Source: Alcanivorax sp. 24 (GTDB lineage Bacteria; Pseudomonadota; Gammaproteobacteria; Pseudomonadales; Alcanivoracaceae). From it: a stretch of 64,000 nucleotides of DNA. Below the pieces are notes generated by a model, which was not told the DNA's origin, searched no databases, and worked only from the letters and a program-made list of their open reading frames with translations. Location: contig NZ_SNUA01000002.1 in assembly GCF_004360225.1 (NCBI RefSeq), positions 62,001 to 126,000 on the forward strand. Direction: 5' to 3'. Below are positions 1-64,000 of this stretch, piece by piece; positions within the stretch are counted from its first letter, which is position 1; each line of letters begins with the position of its first letter. The position numbers and the translations under genes were made by a program.

Positions 1-1587
1 GCAGGGCTGGTGATGGCCGCCAATACCGGTGGCAACAGCATAGAGGTATACGGCACCGCCGCCGGTGCCGGAGCCGTCCCCCTGGCCAGCACCGCTCTGG
101 CCGGCAACGCCTGGGATCTGGCCTATGACGAGGCCGCCGACCGGCTGTTCCTGGCCATGACCAACGGCACCGTGATTGTCATCGACGACTACGTGGAAGG
201 CGGCTTCATGGGTACACCGGCGCGCACCATCACCCCGGACAGCGCCGGTTCCGTCTCCAATATCCATGGCATTGCCTACCGGGCGGACACCGACACTCTG
301 GTGATCACCGACGTGGGTGACGCGGCGGTGGCTGATGATGGCCGTCTGTATGTGATCGAAGGTGCCGCCAGCGCTGACGGCATGGTAACCCCTGCGCGCA
401 CGCTGGCCGGTCCGGCCACCTCTCTGGGCAATCCCGTGGATCTGATCCTGAATGGTGACACCGCTTACATCGCCGAGAAGTCCAACGACGCGGTGCTGAT
501 TTACCGGAACGTATTCAGCGGTGAGTCCGGAGACGTGGCCCCCGACCGGATCGTGGACAGCACCAAACCAGAATCCCTGGCGCTGGTCTTGTCGCCGGAT
601 ATCGGCGCGGATCTGTCCGACATCGATACTGTCGGCACTGTCTTCACCGGCCTGGCGGTGACCAGCAATCCACCCGCTGCGCCTGGTGACCCGGATGTGC
701 TCATACTGGATACCGGGCTGACCGCCCCGCAGAGAGCGTTTACCTCCGGCCTGGACCGGGAGAGCCTGGCGTTTAACCAGTTGGGTGATGCTTACGTGAG
801 CTATGACACGGGGGTGGGCGTGATCAACCATCTGGCCAGCGGCCGCGACGGCGAGACCTTCAGTCACAGCCGGGACCGGGTGATCGAGGGCGGCAACACC
901 GGCCTGTCCGCGCCCAAGGGTTTTGATGTGGCCGACGGCCCGGGCTGGGTACTGGTCGCCGATCAGGGCGACCCCGCGGTACGGGTGTTCGGTGCTCAGG
1001 CTGGCGGTGATGTGGCGCCGCTGTTCACCATCACCCTGAGCGTGGCGCCGTGGGATCTGGACTATGATCCGGATGGCGACCGCCTCTATGTGGCTCTCAC
1101 CGATGGCACCGTGGCGGTGTTCGACAGCTTCAGCCTGGCTCGCGGCGCCGATGGCCCGGACCGCGTTATCATCCCCGCCGAGGGAGGCACTGCCTTTGCC
1201 GCGCCTACTAATCTGCACGGCATTGTACATGTCGCGGCCAGCGATCAATTGATTGTCTCCGACGTGGGCAGCGGCACCAATCCCACCGACGGCAAGCTCT
1301 ACGTGCTGGATAACGCCAGCAGCGCCGATGATATTACCAATGTATCGGTGCGCATCGACGACAACGACAACAATGCCGTGGGTAACACTCTGCTTGGCAA
1401 CCCGGTGGACATCGCCTTTGACGGCCAGCATTTGTACGTGGCGGAGAAATCCCAGGGCAAGGTGCTGCGTTTCGACCACATCCTGGATTCCACCGGCGGG
1501 GATGTGGCGCCGTCGGTGAGCTATGACCAGGCGTCACCGGAGTCGGTGTCGCTGATCACGGTTCTTCCGGGTAACACGCCTGAATAA
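1..1587 (+). CDS. beta-propeller-like repeat protein (5' partial)
   Basis: The frame is open from the first base, so the N-terminus lies outside the window; GTG at 10 and ATG at 13 are internal codons unless the gene happens to begin there. The 528 visible residues are a duplicated module of about 165 residues (roughly 38-200 and 351-515). Both halves share the same motif order: WDLxYD, NxHGI, DVG, DGxLYV, ASSAD, GNPVD and AEKS. Repeated short blades rich in Gly and Asp, without Cys, fit an extracytoplasmic beta-propeller of NHL/SMP-30 style. No catalytic residues can be assigned. A sigma/anti-sigma pair follows about 110 bases downstream on the same strand, so co-expression is possible but not shown. 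The function is unknown. Confidence 0.7.
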   Translation, partial: AGLVMAANTGGNSIEVYGTAAGAGAVPLASTALAGNAWDLAYDEAADRLFLAMTNGTVIVIDDYVEGGFMGTPARTITPDSAGSVSNIHGIAYRADTDTLVITDVGDAAVADDGRLYVIEGAASADGMVTPARTLAGPATSLGNPVDLILNGDTAYIAEKSNDAVLIYRNVFSGESGDVAPDRIVDSTKPESLALVLSPDIGADLSDIDTVGTVFTGLAVTSNPPAAPGDPDVLILDTGLTAPQRAFTSGLDRESLAFNQLGDAYVSYDTGVGVINHLASGRDGETFSHSRDRVIEGGNTGLSAPKGFDVADGPGWVLVADQGDPAVRVFGAQAGGDVAPLFTITLSVAPWDLDYDPDGDRLYVALTDGTVAVFDSFSLARGADGPDRVIIPAEGGTAFAAPTNLHGIVHVAASDQLIVSDVGSGTNPTDGKLYVLDNASSADDITNVSVRIDDNDNNAVGNTLLGNPVDIAFDGQHLYVAEKSQGKVLRFDHILDSTGGDVAPSVSYDQASPESVSLITVLPGNTPE

Positions 1588-1609
1588 GGTGAGGCAGGCC
1601 GCTCCGGCG

Positions 1610-1624
1610 GCCGGCTTTGCCGGC
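1610..1624 (+). terminator. hairpin after propeller gene
   Basis: GCCGGC-TTT-GCCGGC is a perfect 6-bp stem with a 3-nt loop, 22 bases after the stop codon of the propeller gene. There is no T-run behind it, so termination is uncertain; it may only be an mRNA 3' hairpin. Confidence 0.3.
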
Positions 1625-1700
1625 ATTGACACGATCTTCTCGCGCCGGCCTTCAAGATTTCGGCAGACACCCTCGTGAGGCCACATCTTGGAAGCCGGCC

Positions 1701-2255
1701 ATGGATGACGATCAGCAGCATCTGGAACAAGGCAATGCCCTTATGCTGGCCTGTGCCGGTGGCGACCGGGATGCGTTCCAACGACTTTATTCCATCGAAG
1801 CACCGCGCATGCTGGCTCTGGCACGCCGTTTCACTGGTGAGCAGGCGGCGGCGGAGGACGCGGTACAGGACACCTTCGTCCAGGTCTGGCGCAACGCTCA
1901 CCGCTTCCGGCGGGAGCGGGGCAGCGCCAGGGCCTGGTTGTACAGCCTGTTGCGCTATCGGCTCATCAACCAGCAGCGGCGCGGCGGGCAAATCGGACAC
2001 CAGGGGTTACCCGGCGACGATTGGCCCGACCCGGCTCCCTCTCCGGAGCAGTGCTCTCTGCTGGCGGACCGTGATCGCCGCCTGCTCGATTGTCTGCGCG
2101 GCTTGCGGGGTGAGCGTCGACGTCCGATTCTGATGGCGTTTTATCACGGCCTTACCTATGAGCAGATCGCGGAAGCTCTGGCGGTGCCCGCGGGTACCAT
2201 AAAAAGCCGGGTGAGATCCGGCCTGAAAGGCCTTCAGGAGTGTCTGCGGCTATGA
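1701..2255 (+). CDS. ECF-type RNA polymerase sigma factor
   Basis: This 184-residue protein has sigma region 2 (about residues 20-85, with AEDAVQDTFVQVWRN) and region 4 (about 130-180, with LTYEQIAEAL and GTIKSRV, the -35 recognition helix-turn-helix). The length is usual for group 4 (ECF) sigma factors. ATG 1701 was chosen over in-frame upstream starts because GGAAG sits six bases before it and the alternative N-terminus matches nothing. The stop codon overlaps the start of the downstream anti-sigma factor (ATGA), which implies translational coupling and a membrane-sequestered sigma. The inducing signal and target promoters cannot be read from the sequence. Confidence 0.9.
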   Translation: MDDDQQHLEQGNALMLACAGGDRDAFQRLYSIEAPRMLALARRFTGEQAAAEDAVQDTFVQVWRNAHRFRRERGSARAWLYSLLRYRLINQQRRGGQIGHQGLPGDDWPDPAPSPEQCSLLADRDRRLLDCLRGLRGERRRPILMAFYHGLTYEQIAEALAVPAGTIKSRVRSGLKGLQECLRL

Positions 2256-2929
2256 TTCCCCAGGATCACGAAGAGCGTCGCTTACTGATTGCCGAGTATG
2301 TGCTCGGCCTGCATCGCGGCGAGCGGGCGGCGGAAATCAAACGCTGGCTGGCGGAGGACGACGAGGCCGGGCGGCTCGCCCGGCGCTGGCGTGAGCACTG
2401 GGTGGGCGCCGCGGATTTACTGCCGCCGGCGCGGCCGCCGGCGCGACTGTGGCGGCGGGTGGCTTGGGAAACCGGACTGGCGCGCCCCTGGTGGCGCAGC
2501 GGCTGGGCCAGTGTGGCGGTATGGCGCACGGTGAGCGCGGCTCTGCTGGTGGCGGTGGTGCTGCTGGTCGGGCCGCTGCGCCAACCGGCGCCAGTCTACA
2601 CCGCGGTGCTGCAGGCTCCCGGCGAGTCGGCCCGCCCGGGCTGGCGCATCACCGTCTCCGACGCTGGTGATCTGCGGCTCACGCCGCTGGTGAAAGGGCA
2701 GTACGCGGCGGACCGCAGCGTGCAGTTCTGGACCCTGGCGGAAGCGGACAAGGGGCCGCGCTCACTGGGCCTGGTGGAGCCGGGCAGGAGTCTGGTGATT
2801 CCGGCCAGCCGGGTGGGCGGTGTGGAAAGTGGCCAGCTGTTCGAGCTGACCCTGGAACCAGAGGGAGGATCGCCCGAGGACCGGCCCACCGGGCCGGTGC
2901 TGTTTATTGGCCGTGCGGTGGCGTTGTAG
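2252..2929 (+). CDS. RskA-like anti-sigma factor
   Basis: The gene starts with ATG 2252, sharing bases with the TGA of the sigma gene. The 225-residue product has a cytoplasmic N-terminal part (about 1-85, helical, Arg/Glu-rich) that would bind the sigma factor. A single membrane segment (about 92-112, SAALLVAVVLLVGPL) follows, then a periplasmic domain of the RskA anti-sigma-K type. No zinc-binding HxxxCxxC anti-sigma motif is visible, which favours the RskA class over the ZAS class. Release of the sigma factor would need proteolysis or a conformational signal; no protease gene is adjacent. The gene ends nine bases from the convergent cysT-like stop. Confidence 0.85.
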   Translation: MIPQDHEERRLLIAEYVLGLHRGERAAEIKRWLAEDDEAGRLARRWREHWVGAADLLPPARPPARLWRRVAWETGLARPWWRSGWASVAVWRTVSAALLVAVVLLVGPLRQPAPVYTAVLQAPGESARPGWRITVSDAGDLRLTPLVKGQYAADRSVQFWTLAEADKGPRSLGLVEPGRSLVIPASRVGGVESGQLFELTLEPEGGSPEDRPTGPVLFIGRAVAL

Positions 2930-2938
2930 GTTGGAACA

Positions 2939-3778
2939 TCAGCCGCCCCGCCAACGGCGAACCAGACGGGATTGGATGGACTGAATGCCGAACAACAGCA
3001 CCAGGGAGGCGATCAGAATGATCGAAGCCAGGGCGCTGGCGGAGGCAAAATCGTATTCTTCCAGGCGGATATTTACCAGCAAGGAGACGATCTCGGTTTC
3101 GTAAGGCAGATTGCCGGCAATGAAAATCACCGCGCCGTATTCACCCAGACTGCGGGTGAAGGCGAGGCCGGTGCCGGTGAGCAAAGCCGGAGTCAATTGT
3201 GCCAGGATCACCTTGAAGAAACTGGCGGTGGGCGAGGCGCCCAGGGTGGCGGCGGCTTCCTCCACGTCGGGGGTCAGGTCCTCCAGTACCGGCTGCACGG
3301 TACGGACCACGAACGGCAGGCTGGTGAAGCTCATGGCGATCATGATACCGACCCAGGAGTAAGACACCTTCACGCCGGCGATCGAGAACCACTGTCCCAG
3401 CCAGCCATTGTCGGCGAACAGCGCTGCCAGGGTCAGGCCGGCCACCGCGGTGGGCAACGCGAATGGCAGATCCACCAGCGCGTCCATCAGCCGCCGGCCG
3501 GGAAAACGATAGCGGGTGATCACCCAGGCCAGCAGCAGGCCGACGATGGCGTTGATGACGCTGGCGCCGGCGGCGGAAAGTACCGTGACCTTGAAGCTGG
3601 CGAGACTGCGCGGATGGCTGATCACCCCCCAGTAGTTGTCCCAGCCCATGCCGGCCACATGCATGGCCAGCCCGGACAGAGGCAACAGGATCACCAGGCA
3701 GATAAACAGCACGCTCAGCGAGAAGCTGAGCGTGAAGCCCGGCAGAACCGAGTGGCGGGTGCGCAGCAGAGCGATCAA
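2939..3778 (-). CDS. cysT: sulfate/thiosulfate ABC transporter permease CysT
   Basis: This 279-residue inner-membrane permease has about six hydrophobic segments and the binding-protein-dependent transport loop (EEAAATLGASPTASFFKVILAQL) that docks to the ATPase. It resembles CysT/CysU throughout (DLPFALPTAVAGLTL, RSLGEYGAVIFI). Initiation is probably at TTG 3778, directly after the TAA of the binding-protein gene, implying tight coupling. The expected partners cysW and cysA are absent: the next gene is convergent and ends nine bases away. The protein may pair with components encoded elsewhere, or the operon may have lost its distal half. Confidence 0.88.
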   Translation of the reverse strand: MIALLRTRHSVLPGFTLSFSLSVLFICLVILLPLSGLAMHVAGMGWDNYWGVISHPRSLASFKVTVLSAAGASVINAIVGLLLAWVITRYRFPGRRLMDALVDLPFALPTAVAGLTLAALFADNGWLGQWFSIAGVKVSYSWVGIMIAMSFTSLPFVVRTVQPVLEDLTPDVEEAAATLGASPTASFFKVILAQLTPALLTGTGLAFTRSLGEYGAVIFIAGNLPYETEIVSLLVNIRLEEYDFASASALASIILIASLVLLFGIQSIQSRLVRRWRGG

Positions 3779-4780
3779 TTAACGCAGGCTCCGTGCCTTG
3801 GCTTGCAGCTTGTCGAGCATGCCGCCGGAGGCGAAGTGCTGGTCGGTCACGTTTTCCCAGGAACCGAAGTAGTCTTCCACCTTGAGCAGCTTCACCGGCG
3901 GGAAACGGTCGGCGCTTTCCGCCACCACTTTTTCGTTGTGCACGCGGTAGTTGAAGGACGCCAGCAGCCGTTGGATCTCTTCGCTGTAGAGGAAGTCCAG
4001 GTAGGCGGTAGCCACTTTGCGGGTGCCTTTGTCGTCCACCACCTTGTCCACCACGGTGACCGGGAATTCCGCCAGGATCGAGGTCTTCGGTACCACCACT
4101 TCATAGTCGCCGGTGCCGTATTCCTTGCGGATGTTGTTCACCTCCGACTCGAAGCTGATCAACACATCGCCGATTTCACGTTCGGCGAAGGTGACGGTGG
4201 CGGCGCGCCCACCGGAGTCGAATACCGATACGTTGGACAGGAAATGAGCCATGTAATCCTTGACCTTGTCCTCGTCGCCGTCAAAACGCTCCACCGCGCT
4301 CATCCAGGCGGCCAGATAGGTGTAGCGGCCATTGCCGGAGGTTTTCGGGTTGGGGAACACCACATCGACGTCGTCCCGGGCCAGATCGGCCCAGCCCTGA
4401 ATGTTCTTCGGGTTGCCCTTGCGCACCAGAAAGGCGGTGGTGGAATAGTAGGGGCTGGAGTTGTTCGGCAGGCGCTGGTTCCAGTCCGCCGGAATCAGAT
4501 TACCCAGGTCGTGCAGGACATTGACGTCGGTGACCTGGTTGAAGGTCACCACATCGGCCTTCAGGCCCTGCAAAATGGCGCGGGCCTGCTTGGAAGAGCC
4601 GGCATGGGATTGCTTGATGGTGACGTCCTCGCCGGTTTCCGCTTTCCAGTGTTCCTGGAATTTCGGATTGATGGCGGCGAACAGCTCCCGGGCAATGTCA
4701 TAGGAACTGTTCAACAGGGTTTGTTGCGCGGTCCCCAGCGAGGCCAGGGACAGCAGGACGGCGGTCAACAAGACGCGCAT
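3779..4780 (-). CDS. periplasmic sulfate-binding protein (Sbp/CysP family)
   Basis: This 333-residue protein has a cleavable signal peptide ([20 protein letters not shown]). It shows the family hallmarks [12 protein letters not shown] near the mature N-terminus, [13 protein letters not shown], and [15 protein letters not shown] in the ligand-cleft region. It captures sulfate or thiosulfate in the periplasm for an ABC importer. Sbp and CysP cannot be separated confidently by eye. AGGAG lies seven bases before the ATG. The gene is first in a two-gene unit with cysT. An inverted repeat 42 bases upstream of the start may be an operator (CysB or another regulator). Confidence 0.88.
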
Positions 4781-4821
4781 CTCGGGCTCCTTGAATGGTG
4801 AGTCATAAAGGGCTCATTTTA

Positions 4822-4856
4822 TATAACCAACCTTAAGGTTAAAGGGGTTGGTTATA
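4822..4856. promoter_or_regulatory. inverted repeat upstream of sulfate-binding gene
   Basis: TATAACCAAC (4822-4831) and GTTGGTTATA (4847-4856) are perfect 10-bp inverted arms 15 bases apart, with CCTTAAGG between them. This AT-rich island lies 42 bases upstream of the start codon. Its position and symmetry fit an operator or a stem in the leader. CysB control of sulfate uptake is the obvious candidate by function, but no CysB consensus was matched rigorously. Confidence 0.5.
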
Positions 4857-4903
4857 CCAAATTGCCATTCGTATATGCGTTTAGGGAGCCTTTGAAAAAC
4901 GTC

Positions 4904-4983
4904 ATGCCGGACTCGATCCGGCATCTCCCCCTACGAAGTCATGCCCTCTGTGGAGAGAGATCCCGGATGTATCCGGTGATCTC
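4904..4983. repeat. two adjacent imperfect palindromes (REP-like)
   Basis: ATGCCGGA-CTCGA-TCCGGCAT (4904-4924) is a perfect 8-bp stem. GAGATC, CCGGAT-GT-ATCCGG and GATCTC (4957-4983) form a second, nested hairpin. Both lie between the miaB stop and the sulfate-binding gene. They resemble dispersed intergenic palindromes, and the second could help terminate miaB transcription. Confidence 0.5.
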
Positions 4984-4995
4984 CATCGCCGGGGA

Positions 4996-6333
4996 TCAGC
5001 CCACCCGTTGGTAATCCGTGCCACGCAGGGAGTTGGGCAGCGCTTCCTGAATGGTCAGATCGACGAACTGACCGATCAGGTCCAGTTCGTCGGTCTGGAA
5101 GTTCACCACCCGGTTGTTTTCCGTGCGGCCCTTGAGCTGGCCGGGGTCCTTCTTGGAGAAGCCGTCCACCAGAATGCGCTGGGTGCTGCCCACCATTTTG
5201 CGGGAGATGTCCTGGGTATTCTGGGCGATGCGCTGTTGCAGGATGCGCAGGCGTTCCTTTTTTACCGCCATCGGCACGTCATCGGGCAGATCCGCCGCGG
5301 GTGTGCCGGGGCGGGCGCTGTAGATGAAGCTGAAGGAATTGTCGAAGCCGATGTCCGCGATCAGGTTCATGGTGGCTTCAAAGTCCGCGTCGGTTTCTCC
5401 GGGGAAGCCGATAATGAAGTCCGAGCTGTAGGAGATATCCGGGCGGATACGCCGTAATTTGCGCAGCTTGGACTTGTATTCCAACACCGTATGGTTGCGT
5501 TTCATCAACGCCAGCACCCGGTCGGATCCGGACTGCACCGGCAAATGCAGATGGCTGACCAGCTCCGGTACTTCCTCATACACCTGGATCAGGGCGTCCG
5601 AGAACTCCACCGGATGGCTGGTGGTGTAGCGGATACGGTCGATGCCGTCGATATCCCGGATCAGCAACAGCAGGTCGGCGAAGTCCAGGATTTCGCCATT
5701 GGCGCCCTGGCCCCGGTAGGCGTTGACGTTCTGGCCCAGCAGGTTGACCTCGCGCACGCCCAGATCCGCCAGATGACGGATCTCATCCAGCACCGGGCGC
5801 ACCGGCCGGCTGACCTCCTCGCCACGGGTATAGGGCACCACGCAGAAGGAGCAGTATTTGGAGCAGCCTTCCATGATCGAGACGAACGCCGAGGGGCCGT
5901 CCACGCTGGGCTCGGGCAGGCGGTCGAACTTTTCGATCTCCGGGAAGGTCACATCGATGGCCAGTTCCCGCGTGGTGGCCGCCTGCTGGATCAACCCGGG
6001 CAGCCGGTGCAGGGTCTGTGGGCCGAAGACCACATCCACATAGGGCGCGCGATCGCGGATCGCCTCGCCTTCCTGACTGGCCACGCAGCCGCCGACGCCG
6101 ATGATCAGGTCCGGCTTGTGCTCCTTGAGCTGCTTCCAGCGACCCAGTTGGTGGAATACCTTCTCCTGGGCCTTCTCGCGGATCGAGCAGGTATTGAGCA
6201 GCAGCACATCCGCTTCGTCCGCATTGTCGGTGGGCTCCAGGCCATGACTGGATTCCAGCAAATCCGCCATGCGCGCCGAGTCGTACTCGTTCATCTGGCA
6301 GCCGTGGGTCTGAATAAACAGCTTGCGTGCCAT
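4996..6333 (-). CDS. miaB: tRNA-2-methylthio-N6-dimethylallyladenosine synthase
   Basis: This 445-residue radical-SAM methylthiotransferase converts i6A37 to ms2i6A37 in tRNAs that read UNN codons. The N-terminal UPF0004 domain carries the auxiliary-cluster cysteines C12 (THGCQMN), C49 (NTCSIREKA) and C83 (GGCVASQEG). The radical-SAM cluster motif is C157-xxx-C161-xx-C164 ([18 protein letters not shown]). A TRAM domain that binds tRNA occupies roughly residues 375-440. Length and all cysteines are as in the family. The gene is monocistronic here, with a plausible promoter at 6454-6483. Confidence 0.97.
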
Positions 6334-6673
6334 GGGTCGCTCAACCGTGGTTGTGGATCAATGCCGATGCGTCATTTTGCCGCATCGGGGTGTGCCGGGC
6401 GCCGTGATGGGCTACAACGGGCCGCCACCGGCACTCCGGGAAAATGGGCGCGAATTATACCGCCGCCCTGATCAAACTGCGAACCGTGGCGGTGGCAAAA
6501 TGTCGGCCGGGCCCGTGGCCACGGCGCGGCCGTGGGGGTATGGTCGCTGGGCGTCATCGAAAAGCCGCCGGCGAATCGGGTCAGCAAGGTGCGTGCGGGA
6601 CTGGGGGTGAGCCATGAAACCGGGTAAACCGGGGCGGCCGACGCTGACATCCTCTTCTTAATGGCTGGCAGGT
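6334..6673. other. divergent intergenic region miaB / scoA
   Basis: 340 bases without a credible gene. It contains the putative miaB promoter. On the other side it leads to the SCO1 gene, for which no clear promoter was seen. Confidence 0.6.
6454..6483 (-). promoter_or_regulatory. putative miaB sigma-70 promoter
   Basis: On the minus strand TATAAT (6454-6459) is preceded, after 18 bases, by TTCGCA (6478-6483). The perfect -10 in a GC-rich region, about 120 bases upstream of the miaB start, is the main support. The -35 matches TTGACA at only four of six positions. Confidence 0.5.
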
Positions 6674-7267
6674 ATGAACAATAAAGACCGTTTCACCAGA
6701 ACATTCTTTCTCCCCATGCTGATCGCCGGAGCGGCTCTGTTGCTGGCGGCCTGTTCCGAGCCGGCCAGGGAATTACCGGTCAACACCCGTCTGGGCGGCG
6801 ATTTCACCTTGACCGACTACAATGGGGAGCGGTTCAGTTTGTCATCCCTGAACGGCGAGGTGGTGATTCTGTTCTTCGGCTATACCCACTGCCCGGATAT
6901 CTGTCCGGCGGTGCTGGCGCGGGTGTCCCAGGTGTACCGGAATCTGAAAGAGCAAGGGGAAGCGGACCAGGTGCGGCCGGTGTTCGTGACCTTTGATCCG
7001 GAGCGGGACACCGCGCAACACCTGCGTGAGTACCTGCCCTGGTTCAAGGCGGACATCCTGGGACTGACCGGAGAACTGTCGGCGATCGAGAAAGTAGCGG
7101 AACAGTACGGCGTGGTGTTCATCAAAGAGGATGGCGGCAACGGGGAAGTGGATTTCACCCACAGTGACTATATCTATCTGCTGGATCAGCAGGGCCGGGT
7201 GCGCAAGGTGTATCCGGCGGACTTCAATATCGACGAGGTGGTAGCCGATGTTAAAACGCTTCTTTAG
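6674..7267 (+). CDS. SCO1/SenC copper chaperone lipoprotein
   Basis: This 197-residue protein has a lipoprotein signal (LLLAAC, lipidated Cys27) and a thioredoxin-fold SCO domain. The copper ligands are in C73-PDI-C77 (GYTHCPDICP), with the third ligand at H163 (FTHSDYIYLL). SCO proteins deliver copper to, or reduce, the CuA site of cytochrome oxidase subunit II. It overlaps the following PCu(A)C gene by 20 bases, forming a copper-delivery pair. In Pseudomonas, senC follows cyoE in the oxidase cluster; here it lies about 22 kb away from it. Confidence 0.93.
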   Translation: MNNKDRFTRTFFLPMLIAGAALLLAACSEPARELPVNTRLGGDFTLTDYNGERFSLSSLNGEVVILFFGYTHCPDICPAVLARVSQVYRNLKEQGEADQVRPVFVTFDPERDTAQHLREYLPWFKADILGLTGELSAIEKVAEQYGVVFIKEDGGNGEVDFTHSDYIYLLDQQGRVRKVYPADFNIDEVVADVKTLL

Positions 7268-7688
7268 TGCCATGAGCGGCGTCGCGCTGTTGGTGACCGT
7301 CAGCGCCGGCGCCTTCGCGGAGGCACGTATCGAACAGGCCTGGTTGCGCGCGGTGCCGCCGGTATCGCCGTCCATGGCCGGTTATTTCGTGTTGGTGAAC
7401 GATACCGATCAGCCGCTGGTACTGACCGGCGCCAACGCCGACTTCGCCGGCATGACGATGCTGCACGATACCGGCACCGATGGTGAGGGGCGGCGCAGCA
7501 TGTCCCATTTGAAGGACGTCACGATCCCGGCCGGAGAAAGCCTGGCCTTTGCCCCCGGCGGCCGTCACCTGATGCTGATGAAAATGAAATCGGTGCCGGA
7601 GGCGGGGGAGACCCCCAAGGTGTGTCTGGCCTTCCAGAACCATGCTGACCTGTGTGGTGCCTTCCAGGTGCGCCACAACGAGCCCTGA
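7248..7688 (+). CDS. periplasmic PCu(A)C copper chaperone
   Basis: This 146-residue protein (former DUF461) has a signal peptide ending AGAFA. The copper-site motif is visible as MTMLHD, then SMSH, then RHLMLM (HxnMx21HxM pattern). It binds Cu(I) and cooperates with SCO proteins in assembling the CuA site. Two extra cysteines lie in the C-terminal strand (KVCLAF, ADLCGAF). ATG 7248 is inside the SCO1 coding end, with GAGGTGG upstream as ribosome binding site, so translation is coupled. Confidence 0.92.
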   Translation: MLKRFFSAMSGVALLVTVSAGAFAEARIEQAWLRAVPPVSPSMAGYFVLVNDTDQPLVLTGANADFAGMTMLHDTGTDGEGRRSMSHLKDVTIPAGESLAFAPGGRHLMLMKMKSVPEAGETPKVCLAFQNHADLCGAFQVRHNEP

Positions 7689-7689
7689 C

Positions 7690-8658
7690 ATGAGCGGTCG
7701 ATACTGGCGCGCCTGGTTGCTGGCCGCCGCCGTGCTGGTCACCGGACCGGTAGCCGCGGACTGCCGGGATCTGGCGCCGGCGCGCCCGTTGCCGGCGGCG
7801 AAGGATGGCCAGATCAGTCTGGCCACGTTCAATCTCTGGCGCCTGCGCGATGCCAGGAAGGACAGCTCGCTGGACCGTCCTTTGTCGAAGGCCGTGTACC
7901 AGGCCCGCCTCGAGGCCGTGGCCCGTTACATCACCCGGGACCTGCGAGCGCCGACTTTGCTGGCGGTGCAGGAAGTGGAAAGCGCCAGGGTGCTGAGGGC
8001 ACTGAGCAAGGCCATTGCCACGGCGGGCGGGCCGGACTACAAGGTGGTACTGCTGGAAGGGCACGACCCGGCGGGCATGGATGTGGGCCTGTTGTACCGG
8101 GCGCCGGTCACGTTGGGGCGCCACCAGGCCTTGTTCGCCGACGATCGTTTTCAGCGGCAGCCGTTATTCACCCGGCCTCCCTTGAAGGTCGAAGTGCGCG
8201 CCCCGGTGGCCTTTGATCTGGTGGTGGTGCATCTGCGCAGTGCCCGGGACCTGAATCAGAAGGACTGGGTGGCGCCGAAGCGCCGGCGCCAGGCCGCCGC
8301 CATCGCCGGCTGGGCGGCGGACCAGACCCGGCCCGTGGTGGTGGCGGGGGACTTCAACAGCGCGCCGGACAGCGGCCGTTTCAGCGAGCCGCTGGAGCAA
8401 TTCGAGAACGGGAACCTGATCAGTGCCTGGTCACGACTGCCCGGGAAGGAACGTTATTCCTTCCGGCATCAGTGCCGGCCGCAGGCGCTGGATCACATCT
8501 TTTTCTCCCCGTCGCTAAAGCAGCATGTCCAGAAAGTGGCGGTCAGCCGCGGCAATGCCGGGCGCTACGATGTGCTCTACGATCACGACGGTACCCGGGT
8601 GGTGTCCGATCACGATGTATTGGGGGTGTATCTGAAAGCGGAAGCGGTGGCGGATTAG
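7690..8658 (+). CDS. secreted endonuclease/exonuclease/phosphatase-family protein
   Basis: This 322-residue protein has a signal peptide (LLAAAVLVTGPVAA) and an EEP fold. The metal and catalytic motifs are LATFNLWRLRD, LLAVQEVE, VVAGDFNSAPDS and SDHDVLGVYL. These match Mg-dependent phosphodiesterases or nucleases of the DNase I-like superfamily; the substrate is not identifiable. ATG 7690 lies one base after the PCu(A)C stop and gives the natural signal peptide; upstream in-frame starts would run through that gene. It is the last gene of the copper-chaperone unit, though a direct link to copper is not evident. Confidence 0.85.
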   Translation: MSGRYWRAWLLAAAVLVTGPVAADCRDLAPARPLPAAKDGQISLATFNLWRLRDARKDSSLDRPLSKAVYQARLEAVARYITRDLRAPTLLAVQEVESARVLRALSKAIATAGGPDYKVVLLEGHDPAGMDVGLLYRAPVTLGRHQALFADDRFQRQPLFTRPPLKVEVRAPVAFDLVVVHLRSARDLNQKDWVAPKRRRQAAAIAGWAADQTRPVVVAGDFNSAPDSGRFSEPLEQFENGNLISAWSRLPGKERYSFRHQCRPQALDHIFFSPSLKQHVQKVAVSRGNAGRYDVLYDHDGTRVVSDHDVLGVYLKAEAVAD

Positions 8659-8675
8659 CGGAAGAAAATGAAAAG

Positions 8676-8728
8676 CACCGTGGGGCCTGCTTGCGTTGTT
8701 TGCGAGGACCAGGGAAGGCCCCACGGTG
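8676..8728. terminator. bidirectional terminator between convergent genes
   Basis: CACCGTGGGGCCT (8676-8688) pairs perfectly with AGGCCCCACGGTG (8716-8728) across a 27-base loop. On the minus strand the stem is followed by a T-rich stretch (CTTTTCATTTTC), so it best serves the porin gene, and possibly the EEP-family gene from the other side. Confidence 0.7.
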
Positions 8729-8773
8729 TAAAAAGGCGGGGCGATTGCTCGCCCCTGAACCAGCGCGGTTCTG

Positions 8774-9487
8774 TTAGATCTCGAAGGCGTAGGAGACGAC
8801 GAACAGCAGATCGTCGTCCACGTCGTCCTTGTCGCCAACACACTCCCCATTCATGAACAGAGCGTCATCGTTGTTGTTGATGGCGCAGTCGTCAGCGGAG
8901 ATCACTTTGGATACGGTGAAGCTCAGGTTGTCGGTGAGCGCATAGCTCAAATCCAAGTGAGTGTAGTTGGTGTCGTCGGCGTCGTTGTCCCAGGTACCGA
9001 CCAGAATGCCGTATTTGTCGTAGCTGTAGCCCAGGGTGTAGTAGCGGTCCTTGTTATCGGTGGCGTCGCTACCGTGACCGTAGTCACCCACGCCGAAGTA
9101 ACCGGTGAACGTGACCCCGGCGTAGCCGAGGCTGGCAACGATTTCGGCCAGATCGGAGTCGGTGTCGTTCGGGTAGTTGTAGTCGATGTAGGACAGATCA
9201 TAGGTGAGGTCGCCAAAGGCGCCGCCGTAACCGACATACAGATCGTATTCGGTGGAATCGGTTTCGGAGCTGCCCCAGACACCGGCATAGAGGCCGGAAG
9301 AGTGGCTGTAATCCAGGCTACCGAAAACCTGAGCCGCGCCGTTGGAAATATCCTGACCACGCCAGAAATACATGTTGGAAATGCCCAGGCTACCGCTGAT
9401 TTCCGCTGCCGCCATGCCCGGCATGATCATGCCGGCGGCGACCGCCGCGGCCAGTACGGTTTTTTTCATCCCGAATGCGTGTTTCAT
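8774..9487 (-). CDS. TorF-family putative porin
   Basis: This 237-residue outer-membrane protein has a signal peptide (VLAAAVAAGMIMPGMAAAE). Its many amphipathic beta strands rich in Tyr, Gly and Asp match the TIGR02001/TorF putative-porin family (GSLGISNMYFWRGQDIS near the mature N-terminus is typical). ATG 9487 was chosen over the longer open frame because AGAGGG precedes it and the signal peptide begins there. The C-terminus ends in Phe-Glu-Ile rather than the usual final Phe. An acidic loop near the C-terminus (DKDDVDDD) is notable. The solute is unknown. Confidence 0.85.
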   Translation of the reverse strand: MKHAFGMKKTVLAAAVAAGMIMPGMAAAEISGSLGISNMYFWRGQDISNGAAQVFGSLDYSHSSGLYAGVWGSSETDSTEYDLYVGYGGAFGDLTYDLSYIDYNYPNDTDSDLAEIVASLGYAGVTFTGYFGVGDYGHGSDATDNKDRYYTLGYSYDKYGILVGTWDNDADDTNYTHLDLSYALTDNLSFTVSKVISADDCAINNNDDALFMNGECVGDKDDVDDDLLFVVSYAFEI

Positions 9488-9715
9488 GTGCAACCCTCTT
9501 TGCAAATGGCAAGTGTTTCTAATGTGTCCTGTTGCGCGCTCCTGGCGCACCGGCCTGGGAGGCTTGTCACTTTACAAAGCAGGGTCCGTGCCAAAATATA
9601 AAAAGCCAGGAAAAACAGGGGATTGGGAAGGTGTGTTGGAGAGGGAAAGGTAAAATCGGGAGAGGATGGGGAGAGCGGGTGCGCCGTTATGGTGCGGCGC
9701 ACCGAAGTGGGGCGC

Positions 9716-10186
9716 TTATTTTGGGCATTTCCAGTCGACAGGGACCGCGTCCGCTTGCAGACCGTCCTCTCCACTCACCTCCAGGCCGCATTGATTATTG
9801 TCGTTGGTGAAGCGAGCGCTGTAGCTGGCTCCGGCCTGGGCATTGAACTGCACGGCGACGCGGCAGAGGTCGCGATTGCCCGCCGAGCCTTTCTGATAAA
9901 TCACACCGATGCGTGCCTGTTCGCTCGCTCGCACGGTGGTGGTGACTTCCGGCGCTTTCTTCATGGTTTTCAGCAGCTCGTCGAAGGCCTTGGTCTCGAA
10001 GGGAACCTGCTGCAAGGAGGTTGGCGTGGACTGAAAGCCCTTGCCCGGTACGCATACGACTGGTTGGGCGGCGATGTTGTCGCTGGAGAAAGTGACGGTG
10101 GCGATGTCCTCGTCGGTGGGTGCCGTGTAGCTGAGCATCTGGCAACCGGCGAGCAGAAGGGCGGGGAGGGGAAGCAAATATTTCAT
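9716..10186 (-). CDS. hypothetical lipoprotein
   Basis: This 156-residue protein has a lipoprotein signal (LLLAGC, lipidated Cys15). The mature part has four cysteines (VVCVPG, DLCRVAV, NNQCGLE, DWKCPK), which could form two disulfides, as expected for a periplasmic or outer-membrane location. I do not recognise the family. GGACCCACC precedes the ATG. The neighbours (porin on the same strand, M14 peptidase) are separated from it by gaps of 228 and 273 bases, so it is probably transcribed alone. Confidence 0.75.
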   Translation of the reverse strand: MKYLLPLPALLLAGCQMLSYTAPTDEDIATVTFSSDNIAAQPVVCVPGKGFQSTPTSLQQVPFETKAFDELLKTMKKAPEVTTTVRASEQARIGVIYQKGSAGNRDLCRVAVQFNAQAGASYSARFTNDNNQCGLEVSGEDGLQADAVPVDWKCPK

Positions 10187-10290
10187 GGTGGGTCCTCATG
10201 ACAAATAAGGGCGAAGCCGTCAGGCGAATATAAAGCGTGCCCAAAATGATGCAAAACCAGGGCCACTTTGGCGCACGCTGGAAAGATGAG

Positions 10291-10334
10291 GCGCTGGCAC
10301 GCCGGCACGCAACACGCATACACGCTGGCACGCC
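10291..10334. repeat. GGCACGC-rich short repeat
   Basis: Several overlapping copies of GGCACGC, ACACGC and CACGCTGGCACGCC occur between a lipoprotein gene and the M14 peptidase gene. The words TACACGC and GGCACGC also make up the terminal inverted repeat of the element at 48049-48190, so this may be a degenerate relic of the same family. Confidence 0.4.
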
Positions 10335-10459
10335 ATGCTTGCCGGCTCCGTAGCGAGACGGGAGGGCGGATTGCTTGGGAAGGCAGTCATCGCGGGTACG
10401 CAAACACGCTTGCTATTGTTTGCCAGCGATCAGGCTTCGGGTTTAGCGTGCCAGCGCCA

Positions 10460-11497
10460 TCACCCGTACCAATGCTTCATCGCCTGCCGGGTCAGATTCT
10501 CCCTCGCTTCCCCACGCGGCAGCCAGTTGCCGGCGTTCACCGCCATCGCCACCAGGAATTCGAACAGAGGCAAATGCTGACGCAGCACCCGGTTATGACG
10601 ATGACCAATGATCGGGTTGAACAGGCCGAAGAAATCCAATAGCTGCCGGGGGTTTTTCCGTACCCACAGCCAGGACCCCATTTCCAGGGTGAACGGCAGG
10701 AACAGCCGGTCCGGGTGTTGCTCCCGGGCTTCGTCGTAGAGGTAGTCCCACAGATCGCCGTGGGTGGTGTAGTTCACCGATTGCGGTTCGATCAGATAAG
10801 GATGGTGGTAAGGGTAGGTGTGCTCGAGGATCTGTTTCAGACGGTACACCTCGGCGAGGTGCGCAATGGGCTTCTGGCTGCGGGCGTAACAGCACCAGAT
10901 GCGGTCGCGGCGGCCAAAACCGCTGTGGCAGTCCAGGCTTATCGATACCGGAGCGTTCATCAGGCGCTGCCGGACCGTGTTCACCAGCGCCTGCGCCTCG
11001 GTTTCCATGGGCTCACCGGCGCGCCCCCGATACCAGGGCAGGTGACGGCTCAGGCGCTGGCCGCCGGCCAGAAAGGGGACCTTGCCTTCCGCATCCACCG
11101 GGGCGTTGCGCATCAGGTCGACGCCATTGGGATTGCTGCGGGTACGCCGCCAGATGCCGCCGGGATTGATCATCGGCATGAACACCAGCCGCACCCGTTC
11201 CAGCCGCCGGTGCAATTGATCATCCCATTGCAATCGATGGATCAGACTGTGCAACCACGACAACAGCACCTGGGAGCCGATCCGTTCGACGCCGTGCACG
11301 CCGCCAAAGAAGCCAACCACCGGTGCGCCGGGGGAACGGCTGCCCATCTCCAGCACCCGCAAGGGCAGCGTGATATCGCCCATCTGGATGGTGTCCACGT
11401 CATGCACACGCAGGTGCCTTTGACCCAGCCGGATCAGCGACTCCAGGTGTAACCATTCGGGCAGGTGGCGTTGAAATTGATACAGGCGTTGTTCCAT
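10460..11497 (-). CDS. M14-family zinc carboxypeptidase-like protein
   Basis: This 345-residue protein has the M14 zinc ligands H68-xx-E71 (GGVHGVERIG) and H191 (LDCHSGFG), the substrate-binding NPGG and NPNGVDLMRN segments, and the catalytic glutamate at about E272 (PFTLEMGSW). No signal peptide is seen, so it is probably cytoplasmic, like other succinylglutamate-desuccinylase/DUF2817-like M14 proteins. It removes C-terminal residues or deacylates small substrates; the actual substrate is unknown. It diverges from the papain-like protein gene across about 190 bases. Confidence 0.85.
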   Translation of the reverse strand: MEQRLYQFQRHLPEWLHLESLIRLGQRHLRVHDVDTIQMGDITLPLRVLEMGSRSPGAPVVGFFGGVHGVERIGSQVLLSWLHSLIHRLQWDDQLHRRLERVRLVFMPMINPGGIWRRTRSNPNGVDLMRNAPVDAEGKVPFLAGGQRLSRHLPWYRGRAGEPMETEAQALVNTVRQRLMNAPVSISLDCHSGFGRRDRIWCCYARSQKPIAHLAEVYRLKQILEHTYPYHHPYLIEPQSVNYTTHGDLWDYLYDEAREQHPDRLFLPFTLEMGSWLWVRKNPRQLLDFFGLFNPIIGHRHNRVLRQHLPLFEFLVAMAVNAGNWLPRGEARENLTRQAMKHWYG

Positions 11498-11687
11498 CGG
11501 CGCGCGTCAGTGGGTGACGGTCGGCGCCCGTCAAAGCAGGCGCACAGGGCAGGATGGCGGATTGCGGTTACGGTTTCATGACGATTGTGGCGCTGCATTT
11601 TTGTCATGGAACTGCGATGCAACTGTCAGTGTAGTGTCATCCGCGCTGGCCACTCTGCCCTTGACGCTGGCGGCGGGAATCACCGTG

Positions 11688-12398
11688 ATGCAGAGCCTCG
11701 ACAACTTCGCCTTGAACCTGGAAACCGGGGATGTGCTGTTGTTCGCCGGACGAGGGGTCACCAGTACCGTGATTCGCTGGTTCACCCGCAGTCCCTGGAG
11801 CCATGTGGGCATGGTGGTGCGCCTGCCGGAAGTGGCGGAACCGCTGGTGCTGGAATCCACCGGCCTGAGTGAATCGGCGGACTGGATACTGGGACACCCG
11901 GTGATGGGCGTGGCGCTGGTCCCACTATCACGCAAGATCGCCGAGTACCCGGGCGATGTGGCGGTCAGGCGTCGTGAAGGGCCACCACTGACGGCGCTCC
12001 AGCAGCGATTGATGCAGCGGCTGGTGCGGCGGTTGCTGCACCGGCCTTACAAGAACTATCTGCTGTGTAATTTCTACGACGCCCTGAGTGGCTTTTCCGG
12101 ACGCCGCCGTCGCTCCGGCTGGTTCTGTTCGGAGCTGGTGGCGGAGTGCTACCGACGGCTCGGCTGGCTGCCGGACACGGTATGCCCTCATCGTTTCGTT
12201 CCCGGCCACTTCGGTTCGCGGCGGCTGAATCTCACCGCCGGTCGGCTGCTGCCGGCGCAGTGGCTGAAGCAACTCAAATCCAGCGCCGTACCCGCTGCCG
12301 ATAACGCTGCCACTGATCCCCGAACCGTTGCTCGTGAAACGCTTCTTCCGCGGCGATCACGTGGTGATGCATCACCCACAGAATCGGCGGCAGCATGA
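11688..12398 (+). CDS. permuted papain-like (YiiX/NlpC-P60 type) hydrolase
   Basis: This 236-residue protein has the order His then Cys: GDVLLF and WSHVGMVVR (His) near the N-terminus and WFCSELVAECY (Cys nucleophile) after residue 140. That is the circularly permuted NlpC/P60 arrangement of the YiiX/YebB group of thiol hydrolases. ATG 11688 (or the adjacent GTG 11685) fits the family N-terminus; upstream open sequence looks non-coding. The last about 40 residues lie in a 125-base convergent overlap with the methyltransferase gene, and this tail is low-complexity. The substrate is unknown (peptides or lipids are both known for the fold). Confidence 0.8.
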   Translation: MQSLDNFALNLETGDVLLFAGRGVTSTVIRWFTRSPWSHVGMVVRLPEVAEPLVLESTGLSESADWILGHPVMGVALVPLSRKIAEYPGDVAVRRREGPPLTALQQRLMQRLVRRLLHRPYKNYLLCNFYDALSGFSGRRRRSGWFCSELVAECYRRLGWLPDTVCPHRFVPGHFGSRRLNLTAGRLLPAQWLKQLKSSAVPAADNAATDPRTVARETLLPRRSRGDASPTESAAA

Positions 12399-12735
12399 TT
12401 AGCATGCCGGGACTGGACAGACTGAGGGCGCAGCCCAGATGAAGCAGGGCAAAAGCCAGATAGATCGGATTTCGGGTCAGGCGGAAAACACCGCCAGTAA
12501 TCAGTTCCCGTGCCGCGCGATGGGGCAGAACCGTGGTGCGGTGACGGTAGAACTGTACCAGCGCGCCGGCCAGCAACAGCACCGCGAACAACGCCAGCGC
12601 CGTGGCCAGTGCGTACTGGCCGGGCCATGCCGGCAGGGTCCAGTGCAGCGCCTGGTCCAGGCCATAACCCACCAGCAAGCCGCCCAGATGCAGCAACGGA
12701 GGGGGAATGCGAACCTCGGGATGTTCCAATGCCAT
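12274..12735 (-). CDS. isoprenylcysteine methyltransferase-like membrane protein
   Basis: This 153-residue protein has about four hydrophobic segments and the phospholipid/isoprenylcysteine methyltransferase signature: RELITGGVFRLTRNPIYLAF, then HHHVIAAEEAFHEQRFGDQWQRYRQRVRRW at the C-terminus, which binds SAM and the acceptor. The acceptor is not known in bacteria. It is convergent with the papain-like hydrolase and overlaps its 3' end by 125 bases. Confidence 0.85.
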   Translation of the reverse strand: MALEHPEVRIPPPLLHLGGLLVGYGLDQALHWTLPAWPGQYALATALALFAVLLLAGALVQFYRHRTTVLPHRAARELITGGVFRLTRNPIYLAFALLHLGCALSLSSPGMLIMLPPILWVMHHHVIAAEEAFHEQRFGDQWQRYRQRVRRWI

Positions 12736-12965
12736 GTTCAGAGGCCTATCGTTGTCAGTGAATAAAAGCTGGGTTATGGTAATTCACATCCCGCCATTGC
12801 GGGAGTGATCGCGATCCGCTGGAACGACTGTTGTTGAAGCTCGGCGAACAGCACTGCCGGTAAAGCTATCGGCGGCGGGCGCGAACGTCACTGGTGAATC
12901 GCATATTGCGTGACATTTGTGAAGGGCTCCGTCGCCATGTCCTGCAACCTTGAAAGGGGAAACGC

Positions 12966-14417
12966 ATGGAAGAGCGCGCGGCCACCTTGCACAGCGTAAC
13001 CGCAGCATCTCAATCCCGCCTCCACCACGAACCGGAACACCGCCCGAAAGCCTACGTCCTGGACACCAATGTCCTGATCCACGATCCCAACTCCCTGATG
13101 AATTTCGAAGAGCACCGGGTGGTCATCCCGATGACCGTGCTGGAGGAACTGGACCGTCTGAAAACCGGGAAATCCCATACCGCGGCGGACTGCCGCGCGG
13201 CGATTCGTCTGATTGACCGGGTCATCGGCAAGGCATCGCCGGCGGAAGTGGAAGCGGGCATTCCGATTCAGCGCGGGGAAAATCATCACCAGGGGACACT
13301 GACCGTTCTGATGCCACAGAGCGGACTGACGCCGCCATGCCTTCCCGAACATCTGAACGACAACCGGATCATCAATGACGTGGTGGCCATGATCGCCGCC
13401 GATCCGGATCGCCATTACGTGCTGGTCACCAAGGATATCAACATGCGCCTGAAGGCGCGGGCCTGCGGTATCGATTCCGAGGATTATCATAACGACCAGT
13501 TGGTGTCCGACATCCGCCAGCTCAATCAGGGCTACTTCATGGTGGAAGGATCGTTCTGGGACCGGGTCGACGCGGTGGAGACCGAGCAGCACGGCGCGGA
13601 AACCTTGCACCGTTTGTCGCACGGTCTGCTGGTTGGGGACATTCTTGGCGAGGAGGTGTACCCGAATCAGTTCATTCTCGATGAACAGGGTTTCGTGGGC
13701 CGGATCATGTCGGTGGAGGCGGGCGTGGTTACCTTGCGCCATTACAGTGAGCAGACGTTGATGGATCAGCAGGCCTGGGGGTTGAGGCCGATGAACATTC
13801 AACAAGCGGTGGCGTTGCACCTGTTGCTGGATCCGGATATTCATCTGGTGACGCTGACCGGCGCGGCCGGTTCCGGCAAAACCATTCTGGCTCTGGCCGC
13901 TGCCATTGAAATGACGGTGGAGCAAAAACGCTTCAATAAAATCATCGCCACCCGTTCCACGCCGCCGCTGGCGGAAGAGCATGGCTTTCTGCCCGGCACC
14001 GAGGAAGAAAAGATGGACCCGTGGCTGGGCGCCATCAACGACAACATCGAAGCGTTGCACCTGAACGATGAGAATCCTTCCGGCAGCATCCAGTACGTCA
14101 AGGAGAAAGCCAACATCCAGTTCAAGGCGATGAATTACATTCGCGGCCGCAGCTTCCAGAAATCGCTGATTCTGATTGATGAAAGCCAGAACCTGACGCC
14201 GCATCAGATGAAAGCCATCATCACCCGGGCCGGCGATGGATCAAAGGTGGTGTGTCTGGGCAACCTGGCGCAGATCGATACGCCGTACCTGTCGCCCACC
14301 AGTTCCGGGCTGACCTACATGACCGAACGCTTCAAGCATTTCGCCCACGGCGGTTCGGTGCAACTCAATGGCGTGCCGAGATCGTTGCTGGCGGAGTACG
14401 CGGAGACTTGGTTGTAA
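12966..14417 (+). CDS. PIN-PhoH family ATPase (PhoH2 type)
   Basis: This 483-residue protein fuses an N-terminal PIN ribonuclease domain (about 28-165; YVLDTNVLIHDP with D33, then EELDRLK, NDNRIINDV, TKDINMR) to a C-terminal PhoH P-loop ATPase. The Walker A motif is GAAGSGKT (299-306) and Walker B is SLILIDESQNL (about 400). PhoH2 proteins are described as RNA helicase/nucleases. AAAGGGGA precedes ATG 12966. The gene is transcribed alone, and terminator-like hairpins follow in the repeat region downstream. Confidence 0.95.
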   Translation: MEERAATLHSVTAASQSRLHHEPEHRPKAYVLDTNVLIHDPNSLMNFEEHRVVIPMTVLEELDRLKTGKSHTAADCRAAIRLIDRVIGKASPAEVEAGIPIQRGENHHQGTLTVLMPQSGLTPPCLPEHLNDNRIINDVVAMIAADPDRHYVLVTKDINMRLKARACGIDSEDYHNDQLVSDIRQLNQGYFMVEGSFWDRVDAVETEQHGAETLHRLSHGLLVGDILGEEVYPNQFILDEQGFVGRIMSVEAGVVTLRHYSEQTLMDQQAWGLRPMNIQQAVALHLLLDPDIHLVTLTGAAGSGKTILALAAAIEMTVEQKRFNKIIATRSTPPLAEEHGFLPGTEEEKMDPWLGAINDNIEALHLNDENPSGSIQYVKEKANIQFKAMNYIRGRSFQKSLILIDESQNLTPHQMKAIITRAGDGSKVVCLGNLAQIDTPYLSPTSSGLTYMTERFKHFAHGGSVQLNGVPRSLLAEYAETWL

Positions 14418-14483
14418 AAAGCGGCGCCGGACGCCAGACGCCGGACGCTAAAGTCAAAACCCGGGGCTGCGGGCGTTGCGGAA

Positions 14484-14631
14484 ATAAAAAATTGCCGGGA
14501 GCAATTTTTAACGTTGCTTGGTGACGGCCCGCAGGGTGACCGCCATGGACGGCGGTCATAAAAAATTGCCGGGAGCAATTTTTAACGTTGCTCGGCGACG
14601 GCCCGAAGGGTGACCGCCATGGACGGCGGTC
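14484..14631. repeat. 74-bp tandem duplication with terminator-like hairpins
   Basis: Two units (14484-14557, 14558-14631) differ at only a few bases. Each starts ATAAAAAATTGCC and ends in GACCGCC-ATGGAC-GGCGGTC, itself a 7-bp stem. Each also holds AAAAATTGC-CGGGA-GCAATTTTT, a stem with A and T runs on both sides, which can end transcription in both directions. They probably serve as terminators for the PhoH gene. The boundary at 14558 shows the sequence ATAAAAAA uninterrupted, equivalent to the insertion site used at 49478. Confidence 0.75.
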
Positions 14632-14638
14632 ATCAAAA

Positions 14639-15219
14639 GGTTCCTCGCGGTTTAGCGGGAAGGGTCGCTCGGGCGGGGGCTCCCGTATTGCCCGGTTACC
14701 TCGAAGACCTCCCTTCAGAGGTGGCTACAGCGCCGCTGTGGGAAGCTTGCTGGCAAGCGAATCGCCAACGGCTCAGGGCATTCGCGGCCAAGCGGAGCGC
14801 CGCCCGGGCCGCTTCCCACAGCGGCTTCGTAGCGGATCCGTGGGAGCCCAGCTTGCTGGCGAATCCGGCCCTCTGGTGTTGGGATATTCGCTTGCCGGCA
14901 AGCTTCCCACAGCGGCTTCGTGGCGGACCTGTGGGAGACCAGCTTGCTGGCGAATTCCGGCCCTTTGGTGTTGGGATATTCGCTTGCCAGCAAGCTTCCC
15001 ACAGCGGCTTCGTGGCGGACCCGTGGCAGGCCAGCTTGCTGGCGAGTTCCGGCCCTCTGGTGTTGGGATATTCGCTTGCCAGCAAGCTTCCCACAGCGGC
15101 TTCGTGGCAGATCTGTGGGAGACCAGCTTGCTGGCGAATATAGCGGCTTGGTAGCCCCTTCCGGTTACAGACCCGTGCCCATGATTGAAGCGCCGTGGCC
15201 TGCTAAACCGCGATGAACC
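14639..15219 (+). mobile_element. TIR element copy 1 (581 bp, non-coding)
   Basis: It begins GGTTCCTCGCGGTTTAGCGG and ends with the inverse, GCTAAACCGCGATGAACC, giving terminal inverted repeats of about 17 bp. The left part contains GGGTCGCTCGGGCGGGGGCT; the middle is a REP array (14731-15140); the right part contains GGTAGCCCCTTCC and CATGATTGAAGCGCCGTGG. It matches copies at 34716, 40783 and 49486. Flanking octamers are CATCAAAA and GTAAAAAA, so no exact target duplication remains. There is no transposase, so it must be moved in trans, if at all. Confidence 0.75.
14731..15140. repeat. REP array, 4 units of 91-92 bp
   Basis: Each unit has two opposed REP-like arms, CGCTTGCCAGCAAGCTTCCC and GTGGGAGACCAGCTTGCTGG, joined by CAGCGGCTTCGTGGCGGA and by a CCGGCCCTCTGGTGTTGGGA spacer. 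The GTGGGAG words start at 14840, 14931, 15023 (here GTGGCAG) and 15115. The period of 91-92 is not a multiple of three, which argues against a coding repeat. Confidence 0.85.
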
Positions 15220-15288
15220 GTAAAAAAGCGTTTTTAGTGCTTGCCAGGGCGTTGTGTCTGGTTTTGCATTGTCGGCGTCCGGCTCCAC

Positions 15289-16299
15289 TCAATCCTTCAA
15301 CACCTGCCCCAGCACCGACAAGCACGCTTCACTCTGATAGAAATCCCCCAGCGCCAGTTCCGCCCAGGCGCTCAATACGCCTTGCTCCTTCAGTACTTCC
15401 GCGCCACTCGCCAACGCTGGCGCCAGTGTGTCGCGTCGCGCCGCCGTATCGGTGCGCATGGCCTGGAGCAACGCGGGCAGACTTGATGCCATCAGGGTTT
15501 CGACCGCGGCGCGAATGCCTTCCATCACCAGATGCCGGCTGTAGTCCAGCGCGGCGATATGGTCGGATAGCAAGGTGCCCTGGCGCACCAGATCCGGCAG
15601 TGACTCATCGGGTACGTCACGCAGTAACGCCGCCGGTGTCATCGGGGCGATCCGTCCATAGGCATCGCGGGCCAGATCGGCGATGCGCTCGTTGCTTAAC
15701 TCCCGGTTCAACCACTGTTCACCGGTCCTGAGCGTGGCGCGGATGTTCTGTCGCAGGTAGGAACGAATTGGCTCTTCCAATCCGCCCATGGCCCGGCCCA
15801 CGCTTTTGCGGCCCAGTTTCATCATGCTGCTGACGCCGGGCAGTTTGGCCAGGGCGTTTTCTTCCAACAGAAAGTTCTTGATGCCGGTATAAAGCATTTC
15901 ACTGACCATCTGACTGATCAGCGGATGATTCAACACCGTATGAATGGTCCGCTCACGCAGACTTTGCAGTCGCAGCAGTTGTTCCAGCAGTGCCTCGAAC
16001 CGGGCTTCGTCGAGCAATTCGCCAAAGGTCACCGGATCCTGGCGGGCGTGGTTCAGCAGGGCGTGCGCCACGGATTCGATCACCGGCCGCAGCCCCTCGG
16101 CGGTGCTTACATGCGTCAGCCAATCGTCCACCACCTGGCTCAGTACTTCGGCATCCACCAAAGTCCCCAGCGGTTGCTCCGCCAGTATCGCCACGCCCTG
16201 ATCCAGCAGGTCGTGCCAGTAGTCCTCCGTGCACAGACGCTGGCAGGCGTGCTCAACGTGAGCTTGCTGCAAGGCTTCGGCCAGTTCTTTCCGCTTCAT
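15289..16299 (-). CDS. hypothetical helical protein
   Basis: This 336-residue protein is almost entirely predicted helical by eye, with no clear membrane segment or signal peptide and no motif I recognise. It is acidic to neutral with many Leu and Ala. ATG 16299 was preferred to the longer frame starting at 16521 because the extra 74 residues are His/Arg-rich, non-coding in character, and cross the ompW leader. The stop codon lies just beyond the right end of the outer repeat. It faces away from ompW, and no functional link is apparent. Confidence 0.7.
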   Translation of the reverse strand: MKRKELAEALQQAHVEHACQRLCTEDYWHDLLDQGVAILAEQPLGTLVDAEVLSQVVDDWLTHVSTAEGLRPVIESVAHALLNHARQDPVTFGELLDEARFEALLEQLLRLQSLRERTIHTVLNHPLISQMVSEMLYTGIKNFLLEENALAKLPGVSSMMKLGRKSVGRAMGGLEEPIRSYLRQNIRATLRTGEQWLNRELSNERIADLARDAYGRIAPMTPAALLRDVPDESLPDLVRQGTLLSDHIAALDYSRHLVMEGIRAAVETLMASSLPALLQAMRTDTAARRDTLAPALASGAEVLKEQGVLSAWAELALGDFYQSEACLSVLGQVLKD

Positions 16300-16535
16300 T
16301 GTTATCGGTTCCGCTGTGTCCGTTTTACTGAGTGTCCCGTCAGCCGCTGAATCCTTCTGGATCTTGATCCACGACAAGAGACCGCGCCCAACGGCCGGGT
16401 GTAATACCACGGAAGCCTGGCGATGCCGAGGGTTTGTGTCCAGGCCCGCGTGGTCGGGACGGCACCATCGTTGGTGTGGAATCGTCGATGTGGAATCGTC
16501 GGTGCGGACATGATGAGCCAAGAAGGGAGCTAAAC

Positions 16536-17210
16536 ATGCAACTATGGGGACGCGGCGCCTTGGCGCTGGCGCTAATCGGCAGTGTGGGTCTGGCCCAGGG
16601 GTATGAGGCCGGAGATATCTTGGTGCGCGCCGGCGCGGCCACGGTGTCGCCCCGCGTGGACAGTGACGCTTTTTCGGTGGCGCCGTTGACTGGCGCCAAG
16701 GTGGATGTGAACAACGACACTCAGTTCGGTTTCACCGTGGCCTACATGATCAACTCACGTTTCGGTGTCGAACTGCTGGCGGCCACGCCGTTCAAGCACG
16801 ACCTCTACGTGGAAGGCGCGGGGCTGGGCCGTACCGATATCGGCGATACCAAGCATCTGCCGCCAACCCTGATGGCGCAGTATTACCTGCCGGAACTGGG
16901 GCCGGTGCGTCCCTATGTGGGGCTCGGCGTCAATTACACCTATTTCTTCGACGAGAACATTCACGACGGCGTGGTCAGCCCGCTGATCGGTGGCGCCAAC
17001 GCCGATGTGTCTCTGTCCAATTCGGTGGGCTGGGCTGCTCAGGTGGGGGTGGATCTGGCCATGGGCGACACCTGGTTCGTCAACCTGTCCGCCTGGCGGG
17101 TGGACATCGATACCGAGGCCCGTCTCAAGGTGAATGGTTCCACCGTGGACAAAATCGATGTGGAGCTGGATCCGCTGGTGTGGATGGTCGGTATCGGCCG
17201 GGCGTTTTGA
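16536..17210 (+). CDS. ompW: OmpW-family outer membrane protein
   Basis: This 224-residue protein has a signal peptide (ALALALIGSVGLAQG) and the eight-stranded OmpW barrel features: GDILVRAGAATVSP at the mature start, FGVELLAATPFKHDL, KHLPPTLMAQYYLP, VRPYVGLGVNYTYFF, and a terminal Phe (VGIGRAF) for BAM recognition. OmpW forms a narrow hydrophobic channel in the outer membrane. AAGAAGGGAG precedes ATG 16536. A near-perfect direct repeat of GTGGAATCGTCG lies about 40-60 bases upstream. Confidence 0.93.
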   Translation: MQLWGRGALALALIGSVGLAQGYEAGDILVRAGAATVSPRVDSDAFSVAPLTGAKVDVNNDTQFGFTVAYMINSRFGVELLAATPFKHDLYVEGAGLGRTDIGDTKHLPPTLMAQYYLPELGPVRPYVGLGVNYTYFFDENIHDGVVSPLIGGANADVSLSNSVGWAAQVGVDLAMGDTWFVNLSAWRVDIDTEARLKVNGSTVDKIDVELDPLVWMVGIGRAF

Positions 17211-17224
17211 CCCTCCCTTGTGTT

Positions 17225-17245
17225 GCCGGGGCTGACTGCCCCGGC
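17225..17245. terminator. terminator between ompW and glpE
   Basis: GCCGGGGC-TGACT-GCCCCGGC is a perfect 8-bp stem with a 5-nt loop, placed between two convergent genes. There is no long T-run, so efficiency is uncertain. Confidence 0.6.
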
Positions 17246-17255
17246 CCTGCCTTGG

Positions 17256-17573
17256 TTAACTTTCCTCGACCTGGTCCGGGTAGGCCTGGCGCCAGTGTTC
17301 GAAGCCGCCGTCCAGACTCACTGCCCGGGTGAAGCCTTTTTCCGTCAAAAAGTCACAGGCCGATTGGCTGGAGTGACCGTGGTAACAATACACCACCAAG
17401 GCCTGGTCACGGGACGTGGTGGCCAGAAAATCGTCCAGACTGTCCTGAGTCAGCGGCACGGCGCCAGGAATACGCGCCATGGCGTGGCTACCCGGGTCCC
17501 GCACATCAATGAACAACGCCTCTCCGCTGTCCAGAGTTTCCCGGCCTTGTTCCGGTGAGATTCGCTGGGCCAT
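17256..17573 (-). CDS. glpE: thiosulfate sulfurtransferase (rhodanese) GlpE
   Basis: This 105-residue single-domain rhodanese has catalytic Cys63 in the loop CYHGHSSQ, the GlpE-type active site. FIDVRDPGSHAMARIPGA is the family N-terminal strand-helix. It transfers sulfane sulfur from thiosulfate to cyanide or thiol acceptors in the cytoplasm. It lies downstream of rhlB on the same strand with about 65 bases between them, so co-transcription is possible but a functional link is not obvious. Confidence 0.93.
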   Translation of the reverse strand: MAQRISPEQGRETLDSGEALFIDVRDPGSHAMARIPGAVPLTQDSLDDFLATTSRDQALVVYCYHGHSSQSACDFLTEKGFTRAVSLDGGFEHWRQAYPDQVEES

Positions 17574-17637
17574 GACGCCTCCGTCGTTGCGTTGAGTTGC
17601 GTTGAATTTCGTTTGCTTTTCCGCTTACCAGGAGCGC

Positions 17638-18870
17638 TCAGGCCTGGCGCCGGTCTTCCAGTAGTGGCGCTGGCGGATGTTCGCAGGGCAATTTCATGCC
17701 GATGGCTTCTTCCAGTTGCGGTAGCAGAAAGGCATCGTCCTCGCAGGCGAAACTGATCGACACACCGCTGGCGCCGGCACGGCCGGTACGGCCGATGCGG
17801 TGGACATAGTCCTCGGGATCTTCCGGCAGATTGAAGTTCACTACATGGGAGACGCCGTCAATGTGGATGCCCCGTCCGGCCACGTCGGTGGCGATCAGGA
17901 CACGGAGATCGCCGGCCCGGAAGCGTTCCAGTGTCTTCAAACGCTGATTCTGCGGCACATCACCGGAAATCATCGAGACCTTGAGCCCCTTCTTCATCAG
18001 GCGATCATTGAGCCGCCGGGTAATGTCCCGACGGTTGGCGAACACAATGACCTTTTCCATGTTCTCGCTGATGATCAGGTTGTACAGCAGATTGAATTTG
18101 TCTTCGGTGGCGGTGATGTAGACCTTTTGCTCCACGGTTTCCGTGGTCACCTGGGTCGGCTCGATCTCCACCGTTACCGGTTCCTCGGTCCAGCGCTGGG
18201 CCAGCGCCATGACGTCCTCATTGAAAGTGGCGGAAAACAACAGGGTCTGGCGGTAGCGGTTCGGCGGCGTCATTCGCACGATGCGTTTGACGTCTGGAAT
18301 GAAACCCATGTCCAGCATCCGGTCTGCTTCATCCAGTACCAGCGATTCCACCCGGTCCAGCCACAGGTCACGGCGCTTGGCGAAATCCAGCAGGCGGCCG
18401 GGCGTGGCCACGAGGACGTCAATCAGGCGGGTTTGCAGGCGTTCCTGTTGCCGGTTGAAGTTCATGCCACCGACCACGCTCATTACCTGCAGATCGGTAT
18501 GGCGGGCCAGTTGCAGCGCGTCTTTCTCGATCTGCATCGCCAGTTCCCGGGTTGGCGCCACGATCAGGGCGCGCGGTTCTCCGGCGTAGCGGGGCACGGT
18601 CAGCGGGTGCCGCAACAAGTCGTTGATCACGGTGATCAGAAACGCGGCGGTCTTGCCGGTGCCGGTCTGGGCCCGCCCGATGGCGTCCGCGCCGGCCAGA
18701 GTGTGGCGCAGGACTTCCGCCTGGATAGGCGTGCAATACTGGAAGCCCGCTTCGGCGATGCCGCGCATCAAAGGCAGTTCCAGATCGAAGTCATGGAAGC
18801 GGACCTCGCCCTCTTTCTCCGGTACCTGGAACTGGTCCAGATTCCAATCGCTTGTTTTGTCTTGTCGCAT
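17638..18870 (-). CDS. rhlB: ATP-dependent RNA helicase RhlB
   Basis: This 410-residue DEAD-box helicase has the Q motif region ([19 protein letters not shown] then CTPIQ), motif I AQTGTGKT, motif [15 protein letters not shown], motif III FSATF and motif [12 protein letters not shown]. The N-terminal lead and the ending ([20 protein letters not shown]) are those of RhlB rather than RhlE or SrmB. It unwinds RNA, typically for RNase E-dependent decay. The start may be ATG 18870 or the GTG just before it; neither has a strong ribosome binding site. Confidence 0.9.
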
Positions 18871-19005
18871 CACGTTGCTCGGATAGCTATCGCCGTCGGG
18901 TGGAAAGCACGGGCCATCGCGGAAGAAGCGGCCGGATCAGGGAAACATCGGCCTGTGCCCATGCAGTCATTCATAGTAGTGAAAGGGCCCCCCGGGGAAC
19001 AATCG

Positions 19006-19587
19006 TCAGTGGAATACCAGCAGGCGATTGTTGGCGGGCATGGCGTGGTCAGCCAATAAAACACGTCCGTGGCGTGCAAACAAGGCCGTCACCCACTCCT
19101 GGTCACGAATTCCCATGCTCAGGGCCTGGCTCTTGAGGTGCAGATCGAAGCGGCGATTGCTGTCGCTGGTGTAGTGCCCCTGGTAGTTGAACGGACCGTA
19201 GATGTAGACGCGCGCTTGCGGTGTCAGGTGCTGGCAAAGGCGCTGCACACATCTTTCCACCAAAGGCCGGGACAGGATGTGGAAGGTGTTGGCGGTATAG
19301 ATATGACGGAAGCGCTGTTCCGGCCAGCGGCCTTGTACTCGCAAGATCATGGCCGCTTGCAACGAAGGGGAGGGGTGGGCTTCCAGCCAGCGGTTCAGAC
19401 CGGTCATGTTCTCCGGTTGTTCACTGGGATGCCAGCGGACGTCCGGAAACCGGGGTGCCATCCAGACGGCGTGCTGGCCGGTGCCGGAGCCGATCTCCAG
19501 CAGGTCGCCGTGGTCCAGATAACCGGCCAGCACCTCGGCGATGGGGCCTTTGTTATTCTCGGCGGCTTGGGAAAACGGTCTTTGCAT
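19006..19587 (-). CDS. DUF938 SAM-dependent methyltransferase
   Basis: This 193-residue class I methyltransferase-like protein has SAM motif I LLEIGSGTGQHAVWMA (about 29-44), the acidic WHPSEQPEN segment, and IYTANTFHILS, typical of the DUF938 family (human METTL26-like). The C-terminal ANNRLLVFH is also conserved. The acceptor is unknown. The gene ends 135 bases upstream of the rhlB start, so it could be part of the same transcript. Confidence 0.88.
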   Translation of the reverse strand: MQRPFSQAAENNKGPIAEVLAGYLDHGDLLEIGSGTGQHAVWMAPRFPDVRWHPSEQPENMTGLNRWLEAHPSPSLQAAMILRVQGRWPEQRFRHIYTANTFHILSRPLVERCVQRLCQHLTPQARVYIYGPFNYQGHYTSDSNRRFDLHLKSQALSMGIRDQEWVTALFARHGRVLLADHAMPANNRLLVFH

Positions 19588-19669
19588 AGGGTGTCCGGTC
19601 GTGGTGGGATCGTCCCTGTCTTCGGGCTGCCGCCGCCACGACCGGTGTGGCGGGTAGGGCGAAAAGGCC

Positions 19670-20506
19670 CTAGCGCCGCATCAGTTTCTGGCCGGCCACC
19701 ATCAGACGCTGGTAGCTGGTCGGCAGCAGCCGCTGCATACCGTCAATAGCCAGGGCGTCGGAGCCGATCAATACCCGGCGTTTGTTTGCCCGCACGCCCT
19801 TGAGGATGGTTGTGGCCGCGTCCTCGGGAGTGGTGCGGAACAGTTTCTCGAAATCCCGGCGGGCCTTGTCGGCATCGGTGCCGGTGATCTTTTCCATGCC
19901 GCTGCCCATGCGGGCGTTGCGGGCGATATTGGTCTTGATGCCGCCCGGATGCACGGTGGTGCAGGAGACCCCGCCATTCTCGATTTCAAGCTCCTGGCGC
20001 AGGGACTCGGTGAAGCCCCGAACCGCGAACTTGGCGGCGTTGTAGGCGGACTGGGTCGGTACACTGATCAAGCCGAAAACGCTGGAAACGTTGACGATAT
20101 GCCCTTCCCCAGCGGCCTTCATGTGCGGCAGGAAGGCCTTGGTGCCATACACCACGCCCCAGAAATTGATGCCCATGAGCCATTCGAAGTCCTCATAGCT
20201 CATTTCATCCACGGACGCGCCCAGAGCGACGCCTGCATTATTGATGACCAGATGAACGGCGTCAAAGTGGGCCATCACGTCGTCGGCAAAGGCATAGACC
20301 GCGCCCCGGTCGGCGACGTCGAACACTTTGGAGATGACGCGCTCCGAATCCAGATCAAGCGCTTCGACGGTCTCCCTCAGGCCCGCCTCGTTGACGTCGG
20401 AGAGCGCCAGTTTGGCGCCCTGGGCGGCCAGTTGCCCGGCCAATGCGCGGCCGATGCCGGAGCCGGCGCCGGTGATTACCGCGACCTTGTCCTTGAAACT
20501 TTTCAT
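19670..20506 (-). CDS. short-chain dehydrogenase/reductase
   Basis: This 278-residue SDR has the NAD(P)-binding TGAGSGIG motif (about 12-19), NNAG (about 89-92), catalytic Ser in NVSS and YNAAK (Tyr and Lys). The Asp of LSDVN at the end of strand 2 favours NAD over NADP. The substrate is unknown; the C-terminal extension (ILKGVRANKRRVLIGSDALA) is common in hydrocarbon degraders' acetoin/alcohol dehydrogenase-like SDRs. ATG 20506 was preferred to the start five codons upstream because GGGGA lies at the right distance from it. Confidence 0.9.
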   Translation of the reverse strand: MKSFKDKVAVITGAGSGIGRALAGQLAAQGAKLALSDVNEAGLRETVEALDLDSERVISKVFDVADRGAVYAFADDVMAHFDAVHLVINNAGVALGASVDEMSYEDFEWLMGINFWGVVYGTKAFLPHMKAAGEGHIVNVSSVFGLISVPTQSAYNAAKFAVRGFTESLRQELEIENGGVSCTTVHPGGIKTNIARNARMGSGMEKITGTDADKARRDFEKLFRTTPEDAATTILKGVRANKRRVLIGSDALAIDGMQRLLPTSYQRLMVAGQKLMRR

Positions 20507-20884
20507 GTTGGAAATCCCCATGACTATGTGGAGCGGAGTGTACCGGCATCGACCATGCAGAACGGGCCAATTGCCGGCGAGGGACTGGCTGTGACGCCGC
20601 TGGTGGCGGGCCCTGATGTCGATTGGTGGGAGTTGGGCTGGGGCTGATTCCGCGGCCGAATATGACAGGTGGATTCTGGAATTGTTACGCTTTTGTCAAA
20701 GTGCCGCCACGGTCGACGTTTTTCGGCGGAATTTCCGCTATTACTGCGGCGCAATGTTAAAAGTGGCGGTCCAGGTGCAAGTAAATGGATATTGGGCGTC
20801 GCATTTGGGGCGAAGAACGCTAGAGGATAAATTGTAACCAGTGTTAACCTTCGCGTTTCGTACGAATAAAAGAAGCCGATCCGC
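20507..20884. other. divergent regulatory region SDR / sialidase-like
   Basis: About 380 bases without a gene, AT-richer than the surroundings near 20690-20880. It holds TTCGTACGAA (20857-20866), a perfect 10-bp palindrome just upstream of the sialidase-like start. Promoters for both divergent genes are expected here, but no convincing -35/-10 pair was found. Confidence 0.5.
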
Positions 20885-22165
20885 ATGGCCTTGAGAAGAT
20901 GGATGCATTGGGGGATGGGCGCCCTGCTGGTGGTAGCGTATCTGATGGGCTTGCCCGGGCATGCGCTGCATTCCGACCCGCCTTTTATAGCCGAACACGT
21001 TCCCGCCCACGATGTGATCGATGGGCAGTGGCAGATGCGTTTCGCCTCGGATGCGGAAACCGCGCTGGTCCACGCCGCTTCCATGGTGGAGCTGCCGGAT
21101 GGCCGCCTGCGAGCTTTCTGGTTCGCCGGTAGCCGGGAGGGCGCCCAGGATGTGGGTATTCACTCCTCGGTGTTCGATCCCGCTGCCGGTGCCTGGAGTG
21201 AAGAAACCACCGTGGTTAGCCGGGATCAGATCAGCCGGGGTTGGGGCCGCCATGTCCGCAAGCTGGGTAACGCCGTGCCGGTTCTCGACGATAACGGCCG
21301 TATGCGGCTGTTCGTGGTGGCGGTGAGCTTTGGCGGCTGGGCCGCCAGCCGGATGGTGGTGCTGGAATCCTGGGACCAGGGGGCATCCTGGCGATTCGAC
21401 CGGGCCCTGACCACCTCGCCATTCCTGAACATCAGCACGCTGGTGAAGACGCCGCCCTTGCGGTTCGCCGATGGTTCGGTGGGATTACCGGTCTACCATG
21501 AGATGATCGGCAAGTTCGGCGAGATGCTGCGTCTGGACGAAGACAACCGGATTCTGGACAAATCCCGTATCGGCCATGGCCGCAAGGCGATTCAGCCGCT
21601 GGTCCTGGTGGACAGCCCGCACCGGGCCACGGCGTTTCTCCGCAATGAGAGCGACGATCACCCGGGCATGCTCTACCGCAGTGATACCTACGACGGCGGT
21701 GCCGAATGGACACCGCTGGTCTCCTCCGGACTGCCCAATCCCAGCGCCGCTGTTGGCGGTGTGGCATTGAGCGAGGGGCATTGGTTGTTGGTGGCCAACT
21801 GTAATTCGGTGGAACGGGATGATCTGTGCATGCGTGAAACCCGCGACAGCGGCCGTACCTGGACCGACCGCATCTATTTCCACAACCGTACTTCCTGGCG
21901 TGGCGGGGACCTGGAAGAAAACCGTTTCCTCAACATGATCGGCGAGGAATTGGAAGGCACTTTCGGCGTTATCCGCAATCAGCCTTACCTGCGGCGGGTG
22001 GAACACAACAAGTGCTTCCCGCGCGGTTGTGAATTCCAATACGACTATCCCTACGTCATTCAAGCCAGCAATGGTGATCTCCATGTGCTTTATACCTGGA
22101 ATAAATCCGCCATCCGCCATGCCTGGTTGCCGGCCAGACAGCCGGGTCAAGGGGGGAGAGGGTGA
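20885..22165 (+). CDS. sialidase-family (BNR/Asp-box) protein
   Basis: This 426-residue protein has a signal peptide or N-terminal anchor (MGALLVVAYLMGLPGHA) and three Asp-box-like motifs (SWDQGASW, DTYDGGAEW, TRDSGRTW) spaced along a six-bladed propeller. It matches the sialidase/BNR-repeat superfamily. Arg residues at the start of blades (FAGSREGAQDVG, FLRNESDDHPG) fit the family, but the full sialidase Arg triad and Tyr/Glu pair cannot be verified by eye, so glycosidase activity is only likely. Its stop overlaps the next gene's start (TGATG), so the two are translationally coupled. Confidence 0.8.
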   Translation: MALRRWMHWGMGALLVVAYLMGLPGHALHSDPPFIAEHVPAHDVIDGQWQMRFASDAETALVHAASMVELPDGRLRAFWFAGSREGAQDVGIHSSVFDPAAGAWSEETTVVSRDQISRGWGRHVRKLGNAVPVLDDNGRMRLFVVAVSFGGWAASRMVVLESWDQGASWRFDRALTTSPFLNISTLVKTPPLRFADGSVGLPVYHEMIGKFGEMLRLDEDNRILDKSRIGHGRKAIQPLVLVDSPHRATAFLRNESDDHPGMLYRSDTYDGGAEWTPLVSSGLPNPSAAVGGVALSEGHWLLVANCNSVERDDLCMRETRDSGRTWTDRIYFHNRTSWRGGDLEENRFLNMIGEELEGTFGVIRNQPYLRRVEHNKCFPRGCEFQYDYPYVIQASNGDLHVLYTWNKSAIRHAWLPARQPGQGGRG

Positions 22166-22794
22166 TGCTGGTGTCCGTAGTGGTTTGTGCTTGTATTCTG
22201 GTGGCGGTGTCGCTGCGCCTGTCCAGCCACTGGCCGGTGCGCCGCCGCGCTCTGGTGGCGGCCGTGGTGCTGGTGCTGTCGCTGCTGCCGTTTCCCTATG
22301 GTCTGGCGCCCTGGGTGCTCAGTTATCTGGGAGACTTCAGTCTGACCTCTGGTATGTTGGCGTTACTGGCTGTTCTGCATCGCCTGCGCGGCCATCAGTT
22401 CCTTTCCATGGGGCAGACCCGCATGGCCTGCCTTTTGTTGGTCTTTCTGGCCTTGTGGTTCTATCCGATGAGCCTGGGCTCCAGCTACGAGGATCCTTAC
22501 GCCTGGGGGTTCGGTGATCTGATCTTCAGCTGCATGCTGCTGCTGGTGGGCGTGGTGGCCTGGCTCAGTCGTGCCTATGCCAGTTGCATCATTCTGGTGG
22601 TGGCGCAGCTGGCCTATGCCTGGCGGCTGCTGCCGTCCGATAATCTCTGGGACTATCTGATCGATCCCTGGCTGGTGTTCTGGGCCAGCGGCTGGCTGAT
22701 CCGTGATCGTCTGCTGGCGCGCCGGGCCCGTCAGCGTCTGGCGGTGAACCCGCCGGAGGCGGCCTCGCCCGAGCCGATCCGCACCGAACCCTGA
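22165..22794 (+). CDS. hypothetical multi-pass membrane protein
   Basis: This 209-residue protein has about six hydrophobic segments between residues 1 and 180 and a short polar C-terminal tail. ATG 22165 shares a base with the stop of the sialidase-like gene. I do not recognise a family. The coupling suggests it anchors, exports or otherwise serves the sialidase-like protein at the inner membrane; that is an inference from context only. Confidence 0.75.
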   Translation: MLVSVVVCACILVAVSLRLSSHWPVRRRALVAAVVLVLSLLPFPYGLAPWVLSYLGDFSLTSGMLALLAVLHRLRGHQFLSMGQTRMACLLLVFLALWFYPMSLGSSYEDPYAWGFGDLIFSCMLLLVGVVAWLSRAYASCIILVVAQLAYAWRLLPSDNLWDYLIDPWLVFWASGWLIRDRLLARRARQRLAVNPPEAASPEPIRTEP

Positions 22795-22846
22795 CGCCAC
22801 AGCCGTGGCCAGTCTATTGGTCCTGGAGGCATGAACTCGCGCTGTA

Positions 22847-22916
22847 TTCGCTGGCAAGCCAGCTTCCCACGGAAGGGAACGACGAAGCCGCCGTGGGAAG
22901 CTGGCTTGCCAGCGAA
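22847..22916. repeat. perfect 26-bp inverted REP pair
   Basis: The arm TTCGCTGGCAAGCCAGCTTC plus CCACGG (22847-22872) is repeated in perfect inverse at 22891-22916, with an 18-base loop. It uses the same REP sequence as the large arrays. Lying between convergent genes, it probably also works as a bidirectional terminator. Confidence 0.85.
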
Positions 22917-22968
22917 TCGGCGCATTGCGTATAAGCGGATCGTTACATGACCGCGGGACAACAATAGC

Positions 22969-24495
22969 TTACGAGCGGGCCCACAGCCGGCCACTGCAAT
23001 AAGCCACCCCATAACCCACCAGAAACATCAGGACATTGCCGATCAGGCCGGTGTAGTACAAATCAAAGGGCGCGCGCAGCGCCTCCGGCCACCAGCTTTG
23101 CTCCGACAGCAGCGTCCAGCCAGTGAAGATCAGGGTGCAGATCAGACCGCACCAGGCCGAGAAGGTGTTCCCGGTGCGCGTAAAGAATCCCAGCAGGTAC
23201 AGCCCGAGCATGCCGCCGCCCAGCAGCGAGACCAGGATGGTGGAGGTGTCCTGCAGGGTGCGGGTGCTGGCGCCGTTGAGCCAGAGAGCTCCGACAATCA
23301 TCAGGATCATGGTCAGTGCCGCGGCTCCGCGTGCCACCGCCAGATAGTGGCGATCCTCCTGATTCGGCCGCCAGTGGCGACGATAGAGGTCGACAACGGA
23401 AACCGTGGCCACGGCGTTGATGCTGGAATCCAGCGAACTCATCGCCGCCGCCAGCGCCGCCGCCACCACCAGCCCGGCGACACCCACCGGCAGATATTCG
23501 GTAATGAACCAGGGCACGATGGTTTCCGCTCGTGCCGTGCCGTCCAGTACCGCCTGGGACTGCGGGTCGGGGAAGTGTTGGAAAAACACCCAGAGCCCGG
23601 TACCCAGAAGCATATAGAAGGCCCACAGCGGCAGCGCCGTGAACAGATAGACCCACAGCGCGCGGCGGGCTTCGCCAAGGGAGCGGGCGGCGCAGTAGCG
23701 TTGCACCGTGTTCTGATTGCTGGCGTATTCAGTGAGCCAGTTGGTGAGGCCGATGAACAGCATCATGGTGGCGGTTTTCTCACTCAGGGACAGTGTCCAG
23801 CGCGTGGTTCGCGGACCGTCCTCCCCCCATTCCGCCAGAGCGAACTTGCCAGCCCGGCCGGCTTCGCTGAACAATTGCGTCAATCCGCCGGGCAGGGCGT
23901 CCACCACGATCCACAGGCAGAGTATGCCGCCCAGGATCAGCACCACGGTTTGCAGTACATCGGTCCAGATTACCGCGTCGATGCCGCCGACCACGGTGTA
24001 CAGCCCAACAAACAGGCCGCTGAGCACGATGGCGGTGGCTGGCGGGATCGATACCAACTGCTGGATCAGGAGCGCCAACAGCCACAGGATCATCGACACC
24101 CGTACCAGCTGGGCGATGATGAACGCCGCCGCACCGTACACCCGCAGGCTCGGTCCGAAGCGCTGTTCCAGATATTCATAGGCGCTGGTCAGATTGCCAC
24201 GGCGGAAAAACGGCAGGAAGAACCAGGCCGCCATGGCGATGGCGAAAGGCAGCGCCAGATTGGGCAGATAGCGCAGCCAGCCGGTTTTGAAGGCGTCGGC
24301 GGGGTAGGCGAGGAAGGTCACCGAACTGATCGAGGTGCCCACCAGCGAGAGACCGATGACCCAGCCGCGAAACCGGCGCCCGCCAACGAAGTACTCTTCG
24401 GTGCTGGTATTGCGTCGCGAGCAATACAGCGCGATGACTAGTACCACCAGCAGGTACAGGGCCATCACGGCCCAATCGGCGAAAGCCAGGTTCAT
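22969..24495 (-). CDS. sodium:solute symporter (SSS family)
   Basis: This 508-residue inner-membrane protein has about 13 membrane segments and the SSS signature around GLFVGLYTVVGGIDAVIWTDVLQ. The segment AAALAAAMSSLDSSINAVATV holds the Na2-site serines. Subfamily hallmarks such as STEEYFVGGRRFRGW are close to transporters of sialic acid, sugars or monocarboxylates. The convergent sialidase-like gene makes a sialic acid or sugar substrate attractive, but this is inference. It is followed upstream on the same strand by the cold-shock fusion gene, 15 bases away. Confidence 0.88.
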   Translation of the reverse strand: MNLAFADWAVMALYLLVVLVIALYCSRRNTSTEEYFVGGRRFRGWVIGLSLVGTSISSVTFLAYPADAFKTGWLRYLPNLALPFAIAMAAWFFLPFFRRGNLTSAYEYLEQRFGPSLRVYGAAAFIIAQLVRVSMILWLLALLIQQLVSIPPATAIVLSGLFVGLYTVVGGIDAVIWTDVLQTVVLILGGILCLWIVVDALPGGLTQLFSEAGRAGKFALAEWGEDGPRTTRWTLSLSEKTATMMLFIGLTNWLTEYASNQNTVQRYCAARSLGEARRALWVYLFTALPLWAFYMLLGTGLWVFFQHFPDPQSQAVLDGTARAETIVPWFITEYLPVGVAGLVVAAALAAAMSSLDSSINAVATVSVVDLYRRHWRPNQEDRHYLAVARGAAALTMILMIVGALWLNGASTRTLQDTSTILVSLLGGGMLGLYLLGFFTRTGNTFSAWCGLICTLIFTGWTLLSEQSWWPEALRAPFDLYYTGLIGNVLMFLVGYGVAYCSGRLWARS

Positions 24496-24510
24496 GGTCG
24501 GGCGGTCCGG

Positions 24511-25086
24511 TTATTGTTCGATGTACACCTGATCGGCCTGTTCGCCCCGATCGGATTGCCGTGTGGTGAAGCGCACCCGGGTTCCGGTACGCAGGCTGCG
24601 GCGTCCGCCGTTCTGTACCGCCTTGAAGTGGACGAAAATTTCTTCCTCGCCGTCGGTGAGGATGAAGCCGAAGCCTTTGTTGGGATTGAACCACTTCACT
24701 TCACCGTGGCGCATGGTGCCGCCGCCGACTCGCAGTTTCCGCCAGGGCATCAGCGGCAGCAGATACATCAGCACCGGAATCCACAGCCAGGCGGCGACAC
24801 CGAAGGCCATCTGACCATGGGCCAGCACCAGCCCCGCCAGGTGGAAAAATACCGCCAGATGCAGTGGCAGGCGGCCGGGCCCGCCAAGAGGACACACCAG
24901 GTTCACCGCGGCGGCCAGCAGCAGCCCCAGGCCAGCCTGCCGGGATAATACCGGTGACACCAAAAGATCGGTGTCATGCACCGAGAGAATCAGGGATTGC
25001 GGCGCGAAAATAAGCCAGACGCCGCACAGGGCCAGTAAAAGGGCTGCCAGCATATAAAAGGCGGCCAAAGGTTTGGAAACTTTCAT
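24511..25086 (-). CDS. membrane protein with C-terminal cold-shock domain
   Basis: This 191-residue protein has four hydrophobic segments in residues 1-115 and a cold-shock domain at about 125-190 (HGEVKWFNPNKGFGFILTD, with RNP1 KGFGFI and RNP2 IFVHF). It is about three times the length of a free CspA-type protein. The RNA/ssDNA-binding domain would face the cytoplasm, tethered to the inner membrane. Related fusions of CSD with DUF1294 membrane domains exist, but there the CSD is N-terminal; here the order is reversed. It precedes the SSS symporter on the same strand by 15 bases. Confidence 0.85.
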   Translation of the reverse strand: MKVSKPLAAFYMLAALLLALCGVWLIFAPQSLILSVHDTDLLVSPVLSRQAGLGLLLAAAVNLVCPLGGPGRLPLHLAVFFHLAGLVLAHGQMAFGVAAWLWIPVLMYLLPLMPWRKLRVGGGTMRHGEVKWFNPNKGFGFILTDGEEEIFVHFKAVQNGGRRSLRTGTRVRFTTRQSDRGEQADQVYIEQ

Positions 25087-25344
25087 GGAATGGAGGTTAC
25101 CTTATGCTCATTGGGCTCGGGACCCTCCCCGAAAAGCGGGGAGGAACGTCACGCCGGCACTACCGGCGGGCGGCCAGGGCCGATGGTTGTTTCCGCGCTT
25201 CCTCTTGTGGGGGAGCGTCGCCTCCGTGGGCAAAGAGGGGATAAAGGGTGAACCCCGGAGCAGATCGGCCTGCGTTATCATTATGATTGCCGCCGGGCCA
25301 TTGTAACCAAGGCGGCGGATAATCTCACACCCGCCAGGGCCGAA

Positions 25345-26406
25345 TTGAGCAGTAGAGGCGTTACTTTGCGGTATCCGTTTTTATCCGACAGTTTCTTTCA
25401 GGCATTGGCGCGCAGTGGCGCCACCGGTGAAGACGCCGGCTGGCTGCCTCGCCATGTGCAACTCGATGACGGTTTTATGCCGCTGTTCGAGCGCGGCGAT
25501 TCCCGTGGTGAATATGTATTCGATTACGCCTGGGCGGACGCCTATGAGCGTTACGGTTACCGCTATTACCCGAAGCTGGTCAGTGCCATTCCCTATACCC
25601 CGGTGGTGGGGCCCCGTTGGCGAGGCGACATTGATGCCGCCCGATTATGGCCGGTGGTGCGCGAGCGGGTGGAGGAAACCGGCGCTTCCGGCTGGCATGT
25701 CCTGTTTCCGGACCAGGCCGGCCGCGCGGCGTTGGCGGAGCTGCCACTGATCGAACGGCAGGCCTGCCATTTCCGCTGGTTCAACCATGGTTATGCCGAC
25801 TTTGGCGATTTCCTGGCGCGCTTCCAGTCACGCAAACGCAAGAACCTGAGACGCGAACGAGAGAAAGTCACGGCGCAGGAGATTCAGGTGGAACGCCGGC
25901 TGGGATCGACACTGAGCGCGGCGGAGTGGGCGCACTTTTACCAGTGTTACGCCAGCACCTATCTGAAACGGGGGCAGTGGCCTTATCTCACCGAGTCCTT
26001 CTTCACCGACCTGGCCGCGGCCCAGGGAGATCAGATCATGGTGGCGCTGGCCCGCCATCAGGGCGACACCGTGGCCGCCGCCTTGTACCTGTTCGATGAT
26101 CAGGCCCTGTATGGGCGTTATTGGGGCTGCCTGCGTGAATTCGATGCTCTGCACTTCGAACTTTGCTACTACCAGGGCATTGAATTCGCCATCGAGCAGG
26201 GGCTGGCGGAGTTTGATCCCGGTGTGCAGGGCGAGCACAAACTGCTGCGCGGATTTGAGCCGGTCATAACTTATTCCCTGCACTGGCTGGCGCAACCGGA
26301 GTTTCAGCGGGCGGTGGCGGACTTTTGCCGGCGTGAAGCCGAGCATGTGCGCGGTTACCGTGATGAGGCGCTGACATTGCTGCCGTTCAGGTCGGACCTT
26401 TCATGA
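25345..26406 (+). CDS. GNAT/FemAB-like (COG3146) protein
   Basis: This 353-residue protein resembles the peptidogalycan-biosynthesis/DUF482 family: YPFLSDSFFQAL at the N-terminus, then WFNHGYADFGDFLARFQSRKRKNLRRERE and YYQGIEFAIEQGLAEFDPGVQGEHKLLRGFEP, which are family signatures of the acyl- or aminoacyl-transferase double-GNAT fold. The acceptor is unknown. The start is uncertain: TTG 25345 has AGGG upstream, while TTG 25366 has GAGG at better spacing; no ATG is available. It would be cytoplasmic. Confidence 0.83.
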   Translation: MSSRGVTLRYPFLSDSFFQALARSGATGEDAGWLPRHVQLDDGFMPLFERGDSRGEYVFDYAWADAYERYGYRYYPKLVSAIPYTPVVGPRWRGDIDAARLWPVVRERVEETGASGWHVLFPDQAGRAALAELPLIERQACHFRWFNHGYADFGDFLARFQSRKRKNLRREREKVTAQEIQVERRLGSTLSAAEWAHFYQCYASTYLKRGQWPYLTESFFTDLAAAQGDQIMVALARHQGDTVAAALYLFDDQALYGRYWGCLREFDALHFELCYYQGIEFAIEQGLAEFDPGVQGEHKLLRGFEPVITYSLHWLAQPEFQRAVADFCRREAEHVRGYRDEALTLLPFRSDLS

Positions 26407-26420
26407 ATTCAGAGGTCACT

Positions 26421-26514
26421 ACGACGCCGCTGTGGGAAGCTTGCTCGCAAGCGAATGTGTCAATGCCAGAGACCGGTAATTCGCCAGCAAGCTGGTCTCC
26501 CACAGCGGCGTCGT
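26421..26514. repeat. REP pair with 17-bp inverted ends
   Basis: ACGACGCCGCTGTGGGA (26421-26437) and its inverse (26498-26514) bracket two REP arms, GCTTGCTCGCAAGCGAAT and TTCGCCAGCAAGCTGGTC. It fills the gap between the convergent GNAT-like gene and the small hypothetical gene. Confidence 0.8.
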
Positions 26515-26557
26515 GGACCGGTCCGTGGGAAGCTGCCATGGCGGTGAATACGGGCTG

Positions 26558-26923
26558 TCAGCTTTCCAAATCCCCTTGCTGCTGCATCAGCAAGGCCATG
26601 GTGATGCGATCACGGGGATCCGCCTCCGGGTGCTCCGGGTGTTTGGGGCCCAGCTCGTCGCTGACGTCCTCCAGGCTGCTGTTATCCGGCTCGTCCAGAT
26701 CCACCAGGAATTCCAGGGCGCGACCCTGAGGGTCCACCAGGGTGCCAGTGTAGGTACGCTGATCGAGCGGGCCGAGGCTGGCGAATAAAGTGCGGCCCAG
26801 GTCCAGCCCCTGGTCCGTGAACCATTGATTCAAGGCCGGGTCCAGCAGGTCCTGGCGGACTTCACGAGTGGTTTGATTAACCGCGTCACGGGTGATGCGG
26901 TGGCTTATTTTTTCCAAGTGCAT
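26558..26923 (-). CDS. conserved small hypothetical protein
   Basis: This 121-residue cytoplasmic-looking protein is acidic, with no signal peptide, membrane segment or cysteine. I do not recognise a domain. It includes an acidic C-terminal half (DLDEPDNSSLEDVSDELG). It lies 33 bases downstream of the M48 peptidase stop on the same strand, making a likely lemA-M48-hypothetical transcript. Confidence 0.65.
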   Translation of the reverse strand: MHLEKISHRITRDAVNQTTREVRQDLLDPALNQWFTDQGLDLGRTLFASLGPLDQRTYTGTLVDPQGRALEFLVDLDEPDNSSLEDVSDELGPKHPEHPEADPRDRITMALLMQQQGDLES

Positions 26924-26956
26924 TGTTTTTCCCTTGGCATCCGCATTGGCGGAAAG

Positions 26957-28720
26957 TCAGCGGGTCCGACGAAACAAAGGTGGCATCGGGCTGTCGAGGA
27001 GGGCGCAGAGGGCCCGTAACAGTTCGGTTTCCGCCACCTGAATCCGGCCGTCGGCGAGTATCAGGTCGGCGGCGGTGTCGATCACCGCTGATTTGAGCGG
27101 TGGTGTCAGCCGATTCAGCCGTGCGACGGCATTATTCATTCTCTCCGGTGTGCAGCGGTCGGGGGGCAGTAACTGACGGCCCGCCGGCAACAGTCCCCGG
27201 GTGGATTGTTGAAACAGCGTCACGGCGGTATGGCGGGCGCTGTCGGCGGCCCAGGCCAGGGCGGAAAAGATTACCTGAAGATCCGTCGCCACCGCCCCGA
27301 AGCGATGCAGGGCCGGTTCTGGCAAGCGTTTGGCGGGCAGTAAACGGGTTCGGGCCAGCGCGCACAGTGCCCAACAGAGCAGATCCCGGTTACCCCTGTG
27401 GCGGGCGATGCCCAGTAGTTGATCAACGATGGCCTGCCGCCGTGCCAACGGCTGGCGCGCCAGCGTCGGCAGTGCCAGATCCAGCAACGGCAGCCGCAGG
27501 CGGGTACCAAGCTGCCGCACCTGCTGGATCCACTCGCCGCGTTTGCCGCCGGCCAGCGCCGGCGGTACCGGGCGGGAACCCAGCGCCAGGGCGTACAAAA
27601 TGGTTTCGGCGCCTTCGTTGCCGGCCAGGACTTGCCGCAGAGAAGCCGGGATGCTGGCCACCAGAGAACGGGCGTAACCCAGGTTGGCGTCGTCAAGAAA
27701 GCCAATATGCCGGGACGCGCGGGGATCGCGGCGGGCCCGCGCCCGGGCCCGCGCGTTCCAATCCGGGCCAAGCGCCCGCAGGCGTTGTTCCAGTGGCGGG
27801 TGTGAGGAGAGCAGGGCGCGCAGATGAACGGACACGGTTTCGGCGAACCCCATGTGACTGATGTCCTCGGCGTACATGGAATGCAGCAGCGAGCCGCCAC
27901 CGTTGCGTATTTTGATCAGCGCGCCGGCCAGACCTTCGCTTTGCCGGGTGAACTGGACCGCGCAGGCGTCCGCCAGATGTTCGCGCTGCCGGGAGATGGC
28001 GGCCTTGATCAGACGGCCGAAGAACAGCCCGGCATAACCCACCGTCATCATCAGGATGCCGCCGGTAAAAAACAGCGGTTGATAACGATGTCGCCGGGAT
28101 ATTGGCTGTAACAGGAATTCTCCCGCTTTCCCCACCGCCAGAATGCCGGAGAGCGCGGTCATCAATTGCAGGTTGAGGCGCATGTCGCCATTGAGGATGT
28201 GGCTGAATTCGTGGGCCACCACGCCTTGCAGTTCCTCGCGGTTCAATTGCTCCAGGGCGCCGCGGGTGACCACCAGCACGGCCCGGTCCGGACGGGAGCC
28301 GGCGACAAAGGCATTGATGCCAGCTTCGTGGTCCAGCACGAACAGGCGCGGCACCGGCAGACCGCTGGCGATGGCCATCTCCTCGGTCACATTGCGCAGC
28401 CGGCGCAGTGGTTGCTCGCCGGCGTCGGCACCGACTTCCCGTGCCGACAATAAAGCGGTGAGTGCGGTGGCGCCGCCGCGCAATTGCCAGGCCTTGCGCA
28501 ACGAGCCGCAAGCCATGATCGACAGTGTCGACAGACTGACCCACCAGAACAGACCGCTGCCGAGCCAGGGGGCGGGAGCCAGGCCGGGCAGCAGCAAGCG
28601 TGCGAGTACCACGGTCACCAGGTTAACCGCCGCGGTCACGCCGGCGAGGGCCAGGAGAAAGTACAGTGCCAGCAGCAGAGTGCGGCGCCGGGCCTGGGTC
28701 TGATGCTGGAAGAAGTCCAT
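26957..28720 (-). CDS. M48-family membrane metalloprotease (HtpX-like)
   Basis: This 587-residue protein has two N-terminal membrane segments (about 14-45 and 55-75). The zinc-protease motif HEFSH (170-174) has its third ligand probably in EHLADACAVQF, with further membrane segments after the active site. It is about twice the length of HtpX: the extra C-terminal about 260 residues are helical and end in a segment (DTAADLILADGRIQVAETELLRALCALL) resembling a TerB-like acidic motif. It probably degrades or processes inner-membrane proteins. The lemA gene is 13 bases upstream; LemA-M48 pairs are a recurrent gene arrangement. Confidence 0.9.
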   Translation of the reverse strand: MDFFQHQTQARRRTLLLALYFLLALAGVTAAVNLVTVVLARLLLPGLAPAPWLGSGLFWWVSLSTLSIMACGSLRKAWQLRGGATALTALLSAREVGADAGEQPLRRLRNVTEEMAIASGLPVPRLFVLDHEAGINAFVAGSRPDRAVLVVTRGALEQLNREELQGVVAHEFSHILNGDMRLNLQLMTALSGILAVGKAGEFLLQPISRRHRYQPLFFTGGILMMTVGYAGLFFGRLIKAAISRQREHLADACAVQFTRQSEGLAGALIKIRNGGGSLLHSMYAEDISHMGFAETVSVHLRALLSSHPPLEQRLRALGPDWNARARARARRDPRASRHIGFLDDANLGYARSLVASIPASLRQVLAGNEGAETILYALALGSRPVPPALAGGKRGEWIQQVRQLGTRLRLPLLDLALPTLARQPLARRQAIVDQLLGIARHRGNRDLLCWALCALARTRLLPAKRLPEPALHRFGAVATDLQVIFSALAWAADSARHTAVTLFQQSTRGLLPAGRQLLPPDRCTPERMNNAVARLNRLTPPLKSAVIDTAADLILADGRIQVAETELLRALCALLDSPMPPLFRRTR

Positions 28721-28733
28721 CGCCGCCGTGGCC

Positions 28734-29321
28734 TCAGAACCTTACCGCGACGGCTTGCCGCGCCGCCGCGGTTTCCAGTGACAGGAGATCGGCGGCGCGG
28801 AACGGTCCGAACAGGCCGCCGATCATATTGTTGGGGAACTGTTCTCGGTAGGTGTTGTAGCCCATCACGGCGTCGTTGAAGGCCTGACGGGCGAAACCAA
28901 TGCGATTTTCGGTGCTGGTGAGAGCCTCCATCAGATCGGACACGGTGGTGTCCGCCTGCAGTTCCGGGTGGCTCTCGGCCACGGCGCGGAACTGGGCGAG
29001 ACTGCCGGAAAGCAGGTTCTCGGCTTGGGACAGGCGTGTCATGGCGCCGCTCTCGCCGGGGTGGAGGGCCGCGTCATTGCGGGCTTTGGCGGCATCCCGG
29101 CGGGCCTCGGTGACCCGGGTCAGAGTGTCTTGTTCATGGCGCAGGTAAGCGCGGGTGGCGCTCACCAGATTGGGAATCAGGTCGTGGCGGCGTTGCAGCT
29201 GCACATCGATCTGGGCGAACGCATTACGGTACTGATTACGCAGGCGGATCAACCGGTTATAGACGGCGATCAGATACAACAGCAGCGCGGCGATAACGCC
29301 GGCGAATAGCCACTCCCCCAT
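28734..29321 (-). CDS. lemA: LemA family protein
   Basis: This 195-residue protein has an N-terminal membrane anchor (about 5-20) and the LemA helical bundle. The signature is YNRLIRLRNQYRNAFAQIDVQLQRRHDLIPNLV, then NRIGFARQAFNDAVMGYNTYREQFP and the PNN motif. The function is unsettled; LemA proteins often neighbour M48 peptidases or phosphotransfer systems. It leads the lemA-M48-hypothetical unit. Confidence 0.93.
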   Translation of the reverse strand: MGEWLFAGVIAALLLYLIAVYNRLIRLRNQYRNAFAQIDVQLQRRHDLIPNLVSATRAYLRHEQDTLTRVTEARRDAAKARNDAALHPGESGAMTRLSQAENLLSGSLAQFRAVAESHPELQADTTVSDLMEALTSTENRIGFARQAFNDAVMGYNTYREQFPNNMIGGLFGPFRAADLLSLETAAARQAVAVRF

Positions 29322-29660
29322 ACTATCCCCCCAGAATGATAGTAACGTGGTTCCCCGGATTGTCGTTCCTCGCGGGCGGCGGCTGTCGGGAACGCACGGG
29401 GCCGGCCACGGGACCTCATATTATTGGGGAATGCCGACCTCGCATCCCGCGGACCTGCATTCCCATCGGTTAAGTTACTGTAATGCCGCGCTACAACCAA
29501 GTAGGCCGACGGGCCGGCGTGATCGAATTAACACTTGGTACATGGCCGAAGCCATTGCTGTGGGAAGCGGCCTTGGCCGCGAATGCCCCGGGCCGTTGGT
29601 CATTCGCTTGCAAGCAAGCTTCCTACAGCGGCTCGTGGTCCGGTCTGTGGGAAGCGTCTT
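29322..29660. other. intergenic region with REP elements
   Basis: 339 bases between lemA and the end of cyoE. It contains a REP pair (29557-29630: GCTGTGGGAAGC to GCTTCCTACAGC, imperfect) and a further CTGTGGGAAGC at about 29646. The rest (29322-29550) must hold the lemA promoter, but nothing decisive was seen. Confidence 0.6.
29557..29630. repeat. REP pair downstream of cyoE
   Basis: GCTGTGGGAAGCGGCCTTGG and the opposed ATTCGCTTGCAAGCAAGCTT plus CCTACAGC form two facing REP arms. It probably marks the 3' end of the ctaA-cyoE transcript. Confidence 0.75.
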
Positions 29661-30551
29661 TCAGACGATGAAGGGATAAAGCGGAATGTAGTGGTCCACC
29701 AGCAGCGCGGTGAACAACACGAACAGGTAGGTGATGGAGTAACCAAAGGTCTTCATCGGCAGTTTGGGGTCTTCCGAGAAGCGCAGGCGCACCGCGTGCG
29801 CCAGGAAGATGGCGCCGAGGATGACCGCTGCGAGCAGATAGATCAGCCCGCTCATGCCGGTGAGGTACGGCAACAGCGAGCACACGAACAGCAGGATGGT
29901 GTAATAGAGCACCGATTCACGGGTGAAGGGGATGCCGTGGGTCACTGGCAGCATCGGGATATCGGCCTTGGCGTATTCATCGGCCCGATGGATCGCCAGC
30001 GCCCAGAAGTGCGGCGGTGTCCACACGAAGATGATCAATACCAGCAGCCAGGCATGGGGGTGCAGTTCGTTGGTCACCGCCACCCAGCCCAGCAGCGGCG
30101 GGATGGCGCCGGCGACGCCGCCGATAACGATGTTCTGTGGTGTGGCGCGCTTCAGATACAGGGTATAGACAAAAGCGTAGCCGACAAAACCGAACAGGGT
30201 CAGCCAGGCGGTCATCGGATTGACCAGGAAGTACAGCATGGCCATGGACAGCATCGCCAGCGCCACGGCGAACGCCACCGCCGCTCGTGGTGACAGCTTG
30301 CCCGCCACCAGTGGCCGCTGCTCGGTGCGTTTCATGATCGCATCGATCTTCTGGTCCATGATCTGATTGATGGCGGCGGAGGCCATCATCGCCAGAGACA
30401 GCCCGACGAACGCCGGGATCAAGATGTGCGGCGGAACCATGCCCGGCGGATCCGTGGCCAGAAACATGCCGGCCACCGCGGTCACCATCAACAGCATGAC
30501 CACGCCGGGCTTGGTCAGGGCCAGATAGTCTCGCCAGGTGGTGGTGCTCAT
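29661..30551 (-). CDS. cyoE: protoheme IX farnesyltransferase (heme O synthase)
   Basis: This 296-residue UbiA-fold membrane prenyltransferase adds the hydroxyethylfarnesyl chain to heme B. Conserved Asp-rich loops are visible: NQIMDQKIDAIMKRTEQRPL (about 68-87) and the second loop near ADEYAKADIPMLPVTHG. There are about nine membrane segments. ATG 30551 was chosen over an upstream start because GGGGA precedes it and the protein then starts MSTTTWRDYLALTKPGVV, typical of the family. It lies five bases after ctaA and supplies heme O for heme A synthesis. Confidence 0.95.
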   Translation of the reverse strand: MSTTTWRDYLALTKPGVVMLLMVTAVAGMFLATDPPGMVPPHILIPAFVGLSLAMMASAAINQIMDQKIDAIMKRTEQRPLVAGKLSPRAAVAFAVALAMLSMAMLYFLVNPMTAWLTLFGFVGYAFVYTLYLKRATPQNIVIGGVAGAIPPLLGWVAVTNELHPHAWLLVLIIFVWTPPHFWALAIHRADEYAKADIPMLPVTHGIPFTRESVLYYTILLFVCSLLPYLTGMSGLIYLLAAVILGAIFLAHAVRLRFSEDPKLPMKTFGYSITYLFVLFTALLVDHYIPLYPFIV

Positions 30552-30556
30552 GAACG

Positions 30557-31609
30557 CTATTCCCCGTTGAGGCCCGGTCGGGCACTGGTGCATTTGACGT
30601 TGATGGCGCGTATGAACAGGACCAGGGTGATCAGCAGGACCACCGCGCCGAAGTTATGCGCCACGGCTATCTTCAGTGGCACGGAAAATACCACATTACC
30701 GATGCCAAGACCCACTTGCACCAGCAGTAACAGCAGGATCACACCGGCGAAGTTGCGGAAAAAAGTGCTGTGGGCACGGCGCAGGATGCGCACCACCAGG
30801 GTCAACACCAGCAGTGAGGCCAACAAGGCGCCGAAGCGGTGCATCACATGGATGGTGGTGCGGGCGTCGTTTTCCAGCACGCCGAATTCATAGTCGGGCA
30901 GATCGTGTTCGTGCCCCCAGAAAATGAAGGCATCGGCGAAATTGAGATGCTCGGTCCAGCCGGATTCACACACCGGCAGTTCGGTACAGACCACTGCCGC
31001 GTAATTGGCGGTGGTCCAGCCGCCCAGGGCAATCTGCAGAATCACCGCCGCCAGGGTCAGGCCCGCCAGCGGTTTGAGGGTGCGGACATCGCAGTCGTTG
31101 AGAAATTCCGGCCAGCGGTAGAGACGGGCGGCCAACAGCGACAGCAAGGTCAGGGTAGTGAAACCGCCGAGCAGATGCAGCATGACGATGGTGGGCTGCA
31201 GCCCCATGGTCACCGTCCACATGCCAAGCAGCCCCTGGAAGATCACCAGGGCCACCAGAAACAGCGGTAGCTTCAGCGGTTGTTTGGCGCGCTTGCGATT
31301 GATCCAGCTGAGCGCGGCGATGATCAGGATGATCAGGCCCAGCACGGAAGCAAAGTAGCGGTGGACCATCTCGGGGATGGTTTTGTGCGCCTCGCGCAAC
31401 GCGCCGGGATCGGTGGAATTGATATCGGCCACGTGCGCCACGGCCTTGCGTACATCCAGATGGCCGTAACAGCCGGGCCAGTCAGGACAGCCCAGACCGG
31501 CGTCGCTGAGGCGGGTCCAGGCGCCCAGTGCAATTACGCCGGCGGCGAGGAAAATGGCTACAACCGTCACGCGACGCAGCCAGATTTGGGAAGACGTCAG
31601 GGTTTGCAT
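30557..31609 (-). CDS. ctaA: heme A synthase (COX15/CtaA)
   Basis: This 350-residue protein has eight membrane segments in two pseudo-symmetric halves. Conserved histidines occur in EMVHRYFAS, MLHLLGGF, HVMHRFGA and AVAHNFGA (heme ligation). LGCPDWPGCYG near the N-terminus and VVCTELPVCESG are the family's cysteine pairs. It oxidises the C8 methyl of heme O to the formyl of heme A, needed by the aa3 oxidase encoded 6 kb upstream. It is co-transcribed with cyoE. Confidence 0.95.
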   Translation of the reverse strand: MQTLTSSQIWLRRVTVVAIFLAAGVIALGAWTRLSDAGLGCPDWPGCYGHLDVRKAVAHVADINSTDPGALREAHKTIPEMVHRYFASVLGLIILIIAALSWINRKRAKQPLKLPLFLVALVIFQGLLGMWTVTMGLQPTIVMLHLLGGFTTLTLLSLLAARLYRWPEFLNDCDVRTLKPLAGLTLAAVILQIALGGWTTANYAAVVCTELPVCESGWTEHLNFADAFIFWGHEHDLPDYEFGVLENDARTTIHVMHRFGALLASLLVLTLVVRILRRAHSTFFRNFAGVILLLLLVQVGLGIGNVVFSVPLKIAVAHNFGAVVLLITLVLFIRAINVKCTSARPGLNGE

Positions 31610-31704
31610 GATTTCGGGACCTGCTGGTGTTCATCCGATCTACGCGCGGGTTGGCCGCGCGGGATAAAAGCACGGGCTATCCAAACAGTGGCGCCGGGTA
31701 GGCG

Positions 31705-32319
31705 CTAACCGATCAGGGAGCCCTTGAGTGTCCGTTTCAAATCCAGGCGGATGTTCTCCGCCTCTTCCAGAGTGGCGTCCATGTCCTCGTGGGTGGGGTA
31801 ACGCATGAAAATCTGGCCGTCGGGACTGACCAGATAAATATCCCCCTCCGGTGAAGACTGACTCTCGCCGTAAGCGGCTTCGAGCGTGGCTTTCAGAGTC
31901 TTCAGGTCACCCCGGACCTCCTCCATGCCGGCGACATTGTCGTCCAGGAAAGCGCGGAAGTCCGCATCCGGCTGCCGGGTGAGTACCGCCACCCGGTGTA
32001 CGCGCTGCGCATCCTCGGTGAGTGCCAGGCGAACCTGGCGCATCTGATAGTAGAGGCCGTTCTTGCAGCGGCTGTCACAGCCGTCGCCGGCGATGTACAT
32101 CATGGTCCAATGACCGCTCATGTCATCGGCCCGGTAGGGATCGTCGGTGCTTTCCATCAGGCCCAGATCCGACACCGGAATATGGGGGATCAGCAGTTGG
32201 CCTTTGTTCTGGCGCGGCAGTTCCCAGGGGTCCACCAGGTAACGACCGGCCAGGAAAAACAGCACGAAGGGGCTGAGGATGGCCAGCAGAGTGAGTCTGT
32301 TTTTGCTGCGAGGGGACAT
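31705..32319 (-). CDS. SCO-like hypothetical protein of cox cluster
   Basis: This 204-residue protein has one N-terminal membrane anchor (about 10-27) and a periplasmic thioredoxin-like domain. GHWTMMYIAGDGCDSRCKNGLYYQMRQVR places two cysteines (CDSRC) where SCO proteins have CxxxC, and DIYLVSPDGQIFMRYP matches the SCO/thioredoxin C-terminal strand. The position between surf1 and ctaA corresponds to PA0111 of Pseudomonas. A role in copper or thiol handling during oxidase assembly is likely but not proven. It is four bases after surf1. Confidence 0.82.
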   Translation of the reverse strand: MSPRSKNRLTLLAILSPFVLFFLAGRYLVDPWELPRQNKGQLLIPHIPVSDLGLMESTDDPYRADDMSGHWTMMYIAGDGCDSRCKNGLYYQMRQVRLALTEDAQRVHRVAVLTRQPDADFRAFLDDNVAGMEEVRGDLKTLKATLEAAYGESQSSPEGDIYLVSPDGQIFMRYPTHEDMDATLEEAENIRLDLKRTLKGSLIG

Positions 32320-32323
32320 CGGT

Positions 32324-33073
32324 TTATACGTCCAGTTGATCCTGTCGGCGCGCCTGCCGCCGACTTGCTACCAGAAAGACCACCAGGGCCGCCACGGCCA
32401 GTCCCAGCCACTGCAGCGCGTAAGCCTCGTGGCGTTGCGGGCTGAGGGTGGTTTCCGCGTCTTGCCAGGGTTTTGGCAATGGCGGCTGATCGCCCAGGCC
32501 TTGATCCGCGGCAAGGCGGATTTCAAAGGGCGCCAATTCTACCCCAAGTCGGGCGCCGATGGCTGCAAAATCCACCTTTTGTACCCGTAAAGGCCATTGA
32601 TGGTCCGGCAAGGGGGTGTCCTTGAGCACCAGAGTGCGGCTGGAAGGCTCGTAGAGGGTGCCTTTCACGGTGAGTGGACCGGTCACCGGCGCTACCGTGG
32701 GCAGCACCGCGCGGTCGTCGCCACGGGGCAGCCAGCCACGATTGATCAGCACCCAGTGGCCATCGTCAGTGCGTAGTGGAGAAAGCAGGTAATAGCCGGC
32801 GATACCCTGATTCATGCGGTTGTCCAGCAGCACCGGACGGGCGTTGTCGAGTTCGCCGCTGACGGTGATGGGCAGATGCTGGCGGTCCCGACGCCTCAAT
32901 GCTCCGGACAATGACAGCGGCGCCCCGGCGGCTTTGTCGGCCTGGTCCGCAAGCCACGCTCTCTTCTCATCCGCGCGCTGCCATTGCCACCAGGACAAGC
33001 TCAGGCACACGGCGACCACCACCAGCGTGAGGACGGTGGCGACAGGGGAAAACAGACCGGGTTTTCCAGCCAT
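32324..33073 (-). CDS. SURF1 family oxidase assembly protein
   Basis: This 249-residue protein has two membrane segments (about 10-30 and 222-240) flanking a periplasmic domain, the SURF1 layout. Signature pieces are LSWWQWQRADEKRAWL, GYYLLSPLRTDDGHWVLINRGWLPRG and HEAYALQWLGLAVAALVVF. It assists heme A insertion into subunit I. ATG 33073 has GGAGA upstream and is preferred to the start 13 codons earlier. Confidence 0.93.
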   Translation of the reverse strand: MAGKPGLFSPVATVLTLVVVAVCLSLSWWQWQRADEKRAWLADQADKAAGAPLSLSGALRRRDRQHLPITVSGELDNARPVLLDNRMNQGIAGYYLLSPLRTDDGHWVLINRGWLPRGDDRAVLPTVAPVTGPLTVKGTLYEPSSRTLVLKDTPLPDHQWPLRVQKVDFAAIGARLGVELAPFEIRLAADQGLGDQPPLPKPWQDAETTLSPQRHEAYALQWLGLAVAALVVFLVASRRQARRQDQLDV

Positions 33074-33177
33074 GGCGGATCTCCGGGTAACGGCGGTCGG
33101 CAGCGCGTGCACTTCACCGCCGGAGGGCTACAATGGGCGCACATTGTACATGAACAGCGAGTGTGGAAGGTGCCTGT

Positions 33178-33429
33178 ATGTGGTGGGTGAAACTGATCGT
33201 CATCGTGCTGTTGGCCGCGGCCGTGGTCTCCCTGGGTCGAGCGCTGATGTCCCTGGTCCGTAATGAAGGCAAGGACGGCAAAACCATGCGCGCGCTGGCC
33301 TGGCGGGTGGGTTTCTCGGCGGCGGTGTTCCTGTTTATTCTGCTGAGCATGATGATGGGCTGGATCCAGCCCCATGACGTCAACCCCACCACCTTGTACG
33401 GCGAGCCGGTGCAGCAGCAGGAGCGATAG
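33178..33429 (+). CDS. DUF2909 twin-TM protein
   Basis: This 83-residue protein has two membrane helices (about 3-22 and 43-63) and the family ending GWIQPHDVNPTTLYG. DUF2909 members sit beside surf1 in Pseudomonas and relatives, divergently from it, as here (104 bases between starts). An accessory role in oxidase biogenesis is inferred from context alone. AAGG precedes ATG 33178; five extra upstream codons are possible but have no ribosome binding site. Confidence 0.85.
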   Translation: MWWVKLIVIVLLAAAVVSLGRALMSLVRNEGKDGKTMRALAWRVGFSAAVFLFILLSMMMGWIQPHDVNPTTLYGEPVQQQER

Positions 33430-33437
33430 ACACGCTG

Positions 33438-33842
33438 TCAGAATGGATGGTCGAAATCCAGGTCGTACAGATCCGTCCAGTGATACCGGGGAGCCAGTGT
33501 CCCCGAACGCAAGCAAGCGGCGAGGATCTCGAATGCCTGCTGTTCACTATGCAGGGCGCTTTCGGGGAACAGCAGAGCTTCTCCACCGACGGCGTGACTG
33601 AGCGTCACCGACCGTCCCGAGGGCGGTGCAAGAAGAGGGACCAGGTAGTCCGGATGCTGGAGGATAAAGATACCGCCGGTCAGCTTGAAGAACAGCAGGC
33701 GCTCCGAATCCGAGAGCAGGACGGCCGAGTCTCCGCTGCCGGAGCGCCAGTACGCCGGGGGCTGAGACAGGAACGTGCGCAGGGTCTCCAGATCGGGTAA
33801 AGAAACGTCGTTGCCGTTGTGGTCTATGAGTCGGTATGTCAT
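33438..33842 (-). CDS. hypothetical protein
   Basis: This 134-residue protein has no signal peptide or membrane segment. Notable pieces are LIDHNGNDVSLPDLETLRTFLSQPPAYW and LAPRYHWTDLYDLDFDHPF; I do not recognise a family. ATG 33842 gives a natural-looking N-terminus (MTYRLIDHNGND), but no purine-rich ribosome binding site precedes it. The longer frame would overlap the rsuA start on the other strand, so it was not used. It is convergent with DUF2909, eight bases apart. Confidence 0.6.
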   Translation of the reverse strand: MTYRLIDHNGNDVSLPDLETLRTFLSQPPAYWRSGSGDSAVLLSDSERLLFFKLTGGIFILQHPDYLVPLLAPPSGRSVTLSHAVGGEALLFPESALHSEQQAFEILAACLRSGTLAPRYHWTDLYDLDFDHPF

Positions 33843-33970
33843 GAGGGAGCGGATGCGGCCTCGGTTGTTGGGTAGCGTCACCAGGCAGCCATGATGGCGC
33901 TGGATCGTCCGGAAGGCAAAGAGGCTGCTGGCCTGGCGGGTGTACCTAACGTTGTAAGCAGGAGCGAGCC

Positions 33971-34663
33971 ATGCGCCTGGATCGTTTGCTAAGCCGCTCT
34001 CCACTTTACAGTCGCCGGCAAAGCCGGCTGCTGATCAGTGCCGGACGCTTGCGGGTGGACGGTGAGGTGGTGCGGGATACCCGTTGCGAAGTGAGCGCCT
34101 TCCAGCGCGTGGAGTTGGACGGCGAGTTGCTGCAAGCGGGGCGCGGTGCCCGTTACTGGATGCTGCACAAGCCGGTCGGCGTGGTCAGCGCCACCCGGCA
34201 CGATAGCCACCGTACCGTGCTTGATTTGCTCGACGAGGCGGACAAACACGAACTGCATCTGGCCGGGCGGCTGGATCTGAACACCAGTGGCCTTCTGTTG
34301 CTCAGTAACGACGGGCAGTGGTCGCGGCGCATTACCCTGCCGGAGCAGCGCAAGCCCAAGGTTTACCGGGTCGATACCGAGCAGCCCATCAGCGAGGACT
34401 ATGTCGAAGTGTTCGCCCGTGGCCTCTATTTCGCCTATGAAGACCTCACCACCTTGCCGGCCCGGCTCGAACTGATCGGCAGTCACCGTGCCCGGCTGAC
34501 CCTGTTCGAGGGGCGTTACCATCAGGTCAAACGCATGTTCGGCCACTTCCGCAACCGCGTTGTCGCTCTGCATCGGGAGCAAATGGGGGAGATTCGCCTC
34601 GATCCGGACCTGGCGCCGGGCCAATATCGGGCGCTGACGGCGGCGGAGATCGCCAGCGTCTAG
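33971..34663 (+). CDS. rsuA: 16S rRNA pseudouridine-516 synthase RsuA
   Basis: This 230-residue protein has an N-terminal S4 RNA-binding domain (about 1-58) and the RsuA/RluB-type catalytic domain. Catalytic Asp102 is in GRLDLNTSGLLLLSNDG, matching D102 of the E. coli enzyme. The motifs RYWMLHKPVGVV and EGRYHQVKRMFGHF are also present. It isomerises U516 of 16S rRNA. It sits inside an otherwise respiratory gene cluster, just before repeat copy 2, with GGAGCGAGCC before the ATG. Confidence 0.93.
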   Translation: MRLDRLLSRSPLYSRRQSRLLISAGRLRVDGEVVRDTRCEVSAFQRVELDGELLQAGRGARYWMLHKPVGVVSATRHDSHRTVLDLLDEADKHELHLAGRLDLNTSGLLLLSNDGQWSRRITLPEQRKPKVYRVDTEQPISEDYVEVFARGLYFAYEDLTTLPARLELIGSHRARLTLFEGRYHQVKRMFGHFRNRVVALHREQMGEIRLDPDLAPGQYRALTAAEIASV

Positions 34664-34715
34664 CAGGAAACGGTATTACCCCATCAACGTCGCTGTGGGA
34701 GCTTCGAACAAAAAA

Positions 34716-35618
34716 GGTTCCTCGCGGTTTAGCGGGAAGGGTCGCTCCGGTGGGGGCTCCCGTATTGCCCGGTTACCTCGAAGATCTCCATTCAGAGGTG
34801 GCTACAGCGCCGCTGTGGGAAGCGGCCCGGGCGGCGCTCCGCTTGGCCGCGAAGGCCCTGGACCGTTGGCGATTCGCTTGCCAGCAAGCTTCCCACAGTG
34901 GCTTCGTAGCGGATCCGTGGGAGCCCAGCTTGCTGGCGAATTCCGACACCTTTGGTGTTGGGATATTCGCTTGCCAGCAAGCTTCCCACGGCGGCTTCGT
35001 GGCGGATCCGTGGGAGGCCAGCTTGCTAGCGAATTCCGGCCCTCTGGTGTTGGGATACTCGCTTGCCAGCAAGCTTCCCACAGCGGCTTGGTGGCAGATC
35101 TGTGGGAGACCAGCTTGCTGGCGAATTCCGGCTCTCTGGTGTTGGGATATTCGCTTGCCGGCAAGCTTCCCACAGCGGCTTCGTGGCGGATCCGTGGGAG
35201 CCCCGCTTGCTGGCGAATTCCGGCCCTCTGGTGTTGGGATATTCGCTTGCCAGCAAGCTTCCCACGGCGGCTTCGTGGCATGATCCGTGGGAGACCCGCT
35301 TGCTGGCGAATGCGGCCCTCTGCTCTGGTGTTGGGATATTCGCTTGCCAGCAAGCTTCCCACGGCGGCTTCGTGGCAGATCCGTGGGAGACCCGCTTGCT
35401 GGCGAATTCCGGCCCTTTGGTGTTGGGATATTCGCTTGCCAGCAAGCTTCCCACAGCGGCTTCGTGGCGGATCCGTGGGAGGCCAGCTTGCTGGCGAATG
35501 CGGCCTCTGGTGTGGGGTATTCGCTTGCGGACACGCTCCCAGAGCGGCTTGGTAGCCCCTTCCGTTACAGACCCGTGCCCATGATTGAAGCGCCGTGGCC
35601 CTCAAGCCGCGATGAACC
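34716..35618 (+). mobile_element. TIR element copy 2 (903 bp, non-coding)
   Basis: It begins GGTTCCTCGCGGTTTAGCGG and ends AAGCCGCGATGAACC, and is flanked by the exact octamer ACAAAAAA on both sides (34708-34715 and 35619-35626), as expected for a target-site duplication. The left part (GGGTCGCTCCGGTGGGGGCT) and right part (GGTAGCCCCTTCCGTTACAG, CATGATTGAAGCGCCGTGG) match the other copies. The middle is the longest REP array in the window. The right end abuts the T-tract of the coxC terminator. Confidence 0.8.
34809..35500. repeat. REP array, 7 units of 92-96 bp
   Basis: GTGGGAG words begin at 34917, 35010, 35102, 35194, 35287, 35383 and 35475. Each unit contains facing arms CGCTTGCCAGCAAGCTTCCC and CCAGCTTGCTGGCGAATTCC with TTCGTGGCGGATCC between them. 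Units differ by a few substitutions and small insertions; for example one carries an extra CTCTG near 35321. The array is the same unit as at 14731-15140 but longer. Confidence 0.88.
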
Positions 35619-35626
35619 ACAAAAAA

Positions 35627-35645
35627 GCCCCGGCATTGCCGGGGC
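35627..35645 (-). terminator. rho-independent terminator of cox operon
   Basis: GCCCCGGC-ATT-GCCGGGGC is a perfect 8-bp stem. On the minus strand it is followed by six T residues (35621-35626), a textbook intrinsic terminator 27 bases after the coxC stop. The mobile element ends right at its T-tract. Confidence 0.9.
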
Positions 35646-35672
35646 TTCTGGTGTTCGGGAAGGTGATGGCGT

Positions 35673-36554
35673 TTACAGCCAGTACACCACCACGAACAGG
35701 AACAGCCACACCACATCCACGAAGTGCCAGTACCAGGCCCCCGCTTCCCAGGCAAAGTTGTTCTCGGCGTCGAAATGCCCCTTGATCACCCGGATCAGCG
35801 TCACCGCCAGGAAGATGGTGCCGATGGTCACGTGCGCGCCGTGGAAACCGGTGAGCAGGAAGAACAGGCTGCCGTAGATGCCGGCGTCCAGGGTCAGGCC
35901 CATTTCGGTATAGGCGTGGATATATTCTTCCACCTGCAGACCAAGGAAGATCGCGCCCAGCAGCACGGTGATGGCCTGGAAGCCGATCAACTTGCCGCGT
36001 TTACCCGCCAGCAAGGCGTGGTGGGCGATGGTCAGGGTGATGGAACTGGTCAACAGGATGGCGGTGTTGATCGCCGGCAGGCCCCAGGCGCCCATGGCTT
36101 GGGTGGTGGTGCCGCCCGGTGTTTTCACCAGAGGCCACATGGCCTGGAAGTCCGGCCATAGCAGCTCGTGGGTCATGGCGTTACTGCCGGCGCCGCCCAG
36201 CCACGGCACGATCAGCCAGCGGGTGTAGAACAGGGCGCCGAAGAAAGCGCCAAAGAACATGACCTCGGAAAAGATGAACCAGAGCATGCCCTGGCGATAG
36301 GAAATGCCCAGTTGATGGCTGTGCAGCCCGCCACGGGATTCCTTGATGGTGTCACGCCACCACAGCGCGATGGTCAGCCACAACCAGGCCAGGCCGAAGA
36401 AAAACAGCGGCCGGCCCCAGGAGCCTGAGAACGTATCCGGGTCGGTGGCCTGTTGAATGAAATGGGCGCCGCCGAAGGCGGTCATGAACAGCCCCACCGA
36501 GGCCACCAGGGGCCAGGGGCTGCTCTCGGGTACGTAGTACTTATCGGTTGCCAT
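35673..36554 (-). CDS. coxC: cytochrome c oxidase subunit III
   Basis: This 293-residue protein has seven membrane segments and the subunit III signatures WWRDTIKESRGGLHSHQLGISYRQGMLWFIFSEVMFF and TGFHGAHVTIGTIFLAV. It ends with WYWHFVDVVWLFLFVVVYWL. It stabilises subunit I and its proton uptake. ATG 36554 (GGAGACC upstream) was preferred to GTG seven codons earlier. It is the last gene of the coxB-coxA-ctaG-coxC operon. Confidence 0.96.
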   Translation of the reverse strand: MATDKYYVPESSPWPLVASVGLFMTAFGGAHFIQQATDPDTFSGSWGRPLFFFGLAWLWLTIALWWRDTIKESRGGLHSHQLGISYRQGMLWFIFSEVMFFGAFFGALFYTRWLIVPWLGGAGSNAMTHELLWPDFQAMWPLVKTPGGTTTQAMGAWGLPAINTAILLTSSITLTIAHHALLAGKRGKLIGFQAITVLLGAIFLGLQVEEYIHAYTEMGLTLDAGIYGSLFFLLTGFHGAHVTIGTIFLAVTLIRVIKGHFDAENNFAWEAGAWYWHFVDVVWLFLFVVVYWL

Positions 36555-36580
36555 TGAATTGGTCTCCTCTGCCACCGGGT

Positions 36581-37156
36581 TTAGCGCACCACGGTGTCGC
36601 TTTTGTTATCAGTCCCGGTTACGCGTTCGGTCACATCGAACATGGTGTAGGACAGGGTCAGGGTGGTGATGTGCTTGGGCAACTCCGGATCCAGGTAAAA
36701 AATCATCGGCATTTCCTTCATTTCCCCCGCTGTCAGCGTCTGCTGATCAAAGCAGAAGCACTGGGTTTTGTGCAGGTAGCGTGCCGCCTGCCCGGGGGTA
36801 ATGGAAGGAATGCTCTGGGTGATGATGTCGTGGTCCTTGGGGTTGCTCGCGTAGAAGTTCACCAGCGTGATCTCGCCCGGATGCACCCGCACCCGGTGAG
36901 TTTTGGCGTAGAAACTGCCGTTCACGCCGGCCCCGTTTTGGGTAATGAACTCCACTGTCACGACCCGGTCCTCCACCACGGTTTCCGGCGATTGGGTCGC
37001 CGCGGTGTTGGATGTCTTGCCGTTCAGGCCGGTGATGTCACAGATGACGTTGTAGAAAGGCACCATGGCGAAGGCGAAGCCGAACATCGCCACCGCCCAG
37101 ATAAGGAGCTTCTTCAAAGTGCGGGCGTTGCGGGCCTGCAGATCGTCGTTGCTCAT
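36581..37156 (-). CDS. ctaG: cytochrome c oxidase assembly protein Cox11/CtaG
   Basis: This 191-residue protein has one N-terminal membrane helix (about 16-36) and a periplasmic copper-binding domain. The Cu(I) cysteines are in TQCFCFDQQTL; FYNVICDITGLNGKT after the helix is a family signature. It inserts CuB into subunit I. Between coxA and coxC its position is the same as in Pseudomonas. Confidence 0.95.
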   Translation of the reverse strand: MSNDDLQARNARTLKKLLIWAVAMFGFAFAMVPFYNVICDITGLNGKTSNTAATQSPETVVEDRVVTVEFITQNGAGVNGSFYAKTHRVRVHPGEITLVNFYASNPKDHDIITQSIPSITPGQAARYLHKTQCFCFDQQTLTAGEMKEMPMIFYLDPELPKHITTLTLSYTMFDVTERVTGTDNKSDTVVR

Positions 37157-37183
37157 GGTGCCTCCCTCTTTCCGTCGGACCCG

Positions 37184-38788
37184 TTACTTCACCACCGGCG
37201 GTGTGTCGAAGGTGTGGAAGGGGGCCGGAGACGGCACTTCCCATTCCAGACCCTCGGCGCCGTCCCAGGGCTTGGCTTCCGCCTTTTCGCCTTTCTTCAG
37301 CGCGCACTGCAGACACACGGCCAGGAAGAACAGCTGGGAAAGACCGAACCAGAACCCGCCGATGGAGATCCAGAAGTTGTAATCGGCGAATTGCAGAGCG
37401 TAGTCGGCATAGCGGCGCGGCATGCCGGCCAGGCCCACGAAGTGCATGGGGAAGAACAGCAGGTTCACGGAAATCAGAGAGTTCCAGAAGTGCAGTTCAC
37501 CCAGCAGTTTGCTCGGCATCACGCCGGACCACTTCGGCAGCCAGTAGTAGGCGGCGGCGAACATGGTGAACACAGCGCCGGACACCAGTACGTAGTGGAA
37601 GTGAGCCACCACGAAGTAGGTGTCGTGGTACTGGAAGTCCACCGGCGTGATCGCCAGCATCAGACCGGACAGGCCGCCGCAGGTGAACAAGATGACGAAG
37701 GTGATGGCCCACTTCATCGGCAGCTCGAAGGTCATGGAACCGCGCCACATGGTGGCCACCCAGTTGAACACCTTCACCCCGGTGGGGACCGAGATCAGCA
37801 TGGTCATGTACATGAAGAACAGGGTGCCGGCCAGCGGCATGCCCACGGTGAACATATGGTGGGCCCAGACCACGAAGCTCAACAGCGCGATGGAAGCGGT
37901 GGCGTACACCATGGAGGCATACCCGAACAGCTGCTTGCGCGCGAAAGTGGGAATGATCGCCGACACGATACCGAACGCCGGCAGGATCATGATGTACACC
38001 TCCGGGTGCCCGAAGAACCAGAACACGTGCTGGAACAGAACCGGGTCGCCGCCGCCGGCGGCATCAAAGAAGCTGGTGCCGAAGTGACGGTCGGTGAGCA
38101 TCATGGTGACGGCGCCGGCCAGTACCGGCATCACCGCGATCAGCAGGAAGGCGGTGATCAGCCAGGTCCATACGAACAGCGGCATTTTCATCAGGGTCAT
38201 GCCCGGTGCCCGCAGGTTGAACACCGTCACGATCACGTTGATGGCGCCCATGATGGAAGAGATCCCCATCATATGCACCGACAGAATGAACAGATCGGTG
38301 GAGGCCGGGCCGTATTTGGTGGACAGCGGTGCGTAGAAAGTCCAGCCGAAGTTCGGCGCGCTCGGGTTGCCATGGCCGAAGGCGCTCAACAGCACCGAGC
38401 TCAGCAGAATGGCGAACGCGAACGGCAGAATCCAGAACGACCAGTTATTCATACGCGGCAACGCCATGTCCGGCGCGCCGATCATCAGCGGAATCATCCA
38501 GTTGGCCAGACCCACGAAGCCGGGCATGACCGCCCCGAAGACCATGGTCAGACCATGGACCGTGGTCATCTGGTTAAAGAATTCCGGATCAACGAATTGC
38601 ATCCCGGGCTCGATCAATTCCGCCCGAATGATCATCGCCATGAAACCGCCGGCCAGGAACATGGCAAAGCTGAACCACAGGTACAGCGTACCGATGTCTT
38701 TGTGGTTGGTGCTGAACAGCCAGCGCTTCAGGCCGGTCGGGGCGTGGTGATGATCGTGATCATCGTGTGCTGCGGCAACAGTGCTCAT
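37184..38788 (-). CDS. coxA: cytochrome c oxidase subunit I
   Basis: This 534-residue heme-copper oxidase catalytic subunit has twelve or more membrane segments. Visible landmarks are WLFSTNHKDIGTLYLWF at the N-terminus, the heme a ligand in TTVHGLTMVFGAVMPGF, the CuB/Tyr cross-link motif WFFGHPEVYIMILP, WAHHMFTVG (CuB histidines) and HDTYFVVAHFHYVL (heme a3 and a ligands). The HPEVY tyrosine and the K-channel Lys-type motif mark an A-type oxidase that reduces O2 to water while pumping protons. Confidence 0.97.
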   Translation of the reverse strand: MSTVAAAHDDHDHHHAPTGLKRWLFSTNHKDIGTLYLWFSFAMFLAGGFMAMIIRAELIEPGMQFVDPEFFNQMTTVHGLTMVFGAVMPGFVGLANWMIPLMIGAPDMALPRMNNWSFWILPFAFAILLSSVLLSAFGHGNPSAPNFGWTFYAPLSTKYGPASTDLFILSVHMMGISSIMGAINVIVTVFNLRAPGMTLMKMPLFVWTWLITAFLLIAVMPVLAGAVTMMLTDRHFGTSFFDAAGGGDPVLFQHVFWFFGHPEVYIMILPAFGIVSAIIPTFARKQLFGYASMVYATASIALLSFVVWAHHMFTVGMPLAGTLFFMYMTMLISVPTGVKVFNWVATMWRGSMTFELPMKWAITFVILFTCGGLSGLMLAITPVDFQYHDTYFVVAHFHYVLVSGAVFTMFAAAYYWLPKWSGVMPSKLLGELHFWNSLISVNLLFFPMHFVGLAGMPRRYADYALQFADYNFWISIGGFWFGLSQLFFLAVCLQCALKKGEKAEAKPWDGAEGLEWEVPSPAPFHTFDTPPVVK

Positions 38789-38802
38789 CGCGGTCCCCTC
38801 CC

Positions 38803-40011
38803 TTACTCTTCTTCGTGTACGTCTTCGGGTTGGATCAGATCGCCGGAGTCGTTGCCCCAGGCGTTCCGCTCATAGGTAATCACCGCCGCGATATCCTTGG
38901 GCGTTAATTGACCTTTGAAAGCCGGCATGGCGTTGCGGCCTTCAAGCACCACATGAATGTGCTCTTCGCGGTGCTCCGGTTTGATGGCGAAATCGTCGCC
39001 GGCGAACGGCAGGCCGATGCCGCCTTCTCCGTTCTGCCCGTGACAGAGAGCGCATTGGGATGCGTACACTTTTTCGCCCGCCGCCATTGCTGCCTCAAGA
39101 TTTTCGAAGGGGGTCAGATCAGGTGCCGCGGCGGCCTCTTCTTTCCTCTGCGCCAGCCACTCCTGGAACTCACTTTGGGAGACCACCTTGACCTCGATGG
39201 GCATGAACGCGTGGTTCTTGCCGCACAGCTCGGCGCACTGGCCGTAGTAGGTGCCTTCCTGGCCTTCGGGAACCAGCGCCCAGGTTTCGTTGACAAAGCC
39301 CGGGATGGCGTCCTTCTTGCCGCCGAAGTCAGGAATCCAGAACGAGTGGATCACATCATCGGAAGTAACCAGGAAACGAACCTTCTGGCCGGAAGGAATA
39401 ACCAGCGGGTTATCCACTTCGAGCATGTAGTTGTGGTCCTTGTCCTGGGAAGGCGCTCCGACGCGGTCCTTGGCGGTACCGTAGGGGAACAGGCCACCGG
39501 AGAGCACCGGGTTCTGGTACTGTTCGGGCGGCGTGGCCAGGGAGGAGATGAACGAGACGCCGACGTCGTTGTCGTCCTGGTAGGTGAGGTACTCGTAGCC
39601 CCATCTCCAGCGATAACCGGTCACCTTGACGGTCAGTTCGGAATCGGCGGTATCGTCCAGTTCAATCAGTACCCGGGTGGCGGGCACGGCCATGGCGATC
39701 AAGATGATAAAGGGAATGATCGTCCACAGAACTTCCAGGAAGATATTTTCATGGAAGGTGGCTGGGGTTGGGTGTTTGGATCGGCGGTGACGGATCACCG
39801 AGATCAGGATCAGCCCGAAAACCAGCAGGCCGATGATGGATACGATCCACAACACGGTGTTGTGCAAGCCGTGTACTTCCTGGGCGACCGCGGTCACGCC
39901 GGGCCGTAGGTTGTGGTCGGAACGTTCAGCCCAGTCGCTGGCCGTGGCCAACCCGCTGATCATCAGCGAGGTCAAACCGACCGCCATGCGGTGGAACAGA
40001 GTTGACTGCAT
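38803..40011 (-). CDS. coxB: cytochrome c oxidase subunit II with cytochrome c domain
   Basis: This 402-residue protein has a signal sequence, two membrane helices (about 50-72 and 92-115) and a cupredoxin CuA domain with ligands H222, C259, C263, H267 and M270 (GQCAELCGKNHAFMP). A fused C-terminal class I cytochrome c follows (C320-AL-C-H324, with a distal Met probably in NAMPAFKG). The extra heme domain makes this a caa3-like enzyme. GGGAGC precedes the ATG. The SCO1/PCu(A)C pair at 6.7-7.7 kb is the likely copper supplier for CuA. Confidence 0.96.
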   Translation of the reverse strand: MQSTLFHRMAVGLTSLMISGLATASDWAERSDHNLRPGVTAVAQEVHGLHNTVLWIVSIIGLLVFGLILISVIRHRRSKHPTPATFHENIFLEVLWTIIPFIILIAMAVPATRVLIELDDTADSELTVKVTGYRWRWGYEYLTYQDDNDVGVSFISSLATPPEQYQNPVLSGGLFPYGTAKDRVGAPSQDKDHNYMLEVDNPLVIPSGQKVRFLVTSDDVIHSFWIPDFGGKKDAIPGFVNETWALVPEGQEGTYYGQCAELCGKNHAFMPIEVKVVSQSEFQEWLAQRKEEAAAAPDLTPFENLEAAMAAGEKVYASQCALCHGQNGEGGIGLPFAGDDFAIKPEHREEHIHVVLEGRNAMPAFKGQLTPKDIAAVITYERNAWGNDSGDLIQPEDVHEEE

Positions 40012-40432
40012 GCGTTTGCTCCCTGTTTTCCCCGGCTAGGTACCCCCAGTAAGGAGTCCAAGCCCATTCTTCGCCTTCTTAGCCGTCACCGGCACCTGGA
40101 ACCGGGCCCAGGTTTTTCTTGAGGATGCTGTGGAGCCGTTGCCGGATTCCAGGCCCAAAACGGGGCGGGACAGACCAAAAAAGCGGCTGTCCAAACGTCT
40201 CGAGAAGGGGGAAATTCCAACCAAATCAACAAGTTAACTGAATGAAGATGGTTTGGTTCGAACTTCCAGGGTGCGGCAAAATGCCCCACGGCATACGGCC
40301 GGTAACTCTAGACATTCAAGGGGGCAAAGTCCAGCCGGAATGCCGCATGTCACGTGGCTTGGGGAGGGTGTACCCGGGTCGATTTGTGCTAGACTGCGCG
40401 CCCCGTTTCGACCCCTCCGCAGGGATTCAGGA
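40012..40432. other. divergent regulatory region coxB / DUF1820
   Basis: 421 bases without a gene. It must hold the cox operon promoter on the minus strand; an AT-rich stretch at about 40205-40250 is the likeliest place, but no clear -35/-10 pair was found. The plus-strand promoter candidate for the DUF1820 gene is listed separately. Confidence 0.6.
40387..40395 (+). promoter_or_regulatory. extended -10 promoter candidate
   Basis: TGCTAGACT matches an extended -10 (TGnTAnnnT) 38 bases before the DUF1820 ATG. No good -35 precedes it, as is common for extended -10 promoters. Confidence 0.4.
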
Positions 40433-40762
40433 ATGTCCAAAAGCCGTCAGATTTACAGGGTTATTTTCCTCAACCAGGGGCAGATCTATGAAATTTACGC
40501 TGCCCAGATCTATCAGAGCGAACTCTACGGGTTCATCGAAGTAGAGGAATTTTTGTTTGGTGAACGATCGCAAATGGTGGTGGATCCGTCCGAGGAACGG
40601 CTGAAGAGCGAATTCGCTGGCGTCCAGCGTTCTTTCATTCCGATGCACGCCATTATCCGGGTGGATGAGGTGGAGAAGGAAGGAGTAGGTAAGATTACCG
40701 AGGCCACCGGCTCCAACGTAACCACTTTCCCCATGCCATTCGGGCCAGGCGGCAAGAAATAG
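40433..40762 (+). CDS. DUF1820 family protein
   Basis: This 109-residue cytoplasmic protein has signatures RQIYRVIFLNQGQIYEIYA at the N-terminus, then GFIEVEEFLFGERSQMVVDPSEERLK and FIPMHAIIRVDEVEKEG, characteristic of the DUF1820 family found in gammaproteobacteria. The function is unknown. CAGGA precedes the ATG; upstream in-frame codons are Arg/Pro-rich and look non-coding. It is followed 20 bases later by TIR element copy 3. Confidence 0.9.
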   Translation: MSKSRQIYRVIFLNQGQIYEIYAAQIYQSELYGFIEVEEFLFGERSQMVVDPSEERLKSEFAGVQRSFIPMHAIIRVDEVEKEGVGKITEATGSNVTTFPMPFGPGGKK

Positions 40763-40782
40763 CGCACAGCTGGCTAAAAGAA

Positions 40783-41246
40783 GGTTCATCACGGATAACG
40801 GGAATGAGGGTCTCCATCGGGGGCACGGATCCGCACGGAGGCCTTCCGGGATCGCCGTAAATACGTCCCTGTAAGCTCCCGGTTTTGACGTCCCTGTCAA
40901 ACAGGGTCGCTCCGGCGGGGGCTCCGTGCAGCCCGATTCGAGTGAACCGCCGCGTTCCGGACTCCCACAACGACCAACCTTTCCAGGAGAGGAAAGGATG
41001 CCCGTATTGCTCGGATACCTCGAAGACATCCATTCAGCGGTGGCTACAGCGCCGCTGTGGGAAGCTTGCTGGCAAGCGAATCGCCAACGGCTCAGGGCAT
41101 TCGCGGCCAAGGCCGCTTCCCACAGCGGCTTCGTGGCAGATCCGTGGGAGACCAGCTTGCTGGCGAATACAGCGGTTGGTAGCCCCTTCCGTTACAGACC
41201 CGTGCCCATGATTGAAGCGCCGTGGCCCACTAAGCCGCGATCAACC
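40783..41246 (+). mobile_element. TIR element copy 3 (464 bp, non-coding)
   Basis: It begins GGTTCATCACGGATAACGGG and ends TAAGCCGCGATCAACC; the left end is a diverged version of the terminal repeat and carries about 120 bases not seen in copies 1, 2 or 4 (40805-40908). From GGGTCGCTCCGGCGGGGGCT onward it matches the others, including a single REP pair and GGTAGCCCCTTCCGTTACAG. Flanking octamers are TAAAAGAA and AAAAAAAA, similar but not identical. Its right end abuts the T-tract of a terminator, as for copy 2. Confidence 0.7.
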
Positions 41247-41254
41247 AAAAAAAA

Positions 41255-41283
41255 GGCGCCGGCGGTTCGTGCCGCCAAGCGCC
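41255..41283 (-). terminator. intrinsic terminator, minus strand
   Basis: GGCGC/GGCGG pairs with CCGCC/GCGCC around a TTCGTG loop (with small bulges). On the minus strand eight T residues follow (41247-41254). It would end transcription of the small secreted-protein gene at 41372-41551. Confidence 0.75.
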
Positions 41284-41371
41284 CCGAGGGTTGCCTGATT
41301 ATCTACAAGGGAGAAACTGCACAAGATTAGTCAGTGCGGGTGACGGCAAGTTCCCGGCGGAACCTCCAAAT

Positions 41372-41551
41372 TCAGAATTTTTCCTCTTCGCTTTCTCTGG
41401 CTGGTGTTTCGGTGGCCGAGGTGGCGGCCGGTTCCAGGGTTTCCACCGTCGGTGAGTCGATATCGTTACTTTCCACCCGGGCCAGGGCGGGTTGGGACAG
41501 CCAGAGCGTGGCCGTGATCGCCAGCAAACCTTGAATTGCCAATCTGGGCAT
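41372..41551 (-). CDS. small secreted hypothetical protein
   Basis: This 59-residue protein has a signal peptide (MPRLAIQGLLAITATLWLSQPALA). The mature part is about 35 residues, acidic and rich in Glu, Thr and Ala, without cysteines. AGGAG lies six bases before ATG 41551, and a terminator follows, so it is probably a real gene. No family is recognised; disorder is likely in the mature part. Confidence 0.65.
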   Translation of the reverse strand: MPRLAIQGLLAITATLWLSQPALARVESNDIDSPTVETLEPAATSATETPARESEEEKF

Positions 41552-41638
41552 GGGAACTCCTGGTTTTTCGTGTCGGTGGTTCCAAAGTCGCACTCTCAAT
41601 GTGACGCCGAAGAAGAGCAGGGGTTCCCCGTCGTTTCG

Positions 41639-42121
41639 TTAGCGGGTCAGTTGGAAAATATCGATGATGGTCTGGGTGGCGTCCAGAACGCGAACCACCT
41701 CATTGTCGATGACATAATCGGAGTACCCGTAGCCGCCGCGATAGCTGTCCCCGTAGTAGCTGTTGGGAAGGCGGTAGCCGAACCGGCGGAGGTCATCGGA
41801 CAGGCGATGGCCGGATTGCAGTTTCTTGCGCCATCCCGGCGGCAACTCGCCGGTGCGGGCCAGCTTCTTGCGCAGTCCTGGCGGCAGGTCCGAGCGGGAC
41901 GGGTAGCGCTGATAAAAGCGGCCAAGCCGATCCCGCTCGTCCCGGGAGAAGCGATAGTCGCGCCAGTCCCGGTCGTTATGGTACTCGACCCGTTTTTCCA
42001 CTTTATGGGGGGGGCCGTTGTGCTTGTTGCCGTTCCCGGCCCAGGGGGGCGGATCCGCCTGCGCCACGCCGGTGGCCAGCAGGGCGCCCACAGCCAGTGT
42101 CGTAATCAGTTTGCGGCGCAT
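41639..42121 (-). CDS. CigR/RcnB-like secreted protein
   Basis: This 160-residue protein has a signal peptide (RRKLITTLAVGALLATGVAQA). A low-complexity basic stretch follows (PPPWAGNGNKHNGPPHK), then the tandem PPGLRKKLARTGELPPGWRKKL typical of CigR-type inner-membrane/periplasmic proteins, and the C-terminal DYVIDNEVVRVLDATQTIIDIFQL. The molecular role is unknown here. ATG 42121 was preferred to the longer frame because the signal peptide starts there. Confidence 0.8.
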   Translation of the reverse strand: MRRKLITTLAVGALLATGVAQADPPPWAGNGNKHNGPPHKVEKRVEYHNDRDWRDYRFSRDERDRLGRFYQRYPSRSDLPPGLRKKLARTGELPPGWRKKLQSGHRLSDDLRRFGYRLPNSYYGDSYRGGYGYSDYVIDNEVVRVLDATQTIIDIFQLTR

Positions 42122-42270
42122 GGTTGCGTCCTCTTCATGGATTCTGTGCAATGTCCGTTTCTTCAATATAGAGCCGGGTGATGTTCGGGAAAGTGGGCCA
42201 GAGCCCGGGATTACGAGATTTTATCTTTGCCGCGGTGTTATCACGCCGTTTGATATGACGGGAGAGGAAT

Positions 42271-42999
42271 ATGTCAGAAGTTGAAGTGCGGACCGTGTCC
42301 TATGAGGTGAACGGAGCCCCCTTCGAAGGGCGGCTGCTGTATCCGGCGGAGGGTAAGCCTGACCGGGCCCTGCTGATGGCGCCGAACTTTTACGGTGTCA
42401 GCGATGCCGCCGAGAAGCTGGCTCGGGAACGAGTCGGAGAGCGCAATGTCATTCTGGTCCTTGATCCCTACGGTGTGGAGGTGCGCCCCGCCAGCGCAGG
42501 GGAAGCAGCGGAGGCCATGGGCGCGATCCGCAACGACAACGCCGCGCTGCGTGCCCGGTTGCGGGCGGCGCTGGCTGTGTTGCGCGAAGAGGCGGGGAAA
42601 CTGGGCGTGGCCGAGGACCGGGTGGCGGTGTTCGGTTTCTGTTTCGGTGGTGCCTGCGCTTTGGAGTTGGCCCGCGACGGCGCCCACATCCGGGCGGCGG
42701 CGTCGTTCCACGGCCTGTTGGAGACGCCGGAGCCGGAGCAAAGCGGTCCGATCCGCGGGCCGGTGCTGGTGATGAACGGCGCCGACGATCCCATGGTCAG
42801 CGCCGAAGCGATCGCCGCCTTCAAGGTGGAGATGGACAACGCCGGCGCCGACTGGACCTTTATCAACCATGGTGGCGCGGTGCACTCCTTCACCGACCCC
42901 AACGCCAGCAACCCGGGCACCAGCGAATACAACGCCAAGGTGGCGCGGCGTGCCTTCGCCGCCATGGACGACCTGTTCGATGAGGTGTTCGCCGACTGA
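42271..42999 (+). CDS. dienelactone hydrolase family protein
   Basis: This 242-residue alpha/beta hydrolase has a cysteine nucleophile C124 in GFCFGGACAL, Asp in VMNGADDPMV and His in GGAVHSFTDP, the Cys-Asp-His triad of dienelactone hydrolases. It is cytoplasmic. The substrate is unknown, since many family members act on esters or lactones other than dienelactone. GGAGAGGAAT precedes ATG 42271. It is convergent with the carboxylesterase, with a REP pair between them. Confidence 0.88.
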   Translation: MSEVEVRTVSYEVNGAPFEGRLLYPAEGKPDRALLMAPNFYGVSDAAEKLARERVGERNVILVLDPYGVEVRPASAGEAAEAMGAIRNDNAALRARLRAALAVLREEAGKLGVAEDRVAVFGFCFGGACALELARDGAHIRAAASFHGLLETPEPEQSGPIRGPVLVMNGADDPMVSAEAIAAFKVEMDNAGADWTFINHGGAVHSFTDPNASNPGTSEYNAKVARRAFAAMDDLFDEVFAD

Positions 43000-43002
43000 T
43001 CC

Positions 43003-43070
43003 GCTGCCAAGGCAGCTTCCCACAGCGGCTCCGTAGTGATACCGCTGTGGGAGCGAGCTTGCTCGCGAAT
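43003..43070. repeat. REP pair between convergent hydrolase genes
   Basis: CAGCTTCCCACAGCGG faces CCGCTGTGGGAGCGAGCTTG and CTCGCGAAT. It is the same REP family as the arrays, in solitary form, located just after the dienelactone hydrolase stop. Confidence 0.75.
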
Positions 43071-43087
43071 CAGTGGGGCAGCAGTGG

Positions 43088-43738
43088 TCAGTCGAGCACG
43101 CTATGCAGGAATGCGGCGATGTCCTGGATCTCCTCCAGACACACCGCGTGCTCCATGGGGTAGGTTTTGTAGTCCGTGGAGTAACCTTTGGCGGTCAGTG
43201 TTTCCGCCGCCCGGCGGCCGCCTTCCTCGGGCACCATGGGATCGAAAGTACCGTGGGCGATGAAGATCGGCAGGGCCTGATTGGCATCGCTGCATTGGAT
43301 GCTGTCGGCGGTGGCGAAGTAAGTGGACAAAGCCATCAGGCCGGCCAGCCGTGCCGGATGGCGCAGAGCCACCTCATAGGCCACCGCGCCGCCCTGGGAA
43401 AAGCCGGCCACAACAATGCGTTCGGCGGGAATGCCGCGCTCGATCTCACGTTCGATCAGGGCGTCGATCCGGGCCGCCGAGCGGCGGATGCCGTCCTCGT
43501 CGATCGGCCCGCCGCCGCCCAGACTGATGATGTCGTACCAGGCCGGCATGACCATGCCGCCGTTGACGGTCACCGGAATTTGCGGTGCGTGCGGAAACAC
43601 GAAACGGGTGCTCTTGCGTGCCAGCTCCGGTACCACCGGCTCGAAGTCATGGCCGCTGGCACCCAGGCCGTGCAACCAGATCACGCTGGTTTCGGCGGGC
43701 TGCGGCGGTTCGATTTCCACACAGGGCAGATAGCTCAT
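43088..43738 (-). CDS. carboxylesterase/phospholipase-type alpha/beta hydrolase
   Basis: This 216-residue hydrolase has nucleophile S114 in GFSQGG, Asp in HGTFDPMVP and His in YPMEHAVCLEE. VIWLHGLGASGHDF supplies the oxyanion region. It matches the EstB/YtpA-like short carboxylesterases. ATG 43738 has GGAGTG upstream; the frame extends ten codons further to a TTG but without a better ribosome binding site. It lies 16 bases after the rapA stop, so it is probably co-transcribed with rapA. Confidence 0.9.
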   Translation of the reverse strand: MSYLPCVEIEPPQPAETSVIWLHGLGASGHDFEPVVPELARKSTRFVFPHAPQIPVTVNGGMVMPAWYDIISLGGGGPIDEDGIRRSAARIDALIEREIERGIPAERIVVAGFSQGGAVAYEVALRHPARLAGLMALSTYFATADSIQCSDANQALPIFIAHGTFDPMVPEEGGRRAAETLTAKGYSTDYKTYPMEHAVCLEEIQDIAAFLHSVLD

Positions 43739-43754
43739 TCCGGCACTCCTTAAC

Positions 43755-46628
43755 TCAGTTTCCGGCAACGATCACACGGACCGCTTCCAATTGCACCCGC
43801 GCCTGGTCCAGATAAGCGGCCAGGGCCCGGGTCTGCGTTTCCAGGAACTCGATCTCTTCGTCACGCACTGCCGGGTTCTTCTCGCGCAGTGCTTTGAGCC
43901 GGGCCAGCTCCGCTTGCTGATGGCGGTTCATCGCTTCGCGGGCGCTATTGATATGCTCTTCCGCTGCTTCCTTGGCCCGGGTTTCATTGGCGCGCAGCAG
44001 TTTTTCCAGTAACGCTTTCTGGCTGCCCACCACCTTGCGGGCCAGCGGTTTTTCCAGTTTGTGGCATTGCCGGCACAGACCCGGGAAGTCGATGGCCTGG
44101 GACAGATCGCGCCCCTTGGGATCCAGCAGATGGCGGATCGTCACCGTCGGCAGGAAGCGGTCCAGCTGCAGATGCCGGGGGGCGCTGCACGACACCGTAT
44201 AGATGGTTTCCACCAGCAGGGTGCCGGCGGGGATTTTCGGATTCTTGAGCAGCGCCACCGAGGCTTTGCCCCGGGTTTCGGTAAGCAGGCGATCCAGCAC
44301 CCCGGTGACCATCGGGTGCTCCCAGGTCAGAAACTGCATGTCATCCCGGGCGATGGCGGTGCCGCGCTGGTCGGTGACGGTGATGCCTTCTTCCGGCAGG
44401 CCGGGGAAAGGTTCGCGCAAATGCGGTGCCGGCTTCAGTACCCAGGCGTGTTCGGAATGATCTTCCTGGTCGACGCCGTAGTGTTCGAACACCTCGCCAA
44501 GGAACGCCATGGGGGTTTGCTCGTCTTCCCGGGCCAGTTGATCGCGCAAGCCGTCGGCCTGTTCTCGGTCGCAGGACGCCATTTCCAGCAGGCGGTCCCG
44601 GCCTTCCTCCAGACGCTGGCGCAGCTCATCGGTGACCTCCCGGGTCCGTGCCAACAGGGAGGAGACCTTGGCATCGTCGGCCGGGGCACGCAGGGCCTGT
44701 TCCAATGCTTCCCCGCAGCGCTGGCCTATCTCGTGACCGGCGGGATTGGTGTGCTCGAACGCCCCCATGCCTTCGTGGTACCAACGGAACAGGACTTGCT
44801 GTGCGTGGGCCTGAAAATGCGGCACGTGAATCTGAATGGTGTCGGTCTGGCCGATGCGGTCCAGGCGACCGATGCGTTGCTCCAGCAAGTCCGGATTGCG
44901 CGGCAGATCGAGCAGCACCAGATGATGGGCGAACTGGAAGTTACGGCCTTCGGAGCCGATCTCGGAGCAGATCAGGGCCTGGGCGCCGTCCACGTCATCG
45001 GCGAAAAAGGCGGCGGCGCGATCCCGCTCGATCAGGTCCATATCTTCATGGAACACCGCCAGATTCAGTCCCAGCTTGTAGCCGCAGTGGGCGTGCAGGT
45101 CGATGGCGGTATCGCGGTGCGCGCAGATCACCAGCACTTTTTCACCACGATGCTGCTTGAGGAACTGCTCCAGCCAGTCGGTGCGCGGGTCCTCGGCGCA
45201 CCAGCGATCGTCCCGGTAGGCGGTCTCCGGATACAGAGCCAGCTCCAGATCCTCGTCCTCGTCAATGCGATAGGCATCTGGCAAGGGCAGCGGATAACCC
45301 TGAACCCGCCGCTCAGGGAAGCCGGCCACATTGTGCCGGGTGTTGCGGAACATCACCCGGCCAGGCCCGAAGCGGTCCAGCAACTCGCCAAGAATGGCGT
45401 CACGGCGGCTTTCGTCGATGTCTTCGCCGGGCAGCCAGTGGGCGGCACTTTCGCGCAGCGACGCCGACCAGCTGGGTTCGTCATGCAGGGCGCCAGCCAG
45501 TTCCGCAACCTGCCGATACTGCTGCTGTTCCTCGATGAAGGCGTCCAGGCTCGGGTAGCGGTCCGGGTCCAGCAGGCGCAGGCGGGCAAAGTGGCTTTCC
45601 AGCCCCAACTGCTCTGGTGTGGCGGTGAGCAACAGCAGACCGCGGGCCTGACGTGACACCTGTTCCACCCGGCTATAGGCGGTGGAGGGCTGTTCCGGGC
45701 TCCAGGCCAGGTGGTGGGCCTCGTCCACCACCAGCAGGTCCCATTCCGCTTCGGCCAGCAAGTCGATATCGCAGCCTTCCAGGAAAGTGGTGCTGCACAG
45801 GACCAGTTGTTCGGACAGAAAAGGATTGTCCTGGGTGGCCGATTCCTGACCGGTTTCCTCGGCGATGATATCCGCCAGCATGTTCTTGATGCTGGCGGCG
45901 CTGGAGGCACCGAGCGCCTCCAGGCGGCTTTCATCGAAAATGCTGAAGCGCAGATTGAAGCGCCGTGCCATTTCCACGAACCATTGATGCACCAGGGCAT
46001 CGGGCACCACCACCAGCACTCGCTGCGCGCGCCCGGTATAGAGTTGCTGATGCAGAATCAGGCCCGCCTCGATGGTTTTTCCCAACCCGACCTCATCGGC
46101 CAGCAACACCCGCGGTGCGTAGCGGCGCGCCACCTGCTCGGCGATATACAGCTGATGACCGATCAGATCGATACGGGCGCCACGCAGCCCCTGCAGGGGA
46201 GACCGTTCGCTCTGGGCCTTGGCCTGCAGCGCCTTGATGCGCAGTTCGAACCAGCGATTGGAAGAGAGCTGGTTGGCCAGCAGGCGTTCCTGAGCACCAT
46301 TGAGGGCCAATTGATGGCCGAGATGGGACTCGGGTACCGGCTGCACATTGTCCGGCTGATCCACCGGATGGGCGTGATAGACCAGCAGCCCGTTGAGGTC
46401 ATTGACCGCCTGAACTTTCAGTTCCAGGCCGTCGTCGGTGGTCAGGGTCTCGCCCACATCGAAGGTGACCCGGGACAGGGGCGCGTTGTTTTTGGCGTAG
46501 GTCCGCTCTTCCTCCACCGCCGGATAGCTCACGGTGACCAGGCGGTAGTCCACCTCCTTGATCACGCCGAGGCCCAGCTCGGTTTCGGATTCACTTAGCC
46601 AGCGTTGCCCGGGAACAAATTCGGTCAT
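43755..46628 (-). CDS. rapA: RNA polymerase-associated ATPase RapA
   Basis: This 957-residue Swi2/Snf2-type ATPase has N-terminal Tudor-like domains (about 1-110). The first RecA lobe has Walker A ADEVGLGKTIEAG (about 178-190) and VVDEAHHLAW; the second lobe has GSEGRNFQFAHHLVLLDLPRNPDLLEQRIGRLDRIGQ (motifs V and VI). A long C-terminal domain follows. RapA recycles RNA polymerase by remodelling post-termination complexes. Length and layout match E. coli RapA (968 residues). Confidence 0.96.
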   Translation of the reverse strand: MTEFVPGQRWLSESETELGLGVIKEVDYRLVTVSYPAVEEERTYAKNNAPLSRVTFDVGETLTTDDGLELKVQAVNDLNGLLVYHAHPVDQPDNVQPVPESHLGHQLALNGAQERLLANQLSSNRWFELRIKALQAKAQSERSPLQGLRGARIDLIGHQLYIAEQVARRYAPRVLLADEVGLGKTIEAGLILHQQLYTGRAQRVLVVVPDALVHQWFVEMARRFNLRFSIFDESRLEALGASSAASIKNMLADIIAEETGQESATQDNPFLSEQLVLCSTTFLEGCDIDLLAEAEWDLLVVDEAHHLAWSPEQPSTAYSRVEQVSRQARGLLLLTATPEQLGLESHFARLRLLDPDRYPSLDAFIEEQQQYRQVAELAGALHDEPSWSASLRESAAHWLPGEDIDESRRDAILGELLDRFGPGRVMFRNTRHNVAGFPERRVQGYPLPLPDAYRIDEDEDLELALYPETAYRDDRWCAEDPRTDWLEQFLKQHRGEKVLVICAHRDTAIDLHAHCGYKLGLNLAVFHEDMDLIERDRAAAFFADDVDGAQALICSEIGSEGRNFQFAHHLVLLDLPRNPDLLEQRIGRLDRIGQTDTIQIHVPHFQAHAQQVLFRWYHEGMGAFEHTNPAGHEIGQRCGEALEQALRAPADDAKVSSLLARTREVTDELRQRLEEGRDRLLEMASCDREQADGLRDQLAREDEQTPMAFLGEVFEHYGVDQEDHSEHAWVLKPAPHLREPFPGLPEEGITVTDQRGTAIARDDMQFLTWEHPMVTGVLDRLLTETRGKASVALLKNPKIPAGTLLVETIYTVSCSAPRHLQLDRFLPTVTIRHLLDPKGRDLSQAIDFPGLCRQCHKLEKPLARKVVGSQKALLEKLLRANETRAKEAAEEHINSAREAMNRHQQAELARLKALREKNPAVRDEEIEFLETQTRALAAYLDQARVQLEAVRVIVAGN

Positions 46629-46715
46629 GGATGTGCGATCGCCTGGATGATTGTGGGGGCGGGCGATTATACGGGTTTGTGGCGCCGTCTTCGATGCGTG
46701 TCGGTGAAAAACGGA

Positions 46716-47510
46716 TCAACCGCCGCCGTTCCCGCCCGCCTGTGTCCCGAACCACTGTGCCGTCGCCTCATCGGCGGGGAAATATTGCTCTATACGTAAT
46801 TCTTCCATCACCACGTCCACGGCGGTGCCGAAACTGGCCAGGGTGGAGAAGGCGTTCAGACGTTGCCCGCCGATATTGAGCACCAGTGTCAGCATCGGGT
46901 CCGTACTCACCGGCATGTCCACTGGAATCCGGCTGAGATCGGCCAGCGTCGCCAGACGACGGTGCAGGCGGTGCAGCACCGGGTCCGGTCGCGCATGCAG
47001 ATCGCGGCGCAGATGGCGCAGCAGAAACGACGCCACCACCGGCCAGTTCTCGATGAACGGGCGGAAGCCGTCGGGATGGAACGCCAGTTCCATGATGTTG
47101 GTGGTCTCCGGCAACGGCCCGCGCTCCGCCACCATGGCCGCGACGATGCGGTGCTGGGCCGGATTGGCCAGCAGCAGATTCCAATGCGCGTCCAGCACCA
47201 CCGCCGGATAGGGCAGGTGGTTCTCCAGCATCAGATTCAGCGCCTGCCGTACCGGAGCCATGGCGGGCTCGTTCAGGCGGGTTTCGCCAAACGCCGGCGG
47301 ATGGCCGGCGGCGGTGAGCAGGTAATTGGTTTCCCTGAGGCTCAGATCCAGCGCCCCGGCCAGCCGTTTGAGCATGTCCGCGCTGGGGCGGGAGCGGCCA
47401 TTTTCAACAAAGCTCAGATGGCGACTGGAAACGCCGGCGTTATTGGCCAGTTCCAACTGGCTGATGCGCCGGGTGCGGCGCCAGTCCGCCAGTATCGTAC
47501 CTGCCTGCAT
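46716..47510 (-). CDS. XRE-family regulator with MmyB-like ligand domain
   Basis: This 264-residue protein has an N-terminal helix-turn-helix (about 8-62; RRISQLELANNAGVSSRHLSFVENGRSRPS) and a C-terminal MmyB-like/MLTR ligand-binding domain (AMAPVRQALNLMLENHLPYPAVVLDAHWNLLLANPA). This family may bind fatty acids or small aromatics; the effector here is unknown. ATG 47510 has GGAGGTAATC upstream, and that ribosome binding site lies inside a perfect palindrome (47514-47530), which suggests autorepression. It is divergent from the four-helix membrane protein at 47591. Confidence 0.88.
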   Translation of the reverse strand: MQAGTILADWRRTRRISQLELANNAGVSSRHLSFVENGRSRPSADMLKRLAGALDLSLRETNYLLTAAGHPPAFGETRLNEPAMAPVRQALNLMLENHLPYPAVVLDAHWNLLLANPAQHRIVAAMVAERGPLPETTNIMELAFHPDGFRPFIENWPVVASFLLRHLRRDLHARPDPVLHRLHRRLATLADLSRIPVDMPVSTDPMLTLVLNIGGQRLNAFSTLASFGTAVDVVMEELRIEQYFPADEATAQWFGTQAGGNGGG

Positions 47511-47513
47511 GTG

Positions 47514-47543
47514 ATTACCTCCGAGGTAATTGTTTTGATTACC
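47514..47543. promoter_or_regulatory. palindromic operator in divergent promoter
   Basis: ATTACCTC-C-GAGGTAAT (47514-47530) is a perfect 17-base palindrome. A further half-site GATTACC lies at 47537-47543 and GTGATTACC overlaps the left arm. It covers the ribosome binding site of the XRE regulator and lies 60-77 bases before the divergent gene, so one protein could control both. Confidence 0.65.
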
Positions 47544-47590
47544 CCTGGCGGGGATTCTGACTCTATCAGAAACCACGAAGGAGAAGGATC

Positions 47591-47989
47591 ATGCCCTGGC
47601 AATCCTTGAAATCCGCACTGCTGTTCAATGCTATTGTCTGCGCCGTGTTCGGCGTGCCCCTGGTCACCGCCGGCGCCTTCTTCGCCGGTCTGGCCGGTGC
47701 CCATGCCGGTGCCATCCCGGTGTGGCTGGCCACCGCCGCCGGTGCCGCGCTGCTGGTGCTGGCGATGGATCTGGCCTGGGTCGCCACCCGCCGTCCGATC
47801 CCGCGTCTGCTGGCACGCCTGCTGACCCTGGCGGACGCCGCTTTTGTCGTCGCCATGCCAGTGGTGATGCTGGTGGCTTCGCCCTGGCTCTCCAATATCG
47901 GTCAATTGCTGTTGGCGGACCTGGTGCTGATCACCGCGTTCTGCGTGTGGTGCCAGTGGCGGGGCCTGCGGCAGCCGGCGCATGCCTGA
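47591..47989 (+). CDS. four-helix membrane protein, putative regulator target
   Basis: This 132-residue protein has four hydrophobic segments (about 8-33, 40-62, 75-95 and 100-120) and short polar ends. I do not recognise a family. AGGAGAAGGATC gives a strong ribosome binding site. It is divergent from the XRE regulator with a shared operator, so it is the likely regulated gene; its substrate or role is not visible. Confidence 0.78.
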   Translation: MPWQSLKSALLFNAIVCAVFGVPLVTAGAFFAGLAGAHAGAIPVWLATAAGAALLVLAMDLAWVATRRPIPRLLARLLTLADAAFVVAMPVVMLVASPWLSNIGQLLLADLVLITAFCVWCQWRGLRQPAHA

Positions 47990-48048
47990 TGGGAGCGGCG
48001 GTGGCTGAACGCCACCGCCCGCTGTTTGGTGGAAGGGAACAGACCGCT

Positions 48049-48190
48049 TACACGCAACACGCCGGCACGCTAACTCGCCAGTCGTGGCTCGTGAGCGCAG
48101 GGCCACCCTATTGCTCCCGTAATGGGAACTACACAGCCGTTGTGGGAAGCGAGCTTGCTCGCGAATCGGCGTGCCAGCGTGTTGCGTGTA
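48049..48190. mobile_element. 142-bp inverted-repeat element
   Basis: Terminal arms of 22 bases (48049-48070 and 48169-48190) match at 21 positions; each contains TACACGCAACACGC and GGCACGC. The interior carries a REP arm (TGTGGGAAGCGAGCTTGCTC). There is no coding capacity. It looks like a small MITE-type element distinct from the GGTTCATCGCGG elements. Confidence 0.65.
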
Positions 48191-48330
48191 GGCGTGACAG
48201 CGAATTGTAGGACAGCGATGGTTACCGGTGGCGGTGTTTCTGCTGCTGGAACTGGTAATGACGGCAATGCTGGCGGCTGTCGTGTGGTGACCGCTATGCT
48301 GAAGGGCTCTTAACCTCACGAGGCCCGGTC
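48191..48330 (+). other. gap before zinc-ribbon gene
   Basis: 140 bases between the inverted-repeat element and the zinc-ribbon gene (the whole gap 47990-48330 has no gene). TATGCT at about 48294 could be a -10. Nothing else is seen. Confidence 0.3.
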
Positions 48331-48513
48331 ATGGCCGATATCCTGCCCTTCAAGAAACCGGCGAAAAAGAAAGCCGCCAACAAAAGTCTGTGCCGCCATG
48401 GCTTCCATAAATGGGTGGTGGCGAAGGACACCACTTTCGATTCCAAGCAGGGACGTCTGGTCACCCTTTACCGGTGCCAGCGTTGTGGTAAGACAAAAAC
48501 CGAAGCGCGCTGA
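48331..48513 (+). CDS. small zinc-ribbon-like protein
   Basis: This 60-residue basic protein starts MADILPFKKPAKKKA and has CRHGFHKW (Cys, His) followed by LYRCQRCGKTKTEA (CxxC). These four ligands could bind one zinc. It resembles a conserved small protein of Pseudomonas and relatives with the same MADILPFK start. CGAGGC precedes the ATG. Nucleic-acid or ribosome binding is plausible from charge and size but not shown. It lies 32 bases before the hydrolase gene. Confidence 0.75.
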   Translation: MADILPFKKPAKKKAANKSLCRHGFHKWVVAKDTTFDSKQGRLVTLYRCQRCGKTKTEAR

Positions 48514-48545
48514 GGAGGCCCCCTCCCGGCGTGGGGAGAAAGGGG

Positions 48546-49421
48546 ATGAGCGAAGCACAATGGGTACGGATCGATAACGGGAAGGGCTATTCGGTGCCGG
48601 TCACCTGGGTGTCCGGTGGCGGCCCGGTCTTTCTGGTCATGGGTGCCCTCGGCGTGGCCGCGCCCTTCTACGACAAACTGGTGGCGGAGCTGGCCGCGCA
48701 GGGCTGGTCGGTGGCGCTGATGGAGCAGCGGGGCCTGGGCAGCAGTGCTCTGCGTCCCTCGAGACGGCATAACTGGAGCTTTCGTGACGTCGTCGAGGAC
48801 GACGTGCCGGCGGTGCTGGAGTGGATCGCCAGGGAGGCGACGCGGCAGCCGGTTTACCTGTTTGGCCACAGCCTTGGCGGCCACTATGCGGCGATGTGCG
48901 CGGGTCTCTACCCGCAGCGTTTCGAGGGTATCGTCATGTGCGCCTGCGGCAGCCCCTGGATCACCGCTTATCAGGAAGCGGACCGCCGCCGGGTGCAACG
49001 GCTCACCCGCCTGATTCCGTTGTGCCACTTGCTGTTTGGCTATTACCCCGGTGACCGCCTCGGTTTCGGGGGGCGGGAGGCGCGTGGCGTGATGAGTGAT
49101 TGGCGTCACCTGGCACTGACTAATCGTTATCGGCTGGGGGCCGATGACCGCCGGGTGGATCAGTCGCTGGCGGATTACACCGGCCCCGCCTTGATGCTGC
49201 GTATGGAGAACGACCCTTTTGCGTCCGCCATCGCGGTGGATTCGGTGTTACGGCGTTTTCAGCGTCATCGTCCGGAGGAACAGGTGCTCAGCGCCGGGGA
49301 ACTGAACGACAAGGCGGACCATTTTCGCTGGGCAAGGCGGCCGGCGGCGGTGGTGGCGCGTCTGGCGCGGTGGCTGGAGGAGGAAGGTGTCGGACGTCGG
49401 ACGCTCGACGTCGAACGCTAA
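48546..49421 (+). CDS. alpha/beta hydrolase
   Basis: This 291-residue protein has VFLVMGALGVAAPFYDKLV (oxyanion region), nucleophile Ser in LFGHSLGGHYAAM and a distal Asp in RMENDPFAS. The catalytic His is probably in KADHFRWARRP. The substrate is unknown. ATG 48546 has GGGGAGA upstream. The last residues (RRTLDVER) and the stop are encoded by the left end of the repeat block at 49391, so the natural C-terminus may have been altered by the repeat. Confidence 0.85.
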   Translation: MSEAQWVRIDNGKGYSVPVTWVSGGGPVFLVMGALGVAAPFYDKLVAELAAQGWSVALMEQRGLGSSALRPSRRHNWSFRDVVEDDVPAVLEWIAREATRQPVYLFGHSLGGHYAAMCAGLYPQRFEGIVMCACGSPWITAYQEADRRRVQRLTRLIPLCHLLFGYYPGDRLGFGGREARGVMSDWRHLALTNRYRLGADDRRVDQSLADYTGPALMLRMENDPFASAIAVDSVLRRFQRHRPEEQVLSAGELNDKADHFRWARRPAAVVARLARWLEEEGVGRRTLDVER

Positions 49422-49930
49422 AGTCAAAACCCGGGGCCGCGCGACGGCCCGAAGGGTGACCGCCATGGACGGCGCTCATAAAAAAGGTTCATCGCGGTTT
49501 AGAAGGCCACGGCGCTTCAATCATGGGCGCGGGTCTGTAACGGAAGGGGCTACCAGCCGCTCTATTCGCCAGCAAGCGGGTCGCCCACAGATCATGCCAC
49601 GAAGCCGCTGTGGGAAGCGGCCTTGGCCGCGAATGCCCTGGGTCGTTGGCGATTCGCTTGCGAGCAAGCTTCCCACAGCGGCTTCGTAGCATGATCTGAA
49701 TGGATGTCTTCGAGGTAACCGAGCAATAGGGGGCTCCTTTGCTCTCCTGGAAAGGTTTGTCGTTGTTGGCGTCCGCAACGCGGTGGTTCACTCGAATCGG
49801 GGCTGCACGGAGCCCCCGCCGGAGCGACCCTTCCCGCCAAACCGCGATGAACCATAAAAAAGCGTTGCTTAGTGCCTGCCAGGGCGTTGGGTCTGGTTTT
49901 GCATTACCGGCGTCCGGCGTCGCGCGCCAA
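49391..49930. repeat. outer repeat enclosing element copy 4
   Basis: It carries the same flanks as 14426-15285, in the same orientation: CGCTAAAGTCAAAACCCGGGG and GACGGCCCGAAGGGTGACCG on the left; TTAGTGC, TGCCAGGGCGTTG, GGTTTTGCATT and CGGCGTCCGG on the right. It lacks the 74-bp tandem unit. Bases 49854-50034 beyond the inner element hold only the right flank and the leader of the TPR gene. Confidence 0.65.
49486..49853 (-). mobile_element. TIR element copy 4 (368 bp), inverted
   Basis: It begins GGTTCATCGCGGTTTAG and ends CAAACCGCGATGAACC, flanked by the exact octamer ATAAAAAA on both sides (49478-49485 and 49854-49861). Read on the minus strand it aligns with copies 1-3: GGGTCGCTCCGGCGGGGGCT at 49810-49830, a REP pair in the middle, then GGTAGCCCCTTCCGTTACAG and CATGATTGAAGCGCCGTGG. 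Relative to the shared outer flanks it is inverted compared with copy 1. Confidence 0.8.
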
Positions 49931-50034
49931 ATCTGAGACCACCTTCCCACAATGAACTGCCGCATACGGTGCGGTTCTCGTCTCGCACGGCTAACATGTC
50001 CCTCTTTTTTAAAATGGCAAGGGGAGAGGGGAGC

Positions 50035-53000
50035 GTGCAGCAGGGAGTCACCGAAACCACGGATGCGTTGTGGCAAGCGCGCCAAAAGTACCAGCAGGGG
50101 CTGTACCGGCAGACCTTCGATATTTTGTGTCGCGAACACGGCGAACCGGCCCGATGGCGAGACCCGGAATTGCAATTGCTGGGCGGCCGCACGCTGAACC
50201 ATCTGGGCCGCTCCCGCACCGCCCTGGCACTGATGCAGCTTGCCTGGCGCGGCGCGCCTGAGCGGCCGCGCCAGCGTTATTATCGCGGGTTCCAGTTGCT
50301 CGGCCGGCGCGGGCCCTGGGCGGCTCTGCGTTTCATCCACCAGCACGGCGAGATCCTGTGCGAGGACGACCCCCATCTGCAGGGGCTGTGGCTCGGCCAT
50401 TTCGCCACGCTCTACAGCATCTACCGCGATTGGGAACGCAGCCACGAATTCCTTGAACGGGCCCAGGCCCTGCATCCGGGCTCCTCCTGGCTGGCGCTGG
50501 AACACGCCGTCATTCTGCAACGGCAAGACCACTATCCGGAAGCAATGACGGTATTGGAACCGTGGTTGGCATCGCCCACGCCGCCGCGTCCGATGGTGGC
50601 CGCCGGGGCTGAGTTGCTGTTATTGCTGGATCGCCGCGACGAGGCCCTGGCGCTGCTGGCGGAACAGGCTCCGCGACTGGAATCCGTGGACCTGTGTCTG
50701 CGCCGTTATGATCTGTTGCTGGAAAACGGTGAACGTGGGCCCGCCGCCGAGGCGTTGCAACGGGCCCGCTCGTTGGTGCCGGAACTGCCGGGCACCGTGG
50801 ACCGGGAACTGGTCTATCGGGAGTTCGAGCTGCACTACGAGCGCGGCGAGCTGGATCAGGCGCTGCGGGCGGCGGATGAGCTGAAGGACCCGTTCGTGGT
50901 CAGTGTCCGCGAAAGCTTGCGCGAACGTCGGGATCAGCCGGCGGAGGCATTGCTGCCGGTGGCGTTCGTGCGCCAGCACCATATGACCTGCGCCCCCGCC
51001 ACCTTCGTGGCGCTGGCCCGCTACTGGGGGCACCAGTTCGACCACCTGGAAGTGGCGGAGCAGATCTGTTACGACGGCACGCCGGCCTCCACCGAACGGC
51101 GCTGGATCAGCGAGCTGGGTTGGCATGTGCGTGAATTCGAGATGGATCACGACATCATTCGGACCCTGGTGGATCGGGGGGTGCCGGTGGCGCTGTCCAC
51201 GGTGGAGCCGGGCAGCGCCCATATGCAGGCCATTGTCGGTTACGACTTGCGCAAGGGCGTGTATAAAATCCGTGATCCTTTTTCGCCGCTGATCAGCGAA
51301 ATGCTGATGGACGGTGCCGCCAAACGCTACGCCGCCACCGGCCCGCGCTGCATGGTGATGGTGCCATCGGATCAGGCCGGGCGGCTGGATGGCATCGAAC
51401 TGCCCGCGGCGCGGCTTTACGACCATTACCATGATTTGCAATTGGCGTTGGAACGGCACGACCGGTCCGCGGCGGTGACGGCGCTGGAACGGTTGCGCCA
51501 GGAAGGCTCCGAGCACCGGCTGGTGCTGTGGGGGGAGCGCAGTCTGGCCGCCTATGATCACGACGCCCCGGCCTCGTTGAAGACCCTGGACGCGCTGCTG
51601 GAACGCTATCCGGAAGACCTCAATTTGATCGCCTCGCGGGCCGATATGCTCGGCGAACTGGGCCGGTTCCAGGAGCAGCGTATCTATCTGCGTGAGCAAT
51701 TGGAGGCTGGCCACAGCCACCCGCTGCTGATTCAGACGCTGGTCCATGCCCTGCGCCATGACTATCGAGTGGCGGAGGAAACCCATCAGTGGCTGGAGCG
51801 CTTGCTGCGCCTGGAACCGACCCGCGCCACCGCGTTGTATTCCTTGGCCGGGCTTAACTGGGACGAGGGCAAGCGCGAACAAGCGTTTGAGTTGTACCGC
51901 CTTTGCGCTTGCCTGGAAGACAAGGTGGAGCGCTACGCCCAGAGCTACTTCAAGGCAGCCCGCTTTCTGCGTCAGACCGACCAGGCCCTGGACTGGCTGC
52001 GTCGCCGGGCCGACCGGCTCGGGCCGTTGTCCGCCGATGCCCGGGTGACGCTGGCGTTGATGCTGGAGCAGCTGGATCTGAGCCGCGAAGCCGGGGAGGT
52101 GTTCGAGCAGGCGCTGAACGAGCATCCGCGCAATGTCTGGCTGGTTAACGAAGCGCTGATTTTCTATCAGAGCCGGTCCGATCTGGAACGGGCCCGGGTG
52201 TTGCTGGCCCAGCGCCGCGACGATCTGCCGGAAGCGATGGTGCTGGAGTTCGAGGGGGATATCGCCCGCCAGGCCGGAGACCTGGAGCAGGCGAGTGTTC
52301 ACTTCCGGGCGCTGCTGGCGCTGCGGCCGTTCCACACCGGCGCGCTGCGCTTCGTTGCCGGACAACTGCGACGCGAGGACAGCCTGGAGGCGGCGCTCGC
52401 GTTCATCGACCGCCAGGGCAGCCTGAATCCTCATGATTATGGTATTCGCGGCGTTAAGCTCGACTTCCTTGAAGCACTGCCACCGAGCCAGCGCTGGCCG
52501 CAACTGGAGGCCCTGGCGGCGCAGGCCGGGGACGACAGCCGGGTGGCCCGGGCAATGGCCGATTGCGCCCTGGAGCGCGGCGATTACGCTCAGGCCCTGC
52601 GTTTCGCCAGCAGGGTGCTGGCGGAAGCCCCGGACGACCATCGGGCTCTGGTGATCAGCGCGCGTGCCCATCTGCTGGCCCAGGACAATGACGCCGCGGC
52701 CCGGGCGTTCCGTGCCGCTATCCAGGCCAGTGTGGATCGGCCGGATGCCTTCCACGGGTTGCTGGAGTGCTACCCGGACGTGGCCGCCAAGCGTGAGGCA
52801 CTGAGCTTCATTCATCGGCAACTGCTGGAGCAGGTGACCTTCGGTGACGGTGTGCAGGCCTTCGTCGAGCTGGCCCGCCGCTTTCTCACGGATGAGGAGG
52901 TGGCGGCGTTCGTGGACCAGGTTATCGCGGAGCGCCCGGACCTGTGGCAGAGCTGGCTCGCCGCCGCCCATTTTCATCGCGATGTACGCCATATGGACCG

Positions 53001-54582
53001 TGCCCTGGAGTGCATTCAGGAAGGCTGCCGGCGTTTTCCCCTGATCCCGCGCCTGTGGCTGGAAAGCGGTCGTTTGCGTTTGCTGACGGACGACACCGAG
53101 GGGGCCGAGGCCGATCTGACCGAGTGCCTGCGGCAATCACCGGATTGGGTGCAGGCGGTGATTTCCCTGTCCGATGTGCTGGAAGTGCGGGGCGATTTCG
53201 ACGCCTCCGAAGGGCACATCGACCGCGCCTTGCGGCGCTTGCCCCGGGAAGGCCTGCTGTTGGGCTACAAGTCCGATCTGCTGTGGCGGCGCGGGCAGCG
53301 CGAGGAGGCCTTCGACACCATGGTCCGTGCCCTGGCCGAGACCCCGGATTACCACTGGGGCTGGGACAAACTGGGGGAATGGGCGCGGGAAACGGATCGC
53401 CGTGGCGAGGCGCTGGCGCTGGCGGAACGGCTTGCCAACGAGCAGGAAAGTAACGCCGACCTGTGGCGCCACTGCTATCTGCTCACTGATGAGCAGGATC
53501 AGGAACTGGCGTTCATCGAGCGGGCACGGACACTGCGTCCCCACGACCCCTCTCTGGTGATCGACCAATGCGAGGTGTTGCACCGGATCGGCCGGGAAAA
53601 GGAGATTGAGCCGCTGCTGTCGCGGGACTACTGGCGCGGGCCGCCGCCCACCGAAGTACTGGGCTTCACCGCCTGGCTGCGTTATCAACAGGGCGATCGC
53701 GACACCGCCATCAGCATGATGCGGGATCAGGTGTTGCGCGATGATCCGGCGTTCTCCCGTGGCTGGCGTCTGCTGGCTACCTGGTACAAGGACGCCGGGG
53801 AAGTGGAACCCTGTCTGCACGCCAGCCGCCAGTTGGTGGCGCTGCAGCCGGGGCATGCCGGCGCCCTGGTGGAAGCCGCCGAGCTGATGCTGGAGGTGAC
53901 CGAGGGGGAGGCCCGGCGGGCCATCGAGGACGAAGTGTCCGATTACCTGGAACGGGCTTTGGCGCGGGATTATTCCGATACTTATATCCAACTGACCCTG
54001 CTGGATCACTATATGGACAGCGGGCACCCCGAGCGGGCGCGGGAGTTGCTGACCCGTATCCTGGTCGACGAGGGCAATGTGTTCGTGCGCGCCCGTCAGT
54101 TGAGGCTGGCGCTGGAGTCCGCGGAGCTGGGCGCGGCCTGGCCATTGTACCAAAGCGTGATCCGCGACTGGCGCGATAACAACTGGCTGCTGCTGGAGCC
54201 GCTGGTATGGGTGGCGGCCGCTGGCTCCGATGCCCGCCAGGCGCTGTGGCGGGCAGCGCCGGACTGGCTGGCTGACTCCGACATGCCCGACGCCGTGGTA
54301 GTGGTCTGGGCCCGGGCCCAGGCCCTGGCGGGTGTGTCCGCTGAGCAACTTCTGGCTAACGTTGAGCGGTTACGTCGGGATCCACGGCGCGGCGGGTTAT
54401 TCGGGTTTGCGCTGGAATGGCTGCTCGACAGTGACGAGATCGATGCGGCGGTGCGTCTGCGTCTGGTGCGCCGCTACTGGTGGCGACTGCGTGGACAGGA
54501 ACGGACCGCCAGCGCCGCCAGACGCTTCCTGGCCGGTCAAAAGCACTGGTTGTGGTGGCTGTGGTTGCGGGTGGTGCTGTGA
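50035..54582 (+). CDS. giant TPR protein with embedded C39-like peptidase domain
   Basis: This 1515-residue protein is built mostly of degenerate helical TPR-type repeats (about 1-290 and 440-1490). Between them lies a papain-fold, C39-like domain (about 300-425) starting FVRQHHMTCAPATFVALARYWG. The triad candidates are C319 (MTCAPA), H396 (SAHMQAIVGYD) and D414 (KIRDPFSP), with Q313 before the Cys as oxyanion residue. No signal peptide or anchor is seen. GTG 50035 is chosen because GGGGAGAGGGG lies just upstream; ATGs at 49996 and 50014 have none. Its stop overlaps the murI start (GTGA). The substrate and partners are unknown. Confidence 0.82.
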   Translation: MQQGVTETTDALWQARQKYQQGLYRQTFDILCREHGEPARWRDPELQLLGGRTLNHLGRSRTALALMQLAWRGAPERPRQRYYRGFQLLGRRGPWAALRFIHQHGEILCEDDPHLQGLWLGHFATLYSIYRDWERSHEFLERAQALHPGSSWLALEHAVILQRQDHYPEAMTVLEPWLASPTPPRPMVAAGAELLLLLDRRDEALALLAEQAPRLESVDLCLRRYDLLLENGERGPAAEALQRARSLVPELPGTVDRELVYREFELHYERGELDQALRAADELKDPFVVSVRESLRERRDQPAEALLPVAFVRQHHMTCAPATFVALARYWGHQFDHLEVAEQICYDGTPASTERRWISELGWHVREFEMDHDIIRTLVDRGVPVALSTVEPGSAHMQAIVGYDLRKGVYKIRDPFSPLISEMLMDGAAKRYAATGPRCMVMVPSDQAGRLDGIELPAARLYDHYHDLQLALERHDRSAAVTALERLRQEGSEHRLVLWGERSLAAYDHDAPASLKTLDALLERYPEDLNLIASRADMLGELGRFQEQRIYLREQLEAGHSHPLLIQTLVHALRHDYRVAEETHQWLERLLRLEPTRATALYSLAGLNWDEGKREQAFELYRLCACLEDKVERYAQSYFKAARFLRQTDQALDWLRRRADRLGPLSADARVTLALMLEQLDLSREAGEVFEQALNEHPRNVWLVNEALIFYQSRSDLERARVLLAQRRDDLPEAMVLEFEGDIARQAGDLEQASVHFRALLALRPFHTGALRFVAGQLRREDSLEAALAFIDRQGSLNPHDYGIRGVKLDFLEALPPSQRWPQLEALAAQAGDDSRVARAMADCALERGDYAQALRFASRVLAEAPDDHRALVISARAHLLAQDNDAAARAFRAAIQASVDRPDAFHGLLECYPDVAAKREALSFIHRQLLEQVTFGDGVQAFVELARRFLTDEEVAAFVDQVIAERPDLWQSWLAAAHFHRDVRHMDRALECIQEGCRRFPLIPRLWLESGRLRLLTDDTEGAEADLTECLRQSPDWVQAVISLSDVLEVRGDFDASEGHIDRALRRLPREGLLLGYKSDLLWRRGQREEAFDTMVRALAETPDYHWGWDKLGEWARETDRRGEALALAERLANEQESNADLWRHCYLLTDEQDQELAFIERARTLRPHDPSLVIDQCEVLHRIGREKEIEPLLSRDYWRGPPPTEVLGFTAWLRYQQGDRDTAISMMRDQVLRDDPAFSRGWRLLATWYKDAGEVEPCLHASRQLVALQPGHAGALVEAAELMLEVTEGEARRAIEDEVSDYLERALARDYSDTYIQLTLLDHYMDSGHPERARELLTRILVDEGNVFVRARQLRLALESAELGAAWPLYQSVIRDWRDNNWLLLEPLVWVAAAGSDARQALWRAAPDWLADSDMPDAVVVVWARAQALAGVSAEQLLANVERLRRDPRRGGLFGFALEWLLDSDEIDAAVRLRLVRRYWWRLRGQERTASAARRFLAGQKHWLWWLWLRVVL

Positions 54583-55364
54583 GCCGCCCGGTATTGGTGT
54601 TCGATTCCGGTGTCGGCGGCCTGTCGGTGGTGACGGCCCTGCGTCAGCAGGTGCCGGGGCTGCCGCTGGCCTATGTTTGCGACAACGCCGCCTTGCCGTA
54701 CGGCACCAAGCCGGATTCCTGGCTGCTGCGCCGGATCGTCGACGTCTGCGCGGCGGCGGTGGTGGCCAGTGACGCCCGGGTGCTGGTGGTGGCCTGCAAT
54801 ACCGCCAGTACTCTGGCGCTGGAGGCGTTACGTGAACGGCTGGCGATTCCGGTGGTGGGGACGGTGCCGGCGATCAAACCGGCGGCGCGGCTGAGCCGCT
54901 CCGGGGTTATCGCCCTGTTGGCTACCACCGCCACCGTGGCACGCCCCTACACCGACCGTCTGATCGCGGAGTTCGCCGGCCACTGCACCGTGGCGCGTAT
55001 CGCCGCCGATCCTCTGGTGGCCCAGGCGGAACGCTGGCTGGCGGGAGAGCCGCTGGACGCCCGGGTGCTCGCCGAATGCCTGGCGCCACTGGCGGCGATT
55101 CCCCAACTGGACACCGTGGTGCTCGGCTGCACCCATTTCCCGTTGTTGCGGGAATCCCTGGCATCAATGGTACCGGGCCCGCTGCACTGGATTGACTCCG
55201 GTGACGCCATCGCCCGACGGGTAGTCCAGGTGGTTGGGGAGGTACCCCAACCGACGGTGTCTTCCGGCGCTTTTCTCAGCTGGGCCACGGCGCCGGAAAA
55301 ACCCGGCCTCGCCCGCGCCTTCTCCGGATTCGGCTTCCAGCCACCGGGAAAAATCAGTGAATAG
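54579..55364 (+). CDS. murI: glutamate racemase
   Basis: This 261-residue enzyme supplies D-glutamate for peptidoglycan. The catalytic cysteines are C73 (VACNTAS) and C184 (LGCTHFPLL); D9 lies in VFDSGVGGLSV. The GTG start at 54579 overlaps the TGA of the TPR-peptidase gene, implying coupled translation; longer upstream starts would lie within that gene. Unusually, the stop codon lies in the left arm of a nested inverted repeat (55363-55537). Confidence 0.94.
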   Translation: MSRPVLVFDSGVGGLSVVTALRQQVPGLPLAYVCDNAALPYGTKPDSWLLRRIVDVCAAAVVASDARVLVVACNTASTLALEALRERLAIPVVGTVPAIKPAARLSRSGVIALLATTATVARPYTDRLIAEFAGHCTVARIAADPLVAQAERWLAGEPLDARVLAECLAPLAAIPQLDTVVLGCTHFPLLRESLASMVPGPLHWIDSGDAIARRVVQVVGEVPQPTVSSGAFLSWATAPEKPGLARAFSGFGFQPPGKISE

Positions 55365-55537
55365 TTAATAGTGAACAGTTAACAGCGAAAGAAAAAACAG
55401 GTCATCTTTAGCCGCTGTGGGAAGCTTGCTTGCAAGCGAATGGGGTTCGCTCAGGCGTTTAGCAATATTCGCTTGCAAGCAAGCTTCCCACAGCAGTTCC
55501 GTCCCTTGTTTTCGCTGTCAACTGTCCACTATCAACT
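55363..55537. repeat. double-nested inverted repeat after murI
   Basis: The outer arms of 28 bases (55363-55390 and 55510-55537) match at 25 positions and contain ACAGTTAACAGCGAAA or its inverse. The inner arms of 28 bases (55414-55441 and 55467-55494; GCTGTGGGAAGCTTGCTTGC plus AAGCGAAT) are perfect inverses and are REP sequence. It can fold into one long cruciform and probably ends transcription from both convergent genes. Confidence 0.85.
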
Positions 55538-55551
55538 GTCCACTGCCTTTC

Positions 55552-56265
55552 TCATTCCCCATAGTCCCGCAGTGCTTCCAGGTCCTGGATGTTGATGCGG
55601 CCGTATTCCACTTTCAGCAGGCCGTTGGCTTCCAGCTCGCGCAGGGCCTGATTGGCGCGCTGGCGTGACATACCACACAGTTGCGCCACATCTTCCTGGG
55701 AGACCTTCAGGCTCAGGGAGCCATTGGGGTAGAGGTAGGAATTGAACAGCGTGGCCAGACAGCGGGCCACCCGCGCTTCGGGGCGCAGCATGCGATCGAA
55801 GCTGACCATGGAGATGAACAGGCCGAGGCGCTCGTTCAGTTGCCGCAACAGGAAACGGTTGAAGGCGATACTGTTGTCCAGCAACCAGGTGAACGTGGCC
55901 CGGGGCATCAGAGCCACCCGGGTCTGGCCCACCGCGATACCGTCATAGCGACGGGGTTCGTCCTTGAGCAACGAGCCTTCGCCGAACCAGCCGCCGGCAT
56001 TGACGCCGGTAAGGGTGATCGCCTTGCCCTCCGGAGACAGCACGCTGAGTTTCACCAGCCCCTGAATCACGCCGATCCAGTGGTCCGCCGGGTAGCCCTG
56101 ATGACAGACATAGTCTCCCGGGCCCACTTCTCGCTCGGTGATCTGGCTGCGCACGTGGTCCAGCGCCACGGAATCCAGGTTCTGGGCCCAGATCGAGTCG
56201 CGCAGCATGCTCTCCACGTCGCCGTGGGGGGTGCTGATGTCATCGCTATGATCTTTGACGGACAT
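55552..56265 (-). CDS. Crp/Fnr-family transcriptional regulator
   Basis: This 237-residue protein has a cyclic-nucleotide-binding-like beta-roll (about 35-140; GDYVCHQGYPADHWIGVIQGLVKL) and a C-terminal winged helix (about 165-230; SQEDVAQLCGMSRQRANQALRELEANGLL). The Fnr-type N-terminal cysteine cluster is absent, so it is not a canonical Fe-S Fnr; the Crp cAMP-contact Arg-Ser pair is not evident either (FGEGSLLKDEPRR). The effector is unknown. Divergent from the acyl-CoA ligase-liv operon, it is a candidate regulator of it. Confidence 0.88.
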   Translation of the reverse strand: MSVKDHSDDISTPHGDVESMLRDSIWAQNLDSVALDHVRSQITEREVGPGDYVCHQGYPADHWIGVIQGLVKLSVLSPEGKAITLTGVNAGGWFGEGSLLKDEPRRYDGIAVGQTRVALMPRATFTWLLDNSIAFNRFLLRQLNERLGLFISMVSFDRMLRPEARVARCLATLFNSYLYPNGSLSLKVSQEDVAQLCGMSRQRANQALRELEANGLLKVEYGRINIQDLEALRDYGE

Positions 56266-56788
56266 GGTGTTGTAATCCCGTACTCCGGTCTGAAAAAGAG
56301 CTTCTTTCCCAGATTGTCGCGGAAACGACAGCTTGGTGCAGCCAGTCGATGATATAGATGGTCATGCGCTGATGCGCCGGCCCTGGATGATCCCGCGGAC
56401 GCCGTTGTGCGGACCGCTTGCAAAAGGCCGTCAGGCGGGTAGCCTGAAACAGAAAAGAGTACGTATAAAAGGAACCTGTGAACAAGTACTTACAGCGTTC
56501 CCAATGTTAATAACAATAACGTCGTGGCCCGGGCGGCCGCGCAAAAGCTGGAGGTGAGAGCCTTGACGTGTATCCCTCGTTTGGCGGGCGGCACTGGTGG
56601 CACCGGCAGGTCTATTGAACGTGCCACGGCTGCCATGAGCTCCGCGATTTCCTGTCATTCCCTTGTTCGGTCCTGCTCCGTCGCCGCTCCCCGAGCCTGT
56701 CCGGGCCGCACCGGAATCACCGTGGCGAACCCCTGCTTCACCTTGACCAACCGTCGGATTGGTATGAGAAGAATGGGAGGTGTCCGCC
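56266..56788. other. divergent regulatory region
   Basis: 523 bases between the Crp/Fnr gene and the acyl-CoA ligase gene without a credible gene. The AT-rich part at 56455-56520 contains AAGTACTT and TGTTA-A-TAACA (56505-56515), an 11-base palindrome that could be an operator half. The long leader to the ligase (56520-56788) is GC-rich and shows nothing decisive. Confidence 0.5.
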
Positions 56789-58735
56789 ATGTCGGTCAAT
56801 GAACTGGACACATTTCCCAAACTGCTGATCCATAACGCTGGGCACCGGCCGAATGTGGATGCCATGCGGGAGAAGGATCTGGGCATCTGGCAGACCTGGA
56901 CCTGGCGTCAGGTGTACAAGGAAGTGGAAGCCCTGGCCGGAGGACTGAAGGCGCTCGGCTTGCAACGCGGCGACCGCGTGGCGGTGATCGGCGACAACCG
57001 GCCGCAGTTGTATTGGTCGGTGGCCGCGATACAGGCCATGGGCGCGATTCCGGTACCGCTGTATCAGGACTCGGTTGGCGATGAGATGCAGTATGTACTG
57101 CATCATGCGGAAGTTCGCTTCGCGGTGGTGGAAAACCAGGAGCAAGTGGACAAGGTGCTGGACATCAAAAGTCAGGTACCGAGCCTGGAGACCATGGTCT
57201 ATGACGACCCGAGGGGCCTGCGCAACTATCCGGAACCGTTTTTACACGAATTGACCGGGGTACAGGAAAAAGGCCGCGTCCATGCCCGCGAGAACAGTGA
57301 TTTCTTCGCTCGCGAAGTGGCCCTGGGCCAGGGCGGGGACTTGTCCATCATTGTCTACACCTCTGGTACCACCGGCCGGCCCAAGGGCGTCATGCTCAGC
57401 TATGACAATCTGATCGAGACCGGCAAGTTGGCGGTGAAGTTCGACAACATCACCGAGAAAGACGAAACCCTGGCGTATTTGCCGATGGCTTGGGTGGGCG
57501 ATCACTTCATCACTTACGGCGAGAGCCTGATCTCCGGCTTCTGCTTCAACTGCCCGGAATCTCCGGAAACGGTGATGACTGATCTGCGCGAAATCGGCCC
57601 CACTTATTTCTTCGCGCCGCCACGGATCTGGGAAAACCTGATCACCAATGTGATGGTGAGGATGGAGAACGCCAGCCGCCTCAAACAGATCATGTTCCAG
57701 CACTTCATGAAAGTGTCCCGCAAGGTTGGCGTGCGTCTGCTGGAAGGCAAGCCGGTGTCGTTACTGGAACGATTGCACTACGCCTTGGGCAATGTGCTGG
57801 TCTACGGACCGCTGCGTAACGTGCTCGGCTTCAGCCGTATTCGTCTGGCCTACACCGCTGGTGAGGCGCTGGGGCCGGATATTTTCGATTTCTTCCGCGC
57901 CCTGGGTATCAACCTCAAACAGCTGTACGGGCAGACGGAATGTTCCGTATACCTGTGTCTGCAAAAGGACAACGACGTGCGCCCGGACACCGTCGGACCG
58001 CCGGCGGAAGGCGTGGAAATACGGTTGGATGAGAATGGCGAGGTGATGTTCCGCGGCCCCGGCGTTTTCATGGGCTATTACAAGAACGAAGAAGCCACCC
58101 GTGAGACCAAGACCGAGGATGGCTGGGTGCACAGCGGCGACGCCGGCATGTTTACCGAGGATGGCCATCTGCGCATCATCGACCGGGCCAAGGATGTGGG
58201 GCGTCTCAATGGCGGCACCCTGTTCAGCCCCAAATTCGTCGAGAACAAACTCAAGTTCCATCCGCACATCAAGGAGGCGGTGGCATTCGGCCATCAACGG
58301 GATTACGTCACCGCGTTCATCAATATCGATTTCGAAGCACTGAGCAACTGGGCGGAGCGGCGCAACATCTCGTTCACCGGCTACATGGATCTGGCCGGCC
58401 GTGAGGAGGTGTATCAGTTGATCAGGGAAGAAGTGGAAGCGGTCAATCGGGATCTGGCCGAGGATCCGGAAATGGCATCGATCCAGATCCATCGCTTCCT
58501 CATCCTGCACAAGGAGCTGGACCCGGACGACGGCGAAATCACCCGTACCCGCAAGGTGCGCCGGCGCATCATCGCCGAGCGCTATGAGCCGCTGATTTCA
58601 GCGCTGTACGGCGGTGACGAAAAGGTGGACGTGGACGTTCGGGTGACTTACGAGGACGGCAGCACCGGTCAACTGAGTTCCACGTTGTCGATCAGTGACG
58701 CCAGTACCTATCAGCAGCTCAGCAAGGCGGGGTGA
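56789..58735 (+). CDS. long-chain acyl-CoA ligase (AMP-forming)
   Basis: This 648-residue ANL enzyme has the P-loop-like YTSGTTGRPKGVMLSY (about 191-206), the adenine motif LYGQTECSVYLCL, HSGDAGMFTEDGHLRIIDRAKD (hinge region) and a C-terminal domain with the RTRKVRR lysine-equivalent region. Length and the GDNRPQLYWS start resemble long-chain fatty-acyl-CoA synthetases placed next to liv-type ABC operons. GGGAGG precedes ATG 56789. It is the first gene of the operon, three bases before livG-like. Confidence 0.9.
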   Translation: MSVNELDTFPKLLIHNAGHRPNVDAMREKDLGIWQTWTWRQVYKEVEALAGGLKALGLQRGDRVAVIGDNRPQLYWSVAAIQAMGAIPVPLYQDSVGDEMQYVLHHAEVRFAVVENQEQVDKVLDIKSQVPSLETMVYDDPRGLRNYPEPFLHELTGVQEKGRVHARENSDFFAREVALGQGGDLSIIVYTSGTTGRPKGVMLSYDNLIETGKLAVKFDNITEKDETLAYLPMAWVGDHFITYGESLISGFCFNCPESPETVMTDLREIGPTYFFAPPRIWENLITNVMVRMENASRLKQIMFQHFMKVSRKVGVRLLEGKPVSLLERLHYALGNVLVYGPLRNVLGFSRIRLAYTAGEALGPDIFDFFRALGINLKQLYGQTECSVYLCLQKDNDVRPDTVGPPAEGVEIRLDENGEVMFRGPGVFMGYYKNEEATRETKTEDGWVHSGDAGMFTEDGHLRIIDRAKDVGRLNGGTLFSPKFVENKLKFHPHIKEAVAFGHQRDYVTAFINIDFEALSNWAERRNISFTGYMDLAGREEVYQLIREEVEAVNRDLAEDPEMASIQIHRFLILHKELDPDDGEITRTRKVRRRIIAERYEPLISALYGGDEKVDVDVRVTYEDGSTGQLSSTLSISDASTYQQLSKAG

Positions 58736-58738
58736 ACC

Positions 58739-59560
58739 ATGGTGGCAACGGTTTCCGATCTGACGCCACGCGAGCAGGCGTCGGAAGTACTGCTCAAAGT
58801 CGAAAATGTGGAGCTGCGTTTTGGTGGGGTCCGTGCCCTGCATGACGTGGGCTTCGAGATCCGCAAGGGGCAGATTTTTTCCATTATCGGGCCCAACGGG
58901 GCGGGCAAGTCGTCGATGCTCAATTGCATCAACGGTTTCTATCATCCCACCTCCGGAACCCTGACCTACAAAGGGCAACCGCGTAAGCATATGCGGCCCT
59001 ACGTCACCGCCAGTCAGGGCATTGCCCGGACGTTTCAGAATATTGCCCTGTTCAAGGGCATGTCGACCCTGGACAACATCATGACCGGCCGGCATCTGAA
59101 AACCAAAGCCTCGCTGCTGGAGAACGCCTTCTGGTTCGGCCGCGCCCGCCGCGAGGAGCTGGAGCACCGGCATTTCTGCGAGGAGATCATCGATTTCCTC
59201 AACCTGCAGCATGTGCGCAAGACTCCGGTGGGCACCTTGCCCTACGGCCTGCAGAAGCGGGTGGAACTGGGCCGGGCGCTGGCGGCGGAGCCGGAACTGC
59301 TGTTGCTGGATGAGCCCATGGCGGGCATGAACCTGGAAGAAAAACAGGACATGGCCCGTTTCATTCTCGACGTCAACGATGAATACGGCACCACCATCTG
59401 TCTGATCGAACACGATATTGGCGTGGTGATGGACCTGTCCGATCGCATCGTGGTGCTGGATCACGGCGAGAAGATTGGCGAGGGCACGCCCAGGGAGGTG
59501 AGCAACGATCCCAAGGTGATCGAGGCTTATCTGGGTGTTCAGGAACAGGAGAGCGCATAG
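58739..59560 (+). CDS. branched-chain-type ABC transporter ATPase LivG-like
   Basis: This 273-residue ATPase has Walker A GPNGAGKSS, signature LPYGLQKRVELGRALA and Walker B LLLLDEPMAGMN, followed by the H-loop CLIEHDIGVVMDL. LivG-type proteins carry the C-terminal IEAYLGV. The ATG lies three bases after the ligase stop and the gene is two bases from the permease. With the LivH/M permeases and the LivF ATPase it forms the ABC importer; the ligand is probably a carboxylic acid rather than Leu/Ile/Val, given the flanking ligases (inference). Confidence 0.93.
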   Translation: MVATVSDLTPREQASEVLLKVENVELRFGGVRALHDVGFEIRKGQIFSIIGPNGAGKSSMLNCINGFYHPTSGTLTYKGQPRKHMRPYVTASQGIARTFQNIALFKGMSTLDNIMTGRHLKTKASLLENAFWFGRARREELEHRHFCEEIIDFLNLQHVRKTPVGTLPYGLQKRVELGRALAAEPELLLLDEPMAGMNLEEKQDMARFILDVNDEYGTTICLIEHDIGVVMDLSDRIVVLDHGEKIGEGTPREVSNDPKVIEAYLGVQEQESA

Positions 59561-59562
59561 CC

Positions 59563-60447
59563 ATGATGTTTTTTCTGGAAGTTCTCATCGGCGGCTTGCT
59601 GGCCGGCGTGATGTACGCACTGGTGGCGCTGGGCTTCGTTCTGATCTTCAAGGCCTCCGGCATCTTCAACTTCGCCCAGGCGGCGATGGTCCTGTTCGCC
59701 GCCATGTTCATGGGCGGCATGCACAACGACTGGGGCCTGCCGTACTGGCTGGCGATCCCGATCACCCTGGTGATCATGATCGGCGTGGCCTGGGTCATCG
59801 AGAGGGTGGTGTTGCGCCCGATGGTGAACCAGGAACCGATCATCCTGTTCATGTCCACTATTGGTATCTTCTTCGCCCTGATCGGTTTCGCCGAGATTTT
59901 CTGGGGCAGCCGATCGCGCACGCTGGACGTGGGCATCCCCTCCGATCCGATCTTTCTCGGCGACATGCTGCTGCAGAGCTATGACCTGATCACCGCGGCC
60001 ATCGTCGCCGCGCTGGTGGTGGGGCTGGTGTTCTTCTCGCAGAAGACCCGCATGGGACGGGTGTTGAGAGCGGTGGCGGACGATCACCAGGCGGCACAGT
60101 CAGTGGGCATCAAGTTAAGCACGGTGTGGGTGGTGGTGTGGTCCATCGCCGGTTTGGTGGCGGTGGTGGCCGGCATCGTCTGGGGCGGCGCCCTGGGAGT
60201 GCAGCCGGTCATGGTGGACGTGGCGTTCAAGGCGCTGCCGGTGCTGTTGCTGGGCGGGCTCACCTCGATCCCGGGCGCCATCGTCGCCGGTCTTATCATT
60301 GGCGCCGGCGAAGCTCTGGCCGAGGTCTATCTGGGACCGATCATCGGCGGCGGCATCGACAGCTGGTTCGCGTACATCATTGCCATGGCGTTCATGGTAT
60401 GGCGGCCGGAAGGCCTGTTTGGCGAAAAAATTATAGAAAGGATCTGA
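59563..60447 (+). CDS. branched-chain-type ABC permease LivH-like
   Basis: This 294-residue inner-membrane permease has about eight hydrophobic segments. The LivH hallmarks are ALGFVLIFKASGIFNFAQ near the N-terminus and AVADDHQAAQSVGIKLSTV, the cytoplasmic coupling loop contacting the ATPases. VLLLGGLTSIPGAIVAGLIIGAGE is the family C-terminal motif. It starts two bases after livG and ends four before livM. Confidence 0.93.
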   Translation: MMFFLEVLIGGLLAGVMYALVALGFVLIFKASGIFNFAQAAMVLFAAMFMGGMHNDWGLPYWLAIPITLVIMIGVAWVIERVVLRPMVNQEPIILFMSTIGIFFALIGFAEIFWGSRSRTLDVGIPSDPIFLGDMLLQSYDLITAAIVAALVVGLVFFSQKTRMGRVLRAVADDHQAAQSVGIKLSTVWVVVWSIAGLVAVVAGIVWGGALGVQPVMVDVAFKALPVLLLGGLTSIPGAIVAGLIIGAGEALAEVYLGPIIGGGIDSWFAYIIAMAFMVWRPEGLFGEKIIERI

Positions 60448-60451
60448 CCGC

Positions 60452-61510
60452 ATGATTTATCGCGAATCCGGACAGTTCAAAAAAACCTATCAGGCCGACC
60501 AGGCGATTCTGCCGCTGCGCCAGGACCGTATTTTCCTGATCCTGGTATTGCTGGTGGCGTTTCTGGTGGTTCCGTTCACCGCGTCCAACTATGTGATGAA
60601 CTCGTTGCTGTTGCCGTTTTTGATTTATTCGCTGGCGGCCATCGGGCTCAACATCCTTGTGGGCTACTGCGGGCAGATTTCCCTGGGCACCGGCGGCTTC
60701 ATGGCGGTGGGCGCGTTCGCCGCCTGGAACCTGGCTATCCGCACTGACTTGCCGATGCCGGTTATCTTCGTGCTGGCGGGGTTGATCACCTCCGGCGCAG
60801 GGGTGTTGTTCGGCCTGCCGGCACTGCGCATCAAGGGGTTCTATCTGGCGGTGACCACGCTGGCGGCGCAGTTCTTTCTGGTGTGGCTGCTGCAGCGCCC
60901 CTGGTTCAACAATTACAGCGCTTCCGGGGTGATCTCGGCGCCGGACTTCCACATGTTCGGCTGGAGCATCGAGACCGTCACCGACCGCTATTATCTATCG
61001 CTGATCATATTGGTGCTCATGGCGCTGCTGGCCAAGAACCTGGTGCGCAGTGCCACCGGCCGTAAATGGATGGCGATCCGCGATATGGACGTGGCGGCGG
61101 AGATCATCGGTATCCGGCCGATGCCCACCAAGCTGAAGGCGTTCGCGGTGAGCTCGTTCTTCATCGGCATCTCCGGCGTGCTCTGGGCCTTCCTGTACCT
61201 GGGCCAGCTGGAGGCGGACGCGTTCAATATCTATACCTCCTTCGACGTCCTGTTCATGGTGATCATCGGCGGCCTGGGGTCGATTCTGGGCTGTTTCCTG
61301 GGCGCCGCCTTCGTGGTCCTGGTGCCGATTTTCCTCAATATCATTCCCAGCGCCCTGGGGCTGCCATTGAGCACCGCCATGATCAGCTATATCGAAGTGT
61401 TTATCTTCGGCTCCCTGATTATTTTCTTCCTGATCGTGGAGCCCCATGGCATGGCCCGTCTGTGGAGCATCGCCAAACAGAAACTGCGGCTGTGGCCGTT
61501 CCCCTATTGA
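60452..61510 (+). CDS. branched-chain-type ABC permease LivM-like
   Basis: This 352-residue inner-membrane permease has about ten hydrophobic segments. Family features are IGLNILVGYCGQISLGTGGF, the coupling loop AIRDMDVAAEIIGIRPMPTKLKAF, and MVIIGGLGSILGCFLGAAFV near the C-terminus. GGATCTGACCGC precedes the ATG. It pairs with LivH to form the membrane channel. Confidence 0.93.
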   Translation: MIYRESGQFKKTYQADQAILPLRQDRIFLILVLLVAFLVVPFTASNYVMNSLLLPFLIYSLAAIGLNILVGYCGQISLGTGGFMAVGAFAAWNLAIRTDLPMPVIFVLAGLITSGAGVLFGLPALRIKGFYLAVTTLAAQFFLVWLLQRPWFNNYSASGVISAPDFHMFGWSIETVTDRYYLSLIILVLMALLAKNLVRSATGRKWMAIRDMDVAAEIIGIRPMPTKLKAFAVSSFFIGISGVLWAFLYLGQLEADAFNIYTSFDVLFMVIIGGLGSILGCFLGAAFVVLVPIFLNIIPSALGLPLSTAMISYIEVFIFGSLIIFFLIVEPHGMARLWSIAKQKLRLWPFPY

Positions 61511-61586
61511 TCACGACGGTGATGACGAGGGTGTAACAGAAAACATCGCCCGGTCGGGCGGACAACGAAATAACAAATCAAGGGTC

Positions 61587-61600
61587 GGGGGCTTGCCCCC
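61587..61600 (+). promoter_or_regulatory. hairpin between livM and binding-protein gene
   Basis: GGGGGC-TT-GCCCCC forms a perfect 6-bp stem two bases before the GGAGG ribosome binding site of the binding-protein gene. A tight stem there could block 3'-to-5' decay of the upstream mRNA or adjust translation, allowing more binding protein than permease. Confidence 0.55.
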
Positions 61601-61613
61601 TTGGAGGACGATC

Positions 61614-62942
61614 ATGAAAACAACAATGTTGCAGAAAGCGGCGCTGATCGGGCTGAGCGCCTGCATCGGCCTGACCGGCGCGATCTCCGCGCAGGCTCAG
61701 GAAGCCAAGGAACAGTACCTGCCGAGTCTGGTGTACCGCACCGGTCCCTTCGCGCCCAGCGGCATCGGCTTCGCCGATGGCTTCGCGGATTACGTGACAT
61801 TGATCAATGAGCGTGACGGCGGTATCAACGGCGTGAAGATTCGCCTTGAGGAATGCGAAACCGGTTATGCCAATGACCGCGGCGTGGAATGCTATGAACG
61901 TCTCAAGGACCGCCACGGCGGTGCCACCGTGGTGGCACCGTTGTCCACCGGGATCACCTACGCGCTGATTCCGCGCACCCGGGCGGATGGCATCACCATG
62001 AGCACCATGGGCTACGGACGCGCCGATGCCGCCTATGGTCCGGTGCTGGATAACGTCTTCATGGTACCCACCACCTACTGGTCCAGTACCACCGTGGTGA
62101 TGGACTACATCGCCGAGCAGGAAGGCGGCTGGGAAAACCTGAAAGGCAAGGACATCGTCCACGCCTATCACGATTCCGCCTACGGCCGTGAGCCGTTGGG
62201 GGTGCTGCGCCATTACGCGGAAAAATACGGTTTCACCCTGCATGAAGTACCGATCTCTCCGCCGGGCGTGGAGCAGCGCACGGTATGGACTCAGGTGCGG
62301 CGTATCAAACCGGACTGGATCTCCCTGTTCGGTTGGGGCGTGATGAACCCCACCGCCATCCGTACCGCCTCTTCCATGGGCATCGACGTCAGCCACATGA
62401 TCGGTGGTATCTATGCCGCCCAGGACGATGCGGTGAAGCCCGCGGGAGAAGATGCCAAAGGCTACAAAGCGGTCACCTTCCACGGTCCGGGCGCCGATTA
62501 CCCGATCTATGACGCGTTGAAGAAACACGTATACGACGCCGGCAAAGCGGCGGGATCCGGCGACGCCAAAGGCACCATCGCCTATAACCGCGGCTTGATT
62601 AACGCCGGTTACATCATCGAAGCCTGGCGTCAGGCTCAGGACATGTCCGAGAAAGGCCGGCCTTCCACTCGCGAGGAAACCCTGAAGGCATGGCAGAGTC
62701 TGGATATCCCTGAAGCTCGCACCAAGGAGCTGGGTATGGGCGGCCTGATGCCGCCGGTGCACATCACCTGTCTGGACCACGAGGGACCCGGCATGGCGCT
62801 GATCCAGCAGTGGAACGGGGAAGCCTGGGAACAGGTCACCGAATTCCGTAAACCGAACAAGGACCTGGTGTTCCCGATGTACAAAGCGTCGGCGGAAGCC
62901 TACGCCAAGCAGGAAGGCATCACCCCCAAATCCTGCGACTAA
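61614..62942 (+). CDS. ABC substrate-binding protein, LivK-like
   Basis: This 442-residue periplasmic protein has a signal peptide (IGLSACIGLTGAISAQAQ). Its type I periplasmic fold shows FADGFADYVTLINERDGGINGVKIRLEECETGY, the usual DGGINGVKI strand of Leu/Ile/Val-binding relatives, and THMIGGIYAAQDD-like segments in the second lobe. It is longer than LivK (about 370). GGAGGACGATC precedes ATG 61614. The ligand is unknown; amide, urea, aromatic acids and short acids are all used by relatives. Confidence 0.9.
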   Translation: MKTTMLQKAALIGLSACIGLTGAISAQAQEAKEQYLPSLVYRTGPFAPSGIGFADGFADYVTLINERDGGINGVKIRLEECETGYANDRGVECYERLKDRHGGATVVAPLSTGITYALIPRTRADGITMSTMGYGRADAAYGPVLDNVFMVPTTYWSSTTVVMDYIAEQEGGWENLKGKDIVHAYHDSAYGREPLGVLRHYAEKYGFTLHEVPISPPGVEQRTVWTQVRRIKPDWISLFGWGVMNPTAIRTASSMGIDVSHMIGGIYAAQDDAVKPAGEDAKGYKAVTFHGPGADYPIYDALKKHVYDAGKAAGSGDAKGTIAYNRGLINAGYIIEAWRQAQDMSEKGRPSTREETLKAWQSLDIPEARTKELGMGGLMPPVHITCLDHEGPGMALIQQWNGEAWEQVTEFRKPNKDLVFPMYKASAEAYAKQEGITPKSCD

Positions 62943-63017
62943 CGGCCCTGTGACCAACGGCGCGGTGCCGGAGTAGCAAGCACTCCGGCACCGCCGGCCG
63001 AACAGAGGAAGAACGAC

Positions 63018-63854
63018 ATGGCGGAACAAGCCACGGCTCGACAGGCCGAACAGACCCTGCTTTCCATCAACAACATCGAAGTCGTGTACAACCATGTGGT
63101 GCTGGTGCTCAAAGGGGTATCCCTGGATGTGGGACCGGGTTCCATTGTCGCCTTGCTGGGCGGCAACGGCGCCGGCAAGAGCACCACCTTGAAAGCCATT
63201 TCCGGTTTGCTGACCGGGGAGCGCGGTGACATCACCCGTGGATCGATCCATTACAACGGCGAGCGCATCGACACCTTGAGCGCCGCCGACCGTGTGCGCC
63301 GAGGTGTACTGCACGTCATGGAAGGGCGCCGGGTATTCGAACACCTGAGCGTGGAAGAAAACCTGCTGGTCGGCGCCTACGGCCGGCGTGACGGCGCCGC
63401 CGCGGTGCAGCGCGACATGGAAATGGTCTACACCTATTTCCCCCGCCTCAAGGAGCGCCGCCGCTCGGTGGCCGGCTACACCTCCGGCGGTGAGCAGCAA
63501 ATGCTGGCCATGGGCCGGGCGATGATGGCGAAGCCGCGCATGATCCTGCTGGACGAACCGTCCATGGGCCTGGCGCCGCAGTTGGTGGAGGAGATCTTCA
63601 ACATCGTCTCCAAGCTGCGCAAGGAGGAGGGCGTGACCTTCCTGGTGGCCGAGCAAAACACCAATGTGGCTCTGCGCCATGCGGATTACGGCTACATCCT
63701 GGAAAACGGCCGTATCGTCATGTACGGCGATGCCGCCCAGTTGCGTGAAAACCCGGACGTCAAGGAGTTCTACCTTGGCGTGGGATCCGGAGAAGGACGC
63801 AAGAGCTTCCGTGATACCAAGCATTATCGTCGCCGCAAGCGTTGGTTGTCCTGA
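63018..63854 (+). CDS. branched-chain-type ABC transporter ATPase LivF-like
   Basis: This 278-residue ATPase has Walker A GGNGAGKST, signature TSGGEQQMLAMGRAMM and Walker B MILLDEPSMGLAPQ, followed by LVAEQNTNVALRHADYGYILENGRIVMYG. A C-terminal basic extension (RDTKHYRRRKRWLS) goes beyond LivF proper and is typical of the subgroup next to phenylacetate-CoA ligase-like genes. GAGGAAGAACGAC precedes the ATG. Confidence 0.93.
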   Translation: MAEQATARQAEQTLLSINNIEVVYNHVVLVLKGVSLDVGPGSIVALLGGNGAGKSTTLKAISGLLTGERGDITRGSIHYNGERIDTLSAADRVRRGVLHVMEGRRVFEHLSVEENLLVGAYGRRDGAAAVQRDMEMVYTYFPRLKERRRSVAGYTSGGEQQMLAMGRAMMAKPRMILLDEPSMGLAPQLVEEIFNIVSKLRKEEGVTFLVAEQNTNVALRHADYGYILENGRIVMYGDAAQLRENPDVKEFYLGVGSGEGRKSFRDTKHYRRRKRWLS

Positions 63855-63922
63855 CGCCGTGAGCGGTGGATTCATCAGTTTGTGACGACCGGTGAGCGCC
63901 GGTCGTGCTCAGGAGAAACAGC

Positions 63923-64000
63923 ATGGGTAGTCATTCCGCGTATCTGGATGATCGTGAAACCCGCTCGCCTGATGAGCGGTCGGCACGACAATGGGAAGCG
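63923..64000 (+). CDS. phenylacetate-CoA ligase-like protein (3' partial)
   Basis: Only 26 codons are in the window: MGSHSAYLDDRETRSPDERS and on. The ETRSPDER segment resembles the N-terminus (LETRxPxER) of phenylacetate-CoA ligase-family AMP-forming enzymes, which commonly follow livF in such operons. AGGAGAAACAGC precedes ATG 63923. The call depends on this short match and on context. Confidence 0.6.
   Translation, partial: MGSHSAYLDDRETRSPDERSARQWEA

Follow-up and report, generated by a model that had tools for sequence, protein, structure and literature searches.

Members of the ISL3 family of insertion sequences duplicate 8 bp of target DNA, and group IIC introns insert just after intrinsic terminators. 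The MITE described here shares with the ISL3 family (PF01610, NF033550) the possession of terminal inverted repeats (TIRs), A/T-rich duplicates of 8 bp and ends homologous to those of family members in sister species, but differs in having a core in which no transposase gene was found and which is filled with tandem REP-bearing units. Group IIC introns are retroelements, in contrast to this MITE, a DNA transposon with TIRs. Among bacterial MITEs, a described element comparable to the present one is MITEAba12, which according to the available part of its description (PMC6382973) is likewise non-coding, has TIRs in common with a full-length insertion sequence, generates target duplicates and is inferred to move in trans; its duplicates are of 9 bp, whereas those of the present MITE are of 8 bp, and the latter is further distinguished by a very variable length (205-1134 bp) and a preference for terminator T-tracts. 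The intergenic repeats of Pseudomonas fluorescens, some of which are called MITE-like in the portion of the source available (PMC2718517), are also inverted-repeat, intergenic and of high copy number, a likeness in general description. ISL3 elements have been reported, in the accessible part of one study, to be over-represented between genes of one direction (PMC9208149), and intergenic TAACTGA heptamers of Beggiatoaceae are the subject of another report (PMC4679880). Among the papers listed, a literature search found nothing on ISL3 MITEs that prefer terminators or on MITEs of Alcanivorax, a weak negative with most subscription journals outside its coverage.

The window considered here is the whole stretch of 64,000 nucleotides that was analysed from Alcanivorax sp. 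24 (contig NZ_SNUA01000002.1, positions 62,001 to 126,000). It contains four copies of the MITE (copies 1 to 4, at loci labelled L022, L023, L024 and L025, respectively), two of which, copies 1 and 4, lie in opposite orientations within a dispersed outer repeat. These two copies are very probably separate insertions of a target-selective ISL3-type MITE into the tract of that repeat.

The paired loci

The features of loci 1 and 4 are as follows.

14426..14638, forward strand: outer-repeat left arm of locus 1, with heptamer units at 14429-14449 followed by two 74-bp units
14631..14638, forward strand: 8 bp to the left of copy 1, CATCAAAA, an imperfect target duplicate (4/8 match to the right side)
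14639..15219, forward strand: copy 1, ISL3-type MITE of 581 bp, A end left and B end right (from TIRs, end types and core tree)
15220..15227, forward strand: 8 bp to the right of copy 1, GTAAAAAA
15228..15283, forward strand: outer-repeat right arm of locus 1, ending in one GGCGTCC heptamer
49391..49485, forward strand: outer-repeat left arm of locus 4, with one shortened unit of the 74-bp type
49478..49485, forward strand: left target duplicate of copy 4, ATAAAAAA (8/8; L025)
49486..49853, reverse strand: copy 4, MITE of 368 bp in reversed position, B end left and A end right, of the M-module subtype (from TIRs, end types and core tree)
49854..49861, forward strand: right target duplicate of copy 4, ATAAAAAA (8/8; L025)
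49862..49922, forward strand: outer-repeat right arm of locus 4, ending in a GGCGTCC heptamer

The TIRs are paired at 14639-14655/15203-15219 in copy 1 and at 49486-49502/49837-49853 in copy 4, and over the whole window the TIR pattern, with up to three mismatches allowed, has seven matches against 0.15 expected. The outer left arms are identical at 82 of 91 ungapped columns (90%), the alignment containing 50 gap columns because the 74-bp unit is present twice at copy 1 and once, in shortened form, at copy 4, and the right arms are identical at 58 of 63 ungapped columns (92%); the outer sequences stand in the same order at both loci, as the first-pass annotation had stated. In the 200 bp past the arms, the best local scores between the two loci were 19 and 17, compared with a median of 18 for random pairs and 24 for the 95th of 100, so that likeness beyond the arms is at chance level. 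Alignment of copy 1 with copy 4 gave a score of 221 for the reverse complement and 76 for the forward strand, showing that the core is inverted. Taken together, the TIRs and the arm and core alignments confirm the same outer repeat, the same insertion base and the opposite core orientation at both loci, and they rule out, with the TIR counts, a chance similarity of the two blocks. Orientation apart, the two cores are not the same sequence: they differ in lineage and in subtype (581 and 368 bp), and a module (marker M) is present in copy 4 and absent from copy 1, with one stretch shared between copy 1 and reversed copy 4 at 127 of 132 ungapped columns.

A search of 14300-15400 against Rfam gave no match at the gathering score. 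In three sister genomes both the outer repeat and the core are absent from loci 1 and 4. At locus 1, a short heptamer-like hairpin is found in three sisters (L114-L116, near 2120-2160) where the host has the outer repeat; in G008 it reads GCCGGACGTCTG..CAGACGTCCGGC.

Identity of the core

The core is a non-coding, non-autonomous MITE with ends that, on sequence homology, derive from an ISL3-family insertion sequence. In a comparison set of 13 genomes of a genus inferred to be Alloalcanivorax, nine long matches to ISL3 transposase, at 52% identity or above, were present in 5 of the 13, and seven further short pieces (23-54 amino acids, 63-75%) occurred in G003 and G004; the G006 transposase used as query matched PF01610 at 9e-62 and NF033550 at 4e-102. 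A clear TIR pair was found at 4 of the 18 loci scanned for ends (L125, L126, L144, L149), delimiting elements of 1362-1503 bp, and the 8-bp A/T duplicates of these four elements are perfect in three and match at 7/8 positions in the fourth. TIR-like ends are present on both sides at L124, L127 and L136 and at one end only at L123 and L152, while GGTTCATCGCG lies at one end at least in all nine long ISL3 loci of the sister species. Between the A end of copy 4 and the L149 element at its 5' end, 5 differences were counted by eye over 42 positions.

The one long frame scanned from each of copies 1, 2 and 4 has no Pfam match, and no ISL3 transposase was found in the 99 contigs of the host. The sole host match to the ISL3 query covers query residues 234-354 and is probably a desaturase, since this stretch corresponds to the NCBIfam DesA/ISL3 tail domain. 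Movement of the MITE is presumably effected in trans by an ISL3 transposase. The first guess at a transposase family, PF12762 (IS1595), was rejected on the basis of a match in only 1 of the 13 genus genomes; the PF12762 locus (L120) adjoins an ISL3 element that proved relevant. How long a core is (205-1134 bp) depends largely on how many REP-bearing units it contains, spaced about 92 bp apart, as seen for copies 1 and 2, and these units fill the MITE cores at 14870-15139 and 34857-35591. Their component sequences resemble Pseudomonas REPs.

Copies outside the outer repeat

The remaining two copies in the window, together with the target duplicates of copy 2, are as follows.

34708..34715, forward strand: left target duplicate of copy 2, ACAAAAAA (8/8; L023)
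34716..35618, forward strand: copy 2, the same MITE without outer repeat, in a terminator tract, with seven REP-bearing units about 92 bp apart
35619..35626, forward strand: right target duplicate of copy 2, ACAAAAAA
40783..41246, forward strand: copy 3, the same MITE without outer repeat, of the same M-module subtype as copy 4

The site of copy 2 is empty in the sister genome G008 (L155), where the sequence is uninterrupted and a single ACAAAAAA precedes the hairpin GCCCCGGC..GCCGGGGC. In sisters G006 and G007, the terminator of copy 2 has a different TIR-like end (..CATGAACC) right before the tract, which suggests that one base may have been struck repeatedly. Copy 3 is absent from the three sister genomes examined (L157-L159).

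Choice of target

Target duplicates of the MITE are perfect at 8 bp for 8 of 31 TIR pairs, one of which (L047:844) is a spurious second pairing; among the same pairs, a perfect duplicate of 7 bp occurs once and duplicates of 5, 6, 9, 10 or 11 bp do not occur. An A or T run of at least four adjoins 29 of 34 TIR ends, compared with 3.2% of 20,000 random 9-mers, the 34 being ends and not insertions, with up to two mismatches and not recognised as lying beside an outer repeat. The remaining five include two left ends of composites that escaped recognition as such (L042, L065) and one match, L020, that is probably due to chance. Just before the run, 13 of 17 T-side ends have a hairpin of -10 kcal/mol or below, versus 2 of 12 A-side ends. 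The MITE prefers A/T tracts, and in many cases the tract is that of an intrinsic terminator, which provides it with a neat niche of low harm.

Both orientations are seen outside the outer repeats, where, as read from the element maps with the T run as reference, nine typed copies lead with the B end and four with the A end (L058 and L089 were classified solely from their A end, and L017 and L056 were excluded). Within outer repeats, perfect ATAAAAAA duplicates accompany both orientations, that of copy 1 at L071 and L072 and that of copy 4 at L015 and L025.

Distribution in the host genome

The TIR has 111 matches in the host genome at up to three mismatches, against 6 for a reversed control pattern. 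The 87 stretches analysed around TIR and outer-repeat matches were taken from the matches listed, with several three-mismatch places outside the set, and include all 46 outer-repeat right ends. Fourteen of these right ends are empty (no TIR within 60 bp) and 32 are filled. The filled copies are oriented as copy 1 (AB) in 23 cases, some typed by the right end alone, and as copy 4 (BA) in six (L015, L018, L019, L025, L042, L054); in L040 and L079 the sequence is of B type at both sides, and one copy carries another core subfamily (L032). The two B-B cores are likely to have arisen when copies rearranged with one another. When the 32 right ends were typed by themselves in a second motif test, 18 came out as B, 6 as A and 8 as undecided; the six A ends belong to the same six BA copies, and of the undecided ends seven have a B marker in their element maps and the other is L032. 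A further three left halves that are filled (L073, L075, L083) are without a right end in their stretch and fall outside the 46. Several composites of core and outer repeat lie at contig ends, and end overlaps of 127 bases are found in two pairs.

Core lineages and the origin of the two orientations

The first-pass annotation had offered two explanations of the pattern, a segment that flips in place or two independent insertions at exactly the same base. The second is favoured by the A/T-tract preference, by the presence of both orientations outside the repeat and by the different lineages of the cores. BLAST comparison placed copy 3 as the nearest core to copy 4, followed by L042 and L070. 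The core tree includes 22 of 30 complete cores, eight having been left out for unclear end type, and 4 of the 6 reversed cores, with 10 of its 19 inner branches open. In this tree, copy 4 is sister to L070, which lies outside any outer repeat (100/99), and both fall within a group with copy 3 (98/88), while copy 1 belongs to an AB group of ten (90/87, not a starred branch). A single clade for the four reversed cores was rejected (p-AU 3.5e-7), and L072 and L082, both AB, are split from the other ten forward cores by 100/100 branches. The starred branches force at least two label changes per orientation, which are read as at least two insertions of each; recombination of REP-rich cores may occur. 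Copies 1 and 4 are considered separate insertions because copy 4 groups with a core outside the outer repeat and because one reversed clade is rejected.

In the proposed sequence of events, an ISL3 transposase would place the MITE, facing either way, in an A/T tract of 8 bp (for example ATAAAAAA or TTTTTTAT), which in many cases is the T-tract of an intrinsic terminator, and these 8 bp would be duplicated by the insertion. As the outer repeat carries an A/T tract mid-repeat, the same base would be struck repeatedly, in both orientations and by different MITE lineages. Some composites of repeat and MITE may later have been copied elsewhere as a unit, which may partly explain the dominance of one orientation. 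The order of these events and the travel of composites with the outer repeat are presumed.

Three other explanations may be considered. It is improbable that the orientations arose not by transposition but by exchange between copies of the MITE, either homologous recombination or gene conversion, at the REP arrays that they share, although for some copies this is compatible with separate insertion and its standing is not exclusive of that reading. In its favour, long similar stretches are common to REP-rich cores and B-B cores occur, but the 8-bp duplicates, the empty site and the tract preference would be left without explanation.

It is quite improbable that a single ancestral composite for each orientation gave rise, by copying of the outer repeat, to all the others without any later insertion of the MITE. 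Copying of composites does appear to have occurred. A stretch of 422 bp that runs through the MITE and up to the outer-repeat right end is 99.5% identical between L093 and L095b, and L059, truncated at a contig start, agrees fully with both over 320 bp. The flanks compared were 39 on the left and 46 on the right (60-460 bp past the right end), with the low-complexity filter on, and matches between any two of them did not exceed 40 bp. A similar left deletion is also common to L011, L014, L041 and L093. Some composites of core and outer repeat were probably copied as a unit, a reading favoured because of the near-identity of L093, L095b and L059 with unrelated flanks, with gene conversion as an alternative. 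Descent of every composite from two ancestors is nevertheless rejected on the present tree, in which a single reversed clade is not upheld and 100/100 branches separate forward L072 and L082 from the ten other forward cores.

Inversion of the core in place between its TIRs, by a recombinase, a transposase or homologous recombination after one ancestral insertion, is very improbable: the shared insertion base, the intact ATAAAAAA duplicates on both sides in both orientations and the internal rearrangement evident in the two B-B cores would accord with it, but the core tree pairs copy 4 with L070, which lies in no outer repeat, and not with any forward core, the subtype of copy 4 differs from that of copy 1 by module and length, and both orientations are found at ordinary terminator tracts too. 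The target duplicates are compatible with inversion as well as with insertion and do not separate the two.

Separate insertion explains the apparent flip with no inversion system, a target-selective transposon and a dispersed target being sufficient to give both orientations at the same base. The earlier view that such behaviour would be unusual for a non-coding element does not hold, as it is to be expected of a MITE moved by a target-selective transposase. The pattern is striking at first sight and its cause, a target-selective ISL3-type MITE, is ordinary.

The outer repeat

The less ordinary part of the pattern is the outer repeat, which merits a study of its own. It is a dispersed sequence of about 100 bp with an A/T tract mid-repeat, and its two ends are inverted heptamer arrays, (CGGACGC)n on the left and (GGCGTCC)n on the right (14426-14449, 15274-15283, 49391-49415 and 49910-49922; also L036, L078 and L094). 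By a lenient count, the 46 copies have 1-17 heptamer units on the left and 0-22 on the right, seven copies being without a readable left side. Empty copies have a varied A-rich tract at the position of the core, for example ATAAATAA or ATAAAAAA. At up to three mismatches, the host has 46 right ends and G008 a single one, and the 11 other genus genomes have none; one exact match was found in the named genome collection, which may leave out the window's own genome, in Alloalcanivorax xenomutans JC109, and the genus assignment goes back to this match.

One TIR of the MITE has been lost in several composites. A tentative reading, with rather less than an even chance of being correct, is that the outer repeat may be a separate non-coding mobile unit of about 100 bp with inverted 7-bp arrays, bursting in one Alloalcanivorax species with the ISL3 MITE as its passenger, including MITEs that have lost one TIR. 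With a carrier repeat bounded by heptamers, one may ask how so short a non-coding unit can spread within one species.

A role of the outer repeat as a conserved RNA is not supported, the z-scores of the three copies folded, of 13 aligned, being -1.06, -0.62 and -2.37. Heptamer hairpins of the form GCCGGACG..CGTCCGGC do not constitute a clear genus-wide family, since each of the 13 genus genomes has 0-8 of them per strand, compared with 0-5 matches to the control pattern. Within the outer repeat, a 74-bp unit with the palindrome AAAAATTGCCGGGAGCAATTTTT is found in tandem between ATAAAAAA-like tracts (14478-14625; L035, L078). This unit consists of 66 bp and an 8-bp tract, and is perhaps itself an old insertion.
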